Below are positions 1-64,000 of a stretch of 64,000 bases of DNA, piece after piece. The position numbers and the translations under genes were made by a program. Within the stretch, counting starts at the first letter, position 1. Each line of letters starts with the position of its first letter. The notes below the pieces were generated by a model. That model saw nothing but the letters and a program-made list of their open reading frames with translations. It had not been told where the DNA came from and did no database searches. The DNA is from Romanomermis culicivorax (Eukaryota; Nematoda; Enoplea; Mermithida; Mermithidae), in assembly GCA_963922205.1 (NCBI GenBank), contig CAWUHX010000007.1:1922001-1986000 (forward strand). The letters are read 5' to 3'.

Positions 1-344
1 AAATCATAATTTTGATGCTACATAATATATGTACATGTGTCATGCATATACACTAAATATTGTTATTTTTGCTGACAAAAATTTATTGATCGACATTGAA
101 TACCTGTTTACTTATAGGCCTTCAAAGATTGTGACCTAAAATTTCGAAAATTGCAAAAAATTTGTTATGGAACGAATTTTGATTTTTAGATCAAACAAAT
201 ACAGGCATGTTGTTCAGCGCAAAAACTGTACAAAATATGTTTTTTCGAGGTATGAATAATTTTTTAGGCCCAACTCTGTTAGCCTACTACTATGTTTTGC
301 ATTATAGTGTTAAAAGTTTTGAATTTATCATTCTGTAAGCATTG
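1..344. other. AT-rich left flank of the satellite array
   Basis: AT-rich, non-repetitive sequence with no convincing open reading frame, splice pattern or RNA gene. It ends abruptly at about position 345, where the 18-bp satellite begins within one or two degenerate units. Confidence 0.6.
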
Positions 345-1419
345 TTTCATGAGGCGTTCATGGCGCATATGGCGAATGAGGCGTTTGTGGCGAATGAGGC
401 GTTTGTGGCGCATGAGGCGTTTGTGGCGCATGGGGCGTTTGTGGCGCATGAGGCGTTTGTGGCGCATGGGGCGTTTGTGGCGCATGAGGCGTTTGTGGCG
501 CATGAGGCGTTTGTGGCGCATGGGGCGTTTGTGGCCTATTGGGCGTTTGTGGCGCATGAGGCGTTTGTGGCGCATTGGGCGTTTGTGGCGCATGAGGCGT
601 TATGTGGTGCATAGGGCGTTTGTGGCATATGGAGCGTTTGTGGCGCATGAGGCCTTTGTGGCGCGTGGGGCGTTTGTGGGGTATGGGGCGTTTGTGGCGC
701 ATGAGGCGTTTGTGGTGCATGCGGCGTTTGTGGCGCATGAGGCGTTTGTGGCGCATGAGGCGTTTGTGGCGCATGAGGCGTTATGTGGCGCATGGGGCGT
801 TTGTGGAATATGGAGCGTTTGTGGCGCATGAGGCCTTTGTGGCGCATGAGGCGTTTGTGGCCTATGGGGCATCTGTGGCGCATGAGGCCGTTGTGGCGCA
901 TGGGGCGTTTGTGGCGCATGAGGCGTTTGTGGCCCATTAGGCGTTTGTGGCGCATGAGGCGTTTGTGGCGCATGGGGCGTTTGTGGCGTATGGGGCCTTT
1001 GTGGCACATGAGGCGTTTGTGGCGCATTGGGCGTTTGTGGCGCATGAGGCGTTTGTGGCGTATGGGGCGTTTGTGGCGCACTAGGCGTTTGTGGCGCATT
1101 GGGCGTTTGTGGCGCATGAGGCATTTGTGGCGCATGGGGCGTTTGTGGCGCATGAGGCGTTTGTGGCGTATGGGGCCTTTGTGGTGCACGAGGCATTTGT
1201 GGCGCATTGGGCGTTTGTGATGCATGAGGCGTTTGTGGCATATGGGGCGTTTGTGGCGCATTAGGCGTTTGTGGCGCATTGGGCATTTGTGGCGCATGAG
1301 GCGTTTGTGGCGCATGGGGCGTTTGTGGCGCATGGGGCGTTTGTGGCGCATGATGCGTTTGTGGCGCATTGGGCGTTTGTGGCGCATGAGGCGTTTGTGG
1401 CGCATGAGGCGTTATGAGG

Positions 1420-4400
1420 CGTATGGGGCGTTTGTGGCACACGAGGCGTTTGTGGCGCATGGGGCGTTTGTGGCGCATGAGGCGTTTATGGCGTATGGGG
1501 CCTTTCTGGCGCATGAGGCGTTTGTGGCGCATTGGGCGTTTGTGACGCATTGGGCGTTTGTGGCGCATAAGGCGTTTGTGGGGTATGGGGCGTTTGTGGC
1601 GTATGGGGCGTTTGTGGCGCATGAGGCGTTTGTGGCACATAGGGCGTTTGTGGCGCATGGGGCGTTTGTGGCGCATGGGGCGTTAGTAGGGCATGAGGCG
1701 TTTGTGGCGCATGGGGCGTTAGTGGCGCATGAGGCGTTTGTGGCGCATGAGGCGTTTGTGGCGTATGAGGCCTTTGTGGCGCATGAGGCGTTTGTGGCAC
1801 ATTGGGCGTTTGTGGTGCATGAGGCGTTTGTGGCGTATGGGGCGTTTGTGGCGCATTAGGCGTTTGTGGTGCATTACGCCTTTGTGGCGCATGAGGCGTT
1901 TGTGGAGCATGGGCCGTTTGTGGCGTATGAGGCGTTTGTGGCACATGGGGCGTTAGTGGCGCATGAGGCATTTGTGGCGCATGAGGCGTTTGTGGCGCAT
2001 GGGGCGTTTGTGGGGCATGAGGTGTTTGCGGTGCATTGGGCGTTTGTGGCGCATGAGGCGTTTGTGGCACATGGGGCGTTAGTGGCGCATGAGGCGTTTG
2101 TGGCGAATGAGGCGTTTGTGGCATATGAGGCGTTTGTGATGCATGAGGCGTTTGTGGCATATGAGGCGTTTGTGATGCATGAGGCGTTATGTGGCGCATG
2201 GGGCGTTTTTGGCGTATGGGGCGTTTGTGGCGCATGAGGCGTTCCTGGTGCATGGGGCGTTTGTGGCGTATGGGGCGTTTGTGGCGCATGAGGCGTTTGT
2301 GGCACATGGGGCGTTTGTGGCGCATGAGGCGTTATGTGGCGCATGGGGCGTTTGTAACGTATAGGGCCTTTGTGGCGCATGAGGCGTTTGTGGCGCATGG
2401 GGCGTTTGTGGCATATGGGGCGTTTATGGCACATGAGGCGTTTGTGGCGCATGGGGCGTTTGTGGCCCATGAGGCGTTTAACATGCATTGGGCGTTTGTA
2501 GCAATGAGGCGTTTGTGGCGCATGGGGCGTTTGTGGCCTATGGGGCCTTTGTGGCGCATAAGGGGTTTGTGGTGCATTGGGCGTTTGTGGCGCATGAGGC
2601 GTTTGTGGCGTATGGGGCGTTTGTGGCGCATAAGGCGTTTGTGGGACATTGGGCGTTTGTGGCTCATGGGGCTTTTGTGGCGCATGAGGCATTATATGGC
2701 GCATGTGGCGTTTGTGGCGTATGGGGCGTTTGTGGCGCATGGGGCGTTATGTGGGGCATGGAGCGTTTGTGGTGTATGGGGCGTTTGTGGCCCATGAGGC
2801 GTTTGTGGCGCATGGGGCATTTGTGGCACATGAGGTGTTTGTGGCGCATTGGGCGTTTGTGGCACATGAGGCGTTTGTGGCCCATGAGGCGTTTGTGGCG
2901 CATGAGGTGTTTATGGCGTATGGGGCCTTTGTGGCGCATGAGGCGTTTGTGGCGCATTGGGCGTTTGTGGCGCATGAGCCATTTGTGGCATATGGGGCGT
3001 TTGTGGGGCATTAGGCGTTTGTGGCGCATGGGGCGTTTGTGGCGCGTGAGGCGTTTGTGGTGCATGAGGTGTTTGTGGCACATGGGGCGTTTGTGGCACA
3101 TGGGGCGTTTGTGGCGCATAAGGCGTTTGTGGCGCATTGGGCGTTTGTGGCGCATGAGGCTTTTGTGGCGCATGAGGCCTTATGTTGCGCATGGGGCGTT
3201 TGTGGCGTATGGGGCGTTTGTGGTGCATGGGGCGTTATGTGGGGCATGGGGCGTTTGTGGTGTATGGGGGGTTTGTGGCGCATGAGGCGTTTGTGGCGCA
3301 TGGGGCGTTTGTGGCGCATGAGGCGTTTGTGGCGCATGAGGCGTTATGAGGCCTATGGGGCGTTTGTGGCACATGAGGCGTTTGTGGTGCATGGGGTGTT
3401 TGTGGCGCATAAGGCGTTTGTGGCGCATGAGGAGTTATGAGGCGTATGGGGCGTTTGTGGCACACGAGGCGTTTGTGGCGCATGGGGCGTTTGTGGCGCA
3501 TGAGGCGTTTATGGCGTATGGGGCCTTTGTGGCGCATGAGGCGTTTGTGGCGCATTGGGCGTTTGTGGCGCATTGGGCGTTTGTGGCATATGGGGCGTTT
3601 GTGGCGCATGAGGCGTTTGTGGCACATAGGGCGTTTGTGGCGCATGGGGCGTTTGTGGCGCATGGGGCGTTAGTAGGGCATGAGGCGTTTGTGGCGCATG
3701 GGGCGTTAGTGGCGCATGAGGCGTTTGTGGCACATGAGGCGTTTGTGGCGTATGAGGCCTTTGTGGCGCATGAGGCGTTTGTGGCGCATTGGGCGTTTGT
3801 GGTGCATGAGGCGTTTGTGGCGTATAGGGCGTTTGTGGCGCATTAGGCGTTTGTGGTGCATTGGGCCTTTGTGGCGCATGAGGCGTTTGTGGGGCATGGG
3901 CCGTTTGTGGCGTATGAGGCGTTTGTGGCACATGGGGCGTTAGTGGCGCATGAGGCATTTGTGGCGCATGAGGCGTTTGTGGCGCATGGGGCGTTTGTGG
4001 CGCATGAGGCGTTTGCGGTGCATTGGGCGTTTGTAGCGCATGAGGCGTTTGTGGCACATAGGGCGTTAGTGGCGCATGAGGCGTTTGTGGCGAATGAGGC
4101 GTTTGTGGCGTATGGGGCCTTTGTGGCGCATGAGGCGTTTGTGGCGCATTGGGCGTTTGTGGTGCATGAGGCGTTTGTGGCGTATGGGGCAATTGTGGCA
4201 CATTAGGCGTTTGTGGTGCATTGGGCCTTTGTGGCGCATGAGGTGTTTGTGGCGCATGGGGCGTTTGTGGCGTATGAGGCGTTTGTGGCGCATGGGGCGT
4301 TTGTGGCGTATGGGGCCTTTGTGGCGCATGAGCTGTTTGTGGCGCATGGGGCGTTTGTGGCGCATGAGGCGTTTGTGGCGCATGGGGCGTTAGTTTCGCA

Positions 4401-7400
4401 TGAGGCATTTGTGGCACATGGGGCGTTAGTGGCGCATGAGGCGTTTGTGGCAAATGAGGCGTTTGTGGCGCATGAGGCGTTTGTGGCACATGGGGCGTTA
4501 GTGGCGCATGAGGCCTTTGTGGCGAATGAGGCGTTTGTGGCGTATGGGGCCTTTGTGGTGCATGAGGCGTTTGTGGCACATTGGGCGTTTGTGGTGCATG
4601 AGGCGTTTGTGGCGTATGGGGCGTTTGTGGCCCATTAAGCATTTGTGGCGCATTGGGCGTTTGTGGCGCATGAGGTGTTTGTGGCCCATGGGGCGTTTGT
4701 GGCGCATTGGGCGTTTGTGGTGCATGAGGCGTTTGTGGCGCATGAGTCGTTATGTGGCGCATGGGGGGTTTGTGGCGCATGAGGCGTTTGTGGTGCATGG
4801 GGCGTTTGTGGCGCTTGGGGCATATGTGGTGCATGAGGCATTTGTGGCGCATGAGGCGTTTGTGGCGCATGGGGCGTTTGTGGCGTATAGGGCGTTTGTG
4901 GCGCATGAGGCGTTTGTGGGGCATGAGGCATTATGTAGCGCATGGGGCGTTTGTGGCGCATGAGGCGTTTGTGGCGCATGAGGCGTTTGTGGCATATGAG
5001 GCGTTTGTGATGCATGAGGCGTTATGTGGCGCATGGGGCGTTTTTGGCGTATGGGGCGTTTGTGGCGCATGAGGCGTTCGTGGTGCATGGGGCGTTTGTG
5101 GCGTATGGGGCGTTTGTGGCGCATGAGGCGTTTGTGGCACATGGGGCGTTTGTGGCGCATGAGGCATTTGTGGCGCATTGGGTGTTTGTGGCGCATGAGG
5201 CATTTGTGGCGCATGAGGCGTTATGTGGCGCATGGGGCGTTTGTAACGTATAGGGCCTTTGTGGCGCATGAGGCGTTTGTGGCGCATGGGGCGTTTGTGG
5301 CATATGGGGCGTTTATGGCGCATGAGGCGTTTGTGGCGCATGGGGCGTTTGTGGCCCATGAGGCGTTTAACATGCATTGGGCGTTTGTAGCAATGAGGCG
5401 TTTGTGGCACATGGGGCGTTTGTTGCGTATGGGGCCTTTGTGGCGCATGAGGGGTTTGTGGTGCATTGGGCGTTTGTGGCGCATGAGGCCTTTGTGGCGT
5501 ATGGGGTGTTTGTGGCGCATAAGGCTTATGTGGCACATTGGGCGTTTGTGGCTCATGGGGCTTTTGTGGCGCATGAGGCATTATATGGCGCATGTGGCGT
5601 TTGTGGCGTATGGGGCATTTGTGGCGCATGGGGCGTTTGTGGCGTATGAGGCGTTTGTGGCGCATGGGGCGTTTGTGGCGTATGGGGCCTTTGTGGCGCA
5701 TGAGCTGTTTGTGGCGCATGGGGCGTTTGTGGCGCATGATGCGTTTGTGGCGCATGGGGCGTTAGTTTTGCATGAGGCATTTGTGGCACATGGGGCGTTA
5801 GTGGCGCATGAGGCGTTTGTGGCAAATGAGGCGTTTGTGGCGCATGGGGCGTTTGTGGCCCATGAGGCGTTTGTGGTGCATGGGGCATTTGTGGCACATG
5901 AGGTGTTTGTGGCGCATTGGGCGTTTGTGGCACATGAGGCGTTTGTGGCCCATGAGGCGTTAGTGGCCCATGAGGTGTTTATGGCGTATGGGGCCTTTGT
6001 GGCGCATGAGGCGTTTGTGGCGCATTGGGCGTTTGTGGCGCATGAGCCATTTGTGGCATATGGGGCGTTTGTGGGGCATTAGGCATTTGTGGCACATGGG
6101 GCGTTTGTGGCGCGTGAGGCGTTTGTGGTGCATGAGGTGTTTGTGGCACATGGGGCGTTTGTGGCACATGGGGCGTTTGTGGCGCATAAGGCGTTTGTGG
6201 CGCATTGGGCGTTTGTGGGGCATGAGGCTTTTGTGGCGCATGAGGCCTTATGTTGCGCATGGGGCGTTTGTGGCGTATGGGGCGTTTGTGGTGCATGGGG
6301 CGTTATGTGGGGCATGGGGCGTTTGTGGTGTATGGGGCGTTTGTGGCGCATGAGGCGTTTGTGGCACATGGGGCGTTTGTGGCGCATGAGGCATTTGTGG
6401 CGCATTGGGCGTTTGTGGCGCATGAGGCGTTTGTGGCGCATGAGGCGTTATGTGGCGCATGGGGCGTTTGTAACGTATAGGGCCTTTGTGGCGCATGAGG
6501 CGTTTGTGGCGCATGGGGCGTTTGTGGCATATGGGGCGTTTATGGCACATGAGGCGTTTGTGGCGCATGGGGCGTTTGTGGCCCATGAGGCGTTTAACAT
6601 GCATTGGGCGTTTGTAGCAATGAGGCGTTTGTGGCGCATGGGGCGTTTGTGGCCTATGGGGCCTTTGTGGCGCATAAGGGGTTTGTGGTGCATTGGGCGT
6701 TTGTGGCGCATGAGGCGTTTGTGGCGTATGGGGCATTTGTGGCGCATAAGGCGTTTGTGGGACATTGGGCGTTTGTGGCTCATGGGGCTTTTGTGGCGCA
6801 TGAGGCATTATATGGCGCATGTGGCGTTTGTGGCGTATGGGGCGTTTGTGGCGCATGGGGCGTTATGTGGGGCATGGAGCGTTTGTGGTGTATGGGGCGT
6901 TTGTGGCCCATGAGGCGTTTGTGGCGCATGGGGCATTTGTGGCACATGAGGTGTTTGTGGCGCATTGGGCGTTTGTGGCACATGAGGCGTTTGTGGCCCA
7001 TGAGGCGTTTGTGGCGCATGAGGTGTTTATGGCGTATGGGGCCTTTGTGGCGCATGAGGCGTTTGTGGCGCATTGGGCGTTTGTGGCGCATGAGCCATTT
7101 GTGGCATATGGGGCGTTTGTGGGGCATTAGGCGTTTGTGGCGCATGGGGCGTTTGTGGCGCGTGAGGCGTTTGTGGTGCATGAGGTGTTTGTGGCACATG
7201 GGGCGTTTGTGGCACATGGGGCGTTTGTGGCGCATAAGGCGTTTGTGGCGCATTGGGTGTTTGTGGCGCATGAGGCTTTTGTGGCGCATGAGGCCTTATG
7301 TTGCGCATGGGGCGTTTGTGGCGTATGGGGCGTTTGTGGCGCATGGGGCGTTATGTGGGGCATGGGGCGTTTGTGGTGTATGGGGCGTTTGTGGCGCATG

Positions 7401-10400
7401 AGGCGTTTGTGGCGCATGGGGCGTTTGTGGCGCATGAGGCGTTTGTGGCGCATGAGGCATTATGAGGCCTATGGGGCGTTTGTGGCACATGAGGCGTTTG
7501 TGGCGCATGGGGTGTTTGTGGCGCATGAGGGGTTTGTGGCGCATGAGGCGTTATGAGGCGTATGGGGCGTTTGTGGCACACGAGGCGTTTGTGGCGCATG
7601 GGGCGTTTGTGGCGCATGAGGCGTTTATGGCGTATGGGGCCTTTGTGGCGCATGAGGCGTTTGTGGCACATTGGGCGTTAGTGGCGCATGAGGCGTTTGT
7701 GGCACATGAGGGGTTTGTGGCGTATGAGGCCTTTGTGGCGCATGAGGCGTTTGTGGCGCATTGGGCGTTTGTGGTGCATGAGGCGTTTGTGGCGTATAGG
7801 GCGTTTGTGGCGCATTAGGCGTTTGTGGTGCATTGGGCCTTTGTGGCGCATGAGGCGTTTGTGGGGCATGGGCCGTTTGTGGCGTATGAGGCGTTTGTGG
7901 CACATGGGGCGTTAGTGGCGCATGAGGCATTTGTGGCGCATGAGGCGTTTGTGGCGCATGGGGCGTTTGTGGCGCATGAGGCGTTTGCGGTGCATTGGGC
8001 GTTTGTGGCGCATGAGGCGTTTGTGGCACATAGGGCGTTAGTGGCGCATGAGGCGTTTGTGGCGAATGAGGCGTTTGTGGCGTATGGGGCCTTTGTGGCG
8101 CATGAGGCGTTTGTGGCGCATTGGGCGTTTGTGGTGCATGAGGCGTTTGTGGCGTATGGGGCAATTGTGGCACATTAGGCGTTTGTGGTGCATTGGGCCT
8201 TTGTGGCGCATGAGGTGTTTGTGGCGCATGGGGCGTTTGTGGCGTATGAGGCGTTTGTGGCGCATGGGGCGTTTGTGGCGTATGGGGCCTTTGTGGCGCA
8301 TGAGCTGTTTGTGGCGCATGGGGCGTTTGTGGCGCATGAGGCGTTTGTGGCGCATGGGGCGTTAGTTTCGCATGAGGCATTTTTGGCACATGGGGCGTTA
8401 GTGGTGCATGAGGCGTTTGTGGCAAATGAGGCGTTTGTGGCGCATGAGGCGTTTGTGGCACATGGGGCGTTAGTGGCGCATGAGGCCTTTGTGGCGAATG
8501 AGGCGTTTGTGGCGTATGGGGCCTTTGTGGTGCATGAGGCGTTTGTGGCACATTGGGCGTTTGTGGTGCATGAGGCGTTTGTGGCGTATGGGGCGTTTGT
8601 GGCCCATTAAGCATTTGTGGCGCATTGGGCGTTTGTGGCGCATGAGGTGTTTGTGGCCCATGGGGCGTTTGTGGCGCATTGGGCGTTTGTGGTGCATGAG
8701 GCGTTTGTGGTGCATGAGCCGTTTGTGGCATATGGGGCATTTGTAGAGCATTAGGCGTTTGTGGCATATGGGGCATTTGTTGCGCATGAGGCGTTTGTGG
8801 CGCATTGGGCGTTTGTGGCACATGAGGTGTTTGTGGCGCATGAGGCGTTATGTGGCGCATGGGGCGTTTGTGGCCTATGGGGCATTTGTGGCGCATGAGG
8901 CGTTTGTGGCGCATGGGGCGTTTGTGGCGCATGGAGCGTTTGTGGCGCATGGGGCGTCTGTGGCACATGGGGCGTTTGTGGCGCATAAGGCGTTTGTGGT
9001 GCATTGGGCGTTTGTGGCGCATGAGGCTTTTGTGGCGCATGAGGCGTTATGTGGCGCATGAGGCATTTTTGGTGCATGGGGTGTTATGTGGCGCATGGGG
9101 CGTTTGTGGCGTATAGGGCCTTTGTGGCGCATGAGGCATTTGTGGGGCATGGGGCGTTTGTGGTGCATGAGGCGTTTGTGGTGCATGGGGTGTTTGTGGC
9201 GCATGAGGCGTTTGTGGCGCATGAGGTGTTTGTGGCGCATGGGGCGTCTGTGGCACATGGGGCCTTTGTGGCGCATAAGGGGTTTGTGGTGCATTGGGCG
9301 TTTGTGGCGCATGAGGCTTTTGTGGCACATGAGGCGTTATGTGGCGCATGGGGTGTTTGTGGCGTATGGGGCGTTTGTGGCGCATGGGGCATTAGATGGG
9401 GCATGGGGCGTTTCTGGTGTATGGGGCGTTTGTGGCGCATGAGGCTTTTGTGGCGCATGGGGCGTTTGTGGCGCATGAGGCATTTGTGGCGCATTGGGCG
9501 TTTGTGGCGCATGAGGCGTTTGTGGCGCATGAGGCGTTATGTGGCGCATGAGGTGTTTATGGCGTATGGGGCCTTTGTGGCGCATGAGGCGTTTGTGGCG
9601 CATTGGGCGTTTGTGGCGCATGAGCCATTTGTGGCATATGGGGCGTTTGTGGGGCATTAGGCATTTGTGGCACATGGGGCGTTTGTGGCGCGTGAGGCGT
9701 TTGTGGTGCATGAGGTGTTTGTGGCACATGGGGCGTTTGTGGCACATGGGGCGTTTGTGGCGCATAAGGCGTTTGTGGCGCATTGGGCGTTTGTGGGGCA
9801 TGAGGCTTTTGTGGCGCATGAGGCCTTATGTTGCGCATGGGGCGTTTGTGGCGTATGGGGCGTTTGTGGTGCATGGGGCGTTATGTGGGGCATGGGGCGT
9901 TTGTGGTGTATGGGGCGTTTGTGGCGCATGAGGCGTTTGTGGCACATGGGGCGTTTGTGGCGCATGAGGCATTTGTGGCGCATTGGGCGTTTGTGGCGCA
10001 TGAGGCGTTTGTGGCGCATGAGGCGTTATGTGGCGCATGGGGCGTTTGTAACGTATAGGGCCTTTGTGGCGCATGAGGCGTTTGTGGCGCATGGGGCGTT
10101 TGTGGCATATGGGGCGTTTATGGCACATGAGGCGTTTGTGGCGCATGGGGCGTTTGTGGCGCATGAGGCGTTTGTGGCACATGGGGCGTTTGTGGCGCAT
10201 GAGGCATTTGTGGCGCATTGGGCGTTTGTGGCGCATGAGGCGTTTGTGGCGCATGAGGCGTTATGTGGCGCATGGGGCGTTTGTAACGTATAGGGCCTTT
10301 GTGGCGCATGAGGCGTTTGTGGCGCATGGGGCGTTTGTGGCATATGGGGCGTTTATGGCACATGAGGCGTTTGTGGCGCATGGGGCGTTTGTGGCCCATG

Positions 10401-13400
10401 AGGCGTTTAACATGCATTGGGCGTTTGTAGCAATGAGGCGTTTGTGGCGCATGGGGCGTTTGTGGCCTATGGGGCCTTTGTGGCGCATAAGGGGTTTGTG
10501 GTGCATTGGGCGTTTGTGGCGCATGAGGCGTTTGTGGCGTATGGGGCATTTGTAGCGCATAAGGCGTTTGTGGGACATTGGGCGTTTGTGGCTCATGGGG
10601 CTTTTGTGGCGCATGAGGCATTATATGGCGCATGTGGCGTTTGTGGCGTATGGGGCGTTTGTGGCGCATGGGGCGTTATGTGGGGCATGGAGCGTTTGTG
10701 GTGTATGGGGCGTTTGTGGCCCATGAGGCGTTTGTGGCGCATGGGGCATTTGTGGCACATGAGGTGTTTGTGGCGCATTGGGCGTTTGTGGCACATGAGG
10801 CGTTTGTGGCCCATGAGGCGTTTGTGGGGCATGAGGTGTTTATGGCGTATGGGGCCTTTGTGGCGCATGAGGCGTTTGTGGCGCATTGGGCGTTTGTGGC
10901 GCATGAGCCATTTGTGGCATATGGGGCGTTTGTGGGGCATTAGGCGTTTGTGGCGCATGGGGCGTTTGTGACGCGTGAGGCGTTTGTGGTGCATGAGGTG
11001 TTTGTGGCACATGGGGCGTTTGTGGCACATGGGGCGTTTGTGGCGCATAAGGCGTTTGTGGCGCATTGGGTGTTTGTGGCGCATGAGGCTTTTGTGGCGC
11101 ATGAGGCCTTATGTTGCGCATGGGGCGTTTGTGGCGTATGGGGCGTTTGTGGCGCATGGGGCGTTATGTGGGGCATGGGGCGTTTGTGGTGTATGGGGCG
11201 TTTGTGGCGCATGAGGCGTTTGTGGCGCCTGGGGCGTTTGTGGCGCATGAGGCGTTTGTGGCGCATGAGGCGTTATGAGGCCTATGGGGCGTTTGTGGCA
11301 CATGAGGCGTTTGTGGCGCATGGGGTGTTTGTGGCGCATGAGGCGTTTGTGGCGCATGAGGCGTTATGAGGCGTATGGGGCGTTTGTGGCACACGAGGCG
11401 TTTGTGGCGCATGGGGCGTTTGTGGCGCATGAGGCGTTTATGGCGTATGGGGCCTTTGTGGCGCATGAGGCGTTTGTGGCACATTGGGCGTTAGTGGCGC
11501 ATGAGGCGTTTGTGGCACATGAGGCGTTTGTGGCGTATGAGGCCTTTGTGGCGCATGAGGCGTTTGTGGCGCATTGGGCGTTTGTGGTGCATGAGGCGTT
11601 TGTGGCCTATAGGGCGTTTGTGGCGCATTAGGCGTTTGTGGTGCATTGGGCCTTTGTGGCGCATGAGGCGTTTGTGGGGCATGGGCCGTTTGTGGCATAT
11701 GAGGCGTTTGTGGCACATGGGGCGTTAGTGGCGCATGAGGCATTTGTGGCGCATGAGGCGTTTGTGGCGCATGGGGCGTTTGTGGCGCATGAGGCGTTTG
11801 CGGTGCATTGGGCGTTTGTGGCGCATGAGGCGTTTGTGGCACATAGGGCGTTAGTGGCGCATGAGGCGTTTGTGGCGAATGAGGCGTTTGTGGCGTATGG
11901 GGCCTTTGTGGCGCATGAGGCGTTTGTGGCGCATTGGGCGTTTGTGGTGCATGAGGCGTTTGTGGCGTATGGGGCAATTGTGGCACATTAGGCGTTTGTG
12001 GTGCATTGGGCCTTTGTGGCGCATGAGGTGTTTGTGGCGCATGGGGCGTTTGTGGCGTATGAGGCGTTTGTGGCGCATGGGGCGTTTGTGGCGTATGGGG
12101 CCTTTGTGGCGCATGAGCTGTTTGTGGCGCATGGGGCGTTTGTGGCGCATGAGGCGTTTGTGGCGCATGGGGCGTTAGTGGTGCATGAGGCGTTTGTGGC
12201 AAATGAGGCGTTTGTGGCGCATGAGGCGTTTGTGGCACATGGGGCGTTAGTGGCGCATGAGGCCTTTGTGGCGAATGAGGCGTTTGTGGCGTATGGGGCC
12301 TTTGTGGTGCATGAGGCGTTTGTGGCACATTGGGCGTTTGTGGTGCATGAGGCGTTTGTGGCGTATGGGGCGTTTGTGGCCCATTAAGCATTTGTGGCGC
12401 ATTGGGCGTTTGTGGCGCATGAGGTGTTTGTGGCCCATGGGGCGTTTGTGGCGCATTGGGCGTTTGTGGTGCATGAGGCGTTTGTGGCGCATGAGTCGTT
12501 ATGTGGCGCATGGGGGGTTTGTGGCGCATGAGGCGTTTGTGGTGCATGGGGCGTTTGTGGCGCTTGGGGCATATGTGGTGCATGAGGCATTTGTGGCGCA
12601 TGAGGCGTTTGTGGCGCATGGGGCGTTTGTGGCGTATAGGGCGTTTGTGGCGCATGAGGCGTTTGTGGGGCATGAGGCATTATGTGGCGCATGGGGCGTT
12701 TGTGGCGCATGAGGCGTTTGTGGCGCATGAGGCGTTTGTGGCATATGAGGCGTTTGTGATGCATGAGGCGTTATGTGGCGCATGGGGCGTTTTTGGCGTA
12801 TGGGGCGTTTGTGGCGCATGAGGCGTTCGTGGTGCATGGGGTGTTTGTGGCGTATGGGGCGTTTGTGGCGCATGAGGCGTTTGTGGCACATGGGGCGTTT
12901 GTGGCGCATGAGGCATTTGTGGCGCATTGGGCGTTTGTGGCGCATGAGGCATTTGTGGCGCATGAGGCATTATGTGGCGCATGGGGCGTTTGTAACGTAT
13001 AGGGCCTTTGTGGCGCATGAGGCGTTTGTGGCGCATGGGGCGTTTGTGGCATATGGGGCGTTTATGGCGCATGAGGCGTTTGTGGCGCATGGGGCGTTTG
13101 TGGCCCATGAGGCGTTTAACATGCATTGGGCGTTTGTAGCAATGAGGCGTTTGTGGCACATGGGGCGTTTGTTGCGTATGGGGCCTTTGTGGCGCATGAG
13201 GGGTTTGTGGTGCATTGGGCGTTTGTGGCGCATGAGGCCTTTGTGGCGTATGGGGTGTTTGTGGCGCATAAGGCTTATGTGGCACATTGGGCGTTTGTGG
13301 CTCATGGGGCTTTTGTGGCGCATGAGGCATTATATGGCGCATGTGGCGTTTGTGGCGTATGGGGCGTTTGTGGCGCATGGAGCGTTATGTGGGGCATGGA

Positions 13401-14030
13401 GCGTTTGTGGTGTATGGGGCGTTTGTGGCCCATGAGGCGTTTGTGGTGCGTGGGGCATTTGTGGCACATGAGGTGTTTGTGGCGCATTGGGCGTTTGTGG
13501 CACATGAGGCGTTTGTGGCCCATGAGGCGTTTGTGGCCCATGAGGTGTTTATGGCGTATGGGGCCTTTGTGGCGCATGAGGCGTTTGTGGCGCATTGGGC
13601 GTTTGTGGCGCATGAGCCATTTGTGGCATATGGGGCGTTTGTGGGGCATTAGGCATTTGTGGCACATGGGGCGTTTGTGGCGCGTGAGGCGTTTGTGGTG
13701 CATGAGGTGTTTGTGGCACATGGGGCGTTTGTGGCACATGAGGCGTTTGTGGCGCATAAGGCGTTTGTGGCGCATTGGGCGTTTGTGGGGCATGAGGCTT
13801 TTGTGGCGCATGAGGCCTTATGTTGCGCATGGGGCGTTTGTGGCGTATGGGGCGTTTGTGGTGCATGGGGCGTTATGTGGGGCATGGGGCGTTTGTGGTG
13901 TATGGGGCGTTTGTGGCGCATGAGGCGTTTGTGGCGCATGGGGCGTTTGTGGCACATGAGGCATTTGTGGCGTATGGGGCGTTTGTGGTGCACGAGGCCT
14001 TTGTGGCGCATGGGGCGTTTGTGGCGGATG
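1420..14030 (+). repeat. Higher-order repeat block A of the 18-bp satellite
   Basis: Long stretches recur with the same unit variants. About 1,729-2,237 matches about 3,716-4,206 (offset 1,987). 2,355-6,470 recurs from 6,471 at offset 4,116, and that copy recurs from 10,284 at offset 3,813. A rare variant, TTTGTAACGTATAGGG, tags the copies; its GTAACGT lies at about 2,354, 5,243, 6,470, 10,048, 10,283 and 12,992. The 10,048 to 10,283 step is a local 235-bp duplication. The varied spacing points to repeated unequal exchange with internal deletions, not one fixed higher-order monomer. Confidence 0.8.
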
Positions 14031-14380
14031 AGGCTTTTTGTGGCGCATGGGGCGTTTGTGGCATATGGGGCCTTTGTGGTGCATGAGGCGTTTGTGGCGC
14101 TTTGGGCGTTTGTGGCGCATGAGGCGTTTGTGGCCTATGGGGTGTTTGTGGCGCATTAGGCGTTTGTGGCGTATTGGGCGTTCACGGCGCATGAGGCGTT
14201 TGTGGCGCATGGGGCCTTTGTGGCTCATGAGGCGTTTGTGGCGCATGGGGCGTTTGTGGCGTATGGGGCATTTGTGGCGCATGAGGCGTTTGTGGCGCAT
14301 GGGGCGTTTGTGGCGCATGAGGCGTTTGTGGCGCATTGGGCGTTTGTGGCGCATGAGGCTTTTTTGGTGCATGGGGCGTT

Positions 14381-17300
14381 ATGTGGCGCATGGGGCGTTT
14401 GTGGCGTATAGGGCCTTTGTGGCGCATGAGGCATTTGTGGGGCATGGGGCGTTTGTGGTGCATGAGGCGTTTGTGGTGCATGGGGTGTTTGTGGCACATG
14501 AGGCGTTTGTGGCGCATGAGGTGTTTGTGGCGCATGGGGCGTCTGTGGCACATGGGGCGTTTGTGGCGCATAAGGCGTTTGTGGTGCATTGGGCGTTTGT
14601 GGCGCATGAGGCTTTTGTGGCACATGAGGCGTTATGTGGCGCATGGGGTGTTTGTGGCGTATGGGGCGTTTGTGGCGCATGGGGCATTAGATGGGGCATG
14701 GGGCGTTTCTGGTGTATGGGGCGTTTGTGGCGCATGAGGCAATTGTGGCGCATGGGGCGATTGTGGCACATGAGGGGTTTGTGGCCCATTGGGCGTTTGT
14801 GGGGCATGAGGCGTTTGTGGCCCATGAGGCGTTTGTGGCGCATGAGGTGTTTATGGCGTATGGGGCCTTTGTGGCCCATGAGGCCTTTGTGGCGCATTGG
14901 GCGTTTCTGGCGCATGAGCCGTTTGTGGCATATGGGGCGTTTGTGGCGCATTAGGCGTTTGTGGCGCATGGGGCGTTTGTGGCGCATGAGGCATTTGTGG
15001 CATATGGGGCGTTTGTGGCGCATAAGGCATTTGTGGCGCATTGGGCGTTTGTGGCGCATGGGGCTTTTGTGGCGCATGAGGCATTATATGGCGCATGGGG
15101 CGTTTGTGGCGTATGGGGCGTTTGTGGCGCATGGGGCGTTATGTGGGGCATGGAGCGTTTGTGGCGTATGGGGCGTTTGTGGCGCATGAGGCGTTTGTGG
15201 TGCATGGGGCGTTTGTGGCACATGAGGTGTTTGGGGCGCATTGGGCGTTTGTGGCGCATGAGGCGTTTATGGCCCATGAGGCCTTTGTGGCGCATGAGGT
15301 GTTTATGGTGTATGGGGCCTTTGTGGCGCATGAGGCGTTTGTGGCGCATTGGGCGTTTGTGGCGCATGGGGCGTTTGTGGCTCATGAGGCGTTTGTGGCG
15401 CATGGGGCGTTTGTGGCATATGGGGCGTTTGTGGCGCATGAGGCGTTTGTGTCACATGGGGCGTTTGTGGCGCATGGTGCGTTTGTGGCGCATTGGGAGT
15501 TTGTGGCGCATGAGGCATTTGTGGCGCATGAGGCATTATGTGGCGCAGGGGGCGTTTGTGGCCTATAGGGCCTTTGTGGCACATGAGGTGTTTGTGGCAC
15601 ATGGGGCGTTTGTGGCACATGGGGCGTTTGTGACATATGGGGCATTTGTGGGGCACGAGGCATTTGTGGCGCATGGGGCGTTTGTGGCGGATGAGGCGTT
15701 TGTCGCGCATGGGGCGTTTGTGGCGTATGGGGCCTTTGTGGCGCAGTAGGCGTTTGTGGCGCTTTTGGCTTTTGTGGCGCATGAGGCGTTTGTGGCCTAT
15801 GGGGCGTTTGTGGCGCATTAGGCGTTTGTGGTGTATTGGGCGTTTGTGGCGCATGAGGCGTTTGTGGCGCATGGGGCGTTTGTGGCTCATGAGGCGTTTG
15901 TGGCGCATGGGGCGTTTGTGGCGTATGGGGCGTTTGTGGCACATGAGGCATTTGTGGTGCATGGGGCGTTTGTGGCGCATGGTGCGTTTGTGGCCCATTG
16001 GGCGTTTGTGGCGCATAAGGCATTTGTGGCGCATGAGGCATTATGTGGCGCATGGGGCGTTTGTGGCCTATAGGGCCTTTGTGGCGCATGAGGCATTTGT
16101 GGCGCATGGGGCGTTTGTGGTGCATGAGGCGTTTGTGGGGTATGGGGCCTTTGTGGTGCATGGGGCATTTGTGGCGCTTTGGGCGTTCGTGGCGCATGAG
16201 GCGTTTGTGGCGTATGGGGCGTTTGTGGCGCATTAGGCGTTTGTGGCGCATTGGGCGTTTGTGGCGCTTTTGGCTTTTGTGGCGCATGAGGCGTTTGTGG
16301 CCTATGGGGCGTTTGTGTCACATGGGGCGTTTGTGGCGCATGGTGCGTTTGTGGTGCATTGGGAGTTTGTGGCGCATGAGGCATTTGTGGCGCATGAGGC
16401 ATTATGTGGCGCAGGGGGCGTTTGTGGCCTATAGGGCCTTTGTGGCACATGAGGTGTTTGTGGCACATGGGGCATTTGTGGCACATGGGGCGTTTGTGAC
16501 ATATGGGGCGTTTGTGGCGCACGAGGCATTTGTGGCGCATGGGGCGTTTGTGGCGGATGAGGCGTTTGTCGCGCATGGGGCGTTTGTGGCGTATGGGGCC
16601 TTTGTGGCGCATGAGGCGTTTGTGGCGCTTTTGGCTTTTGTGGCGCATGAGGCGTTTGTGGCCTATGGGGCGTTTGTGGCGCATTAGGCGTTTGTGGTGT
16701 ATTGGGGGTTTGTGGCGCATGAGGCGTTTGTGGCGCATGGGGCGTTTGTGGCTCATGAGGCGTTTGTGGCGCATGGGGCGTTTGTGGCGTATGGGGCGTT
16801 TGTGGCGCATGAGGCATTTGTGGTGCATGGGGCGTTTGTGGCGCATGGTGCGTTTGTGGCCCATTGGGCGTTTGTGGCGCATAAGGCATTTGTGGCGCAT
16901 GAGGCATTATGTGGCGCATGGGGCGTTTGTGGCCTATAGGGCCTTTGTGGCGCATGAGGCATTTGTGGCGCATGGGGCGTTTGTGGTGCATGAGGCATTT
17001 GTGGGGTATGGGGCCTTTGTTGTGCATGGGGCATTTGTGGCGCTTTGGGCGTTTGTGGCACATGGGGCGTTTGTGGCGCATGGTGTGTTTGTGGCGCATG
17101 AGGCGTTTGTGGCCTATGGGGCATTTGTGGCGCATGAGGCGTTTGTTACGCATTGGGCGTTTCTGGCGCATGAGCCTTTTGTGGCATATGGGGCGTTTGT
17201 GGCGCATTAGGTGTTTGTGGCCCATGGGGCGTTTTTGGGGCATGAGGCATTTGTGGCGTATGAGGCGTTTGTGGCGCATTGGGCGTTTGTGGTGCATGAG

Positions 17301-20300
17301 CCGTTTGTGGCATATGGGGCATTTGTGGAGCATTAGGCGTTTGTGGCATATGGGGCATTTGTGGCGCATGAGGCGTTTGTGGCGCATTGGGCGTTTGTGG
17401 CACATGAGGTGTTTGTGGCGCATGAGGCGTTATGTGGCGCATGGGGCGTTTGTGGCCTATGGGGCATTTGTGGCGCATGAGGCGTTTGTGGCGCATGGGG
17501 CGTTTGTGGCGCATGGAGCGTTTGTGGCGCATGGGGTGTTTGTGGTGCATGAGGCGTTTGTGGAGCATGAGGTGTTTGTGGCGCATGGGGCGTCTGTGGC
17601 ACATGGGGCGTTTGTGGCGCATAAGGCGTTTGTGGTGCATTGGGCGTTTGTGGCACATGAGGCTTTTGTGGCGCATGAGGCGTTATGTGGCGCATGAGGC
17701 ATTTTTGGTGCATGGGGCGTTATGTGGCGCATGGGGCGTTTGTGGCGTATAGGGCCTTTGTGGCGCATGAGGCATTTGTGGGGCATGGGGCGTTTGTGGT
17801 GCATGAGGCGTTTGTGGTGCATGGGGTGTTTGTGGCGCATGAGGCGTTTGTGGCGCATGAGGTGTTTGTGGCGCATGGGGCGTCTGTGGCACATGGGGCG
17901 TTTGTGGCGCATAAGGCGTTTGTGGTGCATTGGGCGTTTGTGGCGCATGAGGCTTTTGTGGCACATGAGGCGTTATGTGGCGCATGGGGTGTTTGTGGCG
18001 TATGGGGCGTTTGTGGCGCATGGGGCATTAGATGGGGCATGGGGCGTTTCTGGTGTATGGGGCGTTTGTGGCGCATGAGGCAATTGTGGCGCATGGGGCG
18101 ATTGTGGCACATGAGGGGTTTGTGGCCCATTGGGCGTTTGTGGGGCATGAGGCGTTTGTGGCCCATGAGGCGTTTGTGGTGCATGAGGTGTTTATGGCGT
18201 ATGGGGCCTTTGTGGCCCATGAGGCCTTTGTGGCGCATTGGGCGTTTCTGGCGCATGAGCCGTTTGTGGCATATGGGGCGTTTGTGGCGCATTAGGCGTT
18301 TGTGGCGCATGGGGCGTTTGTGGCGCATGAGGCATTTGTGGCATATGGGGCGTTTGTGGCGCATAAGGCATTTGTGGCGCATTGGGCGTTTGTGGCGCAT
18401 GGGGCTTTTGTGGCGCATGAGGCATTATATGGCGCATGGGGCGTTTGTGGCGTATGGGGCGTTTGTGGCGCATGGGGCGTTATGTGGGGCATGGAGCGTT
18501 TGTGGCGTATGGGGCGTTTGTGGCGCATGAGGCGTTTGTGGTGCATGGGGCGTTTGTGGCACATGAGGTGTTTGGGGTGCATTGGGCGTTTGTGGCGCAT
18601 GAGGCGTTTATGGCCCATGAGGCCTTTGTGGCGCATGAGGTATTTATGGTGTATGGGGCCTTTGTGGCGCATGAGGCGTTTGTGGCGCATTGGGCGTTTG
18701 TGGCGCATGGGGCGTTTGTGGCTCATGAGGCGTTTGTGGCGCATGGGGCGTTTGTGGCATATGGGGCGTTTGTGGCGCATGAGGCGTTTGTGTCACATGG
18801 GGCGTTTGTGGCGCATGGTGCGTTTGTGGTGCATTGGGAGTTTGTGGCGCATGAGGCATTTGTGGCGCATGAGGCATTATGTGGCGCAGGGGGCGTTTGT
18901 GGCCTATAGGGCCTTTGTGGCACATGAGGTGTTTGTGGCACATGGGGCGTTTGTGGCACATGGGGCGTTTGTGACATATGGGGCGTTTGTGGGGCACGAG
19001 GCATTTGTGGCGCATGGGGCGTTTGTGGCGGATGAGGCGTTTGTCGCGCATGGGGCGTTTGTGGCGTATGGGGCCTTTGTGGCGCAGTAGGCGTTTGTGG
19101 CGCTTTTGGCTTTTGTGGCGCATGAGGCGTTTGTGGCCTATGGGGCGTTTGTGGCGCATTAGGCGTTTGTGGTGTATTGGGCGTTTGTGGCGCATGAGGC
19201 GTTTGTGGCGCATGGGGCGTTTGTGGCTCATGAGGCGTTTGTGGCGCATGGGGCGTTTGTGGCGTATGGGGCGTTTGTGGCACATGAGGCATTTGTGGTG
19301 CATGGGGCGTTTGTGGCGCATGGTGCGTTTGTGGCCCATTGGGCGTTTGTGGCGCATAAGGCATTTGTGGCGCATGAGGCATTATGTGGCGCATGGGGCG
19401 TTTGTGGCCTATAGGGCCTTTGTGGCGCATGAGGCATTTGTGGCGCATGGGGCGTTTGTGGTGCATGAGGCGTTTGTGGGGTATGGGGCCTTTGTGGTGC
19501 ATGGGGCATTTGTGGCGCTTTGGGCGTTCGTGGCGCATGGAGCGTTTGTGGCGTATGGGGCGTTTGTGGCGCATTAGGCGTTTGTGGCGCATTGGGCGTT
19601 TGTGGCGCTTTTGGCTTTTGTGGCGCATGAGGCGTTTGTGGCCTATGGGGCGTTTGTGTCACATGGGGCGTTTGTGGCGCATGGTGCGTTTGTGGTGCAT
19701 TGGGAGTTTGTGGCGCATGAGGCATTTGTGGCGCATGAGGCATTATGTGGCGCAGGGGGCGTTTGTGGCCTATAGGGCCTTTGTGGCACATGAGGTGTTT
19801 GTGGCACATGGGGCGTTTGTGGCACATGGGGCGTTTGTGACATATGGGGCGTTTGTGGCGCACGAGGCATTTGTGGCGCATGGGGCGTTTGTGGCGGATG
19901 AGGCGTTTGTCGCGCATGGGGTGTTTGTGGCGTATGGGGCCTTTGTGGCGCATGAGGCGTTTGTGGCGCTTTTGGCTTTTGTGGCGCATGAGGCGTTTGT
20001 GGCCTATGGGGCGTTTGTGGCGCATTAGGCGTTTGTGGTGTATTGGGGGTTTGTGGCGCATGAGGCGTTTGTGGCGCATGGGGCGTTTGTGGCTCATGAG
20101 GCGTTTGTGGCGCATGGGGCGTTTGTGGCGTATGGGGCGTTTGTGGCGCATGAGGCATTTGTGGTGCATGGGGCGTTTGTGGCGCATGGTGCGTTTGTGG
20201 CCCATTGGGCGTTTGTGGCGCATAAGGCATTTGTGGCGCATGAGGCATTATGTGGCGCATGGGGCGTTTGTGGCCTATAGGGCCTTTGTGGCGCATGAGG

Positions 20301-21060
20301 CATTTGTGGCGCATGGGGCGTTTGTGGTGCATGAGGCGTTTGTGGGGTATGGGGCCTTTGTGGTGCATGGGGCATTTGTGGCGCTTTGGGCATTTGTGGC
20401 ACATGGGGCGTTTGTGGCGCATGGTGTGTTTGTGGCGCATGAGGCGTTTGTGGCCTATGGGGCATTTGTGGCGCATGAGGCGTTTGTTACGCATTGGGCG
20501 TTTCTGGCGCATGAGCCTTTTGTGGCATATGGGGTGTTTGTGGCGCATTAGGCGTTTGTGGCCCATGGGGCGTTTTTGGGGCATGAGGCATTTGTGGCGT
20601 ATGAGGCGTTTGTGGCGCATTGGGCGTTTGTGGTGCATGAGCCGTTTGTGGCATATGGGGCATTTGTGGAGCATTAGGCGTTTGTGGCATATGGGGCATT
20701 TGTGGCGCATGAGGCGTTTGTGGCGCATTGGGCGTTTGTGGCACATGAGGTGTTTGTGGCGCATGAGGCGTTATGTGGCGCATGGGGCGTTTGTGGCCCA
20801 TGGGGCATTTGTGGCGCATGAGGCGTTTGTGGCGCATGGGGCGTTTGTGGCGCATGGAGCGTTTGTGGCGCATGGGGTGTTTGTGGTGCATGAGGCGTTT
20901 GTGGAGCATGAGGTGTTTGTGGCGCATGGGGCGTCTGTGGCACATGGGGCGTTTGTGGCGCATAAGGCGTTTGTGGTGCATTGGGCGTTTGTGGCGCATG
21001 AGGCTTTTGTGGCGCATGAGGCGTTATGTGGCGCATGGGGCGTTTGTGGCGTGTGGGGCG
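14381..21060 (+). repeat. Higher-order repeat block B: 3,341-bp tandem duplication
   Basis: At least six landmarks recur at exactly 3,341 bp (14,381/17,722, 15,095/18,436, 15,637/18,978, 16,043/19,384, 16,503/19,844, 16,909/20,250) with few differences. This is a recent segmental duplication inside the array. Each copy holds a nested duplication at offset 866 bp, marked by the variant GCAGGGGGCGTTTGTGGCC at about 15,545 and 16,411 and again at about 18,886 and 19,752. Confidence 0.85.
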
Positions 21061-21899
21061 TTTGTGGCATATGGGGCGTTTGTGGCACATGAGGCGTTTG
21101 TGGCGCATGGGGCGTTTGTGGCGTATGGGGCCTTTATGGCGCTTGAGGCGTTTTTGGCGCATGGGGCGTTTGTGGCGCATGAGGGGTTCAACATGCATTG
21201 GGCGTTTGTGGCGCAGGAGGCGTTTGTGGCGCATGGGGCGTTTGTGGCGTATGGAGCCTTTGTGGCGCATGAGGCCTTCGTGGCCTATTGGGCGTTTGTG
21301 GTGCATGAGGGGTTTGTGGCATATGGGGCGTTTGTGGCGCATTAGGCCTTTGTGGCGTATTAGGCGTTTGTGGCGCATGAGGCGTTTGTGGCGCATGGGG
21401 CGTTTGTGGCTCATGAGGCGTTTGTGGCATATGGGGCGTTTGTGGTGTATAGGGCGTTTGTGGCGCATGAGGCATTTGTGGCGCATAGGGGGTTTGTGGC
21501 GTATGGGGCGTTTGTGGTGCATCGGGCGTTATGTGGGGCATGAGGCGTTTGTGGTGCATGAGGCATTTGTGGCATATGGGGCGTTTGTGGCATATGGGGC
21601 GTTTGTGGTGCATGAGGCGTTTGTGGGGCATGGGGCGTTTGTGGCGCATGAGGCATTATGTGGCGCATGGGGCGTTTGTGGCGTATAGGGCGTTTGTGGC
21701 GCATGAGGCATTTGTGGCGCATCGGGCGTTATGTGGGGCATGGGGCGTTTGTGGCCTATGGGGCGTTTGTGGCGCATGAGGCGTTTGTGGCGCATGGGGG
21801 TTTGTGGCACATGAGGCGTTTGTGGGGTATGGGGCGTTTGTGGCGCATGAGGTGTTTGTGGCGCATGGGGCGTTTGTGGCGCATGAGGCGTTTATGGTG

Positions 21900-24800
21900 T
21901 ATGGGGCCTTAGTGGCGCATGACGCCTTTGTGGCGCATTGGGCGTTTGTGGCGCATGAGCCGTTTGTAGCATATGGGGCGTTTGTGGCGCATTAGGCAAT
22001 TGTGGTGTATGCGGCGTTTGTGGCACACGAGGGGTTTGTGAGGCATGGGGCGTTTGTGGCGCATGGGGCTTTTGTGGCGCATAGGGCCCTTATGGCGCAT
22101 GAGGCGTTTGTGGCGCATGAGGCGTTTGTGGCGCATGGGGTGTTTCTGGCGTATGGGGCTTTTGTGGCGCATGAGGCTTTGTGGCGCATTGGGCGTTTGT
22201 GGCGCATGAGGGGTTTGTGGCGTATGGGGCGTTTGTGGGACATTAGGCGTTTGTGGCGCATTGGGCGTTTGTGGTGCATGAGGCGTTTGTGGCACATTGG
22301 GCGTTTGTGGCCCATGAGGCGTTTGTGGCGCATGAGGCGTTTGTGGCATATTGGGCCTTTGTGGCACATGAGGCGTTTGTGGCGCATTGGGCGTTTGTGG
22401 CGCATGAGGCGTTTGTGGCGCATTGGGCGTTTGTGGCGCATGAGGCATTTGTGGTGCATGGGGCGTTTGTGGCACAGGGTGCATTTGTGGTGCATGAGGC
22501 GTTTGTGGCATATTGGGCGTTTGTGGCGCATGAGGCGTTTGTGGCGTATGGGGCGTTTGTGGCGCATTAGGCTTTTGTGGCAGATTGGGCATTTGTGGCG
22601 CATGGGGCGTTTGTGGCGCATGGGGCATTTGTGGCCCATGAGGTGTTTGTGGCGCATGAAGCGTTTGTGGCATATGGGGCCTTTGTGGGGCATGAGGCGA
22701 TTGTGGCGCATTGGGCATTTGTGGTGCATGAGGCCTTTGTGGCGTATGGGGCGTTTGTGGTGCATTAGGCGTTTGTGGCCCATTGGGCCTTTGTGGCGCA
22801 TGAGGCCTTTGTGGCATATTGGGCCTTTGTGGCACATGAGGGGATTGTGGCGCATTGGGCGTTTGTGGCGCATGAGGCGTTTGTGGCGCATTGGGCGTTT
22901 GTGGCGCATTAGGCGTTTGTGGCGCATTGGGCGTTTGTGGCGCATGAGGCGTTTGTGGTGCATGGGGCGTTTGTGGCACATGGTGCATTTGTGGCGCATG
23001 AGGCGTTTGTGGCATATTGGGCGTTTGTGGCGCATGAGGCGTTTGTGGCGTATGGGGCGTTTGTGGCGCATTAGGCTTTTGTGGCAGATTGGGCATTTGT
23101 GGCGCATGGGGGGTTTGTGGCGCATGGGGCATTTGTGGCCCATGAGGTGTTTGTGGCGCATGAGGCGTTTGTGGCATATGGGGCCTTTGTGGGGCATGAG
23201 GCGATTGTGGCGCATTGGGCGTTTGTGGTGCATGAGGCCTTTGTGGCGTATGGGGCGTTTGTGGTGCATTAGGCGTTTGTGGCCCATTGGGCCTTTGTGG
23301 CGCATGAGGCCTTTGTGGAGCGTGGGGGGTTTGTGGCACATGGTGCTTTTGTGGGGCATTGGGCGTTTGTGGCGCATGAGGCCTTTGTGGCGCATGGAGC
23401 GTTATGTGGCGCATGGGGTGTTTGTGGAGTATGGTGCGTTTGTGGCGCATGAGGCATTTGTGGCGCATGGGCTGTTTGTGGCGCATGGGGCATTTGTGGC
23501 GCATGGGGCGTTTGTGGCGCATGAGGGGTTTGTGGCACATGGGGCGTTTGTGGCGCATGAGGCATTATGTGGCGCATGGGGCCTTGGTGGCGTATGGGGC
23601 ATTTGTGGCGCATGAGGCGTTTGTGGGGCATTGGGCGTTTGTGGTGCATGAGGCATTTGTGGTGCATTGGGCCTTTGTGGGGCATGAGGCATTATGTGGC
23701 GCATGAGGCCTTTGTGGCCCATTGGGCGTTTGTGGCGCATAAGGCGTTTGTAGCGTATGGGGCGTTTGTGGCGCATTAGGCGTTTGTGGGGTATGGGGCC
23801 TTTGTGGCGCATGAGGCGTTTTTGGCGCATGGGGCGTTTGTGGCGCATGAGGCGTTTGTCGCACATGGGGCATTTGTGGTGCATGAGGCGTTTGTGGGGC
23901 ATTGGGCGTTTGTGGTGCATGAGGCGTTTGTGGTGCATGGGGCCTTTGTGGCCCATGAGGCATTATTTGGCGCATGAGGCGTTTGTAACGAGTTGGGCGT
24001 TTGTGGCGCATAAGGCGTTTGTGGCCTATGGGGCGTTTGTGGCGCATTAGGCGTTTGTAGGGTATGGGGCCTTTGTGGCGCATGAGGCGTTTTTGGCGCA
24101 TGGGGCGTTTGTGGCGCATGGGGCGTTTGTGGCCCATGGGGTGTTTTTGGGGCATGAGGCATTTGTGGCGCATGAGGCGTTTGTGGGGCATGGGGCGTTT
24201 GTGGCATATGGGGCCTTTGTGGCGCATTAGGCATTTGTGGCCCATGAGGCGTTTGTGGCGCAAGGGGCGTTTGTGGCATATGGGGCCTTTGTGGCGCATG
24301 AGGCGTTTGTGGCGCATTGGGCGTTTGTGGCGCATGAGGCATTTGTGGGGTATGGGGCATTTGTGGCGCATTAGGTGTTTGTGGCGCATTGGGCGTTTGT
24401 GGTGCATGAGGCATTCGTGGCGCATGGGGCATTTGTGGCGCATGGTGCATTTGTGGCGCATGAGGCGTTTGTGGCGGATTGGGGTTTGTGGCGCATGAGG
24501 CGTTTGTGGCATATGGGGCGTTTGTGGCGCATTAGGTGTTTGTGGCGCATTGGGCGTTTGTGGCGGGTGAGGCCTTTGTGGCACATGGGGCGTTTGTGGC
24601 CCATGAGGCGTTTGTGGCGCATGAGGGGTTTGTGGCATTGGGGCCTTTGTGGCGCATGAGGCGTTTGTGGCGCATTGGGCGTTTGTGGCGCATGAGGTGT
24701 TTGTGGCGCATGAGGCGTTTGTGGCCTATGGGGCATTTGTGGCGCATGAGGTGTTTGTGGCGCATTGGGCGTTTGTGGCGCATGAGGCATTTGTGGCGCA

Positions 24801-27800
24801 TTAGGCATTTGTGGCCCATGAGGCGTTTGTGGCGCAAGGGGCGTTTGTGGCATATGGGGCCTTTGTGGCGCATTAGGCTTTTGTGGCAGATTGGGCATTT
24901 GTGGCGCATGGGGCGTTTGTGGCGCATGGGGCATTTGTGGCCCATGAGGTGTTTGTGGCACATGAGGCGTTTGTGGCATATGGGGCCTTTGTGGGGCATG
25001 AGGCGATTGTGGCGCATTGGGCGTTTGTGGTGCATGAGGCCTTTGTGGCGTATGGGGCGTTTGTGGTGCATTAGGCGTTTGTGGCCCATTGGGCCTTTGT
25101 GGCGCATGAGGCCTTTGTGGAGCATGGGGGGTTTGTGGCGCATGGTGCTTTTGTGGGGCATTGGGCGTTTGTGGCGCATGAGGCCTTTGTGGCGCATGGA
25201 GCGTTATGTGGCGCATGGGGTGTTTGTGGAGTATGGTGCGTTTGTGGCGCATGAGGCATTTGTGGCGCATGGGGTGTTTGTGGCGCATGGGGCATTTGTG
25301 GCGCATGGGGCGTTTGTGGCGCATGAGGGGTTTGTGGCACATGGGGCGTTTGTGGCGCATGAGGCATTATGTGGCGCATGGGGCCTTGGTGGCGTATGGG
25401 GCATTTGTGGCGCATGAGGCGTTTGTGGCACATGGGGCGTTTGTGGCGCATGAGGCGTTTGTGGGGCATTGGGCGTTTGTGGTGCATGAGGCATTTGTGG
25501 TGCATTGGGCCTTTGTGGGGCATGAGGCATTATGTGGCGCATGAGGCCTTTGTGGCCCATTGGGCGTTTGTGGCGCATAAGGCGTTTGTAGCGTATGGGG
25601 CCTTTGTGGCGCATTAGGCGTTTGTGGGGTATGGGGCCTTTGTGGCGCATGAGGCGTTTTTGGCGCATGGGGCGTTTGTGGCGCATGAGGCGTTTGTCGC
25701 ACATGGGGCATTTGTGGCGCATGAGGCGTTTGTGGGGCATTGGGCGTTTGTGGTGCATGAGGCGTTTGTGGTGCATGGGGCCTTTGTGGCCCATGAGGCA
25801 TTATGTGGCGCATGAGGCGTTTGTAACGAGTTGGGCGTTTGTGGCGCATAAGGCGTTTGTGGCCTATGGGGCGTTTGTGGCGCATTAGGCGTTTGTGGGG
25901 TATGGGGCCTTTGTGGCGCATGAGGCGTTTTTGGCGCATGGGGCGTTTGTGGCGCATGGGGCGTTTGTGGCCCATGGGGTGTTTTTGGGGCATGAGGCAT
26001 TTGTGGCGCATGAGGCGTTTGTGGGGCATGGGGCGTTTGTGGCATATGGGGCCTTTGTGGCGCATTAGGCATTTGTGGCCCATGAGGCGTTTGTGGCGCA
26101 AGGGGCGTTTGTGGCATATGGGGCCTTTGTGGCGCATGAGGCGTTTGTGGCGCATTGGGCGTTTGTGGCGCATGAGGCATTTGTGGGGTATGGGGCATTT
26201 GTGGCGCATTAGGTGTTTGTGGCGCATTGGGCGTTTGTGGTGCATGAGGCATTCGTGGCGCATGGGGCATTTGTGGCGCATGGTGCATTTGTGGCGCATG
26301 AGGCGTTTGTGGCGGATTGGGGTTTGTGGCGCATGAGGCGTTTGTGGCGTATGGGGCGTTTGTGGCGCATTAGGTGATTGTGGCGCATTGGGCGTTTGTG
26401 GCGGGTGAGGCCTTCGTGGCACATGGGGCGTTTGTGGCCCATGAGGCGTTTGTGGCGCATGAGGGGTTTGTGGCATTGGGGCCTTTGTGGCGCATGAGGC
26501 GTTTGTGGTGCATTGGGCGTTTGTGGCGCATGAGGTGTTTGTGGCGCATGAGGCGTTTGTGGCCTATGGGGCATTTGTGGCGCATGAGGTGTTTGTGGCG
26601 CATTGGGCGTTTGTGGCGCATGAGGCATTTGTGGCGCATTAGGCATTTGTGGCCCATGAGGCGTTTGTGGCGCAAGGGGCGTTTGTGGCATATGGGGCCT
26701 TTGTGGCGCATGAGGCGTTTGTGGCATATTGGGCGTTTGTGGCGCATGAGGCGTTTGTGGCGTATGGGGCGTTTGTGGCGCATTAGGCTTTTGTGGCAGA
26801 TTGGGCATTTGTGGCGCATGGGGCGTTTGTGGCGCATGGGGCATTTGTGGCCCATGAGGTGTTTGTGGCGCATGAGGCGTTTGTGGCATATGGGGCCTTT
26901 GTGGGGCATGAGGTGATTGTGGCGCATTGGGCGTTTGTGGTGCATGAGGCCTTTGTGGCGTATGGCATTTGTGGTGCATTAGGCGTTTGTGGCCCATTGG
27001 GCGTTTGTGGCGCATGAGGCCTTTGTGGAGCATGGGGGGTTTGTGGCGCATGGTGCTTTTGTGGGGCATTGGGCGTTTGTGGCGCATGAGGCCTTTGTGG
27101 CGCATGGAGCGTTATGTGGCGCATGGGGTGTTTGTGGAGTATGGTGCGTTTGTGGCGCATGAGGCATTTGTGGCGCATGGGGTGTTTGTGGCGCATGGGG
27201 CCTTGGTGGCGTAAGGGGCATTTGTGGCGCATGAGGCGTTTGTGGCACATGGGGCGTTTGTGGTGCATGAGGCGTTTGTGGGGCATTGGGCGTTTGTGGT
27301 GCATGAGGCGTTTGTGGTGCATTGGGCCTTTGTGGGGCATGAGGCATTATGTGGCGCATGAGGCCTTTGTGGCCCATTGGGCGTTTGTGGCGCATAAGGC
27401 GTTTGTAGCGTATGGGGCGTTTGTGGCGCATTAGGCGTTTGTGGGGTATGGGGCCTTTGTGGCGCATGAGGTGTTTTTAGCGCATGGGGCGTTTGTGGCG
27501 CATGAGGCGTTTGTCGCACATGGGGCATTTGTGGCGCATGAGGCGTTTGTGGGGCATTGGGCGTTTGTGGTGCCTGAGGCGTTTGTGGTGCATGGGGCCT
27601 TTGTGGCCCATAAGGCATTATGTGGCGCATGAGGCGTTTGTAACGAGTTGGGCGTTTGTGGCGCATAAGGCGTTTGTGGCCTATGGGGCGTTTGTGGCGC
27701 ATTAGGCGTTTGTGGGGTATGGGGCCTTTGTGGCGCATGAGGCGTTTTTGGCGCATAGGGCGTTTGTGGCGCATGGGGCGTTTGCGGCCCATGGGGTGTT

Positions 27801-30200
27801 TTTGGGGCATGAGGCATTTGTGGCGCATGAGGCGTTTGTGGGGCATAGGGCGTTTGTGGCATATGGGGCCTTTGTGGCACATTAGGCATTTGTGGCCCAT
27901 GAGGCGTTTGTGGCGCAAGGGGCGTTTGTGGCATATGGGGCCTTTGTGGCGCATGAGGCGTTTGTGGCGCATTGGGCGTTTGTGGCGCATGAGGCATTTG
28001 TGGGGTATGGGGCATTTGTGGCGCATTAGGTGTTTGTGGCGCATTGGGCGTTTGTGGTGCATGAGGCATTCGTGGCGCATGGGGCATTTGTGGCGCATGG
28101 TGCATTTGTGGCGCATGAGGCGTTTGTGGCGGATTGGGGTTTGTGGCGCATGAGGCGTTTGTGGCGTATGGGGCGTTTGTGGCGCATTAGGTGTTTGTGG
28201 CGCATTGGGCGTTTGTGGCGGGTGAGGCCTTTGTGGCACATGGGGCGTTTGTGGCCCATGAGGCGTTTGTGGCGCATGAGGGGTTTGTGGCATTGGGGCC
28301 TTTGTGGCGCATGAGGCGTTTGTGGCGCATTGGGCGTTTGTGGCGCATGAGGTGTTTGTGGCGCATGAGGCGTTTGTGGCCTATGGGGCATTTGTGGCGC
28401 ATGAGGTGTTTGTGGCGCATTGGGCGTTTGTGGCGCATGAGGCATTTGTGGCGCATTAGGCATTTGTGGCCCATGAGGCGTTTGTGGCGCAAGGGGCGTT
28501 TGTGGCATATGGGGCCTTTGTGGCACATGAGGCGTTTGTGGCGCATTGGGCGTTTGTGGCGCATGAGGCATTTGTGGGGTATAGGGCATTTGTGGCGCAT
28601 TAGGTGTTTGTGGCGCATTGGGCGTTTGTGGTGCATGAGGCATTCGTGGCGCATGGGGCGTTTGTGGCGCATGGTGCATTTGTGGCGCATGAGGCGTTTG
28701 TGGCGGATTGGGGTTTGTGGCGCATGAGGCGTTTGTGGCGTATGGGGCGTTTGTGGCGCATTAGGTGTTTGTGGCGCATTGGGCGTTTGTGGCGCGTGAG
28801 GCCTTTGTGGCACATGGGGCGTTTGTGGCCCATGAGGCGTTTGTGGCGCATGAGGGGTTTGTGGCATTGGGGCCTTTGTGGCGCATGAGGCGTTTGTGGC
28901 ACATGGGGCATTTGTGGCCCATGAGGCGTTTGTGGTGCATGAGGCGTTTGTGGCATATTGGGCCTTTGTGGCACATGAGGCGTTTGTGGCGCATTGGGCG
29001 TTTGTGGCGCATGAGGCATTTGTGGCGCATTGGGCGTTTGTGGCGCATTAGGCGTTTGTGGCGCATTGGGCGTTTGTGGCGCATGAGGCGTTTGTGGTGC
29101 ATGGGGCGTTTGTGGCACATGGTGCATTTGTGGCGCATGAGGCGTTTGTGGCGTATTGGGCGTTTGTGGCGCATGAGGCGTTTGTGGCGTATGGGGCGTT
29201 TGTGGCGCATTAGGCTTTTGTGGCAGATTGGGCATTTGTGGCGCATGGGGCGTTTGTGGCGCATGGGGCATTTGTGGCCCATGAGGTGTTTGTGGGGCAT
29301 GAGGCGTTTGTGGCATATGGGGCCTTTGTGGGGCATGAGGCGATTGTGGCGCATTGGGCGTTTGTGGTGCATGAGGCCTTTGTGGCGTATGGGGCCTTTG
29401 TGGTGCATTAGGCGTTTGTGGCCCATTGGGCCTTTGTGGCGCATGAGGCCTTTGTGGCGCATGGGGCGTTTGTGGCGCATGGTGCTTTTGTGGGGCATTG
29501 GGCGTTTGTGGCGCATGAGGCCTTTGTGGCGCATGGAGCGTTATGTGGCGCATGGGGTGTTTGTGGAGTATGGTGCGTTTGTGGCGCATGAGGCATTTGT
29601 GGCGCATGGGGTGTTTGTGGCGCATGAGGGGTTTGTGGCACATGGGGCGTTTGTGGCGTATGAGGCATTATGTGGCGCATGGGGCCTTGGTGGCGTATGG
29701 GGCATTTGTGGCGCATGAGGCGTTTGTGGCACATGGGGCGTTTGTGGCACATGAGGCGTTTGTGGGGCATTGGGCGTTTGTGGTGCATGAGGGGTTTGTG
29801 GTGCATTGGGCCTTTGTGGGGCATGAGGCATTATGTGGCGCATGAGGCCTTTGTGGCCCATTGGGCGTTTGTGGCGCATAAGGCGTTTGTGGCGTATGGG
29901 GCGTTTGTGGCGCATTAGGCGTTTGTGGGGTATGGGGCCTTTGTGGCGCATGAGGCGTTTTTGGCGCATGGGGCGTTTGTAACGCATGAGGCGTTTGTCG
30001 CACATGGGGCGTTTGTGGCCCATGAGGCGTTTGTGGGGCATTGGGCGTTTGTGGTGCATGAGGCGTTTGTGGTGCATGGGGCCTTTGTGGCGCATGAGGC
30101 ATTATGTGGCGCATGAGGCGTTTGTAACGCGTTGGGCGTTTGTGGCGCATAAGGCGTTTGTGGCCTATGGGGCATTTGTGGCGCATTAGGCGTTTGTGGG
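21900..30200 (+). repeat. Higher-order repeat block C
   Basis: A composite segment is repeated with start landmarks near 23,404, 25,206, 27,114 and 29,543 (offsets 1,802, 1,908 and 2,429). All carry the variant GGTGTTTGTGGAGTATGGTGC. A second landmark, GTTTGTAACGAGTTGGGC, recurs near 23,980, 25,820 and 27,640. Unequal offsets show gain and loss of whole runs of 18-bp units between copies. Confidence 0.75.
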
Positions 30201-30572
30201 GTATGGGGCCTTTGTGACGCATGAGGCGTTTTTGGCGCATGGGGCGTTTGTGGCGCATGGGGCGTTTGTGGCCCATGGGGTGTTTTTGGCGCATGAGGCA
30301 TTTGTGGCGCATGAGGCGTTTGTGGGGCATAGGGCGTTTGTGGCATAATGGGGCCTTTGTGGCGCATTAGGCATTTGTGGCCCATGAGGCGTTTGTGGCG
30401 CAAGGGGCGTTTGTGGCATATGGGGCCTTTGTGGCGCATGAGGCGTTTGTGGCGCATTGGGCGTTTGTGGCGCATGACGCATTTGTGGGGTATGGGGCAT
30501 TTGTGGCGCATTAGGTGTTTGTGGCGCATTGGGCGTTTGTGGTGCATGAGGCATTCGTGGCGCATGGGGCGT

Positions 30573-33500
30573 TCATGGCCTATGGGGCATTTGTGGCGCA
30601 TTAGGCGTTTGTGGCGCATTGGGCGTTTGTGGTGCATGAGGCGTTCGTGGCGTATAGGGCGTTTGTGGCGCATTAGGGGTTTGTGGCCCATGAGGCGTTT
30701 GTGGCACAAGGGGCGTTTGTGGCATATGGGGCCTTTGTGGCACATGAGGCGTTTGTGGCGCATTGGGCGTTTGTGGTGCATGAGGCGTTCGTGGCGTATG
30801 GGGCATTTGTGGCGCATTAGGCGTTTGTGGCGCATTGGGCGTTTGTGGTGCATGAGGCGTTCTTGGCCCATGGGGCGTTTGTGGCGCATGGTACGTTTGT
30901 GGCGCATGAGGCGTTTGTGGCGCATTGGGGTTTGTGGCACATGAGGCGTTTGTGGCCTATGGGGCGTTTGTGGCGCATTAGGTGTTTGTTGCGCATTGGG
31001 CGTTTGTGGTGCATGAGGCGTTTGTGGTGCATGGGGCGTTTGTGGCGTATGGGGCCTTTGTGGCGCATGAGGCATTTGTGGGGCATTGGGCATTTGTGGC
31101 GCATGAGGCGTTTGTGGCATATGGGGCCTTTGTGGCGCATGGGGCGTTTGTGGCGCATGGGGCCTTTGTGGCGCATGAGGTGTTTGTGGCGCATGAGGCG
31201 TTATGTGGCACATGGGGTGTTTGTGGCGTATGGGGCCTTTGTGGCGCATGATGCGTTTGTGGCGCATGGGGCCTATGTGGCGTATGGGGCGTTTGTGGCG
31301 CATGAGGCATTTGTGGGGCATTGGGCATTTGTGGCGCATGAGGCGTTTGTGGCATATGGGGCCTTTGTGGGGTATGGGGCATTTGTGGGGCATTGGGCCT
31401 TTGTGGCGCATGAGGCGTTTGTCGCCCATGAGGCGATATGTGGCGCATGGGGCGTTTGTGGCGTATTGGGCGTTTGTGGCGCATGAGGCGTTTGTGGCGC
31501 ATGGGGCCTATGTGGCGTATGGGGCGTTTGTGGCGCATGAGGCATTTGTGGCGCATGGGGCGTTTGTGGCGCATGAGGCGTTTGTGGCGCATTGGGCCTT
31601 TGTGGCGCATGAGGCATTTGTGGCGCATGATGAGTTATGTGGCGCATGGGGCGTTGGTGGTGTATGCGGTGTTTGTGGTGCATGAGGTGTTTGTGGCATA
31701 ATGGGGCGTTTGTGGCGTATGGGGCCTTTGTGGCGCATGAGGCGTTTGTGGCGCATGGGGCGTTTGTGGCGCATGGGGCGTTTGTGGCGCATATGGCCTT
31801 TGTAGGGCATGAGGCGTTTGTGGTGCATGAGGCGTTTGTGGCGCATGGGGCGTTTGTGGTGCATGAGGCCTTTGTGGCGCATTGGGCGTTTGTGGTGCAT
31901 GAGGTGTTTGTGACGCATGAGGAGTTATGTGGCCCATGTGGGGTTTGTGGGGTATGGGGCGTTTGTGGTGCATGATGAGTTATGTGGCGCATGGGGCGTT
32001 GGTGGTGTATGGGGTGTTTGTGGCGCATGAGGCGTTTGTGGCATAATGGGGCCTTTGTGGCGCATTAGGCATTTGTGGCCCATGAGGCGTTTGTGGCGCA
32101 AGGGGCGTTTGTGGCATATGGGGCCTTTGTGGCGCATGAGGCGTTTGTGGCGCATTAAGCGTTTGTGGCGCATGAGGCATTTGTGGGGTATGGGGCATTT
32201 GTGGCGCATTAGGTGTTTGTGGCGCATTGGGCGTTTGTGGTGCATGAGGCATTCGTGGCGCATGGGGCGTTTGTGGCGCATGGTGCATTTGTGGCGCATG
32301 AGGCGTTTGTGGCGGATTGGGGTTTGTGGCGCATGAGGCGTTTGTGGCGTATGGGGCGTTTGTGGCACATTAGGTGTTTGTGGCGCATTGGGCGTTTGTG
32401 GCTCGTGAGGCCTTTGTGGCACATGGGGCCTTTGTGGCCCATGAGGCGTTTGTGGCGCATGAGGGGTTTGTGGCATTGGGGCCTTTGTGGCGCATGAGGC
32501 GTTTGTGGCGCATTGGGCGTTTGTGGCGCATGAGGCGTTCATGGCGTATGGGGCATTTGTGGCGCATTAGGCGTTTGTGGCGCATTGGGCGTTTGTGGTG
32601 CATGAGGCGTTCGTGGCGTATAGGGCGTTTGTGGCGCATTAGGGGTTTGTGGCCCATGAGGCGTTTGTGGCACAAGGGGCGTTTGTGGCATATGGGGCCT
32701 TTGTGGCACATGAGGCGTTTGTGGCGCATTGGGCGTTTGTGGCGCATGAGGCGTTCGTGGCGTATGGGGCATTTGTGGCGCATTAGGCGTTTGTGGCGCA
32801 TTGGGCGTTTGTGGTGCATGAGGCGTTCTTGGCCCATGGGGCGTTTGTGGCGCATGGTACGTTTGTGGCGCATGAGGCGTTTGTGGCGCATTGGGGTTTG
32901 TGGCACATGAGGCGTTTGTGGCCTATGGGGCGTTTGTGGCGCATTAGGTGTTTGTTGCGCATTGGGCGTTTGTGGCGCATGAGGCCCTTGTGGCGCATGG
33001 GGCGTTTGTGGCCCATGAGGAGTTTGTGGCGCATGAGGGGTTTGTGGCATTGGGGCCTTTGTATAGCATGAGGCGTTTGTGGCACATTGGGCGTTTGTGG
33101 CGCATGAGGCATTTGTGGCGTATGGGGCGTTTGTGGCACATTAGGCGTTTGTGGCGCATTGGGCGTTTGTGGTGCATGAGGCGTTTGTGGTGCATGGGGC
33201 GTTTGTGGAGCATGGTGCGTTTGTGGCGCATAGTGCGTTTGTGGCGCATGGGGCGTTTGTGGGGTATGGGGCATTTGTGGGGCATTGGGCCTTTGTGGCG
33301 CATGAGGCGTTTGTGGCCCATGAGGCGATATGTGGCGCATGGGGCGTTTGTGGCGTATTGGGCGTTTGTGGCGCATGAGGCGTTCGTGGCGCATGGGGCC
33401 TATGTGGCGTATGGGACGTTTGTGGCGCATGAGGCATTTGTGGCGCATGGGGCGTTTGTGGCGCATGAGGCGTTTGTGGCGCATTGGGCCTTTGTGGCGC

Positions 33501-33593
33501 ATGAGGCATTTGTGGCGCATGATGAGTTATGTGGCGCATGGGGCGTTGGTGGTGTATGGGGTGTTTGTGGCGCATGAGGCGTTTGTGGCATAA
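30573..33593 (+). repeat. Higher-order repeat block D
   Basis: The segment around 30,573-30,980 recurs at 32,539-32,950 (offset 1,966), and 31,438-31,701 recurs at 33,330-33,593 (offset 1,892). Units with a one-base insertion, GCATAATGGGGC, mark several junctions (about 30,345, 31,700, 32,042 and 33,590). Confidence 0.7.
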
Positions 33594-33840
33594 TGGGGCG
33601 TTTGTGGCGTATAGGGCGTTTGTGGCGCATGAGGCGTTTGTGGCGCATGGGGCCTTTGTGGCGCATGGGGCGTTTGTGGCGCAAGAGGCGTTTGTGGTGC
33701 ATTGGGCATTTGTGGCGCATGAGGCGTTTGTGGCGCATGGGGCGTCTGTGGTGCATGAGGCCTTTGTGGCGCATTGGGCGTTTGTGGTGCATGAGGTGTT
33801 TGTGGCGCATGAGGTGTTATGTGGCGCATGGGGCGTTTGT

Positions 33841-34777
33841 GGCGTAGGGGCTTTTGTGGGGCATAAGGCGTTTGTGGCGCATGGGGCGTTTGTGGCGCAT
33901 GGGGGGTTTGTGGCGCGTGGGGCGTTTGTGAGGCATGAGGTGTTTGTGGCGCATGAGGTGTTTGTGGCGCATGGGGCGTTTGTGGCGTATGGGCCGTGTT
34001 GGTGCATGAGGCGTTTGTGGGGCATTGGGCATTTGTGGCGCATGAGGCGTTTGTGGTGCATGAGGCATTATGTGGCACATGGGGTGTTTGTGGCGCATGA
34101 GGCGTTTGTGGCGCATGGGGCGTTTGTGGTGTATGGGGCGTTTGTGGCGCATGAGGCGTTTGTGGCGCATTGGGTGTTTTTGGCGCATGAGGCGTTTGTG
34201 GCGCATGGGGCGTTTGTGGTGCATGAGGCCTTTGTGGCGCATTGGGCGTTTGTGGTGCATGAGGTGTTTGAGGCGCATGAGGTGTTATGTGGCGCATGGG
34301 GCGTTTGTGGCGTAGGGGCTTTTGTGGGGCATAAGGCGTTTGTGGCGCATGGGGCGTTTGTGGCGCATGGGGCGTTTGTGGCGCGTGGGGCGTTTGTGAG
34401 GCATGAGGTGTTTGTGGCGCATGAGGTGTTTGTGGCGCATGGGGCGTTTGTGGTGTATGGGCCGTGTTGGTGCATGAGGCGTTTGTGGGGCATTGGGCAT
34501 TTGTGGCGCATGAGGCGTTTGTGGTGCATGAGGCATTATGTGGCACATGGGGTGTTTGTGGCGCATGAGGCGTTTGTGGCGCATGGGGCGTTTGTGGTGT
34601 ATGGGGCGTTTGTGGCGCATGAGGCGTTTGTGGGGCATGGGGCATTTGTTGCACATGAGGCGTTTGTGGGGCATTGGGCGTTTGTGGCGCATGAGGCGTT
34701 TATGGGGCATGGGGCGTTTGTGGCGTATGGGGCTTTTGTTGGGCATGAGGCATTTGTGGGGCGTTGGGCGTTTGTGA
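33841..34777 (+). repeat. Higher-order repeat block E: 468-bp tandem duplication
   Basis: The variant GGCGTAGGGGCTTTTGTGGG starts at 33,841 and again at 34,309, exactly 468 bp (26 x 18) apart. The intervening unit variants match, including TATGGGCCGTGTTGGTGCAT. Because 468 is a multiple of 18, the register is kept. Confidence 0.8.
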
Positions 34778-34789
34778 TGCATGAGACGT

Positions 34790-35290
34790 TTGTGGCCTAT
34801 GGGATGTTTTGGGGCATTAGGGGTTTGTGGCGCATGGGGCGTTTGTGGCACATGAGGCGTTTGTGGCGCATGAGGTGTTTGTGGTGTATGAGGCGTTTAT
34901 GGCGCATGAGGCGTTTGTGGCGCATGGGGCATTTGTGGGGCATGAGGCGTTTGTGGCGCATGGGGCGTTTGCGGCGCATGGGGGGTTTGTGGTGCATGAG
35001 GTGTTTGTGGCATATGGGGTGTTTATTATGTATGGGGCGTTTGTGGCGCATGAGGCGTTTGTGGTGAATGAGGCGTTTGCGGTGCATGTCGCATTTGTGG
35101 TTCATAGAGCATTTATGATGCATGTGGCGTTTGTAGCAATTACACCCCATGTGGCAGCTGTAGCACATTAGGTGTGTGTAACATGTATAGCGCATGTGAC
35201 ATTTATGGGGAATGCAACATTTGTGGCGCATATGTATGTAATATTTGTGGTGTATGCATTATATGAGCAGTGCATCATGGCATCTGTGAT
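34790..35290 (+). repeat. Decayed right edge of the satellite array
   Basis: Units become progressively degenerate (TTCATAGAGCATTTATGATG, then ATTTGTGGTGTATGCATTAT) before the sequence becomes unique. Such decay is expected at array edges that are no longer homogenised. The left edge is much sharper. Confidence 0.75.
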
Positions 35291-35463
35291 GCACTTGCTG
35301 AGTAAAATTTCAGGTATGACAAAACTATGAAACATAGTTTTAAAAAATCCAGACTAAGAAACTGTAAAAGTTGAAAACAGTACTAATACAAATTCCAAAT
35401 GCTCTTAAAGGAAAAAGAATGGAAACAAAAACTATAACTCGTATGTATAGGAAATCAAGTCAC

Positions 35464-35750
35464 ACAATATTTTCCTCGAGCAAATGCAAAAGGGCATTCC
35501 ATATAGATCCATCGTTGTCCTTATTATTCTGGCGGAAAGAAAATTCATCTAAATGAGCACTCAAACGATCCATATTTTTGAGACCATGCATGCTGGAAAT
35601 ACGTGTTTTCACTAATCCTCAAAGGCCTTCTATTGTGTTGGTGTGCACACCTTCTTGGGTCACAAATTCCTCATTATGATGAACAACTTTGTGTTCATAT
35701 CCGTATTCCTCTAGCTTTTTGTAAGTTGCTAGACCATCATGGTAAATCAT
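35464..35750 (-). pseudogene. Merlin/IS1595-like transposase, C-terminal half (broken)
   Basis: The minus strand reads a DDE-transposase C-terminal half. It starts with MIYHDG, which carries the second catalytic aspartate, continues with YKKLEEYGYEHKVVHH, and then shows HTNTIEG with the catalytic glutamate, followed by LVKTRISS. These match the layout of Merlin (IS1016/IS1595-related) transposases, which usually read GLWGLVK here. The W position is a TGA stop in this copy (35,619-35,621). The open frame continues past the stop to about 35,464. It lies downstream of, and in the same orientation as, the N-terminal half at 38,248-38,862, from which it is separated by about 2.5 kb. The element is therefore inactive. 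Confidence 0.75.
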
Positions 35751-36229
35751 AGGTGGCGCGACAGCGTCAACCTATAATATACTTGGCCCCCAAATTTCAT
35801 GTCCCCCCCCTCTAGAGCCAAAACGGTAAGAGCTAGAACCTTCGGGTTTTTTGCATAATATCGGGCATAGGGGCAAACTATGGGGTGCCTTTTGTCATTT
35901 CGCCTCTATCTGCAAGTGGTGCTCGGTGGGGCCCCAAAAACAGGTAAAAAACGCACCTTTTTAGGCCCCCCCAGTTCCACCATGCCCAGCAATCGGTGTG
36001 CCATATCCAACCTCCATACTTCGGCCTAAGCATCTTGGGGGTGTAATCTCAAATGCGAATTTTTTTTTCTTTGAAATATGGCCTCAATTCAATTATATGG
36101 TTGTCCAAAGTCCCTGAAAACGCCGAATTCTCCAATTTTGTTATATAATACTTATGGGTTCAAAAAAATTAGTTTTTGCAGCATAATGCACTACTAATTT
36201 TTTAGCCGTTTCAAATAAACCTGTAGCCT
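35751..36229. other. Insert between the two transposase halves, left part
   Basis: Unique-looking sequence with short C and G runs (for example CCCCCCCCTCTAGAGCC near 35,805, and GGGGCCCC near 35,930). No gene recognised. It is part of the DNA that separates the two Merlin halves. Confidence 0.4.
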
Positions 36230-36992
36230 TATTGGGATTTTTGGGCTGCATGGGTTTTCGACCATTGGGAATTTGATGGACGCGGTCACTTTACACGAAA
36301 AATTATCCTGGGTGTAAACAAGTGTATTTCCGTGATTTTTCAGTGGAGGGAGTTTTCGACTGCGGAGAATTCAATAGACGTCCTCACTTTACACAAATAA
36401 ATTATCCACGGTGTAAACACGCGTACTGCCGTAATTTTCTTGAGGAGGGGATTTTCGACAACGAGGAATTCAATGAATGTGATTACTTTACACCAAAAAC
36501 TATCCCGTGTGTAAACAAACGTATTTTCGTGATTTTCCGGTGGACGGGGTTTTCAATCACAGAGAATTTGATGAATGCGATCATCTTATAAAAAAGCTAT
36601 CGCGGGTGTAAACAAGCGTATTTTCGTGATTTTTATGGAAGGGGTTTTCGACTACGGGGAATTCAATGGATGTGTCACTTTACACAAAAAAATTATTCCG
36701 GATTTAACCAAGCCTGTTTTTGTGAGTTTTTTGTGGGAGGGGTTTTTGACCACTGGGAATTTAATGAAAGTGATCACTTTACACATCAATTCATATTGAG
36801 CGTAAACAAATGTATTTCTGCGATTTTTGAGGGAAAATGTTTCTGACCATGGGAAATTCAATGAACGGAGTCAGTTTACATGAAAAAAGTCATTTGTGTA
36901 AACAAAGGTATTTCTGCGATTTTTTGGGTTGAAGGATTCTAAACCATGATAAATTCAATAGATATGGTCACCTTTCAGTATCTTTACACCGT
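36230..36992 (+). repeat. Tandem repeat, about 97-bp monomer, about 7.5 copies
   Basis: The phrase GTGTAAACAAG or a close variant starts at about 36,312, 36,411, 36,509, 36,606, 36,701, 36,800 and 36,896 (spacing 95-99 bp). Each is followed by TATTTCCGTGATTTTT, a TTTTCGAC block, GGGAATTCAATG and CACTTTACAC. Copies are diverged, so the array is old. The monomer is not a multiple of three, and the short ORFs across it are not credible genes. Confidence 0.88.
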
Positions 36993-37163
36993 TTTTTAAG
37001 TACTATGCGGTTTACACATCCTTTACTTTTGCTGGAAGTGAGAATTCGTTGCTTGAAGTTTTTTTTATATTTTTTTTTTGAAGTGCAGATGACCAAATTT
37101 AAGACTTCGATGTGCTCCTATGAAAGTTTTTGTGCATGGTTGAGGCCCACTAAAAAAAGGTGG

Positions 37164-37370
37164 ACTAGTTTATTAGAAAATGCCCCGATCGGGCAGAAAA
37201 AAGGAGAATATACTTGCTCCGACAGTTGCCATGGTAAAAAAAGAAGTGGACTAGATTTTTGAGAACTTGGATCAAAGTTGGAAAAAATTCACTTCCTTTA
37301 TATTGGATTTTCATTCTTTCTCAAAAAAATTGTCTATGTCTGTGAAAAAGTATATTCTGCAGCTGAGTGC
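37164..37370 (+). repeat. Inverted repeat, left arm (about 205 bp)
   Basis: From ACTAGTTTATTAGAAAATGC through GAGAATATACTTGCTCCGAC to AAAAGTATATTCTGCAGC, this arm matches the reverse complement of 38,040-38,247 with only scattered mismatches. The arms are separated by about 670 bp and could form a large hairpin. Both arms encode the same short peptide stretch (LLENA..GQKKGEYTCSDSCHG), which falsely extends the transposase frame on the right. Confidence 0.88.
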
Positions 37371-38039
37371 ATCAACACACTTTCCAACCAAGCATGTGCA
37401 TCTCTGAAATTTTTAGGAGAGTACAGGCGTGGACCTTGGTGTTTTAGCATTTTGTGAGACAAAAAATTCGAAAAAAATTGACCAAAAAATTTTTTCCGTA
37501 ACAAATTTTCCAGTTTCAAAACCCTTGTGGAAATTTGTACCCTCGTGTCTCCTCTCACACGTGTTTGCTTCCAATGGTGTTAAACATTTCACTGAATTTG
37601 GTGTCAACAAAAGAATCAAGTGACATTTTCGCATAATTTTCTTGTCTCTAAAGCAAATAAATATGAAAATTTCTGTGATTCCCAAACTCCAACTTAAACC
37701 TCAGTTTTAGTTAATCCTGAAGTGAGTATGATTTGTGCATTGAAAGAAAATAATTTGGACATTGTGAATAGCTTAAACTCAGGACCATCAATTTAATCCC
37801 GATGTTGAGATTATCCTCATGTTGGGTTAGTGCAATGAACCTCAGGTTCCTTTATCGTTCTGAAAATGACTGTAATATGCCTCCCTCACTATTTTTCAGC
37901 TAGTGTGAAAGGCAGGAGTTTTGAATTGGTCGGAAGTTAGAATGCTATCGGTTTACCATTTCTTTACACTTGAAGTCAGGTGCATATAGTTTTCATATTG
38001 AAAAATTTTACTGTAGTTGATGCCAGTTGAAGGACAAAA
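37371..38039. other. Spacer between the inverted-repeat arms
   Basis: AT-rich sequence of about 670 bp with no recognisable gene. Short ORFs on both strands have no family features. Confidence 0.4.
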
Positions 38040-38247
38040 TGCACGATGCTGCAGAATATACTTCTTCACAGACATAGAAAATTTTTTTGAGACAGAATGA
38101 AAATCCAATAAAAAGGAAGTGAATTTTTTCCAACTTTGACCCAAGTTCTCAAAAATCTAGTCCACTTCTTTTTCTACCATGGCAACTGTCGGAGCAAGTA
38201 TATTCTCCTTTTTTCTGCCCGATCCGGGCATTTTCTAATAAACTAGT
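38040..38247 (-). repeat. Inverted repeat, right arm
   Basis: Reverse-complement partner of 37,164-37,370. Its outer end (ACTAGTT, about 38,243-38,247) directly abuts the point where the transposase homology stops, so the inverted-repeat structure is one boundary of the insertion that broke the transposase. Confidence 0.88.
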
Positions 38248-38862
38248 TATAATGTCCTTGGAAATGTGTTTTTCAATCAGCGGAATTAGGACCTCCTTTG
38301 AATTGGTAGGAACAAGATATAGAACACATTTTTTCCCCTTTTTTTCAAGGATACCAAAAACGAGAGCAGTTTGTTTTGATGTCCCTCTGCCATTTTTGGC
38401 TTTCTTTCCGAAGAATGATTCATCAATTTCAACCTCGTGGGCTTTGTGGCCAATAAAGACGTCACTTGAAAACTTCAATGGAGTAGTAAGCATAGCTTTT
38501 GATAATAAATTCCGGAACTTCTCGTACCATTCTAATATAGTGATGTAAGCTACTTTTTCCTTGAGAAGACGATGCACCATGTATGGAGGAATATCATTTG
38601 CAAACAAGTAAAAAATCATCAAACCGACATTTAGGGGCAGCCTCGTATTGAAAAATATTGATCCATGGCGTATAGACTTTTGTGATTTGCATACTTTGCA
38701 GCTCCATATCCCTTTATCATTTAATTGTTCTTTTTTAACCATGTTCATCTCACCACTACATGTTTCACACGCCATTTTATTGAAAATTAGATTATTTCTC
38801 TGCAAGAATTCTATTAACTTTTCCGGGTTGTCACTGATTCGAACAATGTCACAGAAATCCAT
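38248..38862 (-). pseudogene. Merlin/IS1595-like transposase, N-terminal half
   Basis: About 205 codons, starting at the ATG at 38,862. A CxxC (ACETC, about residues 31-35) and a second CxxC (CKVC) form a zinc-ribbon-like N-terminus. Next come RHGSIFFNTRLPL and a helical region, typical of ISXO2-like/Merlin transposases. The first catalytic acidic motif, VEIDESFFGKK, is present, then LVFGILEKKGKK and the strand CVLYLVPTNS. Homology stops at HISKDII. The remaining frame to 38,149 belongs to the inverted-repeat arm. The rest of the catalytic domain (second D and E) lies at 35,464-35,750. These transposases cut and paste DNA elements with short terminal repeats; this copy cannot encode an intact enzyme. 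Confidence 0.85.
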
Positions 38863-39139
38863 AATTTTCTTAAAAAGTCAATTTTCTTAAATAGAATCAC
38901 AGGATATGGCATATATATTTATAAATAGAGTTATATGGCGACTCTAAAGACAGCAAGTAATTATGATGAAAAATTTATTAAACAAAGTCTTGCTGACTAA
39001 ATGATAAAAGAACACACATAAAAGAAAATGATCAAAGTAATAACAAGTTTAAAAAAGTTACAAGTCATAAAAATAGCGTAGAAAGGAGTTTTTTATGGAA
39101 CAACCATGCAATCCTGCAAGGCAATTAAAGGATTGTATT
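38863..39139. other. AT-rich spacer
   Basis: No gene or RNA recognised between the Merlin remnant and the next decayed ORF. Confidence 0.4.
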
Positions 39140-40133
39140 TTACAGCTCCTCTTCTTCTTCATTTGTCACTTTGTCTATAGCAGCCTTTACATCAGAAAAA
39201 TATTTCGGCCAATTTTTGGCCAGACCAGTGTTTGGTGCGGTTTGACTAATATCTTTTTCATAAAAAGTTTGGTACATGTTTGGTGAGATATCAAATTGCT
39301 CCAGTAATGCACTTTTAATTTTTTCTGGCGTGGCTTTAATAATACAATGTGTTGGTTTACCACTAATCTTTACACACTTATAAGTGCCGATGTAATTTTC
39401 ATCCTCATCAGATAAAGATCCCAAATTCGCCATCACTGTGGCACATGTAATTGCCGATAAACCCCGTTTTCGTCGTGTCAACATTCTAGCAGTGACGAAC
39501 TTTCCAGGATATTCCAGAATAACCGAACGAATATCAGGTTGATTATCTTGAAAACTACTTGTTGAATTCATTGACACATCTACAAGTGATGTTTCATTGA
39601 TATTTTCACAAACTGATGCTTTATAGGAATTCATTTGTTTCTTTAAAATTGACAAAAGTTCAAATGCTCGCATTAGATTATCTTTGTCAATAATTTTTGG
39701 AATATCACCATCGTGAAGCTTGAGTGCATGTAGCAAAGCGAAGCGAGTAATGTGCAACAATACACATAGGCGCAAGCCGTTGTCGATATCTTTGCTTGAT
39801 CCTCAATCACGAGGAATGTTGATATGGCCCACTGAAGTTTGGCTCGTGATAGCCTAAAATGCATGCAGTAGTCTACATACAAGTAACTTTCATAAAGAAA
39901 TAGATTTTTACCCAGTAGAACAGTACAAAATGCACTCATCCTCAAACCCATGTCTGCCTCCAATTCATAAATAACAGCAATCTCTCACAATTTAAAAAAA
40001 TATTGTTCCAGTCCCTTGAAAAATTTTCTGTATCTAACTTTAACTGTGCATTTGAAAGCATCGTGAACTTCATCTTAGATACCAAGTGATGTTTCATATC
40101 ACATACCTCTTCTGCTTCCTTGAAAAGCGCCAA
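39140..40133 (-). pseudogene. Decayed transposon-type ORF, possibly DUF3987-like C-terminus
   Basis: The minus strand carries three open segments in different frames: about 40,133-39,945, 39,960-39,775 and 39,775-39,140. The last is longest (about 205 codons). It includes a helical run (ALLHALKLHD, then DNLMRAFELLSILKKQMNSY), a Ser/Asn/Asp-rich linker, and a small domain with YPGKFVTARMLTRRKRG, ending in an EEEEEL tail. The pattern of a His-containing helix before an acidic-basic helix resembles the C-terminal part of DUF3987-type proteins found in some eukaryotic mobile elements. That resemblance is weak, and no catalytic motif is visible. The frame changes suggest a pseudogene. An intron-containing gene is less likely because I see no clean GT-AG pairs. 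Confidence 0.35.
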
Positions 40134-41992
40134 GCTTTCGTCTTTGTCAATAGTCCTTATAAAAGTGCATTGTCATTTTAGTATATATTTTGAAATATCA
40201 TGCTTACGGGTACAAAAGTGGATGACGGAAAATCCCACAAAATATTGGTAGCTTCATGCTAGAAGGATAATTCTGGGCTGGGTGAATGTTTGTGTATCTT
40301 ATTTGTTACTTCCTCTTTTTTGATGTGTAAAGGGTAGCCTACACCTCACCAATTTCGGAGCTGCATATGTAATGCTTGCTCCATTTTGTTTAAAAACTAA
40401 ACTTATGAAGAAATACAAAGCAGTAATAATACGAGTATAACAAATGTTATATAAAATAAAATAAATTTCGAAAATTAAAAAAAATCCGAGCAATAAAACA
40501 AAAAATCTGAACTGATAGTAAAACACGAAATAAAGTAAAATTATGAAACGATTGAATGTCATTGCCTGGCATCCTGCAACTCTGACTGCTCGACTGCCTC
40601 ATGTGATGAACTATGCCGTCTGTACTGCTAAAAGTAAGTGTAATAGAACAAAAATAAAATAAAGAAATATAAAAAGGAGACAAAAATGGAAAAAAGAAAC
40701 AAGCTGTGAAAGAGATAAGTAAAAGGAATTATACAAATAAAAATAAAGGGAAACAAGAAACAAAAAAAATTAGAGAAACCCAAAGAAAAGATGAAAAGGA
40801 AAAATGAAGAAAAAATTGAAAAGAAAAAGAAACAAAAATATATACCCAAGAATTAAAATGGGAAGAAGATAGGTAAAAGAAAAGATATACAAATTAAAAC
40901 AGATGCAAACCAGGAACAAAAATGATAAGAGAATGGTTGATACCAAAAGAAAGGAAGAAATCGAAAGTGAAAATAATGAGAAAGTGAAACATTAGACAAA
41001 AATAATACAAATATTGAATGAAAGTTCACACAGGTGAAAAACGCAAATTTTTATGATTCCACATCATGCAACATGAACAATGCATTCAAAGTAATGGGAT
41101 GATATTTGAAAAAAAATGTTTTTTGATAAATGCATTGAAACAAAATGTTCACATCAAAAATACAAGCTTTTGGTTCAGTATCGAAAATCTGGGGGAAAAT
41201 TTTTCATTTTTTGCCAATTTGGCACATGAAAATTATGAAAAGTCCAAAAAAATTCCGAAATTTCGAATTCTGCTGCAGGGGTCAGGATGCAAATCTTTTT
41301 TTGATATTTCTCCATAGAAATATGCCAAACTTTTTTGGTTAAATATTAATGATGTGTAGGTATTCATATAGCTTGGCTTTAGTCAGCATGCATGCTATGT
41401 ACGAATATTTGTTTTTGGAGTACTGATGAGTGAAGCATTAGGCGTGTGTGAAAAGGCTGCATTCATATTCAGTTAATGAATTAAAGCTGCATTTTTCTGT
41501 ACATATTATTAGCATTGTCTCATATCGACCAATGTTAATTTTGTCTTTTCTGTGTACATTTTGCCTATTAAATATTTACACGTAGAAAAACACATTCACC
41601 ATCTGAAAATGTTCGAAAGCCACAAGCATCGCATCAGAAATGAAGCTATACGAGCCCAGAAAATCCAAACGCCGCATGCGCCACGAGCGCCGCAATAATT
41701 GATATAAAGGTCTAATGCAAGAGCCTTTTCCGCGATGCTGGAGCATGGGTTGTAGTAGGCTATTTGAGTTGGCCCATTTTTTTTACTTATTATCACAACC
41801 TTGATCGAGTCTTCAAAAAAGTAAACCCCTTAGCTTCCCTTCAGGAATTGAATGGAAATATTTTGCCAAAGTCAGTTTTATACTTCGAATGACATCGTAC
41901 ACAATATTTTATAAAAATCTGAGATGGTCGAGCGTGGACCCCCAGGCCACGTAGCGTGGAATGACTCATCCATACATTTTAAAATGATCTAT
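40134..41992. other. Non-coding interval with a polypurine tract
   Basis: No supported gene. About 40,628-40,995 is almost entirely A/G on the plus strand (AAAATGGAAAAAAGAAACAAG and similar), so its minus strand is polypyrimidine and gives spurious Phe/Ser-rich ORFs. The rest is AT-rich with short repeats. Confidence 0.55.
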
Positions 41993-42679
41993 CAGGGTTC
42001 CCACACAAATCTCCAAAAAAAATCCCCTGATTTTCCCTGGTTTCCCCAGTTCTCCCCCAAATTTTCCCCAGTTTTCATAATATGAATAAAAAGGTAAAAT
42101 TCTGCAAAATAAAAAAACTGTGTCAAACTTCAAAACTTTATTCTCATAATTTTTTTTCAAATTGGCGATCGTGACTTCTATGTTAGATTTTTCACTCGAG
42201 ACAATTAAATCCAGTTTTTCCTTTTTCTCCTCAAGTTCTTTGATTTCTTTTTCGACAGTTTTTCGTTTCAGTTGAGCAGCAGCGACAATATGCGCAATGT
42301 GCTTGGTTCGAATTGCCAGACACCGGTCGTATCCATTCGGACCATTGTGGATGCAATTCGGGGTCCATCCAATACCGCTGGAAAGACACCTTAGACATAT
42401 TCGTAAATATAGTGTGAATTCACTTTAGCAAACTTCATGCAGAGCTGAATATGAAATAGCAATTATAAATATTTACTTGAGAAAAGTTTAAAAAAACACG
42501 TGCACATACATAAAAAGTTTATTCGTACGACAAAAAACATTTGTATATTATAAACATATTACTAAAAATCAATGACGAAAAAATTTTCCCCGGTTCTTGT
42601 CAAAATATCATGATTTTCCCCTGATTTCCCCGGTCGTCAAAAAAATCCCCTGATAATCCCCGGTTGTGTGGGAACCCTG
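41993..42679. mobile_element. 687-bp DNA element with 16-bp terminal inverted repeats
   Basis: The left end CAGGGTTCCCACACAA and the right end TTGTGTGGGAACCCTG are perfect 16-bp inverted repeats. Subterminal regions on both sides are rich in CCCCTGATTTTCCC-like motifs. The ends resemble hAT-type termini (CAGGG...), but the 8 bp flanks (TGATCTAT left, AGCGACAA right) do not match, so no target-site duplication is visible. The internal part holds a coding-like segment, listed separately. No transposase motif is seen, so the element is non-autonomous. Confidence 0.8.
42100..42376 (-). other. Coding-like coiled-coil segment inside the 687-bp element
   Basis: Read on the minus strand, a TTTCCAG acceptor-like site at about 42,377 is followed by an open frame: GIGWTPNCIHNG, then YDRCLAIRTKHIAHIVAAAQ, then a charged heptad-like stretch (KRKTVEKEIKELEEKKEKLD...). 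The frame stays open to about 41,966. It could be a captured host exon or a remnant of the parent element's protein. I do not recognise the family. Confidence 0.45.
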
Positions 42680-43157
42680 AGCGACAATTCTGTGAAGGTA
42701 AGTTCAACATGAAAAATATATAGTCAGCTTACTACTGTTTCCGAAGAAAAAATTTTTGTCAGTGAGCGGCGAACAGAGCAGCTAATTTTGTTCACCAGAT
42801 AGTGTTCAAAATTTGTTAGTAGCATTCATGAACACATTCTGTTCAAATCGACAATAGACAAGCAGGATTCTCTTTTAATGTTTCTGGCGTTTCCCATTAT
42901 TGTGGAGATTTGGCGTAGTAAGGTTTCCCACTATATGAAAGTTGCGTATCAAATTGCCTACGTTTTTTTGTATTTTTTAGTATTTCGCTGCGTCTATCAC
43001 TTTGAAATTAAATGGCCAAAATGATTAACAGCGAATAGCCCTTCTGAATCTTTCATCTGGAGACACATGTTAATACCAGAACGAATAAACCGTTAAGCAT
43101 ATGACGCCGTAGCTGAAAAATAGAGATCATGGGCACATTAATAAATAGCGTAGTCAC
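42680..43157. other. Intergenic sequence
   Basis: AT-rich sequence without a recognised gene or RNA. Confidence 0.4.
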
Positions 43158-43398
43158 TAAACTCTGTTCATTTTCAAATGATCCATGTATAGCGAGATCG
43201 CAAACAAAACTTTATTTAAAATTATGGAAGGCTCGTTGACTTTATTCAATAAATTTTTCCTTCATGATACAGACTCCTTGATGATCACACTTTCCAACTG
43301 TTTGAGGATTATCAAAATGGATTTCCTGATCTCTAGTAAGGCTGCGTCTGCCGAAACTACTATCTCTGCATCGATCATTTCAAAATGAATGGGGTAAA
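43158..43398. mobile_element. TA-type MITE, copy 1
   Basis: About 240 bp with imperfect inverted ends (TTCATTTTCAAATGATCCATG on the left, CATCGATCATTTCAAAATGAA on the right). It is homologous to the reverse complement of 46,657-46,896 across its length. It sits about 35 bp downstream of the last codon of the hydrolase gene and may lie in its 3' UTR. Confidence 0.7.
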
Positions 43399-43431
43399 GA
43401 ATAAAAAAGTATTGCATTCAATCGTCTATAT

Positions 43432-43566
43432 TTATATCAATTTCGTCAAATCAGGAGCTTTCAGGCCGATATATGTTTCGTGGATCGAATTTGTATCTTC
43501 TTCACTATGTATAATTTTCGGACAACCAAGGCCGCAACGATAAACATACATAGTAGGTCCTAATCT
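43432..43566 (-). CDS. Hydrolase exon 5 (C-terminal tail)
   Basis: An acceptor TTTTTCAG precedes an in-phase 44-codon tail (RLGPTMYVYRCGLGCPKII...) ending in TAA. It lies beyond the conserved hydrolase fold, and ABHD17 proteins normally stop near the end of exon 4, so this tail could be lineage-specific or an alternative end. Confidence 0.65.
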   Translation of the reverse strand, partial: RLGPTMYVYRCGLGCPKIIHSEEDTNSIHETYIGLKAPDLTKLI

Positions 43567-46500
43567 CTGAAAAATAATCATTTAAAATCATGAGGAAATA
43601 AAATATTTTTTCACAACTATGGAAACATCTTTTAAGAGATGGAAAGAGAACAAAATTGTAATCGTCGAATTCGATTACTCATTCATTCTGTATTTCTCTC
43701 AGGTCCAGAAAAGTAGCTGAACGGATCCATATTTTAAGAATAGGTTACTATGCTTAATTGTCGAAAAAGTGACTTGCTGTTTTCAGAAAGATCTTTTTTT
43801 CAGAAAGAGAGCTCAACTCCGCTCATAAGACACTGCCCCAGATGTATAAATTGAATTTGCAGAAACACCAAATACCGCATTTTCGGCTGAAATTAACAGT
43901 CTACGAGCTCCATAGAATCAAAAGATACTTCTTGAATATTTTCAACTTCAGAACCATTATGATTATAGCTTCCGGAAATTTAACAAAATAATCAACGAAA
44001 TCTCTCGAGTTTGATAGACCAGTTTCGATTCATCGATCAGGGTAAATGTTGAAATACGAATTAAATGAATTTTAATCCTATGATACTGCTTAGCATTATC
44101 TTCTTCGAGAAGAAGAAGGACACCTTAAAATTATGAAGCAGTTCTTTTTCAGAGGACATGGGTAATTTCGGCAAAACACGGTTGTATAAACATTCGTCAA
44201 GGCTGCGACATGAAGGCTCAGAGCTCTAAAAGTTCATCACGATGAAATAGTCCATTTCAGAAATTTCTGACAATTTCGAATTTTGTTAATATAACTTCGA
44301 CGACGGACCTACCAATTCAGTAGAGATGAAGTATTCAATCCTATTCCAATATGCTCTGTACACGCCCAAGGCTAAATGTCCACCGCCAGGTATAATTAAG
44401 GGCGGAACGGCCGTTTTACACAATTCCAAAAAATGTCTAACATTTTGTATATCCGTAATCTCGTCATCTCCACCGTGTATTATCAAAACAGGGCATACAA
44501 TTTTCGGTACTTTATCAAAGCTGAAAATAGACTAAAAATTAAGTGTATACTGAAAAGTAAATTGATTGATTTTTAATATTGAAATATTTGCTCCTGCTGA
44601 ACTGGAGCCAATTACCTGACAAATTGGTCAATGCAGACTTTGTTCCGAATGTCCGGAAAAAATATGGACAGTGCCGACATAAATAAGCCGTCCAAAACCA
44701 AGCCTGCGATTTTTATGCCTTTGGACGCCATATGCATGGCTGCTACAGTGCCCAAAGAACATCCGAACAGAATGATTCTTTTCGGAGGAATTCTAAAAAA
44801 TAAAGTCATCTAAACTTAGCATTAAAGGTTAGTTGGAAAAGGCTCGAAACAATTCATGTTATTTAACCATGTTGATTGAGTAAGCTTTCTGGAGCATGTG
44901 GCATGAAACGTCTTACATTAAGATACAGTAACCTGAAGAGTTGTTATATATACATTTAAAATAACATTTATGCGTAAATCTTTGCACAAATATTGACTGC
45001 TAATCAATCCGTAGGTTCATTCTTAGAAGAAAAATGAACTGATAATTCTTCTGTCTTGTGATATTGTAATTCGGCACTTTCGGCGTATTTTATGGGTCGG
45101 TTTCGAAAACTTAAGAGGTCTATATTTTTCAGTCGGTTAGTTGAAATTCTGAATCAGTTTACTAAAATATCCGGAATGGAATAATGAAAAAATTTAATAA
45201 TACATAAATTATGATCTTTCAAGATAAAAGGTCAATCCCCGACTTTGAGGGATGAACATGAACGCAGTAAAGGAAACTGAAAAGCGCAAAAATACATCAA
45301 GAAAATGGAGGTAAATAAAAATTTGAAAAAAAATTTTACACACGTTTTCTGAATTTCTCGGCAGATGAAGTGTCTTACAACAAAGATTGAATAATTCGTA
45401 TTATGCAAATCAAGCGCAGCAGACTTCCAGACGCACGTGAGATTTAAATACCTTCATCTATTGTAGGTGAAGGGAGCACTCCAATAACAGACCATAATAC
45501 ATGCACATAGGGGTAGGGGTAAACCGTCCTACCCGAGACATTGGACACCCCCTGGCCCGAAAAAATTCCCAAGCACCCCCTGAAATTTTTCCAATGCAGT
45601 TTTTTGATGATTTATATGCATATTTTGTATGAAAAACATGCTTGTGGAACTTTTTTTGCTTTCTGCTCACCAACCACCCAACACTCCGCGATAAATATTC
45701 TGAGGACCCTCCCCCTTGCAATATTCTTGCCGTGCATGTCTATAACAGACGATTCAATCAATGACTGAACTTCTAACGAAGTACTGAAATGATCAGTCCT
45801 AACGCTCTGAACCATATGAAGAACTTGTTCAAAATTATAAGAAGACAAATCTTACTCTAGGTCGTTGGTTAGAAAATGATAGGCAGCTCCAACGTCGTCT
45901 AATATTTGGTCGGCCGAAGACTTATGACCCGGACAGCTTTGACCGAAGCCCGTATAGTCGAACATGAAAACATCGCACGACAAGCGCCAAGATGTGTATG
46001 CCAAATGCGGCCATTCCAATCCCAAGTCACCGCCATTTCCGTGGCAAACAAATAAGACGAAACTCGAAGGAATATGACCGAAATGCTTGATGTAATAACA
46101 GGCCAGTTTCCCGGGAACATTAAAATCTGAAAACCGTAGGCGTGAAAAATTGAGGAAATAGGAAGAAAAATTCCAGTACCTAGTCGAGAAGAGTTTAGAA
46201 AATATCCAATTCTTTTTGAAAAACGAAGGTTTATCCCGAAAATGTGTTCAAGCTAGACTGCACTGATATCAAAAAATCTATTGTATAGTGACAGCGATGA
46301 GATACTTATGAACCACTTAACAAAAATTAAAAATTTCATGAAATTAGACAGCAATGCAGGCCTTCAAGTTAACGAAATGAAATGTTATCAAACAGACTCA
46401 TGTAAAAAATCGTTCATTGATTTTTTACATACATCCAAAGTCGGACAGTACGTCTAAGGGACTGGACTCTGCGTACGTAAAAGCCGAGCGTACTTACTTA

Positions 46501-49500
46501 CCGCATTTTCTCAATTTCGACTCATTTTTTCACATAACATTAAAACTACAATTAGAACAACTTGGAAACAAAAATCAAGCGAAAAAGTCCGTTAATATAG
46601 CCTGTTTCAAAGACTCGTATAAAATCACAAATTTTTTTTAAAAAGCTTTAGGATGCTATACTCTATTCATTTTAAAATGATCGACGCAGCGTTTGGAGTT
46701 TCGGCAAACGTAGCCTAACTAGAGATCAGGGAATAAATTTCGATAATTTTGAAATGATTGAAAAGAGTGATTATCAAGTGAGTCTTTATCACCAATGAAA
46801 AATTTGTTGCAAATAGTCAACGGGTCTTCCATAACTTTGATTAAAAGTTTGGCTGCGACCTCGTAGCATCGATCATTTTGAAATGAATTGAGTATAATAA
46901 ATTTTTCTTGAGTTAACAAAAAATTTCTGACATTCTGTAGCACAGTTTTCGCCTCTTGAACAGTTTAAATTTTTTCAGGTTCACCCTGATCATTTGCATC
47001 GCTGTCACTGGTTCACAGAATCAATAAGTATCAACTAAAAAATAGAACACAGAAGCAGGACTTCTTTCTACATGATTCATTTGCAAATGTACAAACGGCA
47101 GCCAATATTCCTTTTGTACAAATTGTACACAAATATCAACACAAAAGAGAACTGAAATTAGAATTTAAAAAAGTGATGTTAGAATTTAGAAATCTAGCAG
47201 CCATAAAAAAGAGCTGAGGGAAGATTGAGATTTGAGGAAAATAATTGAATCTTTTTTCTTCAATGATTCAGTAGTAAGTACACTATAAACATATGTCACA
47301 AAATACGAACATGCGTTGATGAAATTTAATAATATCTTCGTTTGTAAACGTACAATGACTATCCCGCCATAAATTCTCATTTGCCTCCGACAAAAATAGC
47401 CCTGCACAGGAGACAATATCGTTAGCTTTATCCTCAAAACTTTGGACATACGTACTAGCCGAGTTCTGTCGTAATCACTATCCAATTAGATGTACGTACT
47501 AACCACCGTTTTTTCTTCAAATGAGGTCTTTTGAGGAGAAAAATTTCGAAATGAAGAAAAAAATTTTGGTTACGGTTCTCATTGTGGAAAAAATTTTGGG
47601 GAATTCAAAACCGAAAAGATGCGTTTTCGTGGACTTAAAAGGGGCAAAATCTCAAAATTTTCCGGCGCGGTCATGGAAATAATCTTAACTATTTTCTATC
47701 AGGCGCAGCCGTTAGCGTATCTATTTCGACTTACTGATTAATGCTCAACAGTTTCTATCAATCAAGTTAGCTCGCTTCATTTTCTAATCGTTAACAGTCA
47801 ATTATGTCGCCCCAAATTGAGATTTTTCATCAATTCTCTCAATTGTTTCTCTCGATGCTTAGAATTTTTTAAACGTTTGCAACCTGGACTTTTGCGTTTA
47901 TTGAAGACATCATCCTATACTGCGATTTTAGAACTTCTGTTCACGAATATCTGCTGGACAGATTTATTTTCCAGCGTTCTAGAATATAAAAACCCGAAAA
48001 TTTTTCCCGCGCTTGGCGCCGGAATTGGGAACAAATTACACTTGATCAATTTGATTTTAATTCATTTCTCAATGTTGTGAAGCTTTATTTTCTAGTGTTT
48101 TAGAAGGTGAAAATCCCAAAAAAATTTTTCGGCGCTCCGTGCCGGACCAAGGACATACCTGTACTTGGGGGGGGGGTTGAGGGGACCCCCCCAACTTGGC
48201 CAACACTGTACCCAAAATCATTCCCCCCCCCAACCCCCCTCCCCCAGTTTGGAAAAAATTAAAAAAATTTTCAAAAAAGTGTATGTTTTTTGGCCGTTTT
48301 TGGGAAAAATTTCGACTTTTTTCTATCCCCACCCCCCAACTGGTCGGAGGTCTTACAGGTATGTTGAAAAGAGCTCACTTTTTGACCAATGTTACCCACC
48401 ATGGTGGTCAACTTTGGTCGCCATTATAATTTCTGTTCAAGTTACTTTTTCGACAAGTAAAATCGTTATATCTAACCACAGATAGAACGTAACAAAACAA
48501 ATTTTGGATATGAGGGCATTTGATATGAGAGCATTTGACGGCATTTTTTGAGTAATAAATAAAATTTGAAAATTACACAGATTTGGTTATTAGTCTTTGG
48601 CCATGACATAGAGGAACACAGGTTACTTATTTTACGTATTTTTGCTATGTACAAATTGTACAAATGAAATATCGGCTACCGTTTGTACATGTACAGATGG
48701 GTCATGTACGAAAAAAACCCTGATGGGGACGCATAAAAAACAAGTCCATTATTGATACTGATGGATGTTGAGTGACAAAAAATTTTTTTGTCTTAAAAAT
48801 TTTGTTTGTACCAGTACAAACGAAGCCAAAATTTTCGTTTGTACTCTTGTAAAGTACAAATTAAAAAAAAACACACTTGTGACAATGAGTATGTGACATG
48901 TGTGCATTGGCAGATTTTATGCAAATGAGTTCCTGAATGTGATGAGCGGCTGGATTTTCGACCTGATCTGAATAACTGGCATCATGAGGAGTCCGAAAAT
49001 ACCAGTTTGAACCACATTTGGTAAGGGAACCGACTTGTAAAAAAATTCCGCAATGTGCAACTTGGGGAAAATTTTTGGTTGCACAGATAAATTTTTAGTT
49101 GCTCACTCTAAAATCGATAAATTTGCGTAAAATTATCGGAAAAACCATCGCAAATCAGTTTTCTTGTATTTCATTCGATCCGCGTCGGTTTCGGGCATCT
49201 AAAACCCAATTTTCTGAGTTATGGAGAGAAAATGAAAAGATTAATATGACTACATTAGAGTATGTTGTTCAACGCGTAGCGATGAAAATTTTTTCTGAAT
49301 TCCAATATTCTAGAACACTGGAAAATAAATCTCTCAACCTTTTATTTCCCAGACAGAAGGTTTGATTTTTCAGTGAATTTAATGAACTTTCAGTCGAACA
49401 AACTAAAATTCAAAAACTAGGCATAGACAAGAGTCTGAGAATGTGGATCTTTCAACCGGCAAGAACTTATACTCTTACTCTCAAAACGTTTTAATCACAT

Positions 49501-50777
49501 GAAAATAAAAATTTGTATGAAGATCGCAGAAAATTTTAGGGAAAATGAATGACCGAAAAATGTTATTTCTCAACCAAATTCGTCAAAAAACAATATACAG
49601 GATCAAGCATTTATGCATTATAATTTGATAATTAAAACCTATAAGCACTAACTAGAATTACATTTTCTAACCGCACACTAGAAACATATAAAAAATTATA
49701 AATAAATTGAAACTCGGCGCGAAGCGCCGGAAAATTTTCACTTTTTTCCATTTTAGAACGCATCCGGACAGAAAACCCTATAACGTAATCAAAGAGCAGT
49801 CCGGCCTCTTGCACTGTGCAACCTGGCAGAAAAAATTTGGTTGCACAGCCCGAAATTTGGTTGCTGTGTGCAAAAAAACCCTGCGTTACTTACTAACGAA
49901 GTTCGACAACGCATCGGAAACTTTCCGCAGTAATGGATGATAAGACACCATAAATCTTCGAGTTCTTAATAAATTCAGATACGAAAAGCATGTGCAGTTG
50001 ATTTCTTAACTAAAACAGCTAGGATCAACTTCGATCTTTTTCGGAAAAGAACCGGAGGACACACACTGCTGGACATGGTAATAAACTTATAGTCTGCTTT
50101 TCATAAAATGCTTCCAGATACAAACGTGACACAAATTAGTAATTTCGTCGAAATCGTTTACATAAAGTTCTTATTGTAAAATTTTTCACTCGAAAAACCC
50201 CTAAAAGCTAGGTCAGTATGCTCACTAATTTCCAGCCATACATGATATTTTGTTTATAAGAAAATCGCAATTTTCGGAAATACTACTTACTTTCCACTTT
50301 CATTATTCCAAAGCATTTCGAGAAAAACAGACTATACATATGAATAAATTTGTATTGACTGCGTATAAAATAATTCAGTTTAGGATATAACTTTTGCTCG
50401 AGATTATGAATTTAAAAAAAAATAAAATTTCGGCATGATTTCCTCATATTGAAAACTATCGAACAGTGCATATGTACGTTCTGTTTTCAACTTCCATTAT
50501 AGTTACCTTTCGGATTTATATAATAGCAAAACGTCGAATTGTAAACTTTTTTGTGTAGGTGTTCCGATAGAAGGCAGGAGTCGAATATCAATTGCTTGAA
50601 TCGCGGATGTACATATTCTAAGGCAAGGGAACCTGGTATAGGTTCGTCGAAAGCTCTTCTCTGTACGAATTTGTACGTTGAGCAAATATTTCTTAAAATT
50701 ACATTCAACATGCCACGAAACATTAACCACCGGCAGAGTATAGACACTGAGAAAATAGCGATAATCTTCAATTTCAT
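43432..50777 (-). CDS. ABHD17-like alpha/beta hydrolase, five exons
   Basis: Predicted 353-residue serine hydrolase; exons 50,777-50,507, 46,126-45,856, 44,792-44,616, 44,520-44,313 and 43,566-43,432. Every intron has GT..AG ends and matching phases (1, 2, 2, 0). Residues 1-30 form a hydrophobic N-terminal segment (MKLKIIAIFSVSILCRWLMF), a signal anchor or signal peptide. The hydrolase fold has the oxyanion HGNGGDLG (119-126), DYTGFGQS (147-154), nucleophile motif GCSLG with Ser193, Asp259 in HGGDDE and His288 in GGGH. The region SALSIFFPDIRNKVCIDQF matches the lid/strand signature of ABHD17 proteins, which depalmitoylate membrane proteins such as Ras-type GTPases. The Cys-rich N-terminus of vertebrate ABHD17 is absent and replaced by the membrane segment, so substrate and location may differ. 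Reading through the fourth donor gives an alternative 317-residue end with a stop at 44,286. Confidence 0.85.
43567..44312. other. Hydrolase intron 4
   Basis: Non-coding; begins GTAGGT on the minus strand. Includes the alternative coding extension 44,286-44,312. Nothing else recognised. Confidence 0.6.
44313..44520 (-). CDS. Hydrolase exon 4 (catalytic Asp and His)
   Basis: Starts after CTATTTTCAG and encodes FDKVPKIVCPVLIIHGGDDE...PGGGH...FISTEL. Carries the acid and histidine of the triad. If the GTAGGT donor is not used, the frame ends at TAA, 44,286. Confidence 0.85.
44616..44792 (-). CDS. Hydrolase exon 3 (nucleophile elbow)
   Basis: Bounded by TTTTTTAG and GTAATT. Encodes IPPKRIILFGCSLGTVAAMH and the ABHD17-type FFPDIRNKVCIDQF segment. 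Holds the nucleophile Ser193. Confidence 0.87.
44793..45855. other. Hydrolase intron 2
   Basis: No gene recognised. Contains an interspersed segment with CACCCCCTGG and CACCCCCTGAAATTTTTCC (about 45,547-45,595) of the kind seen in other repeats here. Confidence 0.55.
45856..46126 (-). CDS. Hydrolase exon 2 (oxyanion region)
   Basis: Bounded by GGTTTTCAG and GTAAGA. Encodes VPGKLACYYIKH, the strand FVLFVCHGNGGDLG, and VFMFDYTGFGQSCPGH, followed by the helix ending at FLTNDLE. Confidence 0.87.
46657..46896. mobile_element. TA-type MITE, copy 2
   Basis: 240 bp. Starts TATACTCTATTCATTTTAAA and ends with the inverted counterpart GAAATGAATTGAGTATA. The TA at each outer edge is consistent with a mariner/Tc1-type TA target duplication. 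The body is the reverse complement of copy 1 at 43,158-43,398. No coding capacity. Confidence 0.75.
47985..48150. repeat. Two adjacent GCGCC-core interspersed repeats
   Basis: Two similar segments of about 60 bp (TTATTTTC.AG.GTT.TAGAA..., then AAATTTTTC, then a GCGC...GCCGG core) end near 48,022 and 48,143. They belong to a family also seen near 49,712, 54,505, 58,455, 61,327, 61,423, 61,684 and 62,993. Confidence 0.7.
48160..48345. repeat. G-run / C-run cluster
   Basis: A run of ten G, then GTTGAGGGGACCCCCCC, then several C runs (CCCCCCCCCAACCCCCCTCCCCC). The G and C runs are close enough to pair as a hairpin. Confidence 0.7.
49054..49085. repeat. TGTGCAAC...GTTGCACA hairpin, copy 1
   Basis: TGTGCAAC (49,054-49,061) and its exact reverse complement GTTGCACA (49,078-49,085) flank a 16-base loop. 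Similar flanks recur at 49,815-49,847. Confidence 0.6.
49815..49847. repeat. TGTGCAAC...GTTGCACA hairpin, copy 2
   Basis: TGTGCAAC (49,815-49,822) and GTTGCACA (49,840-49,847) with a similar A/G-rich loop and TTTGG; a diverged copy of 49,054-49,085. Confidence 0.6.
50507..50777 (-). CDS. Hydrolase exon 1 (N-terminal membrane segment)
   Basis: Ninety codons from ATG 50,777 (MKLKIIAIFSVSIL...) to a GTAACT donor. The phase (1) joins cleanly to exon 2, giving CYYINPKD.FNVPGKLACYY. Less certain than exons 2-4 because this part of the protein is not conserved. Confidence 0.65.
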
Positions 50778-51949
50778 ACAGGTAACGGGACCCCAAGGCT
50801 TGGAGGGGGCGACTTTTTTTTGGCCGGGTGTCAGTGATCCGTAAAATTCTACGCGGAGGGATCTCTGAAGAAAAAAAATCGATTTTTTCACGAAAAAGTC
50901 AGAAAAATGGATAAAAAATTGTACTTTTTGTCTAAGACCGTAAAAATGTATTTATGGGGCGAAATGCCGAGCAAATTGACGTTTTTGACCATCTTTTGTT
51001 CACGAATTGACATTTTTCATCAAAAAATTAGCATTTTTCTGACCAAAGGTATGGAGGTCCCTACGACTACCGTATGGCTAGCCATAGGGTCGGAAAATCC
51101 TGGGGAGTCGCCCAATTGCTAGCCATATGGTCGAAGATCCCTGGAGAGAGCACTCCCCCAATTACATGTATGCTCAATTTAATCTATAAAAGCCTTTATT
51201 GAGATCTATTTAGGAATTTCTGAGACATTGCAACTATTCTTTCAAAAGAACCAAAATCTCCATCTAGGGCTCGGGTTAAAGAGGATCCATTTCCCGAGAA
51301 ACGTTCATTGGACAGGGGCCAAATCACGATACTACTTGGAGAAACTAAGCTGTTCTTATAAGCTTACGGAAAAGCAAATTTGTTGGTTATGGAGCTCGGC
51401 AATGGCGGACACGGTATATAACAGCAACAGAAGCAAAATTTTCTCAGGTAGAACATGGCCCGTTTGCAACGACCTTTGGGCACAATTCCGTCGTTAATTA
51501 AATAGAAGAATAACATTTTCGAATCTCTCGGCGATAAATGGACGAGAGACAAAAATTGACAGTGATAATCGGGGTCCATTAGTATATTAGTCAAAAGAAT
51601 GTACAATGAATGCCTTAAAAATATAAGTAAGCTTTTCAACGATAGTTCCATAAAATGTGTAAAGTTGAACGCTGTAAATAATTGGGTTCGCGTCAAGTAT
51701 TTTTTGAGAATTTAGCTTATTGTATTTGAATTGCAAATTGTAAAAAACCGTCTCCAAAATACTGAAATTTTTAAGTATTTGATATTCTCTAAGAGCAGAT
51801 AAGAGCTTCAAAACACGTCCACGAACTAAAGATAAATTTCCAAATCTGAACAAGTTCAAAAACATCACTCATTAAATTTTCTTATTGTAAAATTAGCCAT
51901 CTTACTTTCAGCCAGTATTATTGTCGTAAGAACATTAACCAAATCAAAT
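50778..51949. other. Intergenic interval between the hydrolase and Dispatched genes
   Basis: No supported gene. It includes a repeat with CCGTATGGCTAGCCATAGGG and GCTAGCCATATGGTCG (about 51,070-51,135), related to the sequence surrounding the hAT insertion at 56,538. It should hold the hydrolase promoter and the Dispatched 3' end. Confidence 0.5.
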
Positions 51950-51954
51950 TTATT
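51949..51954 (-). promoter_or_regulatory. Candidate poly(A) signal overlapping the Dispatched stop codon
   Basis: The minus strand reads GAATAAATT; AATAAA covers 51,954-51,949 and contains the TAA stop (51,952-51,950). If used, the 3' UTR would be only about 20-30 nt. Confidence 0.35.
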
Positions 51955-52246
51955 CACAAACGCGTATAACCGGCAAACTTCGTCGCCTGAACACATCTTC
52001 TACATTAGAATTTCTCTTCGAATGCGTGAAGTCAAAATGTTTATGGTCCTTATTCGAAATTCTACGTCGGCAACGATTCGATCGATATCGAAACTGTTTG
52101 GTCCAGAAGAACCACGAGTATGGGCATTTCAAAAAGTACGTTGACATACTAATTAGAGAACAGAATAGAAAATGAGAGCACAGCCAGCTCCAAATCGTTA
52201 CAATAATCATAAATACGCCAATACGATAGAACGCGAGAGTTTGAGC
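51950..52246 (-). CDS. disp: Dispatched terminal exon (helix 12 and C-terminal tail)
   Basis: Starts after TATTTAAATAG in phase 0: AQTLAFYRIGVFMIIVTIWSW, then a basic cytoplasmic tail of about 60 residues (CRRRISNKDHKH...), ending VIRVCE and TAA. Matches the Dispatched LAY..LG.F......SW..A.FF pattern. Confidence 0.9.
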   Translation of the reverse strand, partial: AQTLAFYRIGVFMIIVTIWSWLCSHFLFCSLISMSTYFLKCPYSWFFWTKQFRYRSNRCRRRISNKDHKHFDFTHSKRNSNVEDVFRRRSLPVIRVCE

Positions 52247-55200
52247 CTATTTAAATAAAGAGATGACGAAAATCATGATTAACCAGAACCAATAAAATAT
52301 CTGTATTACAAATGCTGGCAGTCAGCTATAGTCCATTTATCTAAAAATGATACCTTCCCAGATGAAAAACCTACATTGCGTGTGGACCTCGTTTTCTCTC
52401 AAGTTGTTGGCCTACATACTGCAGTAAATTTGCAAAGAAAGGCGTCCACGTATGTGTCAGTTCTTTGCCTAAACATCTCCTCAGGTTCTCGCTTGGAAGC
52501 AAATACTACGAATATTCGATTCACTTACTATCTGGTAACTTCTAATACTTTCTGTTACATTGTAGCACTTTCACTGTTGTAATCTAGCATTTTCAGGCGC
52601 ATCATTTTATATAGAAAATTACAATGGAAAACTGAAGCAAAGAGAAAACTTTTGAGACTCAGACGCTCCGCGCCCAAATGAGACCAATACTGTATTTTCA
52701 TGACTTTTTCGCCCTAATGACGAATGAAAAATGTTGCTTCTATTAAAGATGTATTGGGAGCATATTTTGCAAATATCTGGTCTGGATCCTAAATTTTAAG
52801 AATATCGAGTTCGGGTTTAAAATTTTGAGAATTTCGGGGCCGGGTTCAGCAAAATGGTCGGGTAATTTCGGGTTCGGATCCGTTATATTTTTCCACCGCT
52901 AAATCTGTGTGACATCATCAGGACACGATTTCTGAAAGATTTGACCTACTGCTCCATTAACCTATGATAAGTTGTAAATTAATGGTACCTATCCTAAAAT
53001 GAGATATTTTAAGCGGTGTTACATGCTTGAGGTTAGCCAGATGGAGATAAATGAAATAACGGTCGGTTGAAGTGCCCTTCCAATACAACAAAGTACATTG
53101 GAATAAGTCTTCCGTTTTCGTCTAAATAAACGTCAAAGTTTCTGAAATTTAATGGAAATTTAAAAAATTTTTCATCTTTCATTTGAAGCATGTTGTTCAG
53201 CAATAATCAAACCTCGATAAATGAAAATTTACAGACTTCCAGCCACATTTTTTCTTGATTTATCAGTTAATGACGAATCCTGTTTTCTCAGAACTATATT
53301 GGTTTGGGATTAATTCAGATTCAAAAGGATATTTGAATGACAGTGCATTGTGTGCTAATCGCTACAAAACGGTAATTGGATTGAAATTTCAACACACTAT
53401 GTTGGACATTAGTGCCTACAAAAATAATGAAAAAAATTCTGCGGCATCCAATGGGAAAGTGTCCGGAAAGAGGTCCAAATGATTTTTCAAAAATTTTCCA
53501 CCTCATTTTGAACACTTTAAAAGTGTACAACGTGTAAATTACAAGCTTATAAAAAAATTTCAAACGCAGTACGTAAAACCACACAATTCTTGGGTATAAT
53601 TAATTTTCAACTTATCATATTCAAGATTGAGCTTTTAAGAAACTGCGTCTTAAAATGGATGTGAAAGAGACAACATCACTTCGAAATCGCATGGTTTGGT
53701 TGAAACACGATAAGAGCATTCGAGATATATATGTATTTATGAATTATTTATAATTATTTATTTATAATTATTTATAATTATTTATTTATAATTATTTATT
53801 TATTATTATAATTATGAAAATTATGAACATGTTTATATAATATATAAACATAATTTGTAATATAATAATATAAAATTATATAAAAATATAAGCATTATAA
53901 ATTATAAAAAATGAATTCATTTATTTGAATTATTACTAATATTGCCATATAGATATTACCATCTTTTTGAGGCAGATTTTAATACAAAATACGGATGAAA
54001 AATTCTGGGCAATGACAGAGGTTCTCACTGGTTGAAGAATCCAAATTTTTGACTAATCGTCTGATACAAATTTTGATTGATTCATTGCTGATTTTTTTGA
54101 TTTTCTAGTTGGTTGACGATATTACATAGGTGATCGAAAACATTAGAGAACTGTTCAGGTCTGCCGAAGACAGACAAATGTAGCGGTCTAATTTATCCAG
54201 AAATAATAATATCATTCAACTATTATAATTTTCAACAGTCAAAAAATCTGACTTTCAATGATTTGTGCAATCCATGAAAAGAATTGGAAGACATCAAGAG
54301 GAATCAAGAAAACTAGCATAATCATATTTTTCATATTTTCTGTTAAGTATGTACTCGAATATTTTATGGAAGACCAGATTGTTCCAAAATGTAAGTACGT
54401 GTCGATAAAATTAAAACCGTAATAATGGACTTCAAAAACAATGGACCATAAATATTTTGAGATCATCCTTGAAGTTACGAAAGCAGAAAATCGTATGGTG
54501 TGAAGCGCGGAAAATTTTTCCATTTTTCCGCTTTTCATGTAGCAGGTTACATATTTTCAGAAAGATATGTAAATTTTTTTCGACTTCATTCTAAATCCCC
54601 TGAATTTTCCGGGTTCCCAGGTTCCCAGAAAAAGAAAAAATCCTCCGACTTTTCAAGGTTTAGTAAATCGTGAGTAAACCCTGTTTTCTTATGCAAATTT
54701 CCAGAAATTTTTGTCTTTCCGGGAGAAAATTACAAGTTCACACCGCTATTTATTTAGCAAAATAGAAGTTCGAGGAAATTTGCATGTTTATAAATTAAAG
54801 TGAAAAGAGATTCGGTAATTCGAACTTCTTCCGGATAATTGGAAAATTAAACTCTAGACCGAAAAATAGAGCTAATAATTTAAAAACTCACAGGAAGCAT
54901 AGCAAATCCGACTAAGGCAGTGGTCAAGGCGGCACCCGATACACTCGACGATGCTTTAGAGATCAAGCGGCGCGCTAATAAGCTGCCACTATGTTCGTCA
55001 CTCTGTAGGATATTGATTTCAAGAATCAAATGTCTGGCGACCGTAGCAAAATGTAACGTGTAATCGAACGAAATTCCTATCGCCAAAACGATAATGGTTG
55101 ATTCGAGTATATTCAAGTGCCAGTCTAAAAACAGAATTTCGGGAAGTAGTATATAATTAAAAAACTACGAGATTAATCATATTTTACAAAAGTTGTAATT

Positions 55201-58200
55201 TCTAAGATCTGAAGCATTTTTTGGACGAACTCATTGGGCATTAAAGTGCATTATGAAAACACTCACCCAGGAGAAGCATGGATGCAATAGTTAAAACGAT
55301 TACTGAACATATACATAAGGCACATAATAATCCAATGACAACGTTTCCGATCGTGAGGAAGACGATAAGGACAGCGATGCAAACGGCAAAAATGACTGAG
55401 TATTTCACTCCGACGACTAAGGCCCTTTGTAGGTCATAATAATCTAACCAGTCGCTTACGAACCAACCTTTTCTAACATCGACAGGCCCTGTAAAAATAC
55501 CTGTAAGACTTTTTGTCGGGTGGGTGGGAATCCAAAATTCTTAATGGAGTCAAAAATTTTGAAAGCGAAAAACCAAAGATGAATTTTTCAAAAAAGTTAT
55601 ATACTTTATTGATCAATTTTTGAAGGTTTGGGATACCAACACTTTGGTACTAGATCCGACTGAATCCCCCTAATCACAAGTATGCCTGTTCGCTATTGGT
55701 TATGCTGAAACCTAAACCCAGTTTGTACAAATTTTCTATACATTTCACACATCATTAAGGTAGGTCAACTCTCATATTTAAATCTTGCACCATTCGCAAG
55801 TTAAAATGATGAAGAGTTTAGCTGAAATGAAAGTTCAAAACTGGACAGATTGAAATTTAACCTGAACCGCAATGACTTTTTCGGGTTTGAAATAAACAAA
55901 TTTCCGAATCAGTCAAGCTCTATTCGAGAGATATATGCAGGAAAAAAGTTGTTTTTTTCATTAAATAGTTGTATAATTCAGCCAAGAAAAATTCGGTGTT
56001 TTTGGAACATATTATAAAATTTTTTCGAGTATCGTGATCCTTAAACATTGAAAATTTACCGTCAGCCAAAAGCTTCTCAATAAATCGACTGGTCTCCCAG
56101 TAGAAATAGTGCATAGCAGTGAAATCGGTCGAAAAATTGTAGATCGACGGAAAAAAAATCGTCAAAGCACGGAAATTGGAATTATTGTCCAAAAGCGGTC
56201 CAGTTCGATAAGGCTGTCGTGCTAAGGCCACTTTTACGTGGCGCGGATATCGGTCCAAAAATCTTTTGAGACATTGATCAAAGACGCCTGGATAATATGG
56301 GAATGAAAAGTACCTGAAGCAAATACGTTCGTTTGGAAAAGAATTTGAAAAAGTCAAGTCAGCGTTCAAGCTGCATGTGATGAAGAAATGCAATTTTCTG
56401 ACGCCCCATATTCAACATACATGTAATTGGGGGAAATGCCATAGGAATCCCCCACAGAAATTTTCGGCCATATGGCTAGCCATTAAGCGAGCCCCCCAAG
56501 GATTTTCCAGTCTTATGGCTAGCCATATGGTAGTCATTAGAGATGTATCGGGTCCAAAAGTTTAAGAAAATCGGGTCCGGGTCCAAAATTTTAGGAATAT
56601 CGGGTTTGGGTTCGGGTCCGTGTCCAAAATTTTAAGAATATCGGGTCCGGTTCCGGGTGCAAAATTTTGAGAATATCGGGTCCGGGTCCAGCAAAATAGT
56701 CGAGTAATTTCGGGTCTTATTTCGGGTCCGGGTCCGTACAGTTTTCCACATGTGTGACATTATTCAGAAACGATTTCTGAGAGATTTGACCTACTGTTAG
56801 ATTGACCTATGATAAGTTGAAAATTAATAATATCTAAAAATGATATATTTCGAGTGATTTTATAGGCTGACTATTGTGACAGCATATATTCGGCGCAAAA
56901 GTCAAAATTCGCATACCTACAGCACTAAAAAAATTGGATGTTTTACATTTTTTGGCATTTTTCAGTCTTTGTGCCTGTTTGGAAATACAAATCTTCAAAT
57001 GTTCGTTATATGCAGAAGGTATGCAAGAAATTTTCTGACATCTTACTCTTTTAAGTGTCAAAAATGAAGTCGAAATAACCTGAAAGAATCATTTGAAGCT
57101 TTTTTGGCACCTCCTATAAGATGCCACGGAATTTTTCCTCTATTTCTGTAGCCACTAGTGCCCAAGACCTAACGTTAAAATTTAAATCAGGTTTGTGAAC
57201 CCTTATGGGAGATGTAGATGTCTGCACATCTTGAAAATAGATACAAAAATGTTGCTTGCTGCCACTAAATATGCCATCAACGAGATGCAGGAAACATTAA
57301 AAACGTTCAATGAAATAATTCTTGCGTTTTCCTTTAAAGAAACGTCACAATGGCCCGATTTCTCAAATTTAATATAAAAAAATTTAATTTTTTCACCTTT
57401 CATTTGAAGCATTTCGTTCAGCAAATATCAAAGCTAGATGAATCAAAATTTATCTAGCTATGACGCCACATTTTTTCTTATTTAATATATAGGTGATGGC
57501 AAATCCTGTTTTCTCAGAACTTTATTGGTTGGAAATTCATTCGGATTCAAAAATATATTTGAATGGCAGTGCAATGCGTGCCAATTCCAACAACTCAAAA
57601 AATGGCACACAAATCGGATGAAAATTTAGCATATGTCGAACATTAGTACCCACAAAAAAGATGAAAACATTCTGCGGCATCCTATGGGAAGGTGTCCAGA
57701 AAGAGGTCCAAATGAGTTTTTCGGCTTTTTTCCATCTACTTTTGGACACTTTAAAAAGCGTAAAACGTGAGAAGTACAACATTAGAAGAAATTTTTCAAA
57801 CGCAGTATGTAAAACCACACAATATACCCTATTTTCGGGTATGATTCATTTTCAACTTATCATATTCATATTCGAACTTCTCACAACTGCATCTCAAAAT
57901 GGATGTGGGAGAAACAACATCGTATTGAAATCCTATGTTTTGGCTGAGACACAACAAACCGATTCGAGTCACTAATCTCTCGTGAAATATTAGTGAGTAA
58001 GCATCTCTATAATTTAATTTTTGATCCTTAGATTAATATTATAAATAAAAATCAAGATTGAGAAGGAAAAACTATTTATGAAATATAACTTCGGTGCAGT
58101 AGATTTTAAATCTAAGTCAGTCTCAAGATGATCTAAGCAATTAAGTGTTGATTTGTAACTTTTTATATTTCATTAGTTAATTGACACATTCTTTAACATA

Positions 58201-61200
58201 GGTAATTGTTTTCAACTGAATGACTATGTTATACATCAGACCCGAATCAGAATTGTGAGGATTACATCGGGTCCGGGTCCAAAATATTGAGAGTATCGGG
58301 TCCGGGTCCAACAAAATGGTCGGGTAATTTCGGGTCTCATTTAGGGTCCAGGTACCCGATACATCTCTAGTAGTCATAGGGATACCCATACTTTTGGTTG
58401 AAAAATATTGAAAAATGGCAATTTTTGAACAAAAAAATGGTCGAAAACGTCAATTTTCCCGGCGTTTCGCGCCAAGAATACATTTATTAATTTTGTAAGA
58501 AAAAAATTACAATTTTTTAAAACTCTTTTTCGGACACTTTTGACCCCCCCCCCCCCCAAATTTTGGTAAATCAGTGACCCCTGGTCCCGAAAAGCCGTCC
58601 GATGCCCCCCCCCAGATCTTGGAGCCCCGTTACACGTATGATAATCAGTGCTGGGCGATGGCAGAAGTCCTTGGTTTCCTGCCTGATTTTCAGTTGACTT
58701 TTATAGTTTTCTAGCTTTTTGAGGATATGATCTGGCCCCTTGAAAACACCAGTAGTACAAATGGTACACGCTTGCCTCTATTTTTGCCTTTAACAAAATG
58801 AAAATTACGACGATTAAATGAAGTTTTCTGTAAGCATGCTCAACTTTTTGAATTTCGATTGAAAACACAGACCTTGACTACGAGCTAAGCTTGTATTCCC
58901 TTCAATTTTTAAAACATCGTCTTAAGCATGCAAGAAAGTAGAACTTGAAATATTCGACGAAAAAATGCAAGTTCTATAAAGTGATAAATTCCACAATTTT
59001 AGAATTTACACGGTACACACGACACACATTGATTTATCTTACTCGCAACAAGGGCGCTGATCTTCACCGATCAAATTTTTACACGGCTTCTTCATCCATT
59101 CGAAAAAATCTGGCACGAAACAATAAGGCAATAGAGTAGGAAAATCTAATTTTGCCGTAAAATTGACAGAAAACCGCATATTATTGCAAAAATCGATAAA
59201 AAATAGTAAAGCCCCGTTCGAACCCAAATTATAGCTTTCATTCGACCAAGTACGTAACAGAATATCTCCACTTTTAGCTAATTTAGGCTCGATTCCAAAA
59301 ACAATATGCATTGACATAGAGAAATTTCCACCAGCAAGAGCATCTTTTGAAAATCCATCGAAATTATAACGTAAATGATCGTTCCATCTTTCGAATGGAT
59401 GATGATTGTGGAAGAGTTCGCGTGACTCCGATCGGTTTATCAGGACTTTGAATTGGGGACTGATAAAAACGAGATATACCGACAAACAAGTAGCGAAGCT
59501 TAAGAAAAAACCATCAATTATTCGAGTGAGAAGTTGACAACTGGAACGAAACGTGCGAGAAATGAAATTATTACCATCGATTATGATACTTGAAATTTGA
59601 AAATACAAATGATAAACAATACAAAAGTTTTCAATATTGGAATTTTGATTTTTATAATGGAAGAATAATGAGAATGTCCTACCTGAAAATTGCAACCCAG
59701 AAATATCTGAACTGCGTAATAAGAAACGGCAAAGTTGAATACGTAATTGCCCGAGACAATCTGTTCGCAAAATCGAAGAATTTTCGTAAAACATATAACA
59801 CATTTGTAAGTCTATCGAAAATTGTAGAATCAGCTTTCGCTGGTGGCGAATAGTTCCCTTCCGACACTATTTCACGAACTGCCCTTTTTCTATAAAAAAA
59901 TTTGCACTTCGAGAATTTGAGCATTTCGAAAAATTCGGACCACGTTTCCATTATAACAAAAAATGGTGGGAGTAAAATCATCGTAAATATGTAATTAGTT
60001 GTGACGGCTAAAGAGGCGAATAAACCGAAATATTTCAAAACCAAGATCTCGCTAAATAGATTGGTCATTAGAGCTATGACTGTAGTTAAGCTGGTCACAA
60101 ACATTATAGATCCAGCGCTTTTCAATGTTTTGGTGACTAATTTTTCAAGCGTCATGGCATTTTTTGTCGATTTGACCTGTAAAAATAATGCAAATTTAAG
60201 GCCTGATGGGGCGGAATTTAGAAAAGAATACAAGACTACTCAAAAAATTATTTCAAATAATCAAATCTGTTGTAAGCTTTTTCTATAAAATTACCTGATT
60301 CCAAGCAGCTAAAAAAATCAGGGCGTCGTCAACACCGAGTCCGATCATCAAGATCAAAGTCAACAAGTTCACAAAAGGAAAGAAATTTGTAAATGCTAAG
60401 ACGTAGACTGCGTAAGCTACGCCTAACGGCGGAAAAACGACCAAAATCATAAATAACGTCAATAAAATCGATCCGGTATTAAACCACAAGCAAATAAAAA
60501 CTAGAAATAAAGCCAAAATACCATAAAATAGATCTTTGTGTAAATAATCTAAGAATAATTCGTTATAAAGTCCTAAACTAGCGCCAATAAGTTCTAGTTC
60601 TGGTTTGGAGTCAAGTGACTTTAGCTGCCCTTGAAAAGTTGTCAGAAAAGACGATCTGCTACCGTAGTCTTTAAAAAAAGGCGTGAAAGGGACATCGGAT
60701 TGATAGATAGGAACGACGAGAAGGGCCATATTCGTATCCAAAGCAGTAACGTTGGTAAATTCTGAAAAATTGAGGAATAAACTGGAATGCAAGCTTCGAA
60801 GACCAACATTTAGTTCCTCGTTAACACGTAAGCGTTAATTTGTCTATGCAGCTATACTAAGCAGACTCACTAGATCAATTCTAGTCATGAAACATGTTAT
60901 AACTGCTTTTTATTGCATGTAAAATGAATAATAAGCAAACAAAAATTCGTAATTTCAGAACTAACCTTAAAAATTTCGAAAATTTTCGGACTCAAGTATA
61001 CCAGCCAATAAAAAAATTTATTTATGCAATATCTCATGAAGATTCCTATCAGATCTATTATAAACCTAATAATGTAATTTTTTCAAAAAGTATTGCTGGA
61101 AAACATGCACGCATGGTGTTGAGGGATATAATCTCGGGAAGAAAGGGGGATGTATTATCCTCAGCTTGGGTGTTCGAAAAGATTTACAGCATGTTCGATG

Positions 61201-63894
61201 ATTTCATCAAAATCACCAAGCTTGTCCACTTTCGAGCAAAATCAAGTATGGGTGTGTATGATCAAGGGCGTAGCCGGGATCATTTTACGTGCAGACATAA
61301 AACTTTTTGAATTTTATTTATTGACCAGCACGCAGCGCCAAAATATTAAACATTTCCACCTATTAAAACACACCAAAATGCTTTCTTGATGGGTTATTTT
61401 CTTCCTTTTAAGTTCTCAAGCCAGCGTGGAGCGCCGGAAAAAATTTTAATTCATGCCCCTTAAAATGCATCCGGAGGCAACATAGTGCTTCATCTTGATG
61501 TATTTGAATGAATTCCTAAAAAATTGCTCTGTCTGTATTGTAGTAGGACATGTGCAAGCAATTTTGAGATTGCCTTACTAATGTTCAAAAATGCTCTATT
61601 TTCACTTGAAGAATTTTTGACACTCACTGAATGTCACTTCCGAACTGTTTTGTAACAAATAGTGCTCACTCAAATACATAATCGGTGCGCAGCGCCGAAA
61701 AATTTGGTATTCCAAGCTTCTAAGACACCAAAATGTATTTTTTCATTTTCATACACTTTTATCCATTCGATAAGTAGCCCGTTTAGGGGGAGCCGAAAAT
61801 GAAAGTATTAAAATTAGTTCAATCATCGCAATGTCAAAGAACGCATTGTTGTTAAAAATGACAAAATTCAATACCACATTATTTACCTGGTTTGGGCAGT
61901 AAATACGCGAAAAGTGTATAAATTTCGTATGTGGAACAGTTAATGGGAATATGTCGATCATCGCAAGGCGACAGTTCTAAAACGTTCGATGAATTCCGCA
62001 TATCTGTGTAAAGCGGAAAGAATAACAAAATTTGGGGGAAAAATTTCTGAAATAAGAGGTTTCTGTGATGATACATCATCTGCAGCCAAGCCATAATTAT
62101 CTCATATACATTGTCAAACAATTCAACTTGAAAGCAGACGAGTAACGGGTGCAAAATGTAGCAGAGGGAGTAATCGGGTTCTCTGGAAGAGGGTGAATGA
62201 TAGGATTGAAATTTTGTAAATCAATGATAAGACAGATCACTTTGCGATAGTTGACAGCGGCATGACAGTAGACGTCAAGGTGGAGCGAAGGTGTTATATT
62301 TAGGTGGGATTGAGCGGGTATTCTCTTACTCTCCTGTTACATTTTTGCTACACTTTTCGAGTTAACACGAGAATTTTCTTTCAGGCGGACGACAACACGA
62401 TACATATGTACAAGTTCTTGAAGCTCTAATTATATTCCCCCTAAAAGTTTGAAAATGACTCCTAAAAATTTAGGTCTAGGAGCCATTTTGGCTCCTAAAA
62501 TTTTGAATTATTCATTTATCATAGTGAATTGTAGTTATTTTTATTCAATTTTTGATTAATAAGTGTTTTACAGGCTCTAAAATCATAAAACATCAAAAAT
62601 TTTCTCATTATATAATTTTTCAAATTAGTGTATTCACTGTTTTTCTACAAATCAAACTTTCTGGGAAAAAAATTCTCGACAAAGAGAAAGAAAACGCGGT
62701 TCGACATGGAAAAGATTAATTTTGGTGCATTTAAGAGATCGGAATCTCAATTTTTATACTTTTGTCACTATTATCTTAAATATGGAGCCGAGTTTGAATT
62801 CATAATCATAATAGAGGTGATTTTCACAAATTTCAAGTTTAATTTGAATTTGTCAAACTTATGAAAGTATGAACATATTTTTCAGTTTGCAAAATGATGT
62901 ATACATGTTTTCGAACCATGTATGTTTATCGAATAAGTTATCTTTAAATTGATTTTCCGGCATTTTAGAGTGTCAAAATCTAAAAAAAATTTCGTTGCGT
63001 AGTGCCGGAAAGATATAGGAAACAACAGAACAATAAGAACAGAAGCTGCATTTTCAAAACACACCATCACTTTTGAGTCTGAAGGATATGAACTCAAATG
63101 CTATCTTCGAAGAAGTTTTGTGCAAAAATAAACGAAATATCGTGTTTTTTGCATAAAAAAATTTTCTTTGTACAAAGATTTCTCGGCCGATCTTTGTACA
63201 TGTAGAAAGAAGCCTGTAACTGAAAACGCTGGTTGGAAATCAAATTTTTAACAGTAATTTTTTTAACTCGTAGCAACGGATTGAATATCTATATCATTTA
63301 ATTATATTGTACGTTCTACAGTACATAACTAGCACGTTTGTCGATATTCTTCAATAAAAAATTTTTAGCTCCTAAAATTTCAATTTGGCCTGATCTTCAA
63401 ACAAAAAAAAACTGGCATAACATTGGGTTCAATGTTATAAATTCTGAATTTCTAGTAAATTTTGATTTTCAAACTTCAACGCCAACTAAAAAAAATTAAA
63501 ATTTTCGCCTTGAAAATATTTCAATAGAATTTTTGAAAAAATTACACACAATTCTTACGTTTTACAAACTTGGGAATCCGCCAACATTCTAAAATTTTCG
63601 AGTGATATTTTGAACAATAGGAGACGATGGTGGAAAATTGGTCGAATTTCGATCTATCGACATCGGAACACGTAGCCAAATTGAAAAGTGAAGCAGCCGC
63701 CGAAGCGATATGCCACGGTTGGCAACATTGCGACTTTCGGCGACCGTAAACTAAGCATAAATGAGCTCGATTAAGGAAAGCTATGGGAGATTTTCTGCGC
63801 CAAAGCAACTGTTCGGCGGAGCACAATTGCTGAAAAGTTCTCCACGACCGCAGGTTGCTTCTGGTCTCCAGAACAAGGGCGATCAGTCTTGCAT
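51950..63894 (-). CDS. disp: Dispatched-family RND transporter (5' end off the window)
   Basis: Nine exons encode about 1,030 residues; exons 63,894-63,559, 62,180-61,887, 60,761-60,295, 60,176-59,683, 59,540-59,043, 56,313-56,060, 55,488-55,267, 55,124-54,892 and 52,246-51,950 all join with matching phases and GT..AG ends. The frame starts inside extracellular domain 1 (DARLIALVLE...), so the exon with transmembrane helix 1 is beyond 64,000. The sterol-sensing domain follows: FFPFVNLL...GLGVDDALIF in helix 4, then SAGSIMFVTSLTTVIA and a helix ending LLPPFFVIME. Extracellular domain 2 starts NHHPFERW. The second bundle has GWFVSDWLDYYDLQRALV, HLNILES and AIGISFDYTLHF in helix 10. The helix-4 Asp pair and helix-10 Asp, which in mouse DISP1 carry the sodium-driven mechanism, are all kept. 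Dispatched exports lipid-modified Hedgehog-type ligands from producing cells. Patched-related and DISP3 proteins are alternatives, but the second-half motifs favour Dispatched. Confidence 0.93.
52780..53720 (+). repeat. Diverged, end-less relative of the hAT-type element
   Basis: Shares the GGGTTCGGGTCC/AAAATTTT.GAGAAT block, GATTTGACCTACTG...CCTATGATAAGTTG, and about 550 bp of body sequence (53,160-53,710, including CTGCGGCATCC.ATGGGAA) with 56,538-58,369, in the same orientation. The terminal TAGAGATG repeats are not recognisable. Confidence 0.75.
53725..53935. repeat. AT-rich simple repeat
   Basis: Irregular tandem TTATTTATAATTAT units grading into TATAATATAAA. Confidence 0.85.
54892..55124 (-). 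CDS. disp: Dispatched exon (helices 10 and 11)
   Basis: HLNILESTIIVLAIGISFDY...SSSVSGAALTTALVGFAMLP. Bounded by TTTTTAG and GTGAGT. Carries the helix-10 aspartate. Confidence 0.93.
55267..55488 (-). CDS. disp: Dispatched exon (helices 8 and 9)
   Basis: PVDVRKGWFVSDWLDYYDLQ, then two hydrophobic helices up to IASMLLL. Bounded by TTTTTACAG and GTGAGT. Confidence 0.92.
56060..56313 (-). CDS. disp: Dispatched exon (second extracellular domain, C-terminal part)
   Basis: YFSFPYYPGVFDQCLKRFLD...AMHYFYWETSRFIEKLLADG. Bounded by TTGCTTCAG and GTAAAT. Phases 2 and 1 fit both neighbours. Confidence 0.88.
56314..59042. other. Dispatched intron 5 (2.7 kb) with nested repeats
   Basis: Contains the 1,832-bp hAT-type element (56,538-58,369) inserted in an older repeat with ATGGCTAGCCAT motifs, then a GCGC-core repeat (about 58,455) and a 14-C run (58,544-58,557). 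Confidence 0.75.
56538..58369. mobile_element. Non-autonomous hAT-type element with 8-bp target-site duplication
   Basis: Perfect 16-bp terminal inverted repeats, TAGAGATGTATCGGGT, lie at both ends. The flanks are an exact 8-bp duplication, GTAGTCAT (56,530-56,537 and 58,370-58,377), the length made by hAT transposases. Subterminal GGGTCC-rich repeats lie at both ends. No transposase motif is seen in the ORFs. The host sequence on either side reads continuously when the element and one duplication copy are removed. Confidence 0.92.
59043..59540 (-). CDS. disp: Dispatched exon (helix 7, start of extracellular domain 2)
   Basis: TRIIDGFFLSFATCLSVYLV helix, then NHHPFERWNDHLRY...DFFEWMKKPC...PCCE. 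Bounded by TTCGTTCCAG and GTAAGA. Confidence 0.9.
59683..60176 (-). CDS. disp: Dispatched exon (helices 5 and 6)
   Basis: VKSTKNAMTLEKLVTKTL, SAGSIMFVTSLTTVIALMTN, YFGLFASLAV...LLPPFFVIME, then a cytoplasmic loop. Bounded by TTTTTACAG and GTAGGA. Confidence 0.92.
60295..60761 (-). CDS. disp: Dispatched exon (helices 2 to 4 of the sterol-sensing domain)
   Basis: NMALLVVPIYQSD strand, ELFLDYLHKDLFYGILALFL helix 2, then FFPFVNLLTLILMIGLGVDD with the helix-4 Asp pair, ending AAWNQ. Bounded by ATTTTTCAG and GTAATT. Confidence 0.94.
60762..61886. other. Dispatched intron 2
   Basis: Contains at least three GCGC-core repeats (about 61,327, 61,423 and 61,684). No extra exon is required because 61,887 (phase 1) joins 60,761 directly. 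Confidence 0.6.
61887..62180 (-). CDS. disp: Dispatched exon (extracellular domain 1, C-terminal part)
   Basis: DYSLCYILHPLLVC...CDDRHIPINCSTYEIYTLFAYLLPKP. Several cysteines as expected for the domain. The acceptor is chosen at CAGAG rather than CAG two bases before, because only this keeps phase with both neighbours. Confidence 0.78.
62181..63558. other. Dispatched intron 1 in this window
   Basis: AT-rich; includes a GCGC-type repeat (about 62,960-63,010). No exon recognised. Confidence 0.5.
63559..63894 (-). CDS. disp: Dispatched first visible exon (extracellular domain 1)
   Basis: DARLIALVLETRSNLRSWRT...CCQPWHIASAAASLFNLATC...ILECWRIPKFVK. Starts after TTTTTCTAG with a split codon, so an upstream exon encoding the first transmembrane helix must lie to the right of 64,000. 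Confidence 0.85.
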
Positions 63895-64000
63895 CTAGAA
63901 AAATGAAGAATTGATGAGGCGAATTAGGCTAAGCAAAACTAGTTGATGTGCTGATGTTTTCAATCAGCAGGATAGAATTGCAAATCAAGGATTCTGGTAA
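63895..64000. other. Start of the next Dispatched intron
   Basis: Minus-strand sequence ahead of the acceptor; no exon before the window edge. Confidence 0.5.

Follow-up and report, generated by a model that had tools for sequence, protein, structure and literature searches.

An 18-bp satellite array with block duplications and CpG-focused change in the nematode Romanomermis culicivorax

Features of the locus

The window analysed is a 64,000-nucleotide stretch of contig CAWUHX010000007.1 of R. culicivorax, in which TRF identified a single array at positions 370-35134 (period 18, 1927.1 copies, consensus TGGCGCATGAGGCGTTTG, 81% matches and 0% indels). Wraparound alignment to the same consensus resolved 1937 monomers in 346 distinct aligned forms, beginning at position 350 and closing with a last monomer of 12 bases at 35287 (end approximately 35298). 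The main body of the array (350-35134, plus strand) was thus described as approximately 1930 monomers of a unit whose position 10 is either G (1002 monomers) or A (901 monomers). Its left edge is fairly sharp (approximately 345-370) and its right edge decays across 35134-35298, where approximately nine degenerate monomers (35135-35298, plus strand, about 160 bp) are found. The final 37 monomers show a mean identity of 80% to the consensus, whereas every preceding bin of 100 monomers averages 88-91%.

The array is unbroken over approximately 35 kb and has a single orientation: exact 14-base cores of the unit occur 443 times forward and never in reverse. Allowing up to three mismatches, the unit has 1811 matches in the 64-kb window (dinucleotide shuffles gave a mean of 0.96 and a maximum of 4), all of them on the plus strand among the 200 matches listed. 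One extra A (TTATG), a frame-shifting insertion, is present in 95 monomers and deletions in only 32 of the 1937. No inversion or foreign insertion was seen, as inserts within monomers do not exceed 6 bases (the longest lying near 35224, in the decayed tail). GC content in 1-kb steps is 0.577-0.596 with a GC skew of 0.45-0.56, the plus strand being strongly skewed towards G and T, while outside the array GC is approximately 0.27-0.42 and mostly 0.30-0.40. An earlier, sequence-only reading of this DNA had described about 1,900 copies of an 18-bp unit, single in orientation, asymmetric between strands, free of inversions and unrelated insertions and GC-rich in AT-rich surroundings (here 58-59% GC beside approximately 35%), and each of these points is borne out.

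Eleven columns of the unit are conserved at 95-99%. Beneath the 18-bp period (autocorrelation 0.78) there is one of 9 bp (0.56), and from this periodicity a 9-bp half-unit probably underlies the unit. The longest exact repeat within the array measures 614 bp, and the interval 345-35300 contains 2509 CpGs. A telomeric array was rejected as the repeat is flanked by non-array DNA, which extends for 345 bp to its left and approximately 28.7 kb to its right, and a quadruplex array was rejected on a mean G4Hunter score of 0.74, under the threshold of approximately 1.0-1.2.

A transposon-bearing, CpG-depleted zone adjoins the array at 35301-41613, as delimited by transposon pieces and a CpG change-point. 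It includes eight degenerate copies of a tandem repeat of approximately 98 bp (36240-36966) and a broken ISXO2-like transposase on the minus strand, identified by matches to PF12762 just over the cut-off at 38149-38877 and 35619-35771. The latter is the nearest Pfam-supported piece and lies approximately 320 bp past the decayed end of the array, so that the distance of about 100 bp to transposon remnants previously proposed requires correction. An open piece at 35460-35618 adjoins it and looks like its continuation, with no Pfam hit of its own. An element of approximately 1.08 kb with inverted arms (37164-38247) sits between the two transposase pieces, as if inserted; its arms (37164-37372 and 38039-38247) are 209 nt long and 95% complementary.

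Further to the right, two pieces of a Dispatched-like protein were identified on the minus strand, one at 60283-60834 matching a solved structure (E 1.5e-14) and the other at 59679-60239 with Patched and sterol-sensing Pfam hits over cut-off. Sub-threshold matches to alpha/beta-hydrolases occur at 44286-44531 and 45852-46247, and the open frame at 63542-63928 matches the DB module under the Pfam cut-off (16.9 versus 25 bits). Ten more open frames in the flank had no Pfam hit at E 0.1. Rfam at gathering scores returned no match, and ARAGORN, run with the bacterial code, returned no tRNA.

Class of repeat and growth by block duplication

The array is a satellite or very large minisatellite, of a known kind and viewed here at one locus, and it lies in a repeat-rich zone beside genes. 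It looks non-coding, and no specific cellular function need be proposed for it. As in satellites, one unit is repeated head to tail over a long array in hundreds to thousands of copies, and blocks of monomers have been amplified and homogenised. It has been described for satellites and large minisatellites that blocks of monomers are amplified, with unequal exchange and conversion as proposed mechanisms (PMC5615363, in part). From the same text, the array resembles such repeats in being built of head-to-tail units in hundreds to thousands of copies, in its probable origin from a shorter unit and in the amplification of multi-monomer blocks. It differs in the length of the unit (18 bp, where 150-180 or 300-360 bp are given as common) and in lacking the regular period of satellites with higher-order amplification, its lags being variable.

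An exact 26-base pattern of the unit had no match in viral or prokaryote contigs, nor had six rotations or parts of it in PMC full text, all of which are poor places for a eukaryotic satellite. In the literature on 18-bp GC-rich satellites of nematodes, no title or abstract opening concerned such a unit, and it is not mentioned in the extracts returned for Mermis nigrescens and Echinomermella matsi.

Neighbouring monomers are 82.0% identical and random monomers 83.7% (z -16.5); that neighbours are less alike than random monomers argues against slippage of single units. Monomers at lags 2 and 4 are slightly more alike than random (z 3.1 and 7.0), which goes back to an old alternation between variants in columns 9-10. 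Recurring segments were identified at much greater distances, 134 in total, the eight longest of which comprise 78-195 monomers at lags of 101-439 monomers and 97.2-98.8% identity (1.2-2.8% of sites differ). The largest tandem block duplication occupies 14239-20919 on the plus strand (14239-17578 and 17579-20919, 185 monomers each), its full matching segment amounting to 195 monomers at 98.75%. It is followed in size by a pair within 6253-12268 (6253-8455 and 10067-12268, plus strand, 122 monomers, 98.4%), and a further pair lies within 25317-28628 (25317-26811 and 27135-28628, plus strand, 83 monomers, 97.4%). A regular higher-order period was sought and none stood out, the lags between blocks varying.

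With long segments recurring and neighbours unlike, growth was therefore mainly by block duplication and not by repeated slippage of one unit; the array and this mode of growth are nearly certain. The diversified array was enlarged mainly through the duplication of blocks of tens to approximately 200 monomers, for which unequal exchange, either between sister chromatids or between homologues, would be the mechanism, and some single monomers would have been replaced. These block duplications, together with the CpG pattern described below, go beyond what the sequence-only reading had reported.

CpG-focused change within the array

The unit contains two CpGs, at columns 4-5 and 13-14. Association between column pairs was calculated for seven variable columns in 1919 of the 1937 monomers (the first one and the last 17 being dropped). 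Double changes were observed 5 times at columns 4/5 against 71.7 expected, and once at columns 13/14 against 47.1 expected, while the observed/expected ratios of the remaining 19 column pairs were 0.43-1.76. Likewise, where C4 is intact, 397 of 1581 monomers carry a change at G5, compared with 6 of 356 where C4 is changed, and G14 is altered in 488 of 1744 monomers with C13 intact versus 4 of 193 with C13 changed. A control GC pair (columns 5-6) showed the opposite trend, the second base being changed in 244 of 1534 monomers with the first intact and in 140 of 403 with the first changed.

Linkage of founder variants could mimic this exclusion, so recent changes, those between duplicated blocks, were tested. 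The first eight block pairs overlap one another, so the test was repeated on eight disjoint pairs, chosen by hand from the 134 segments and in some cases trimmed (594 monomer pairs). Here single differences affected 47 of 1622 CpG sites, compared with 19 of 6534 core sites (p 2e-19) and 3 of 754 broken sites (p 2e-5). Intact CpG sites therefore change approximately ten times faster per site than conserved columns, and the rates at core columns (0.29%) and broken CpG columns (0.40%) are similar. Of the 78 single differences, 50 fall in CpG columns and 19 in the eleven core columns, the remaining 9 being at columns 6, 9 and 10. Between duplications the array wears mostly by point changes at the two CpGs of each unit, and once a CpG breaks its partner base returns to approximately the background rate, as seen in the disjoint pairs.

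A weaker, polarised test, which was restricted to monomers having two or more partners within segments of at least 30 monomers, was less clean on this second point. Change per site was 1.4% at broken and 1.5% at intact CpGs, that is, without contrast. The 16 broken-site events comprise eight with mixed ancestral states including a CG partner, one true broken-to-broken change and seven apparent restorations of CG. With definite ancestral states only, the figures are 8 of 1156 broken and 38 of 2562 intact sites, an approximately twofold difference. The seven apparent restorations are not accounted for by CpG decay; wrong polarity or replacement of monomers could lie behind them.

Probable germline methylation and rival explanations

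Methylated CpGs show a CpG-specific excess of change that ends when the CpG is broken. As the excess in the array stops at broken CpGs, its most likely cause appears to be germline CpG methylation that is directed to repeats and spares the genes nearby. The methylation step is less sure than the array and its block growth, and the combined explanation (a satellite array that grows by blocks and decays at CpGs through germline methylation of repeats) is considered probable.

Base composition beside the array is consistent with this reading. The CpG observed/expected ratio is 0.73 over 35301-42300 versus 1.12 over the gene region (42301-64000), and the GpC control is 1.09 and 1.06, respectively. 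The best change-point from CpG-poor to CpG-neutral sequence was placed at 41614, its likelihood gain being reached by none of 500 shuffles, and this sharp shift is possibly the edge of a methylated repeat domain. A ratio of 0.74 was obtained for the 345 bp to the left of the array, from only five CpGs. One exception, 36301-36800, lies inside the CpG-poor zone and the 98-bp repeats and has a ratio of 1.28.

The rival reading that survives best is an ordinary unmethylated satellite, and it is judged unlikely. On this account, the variation at CpG columns would come from a small number of founder variants redistributed as monomers are exchanged, double changes would be scarce because adjacent bases are tightly linked, and the CpG-poor zone would reflect the transposons' own base composition. 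Adjacent founder variants can indeed give such exclusion, and the seven apparent CG restorations speak in its favour. So do the inverted arms, where none of the 10 differing sites is a CpG-to-TpG change, a comparison of low power with three to four CpGs per arm. Furthermore, monomers with at least two differences exceed the Poisson expectation in all eight of the partly overlapping block pairs (in one of them slightly, 7 versus 6.4), which speaks for replacement. Of the 140 differences that such monomers carry in the disjoint pairs, 56 lie at columns 6, 9 and 10, and these monomers are read as replaced; as recent blocks differ at these founder columns too, replacement of monomers plays a part. 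However, random replacement predicts that 42% of single differences fall in columns 6, 9 and 10, where 8 of 82 were found in the overlapping set (p 2e-9, a value belonging to that set) and 9 of 78 in the disjoint set. Moreover, a positive association is seen at 5/6 and 9/10, the remaining pairs of adjacent variable columns.

Errors of assembly or base calling, as judged from the assembled sequence, are very unlikely to explain some of the recent differences or the length of the array. Miscalls where CpGs are modified could pass for recent changes at these sites, but in the overlapping set 467 dinucleotide pairs share the same non-CG state versus 118 with CG on one side only, so that older CpG variants are common to duplicated blocks. 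The scarcity of deletions, the absence of any exact repeat beyond 614 bp and the 1.2-2.8% divergence of the eight longest duplicated segments also stand against error. A functional element, whether a repeat that encodes protein or an array of binding sites with selection acting on its conserved columns, is the least credible alternative: the unit is open in some frames (longest stop-free stretch 354-551 codons by frame) and eleven columns are strongly conserved, but all six frames are interrupted by stops, 95 monomers carry the frame-shifting base and, when the unit is read in the frame FVAHEA, variable columns occur at all three codon positions, on which grounds the coding repeat was rejected, while core and broken CpG columns change alike, so no special constraint is needed.

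Under the methylation reading, a close parallel is found among nematodes that methylate their DNA, all of which are described as methylating transposons to some degree, with no compelling methylation of genes, in the parts of two reports considered here (PMC9246332, PMC8821070); the pattern suggested for the array, with repeats affected and genes spared, would be the same. Other animals also methylate repeats, for example Cnidaria (PMC8857917, in part). SSUsat, a G+C-rich satellite of the bivalve Spisula subtruncata, has been described in an excerpt of PMC5537241 as methylated above the genome average. Both are GC-rich invertebrate satellites; methylation was measured for SSUsat (PMC5537241), whereas for the array it is deduced from mutations.

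The array is ordinary in kind, and its mutation record is unusually readable. The nearly identical units, approximately two thousand in number and each with a pair of CpGs, amount, together with block duplications of different ages, to a replicated mutation experiment at one locus. If methylation is indeed the cause, DNA methylation in this species is predicted to be confined to repeats, and the array provides a measure of the CpG damage spectrum; if not, the satellite is an ordinary one.

The 47 recent CpG changes ended as CA (20), TG (15), GG (6) and CC (6). Changes of C to G thus make up 12 of the 47, a share for which there is no firm explanation and which is higher than would be expected of plain deamination. 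It could, speculatively, reflect repair intermediates or 3-methylcytosine, which is given as a by-product of DNMTs in a section of PMC9246332. A more specific version, in which the array records repeat-targeted CpG methylation with genes spared and about a quarter of recent CpG changes are C to G through error-prone bypass of lesions that glycosylases initiate or methyltransferases cause (such as abasic sites or 3-methylcytosine), is regarded as unlikely. Over the whole array, the four CpG columns hold the equivalents of 846 C-to-T, 492 C-to-G and 91 C-to-A changes, these being sums over events that are not independent.
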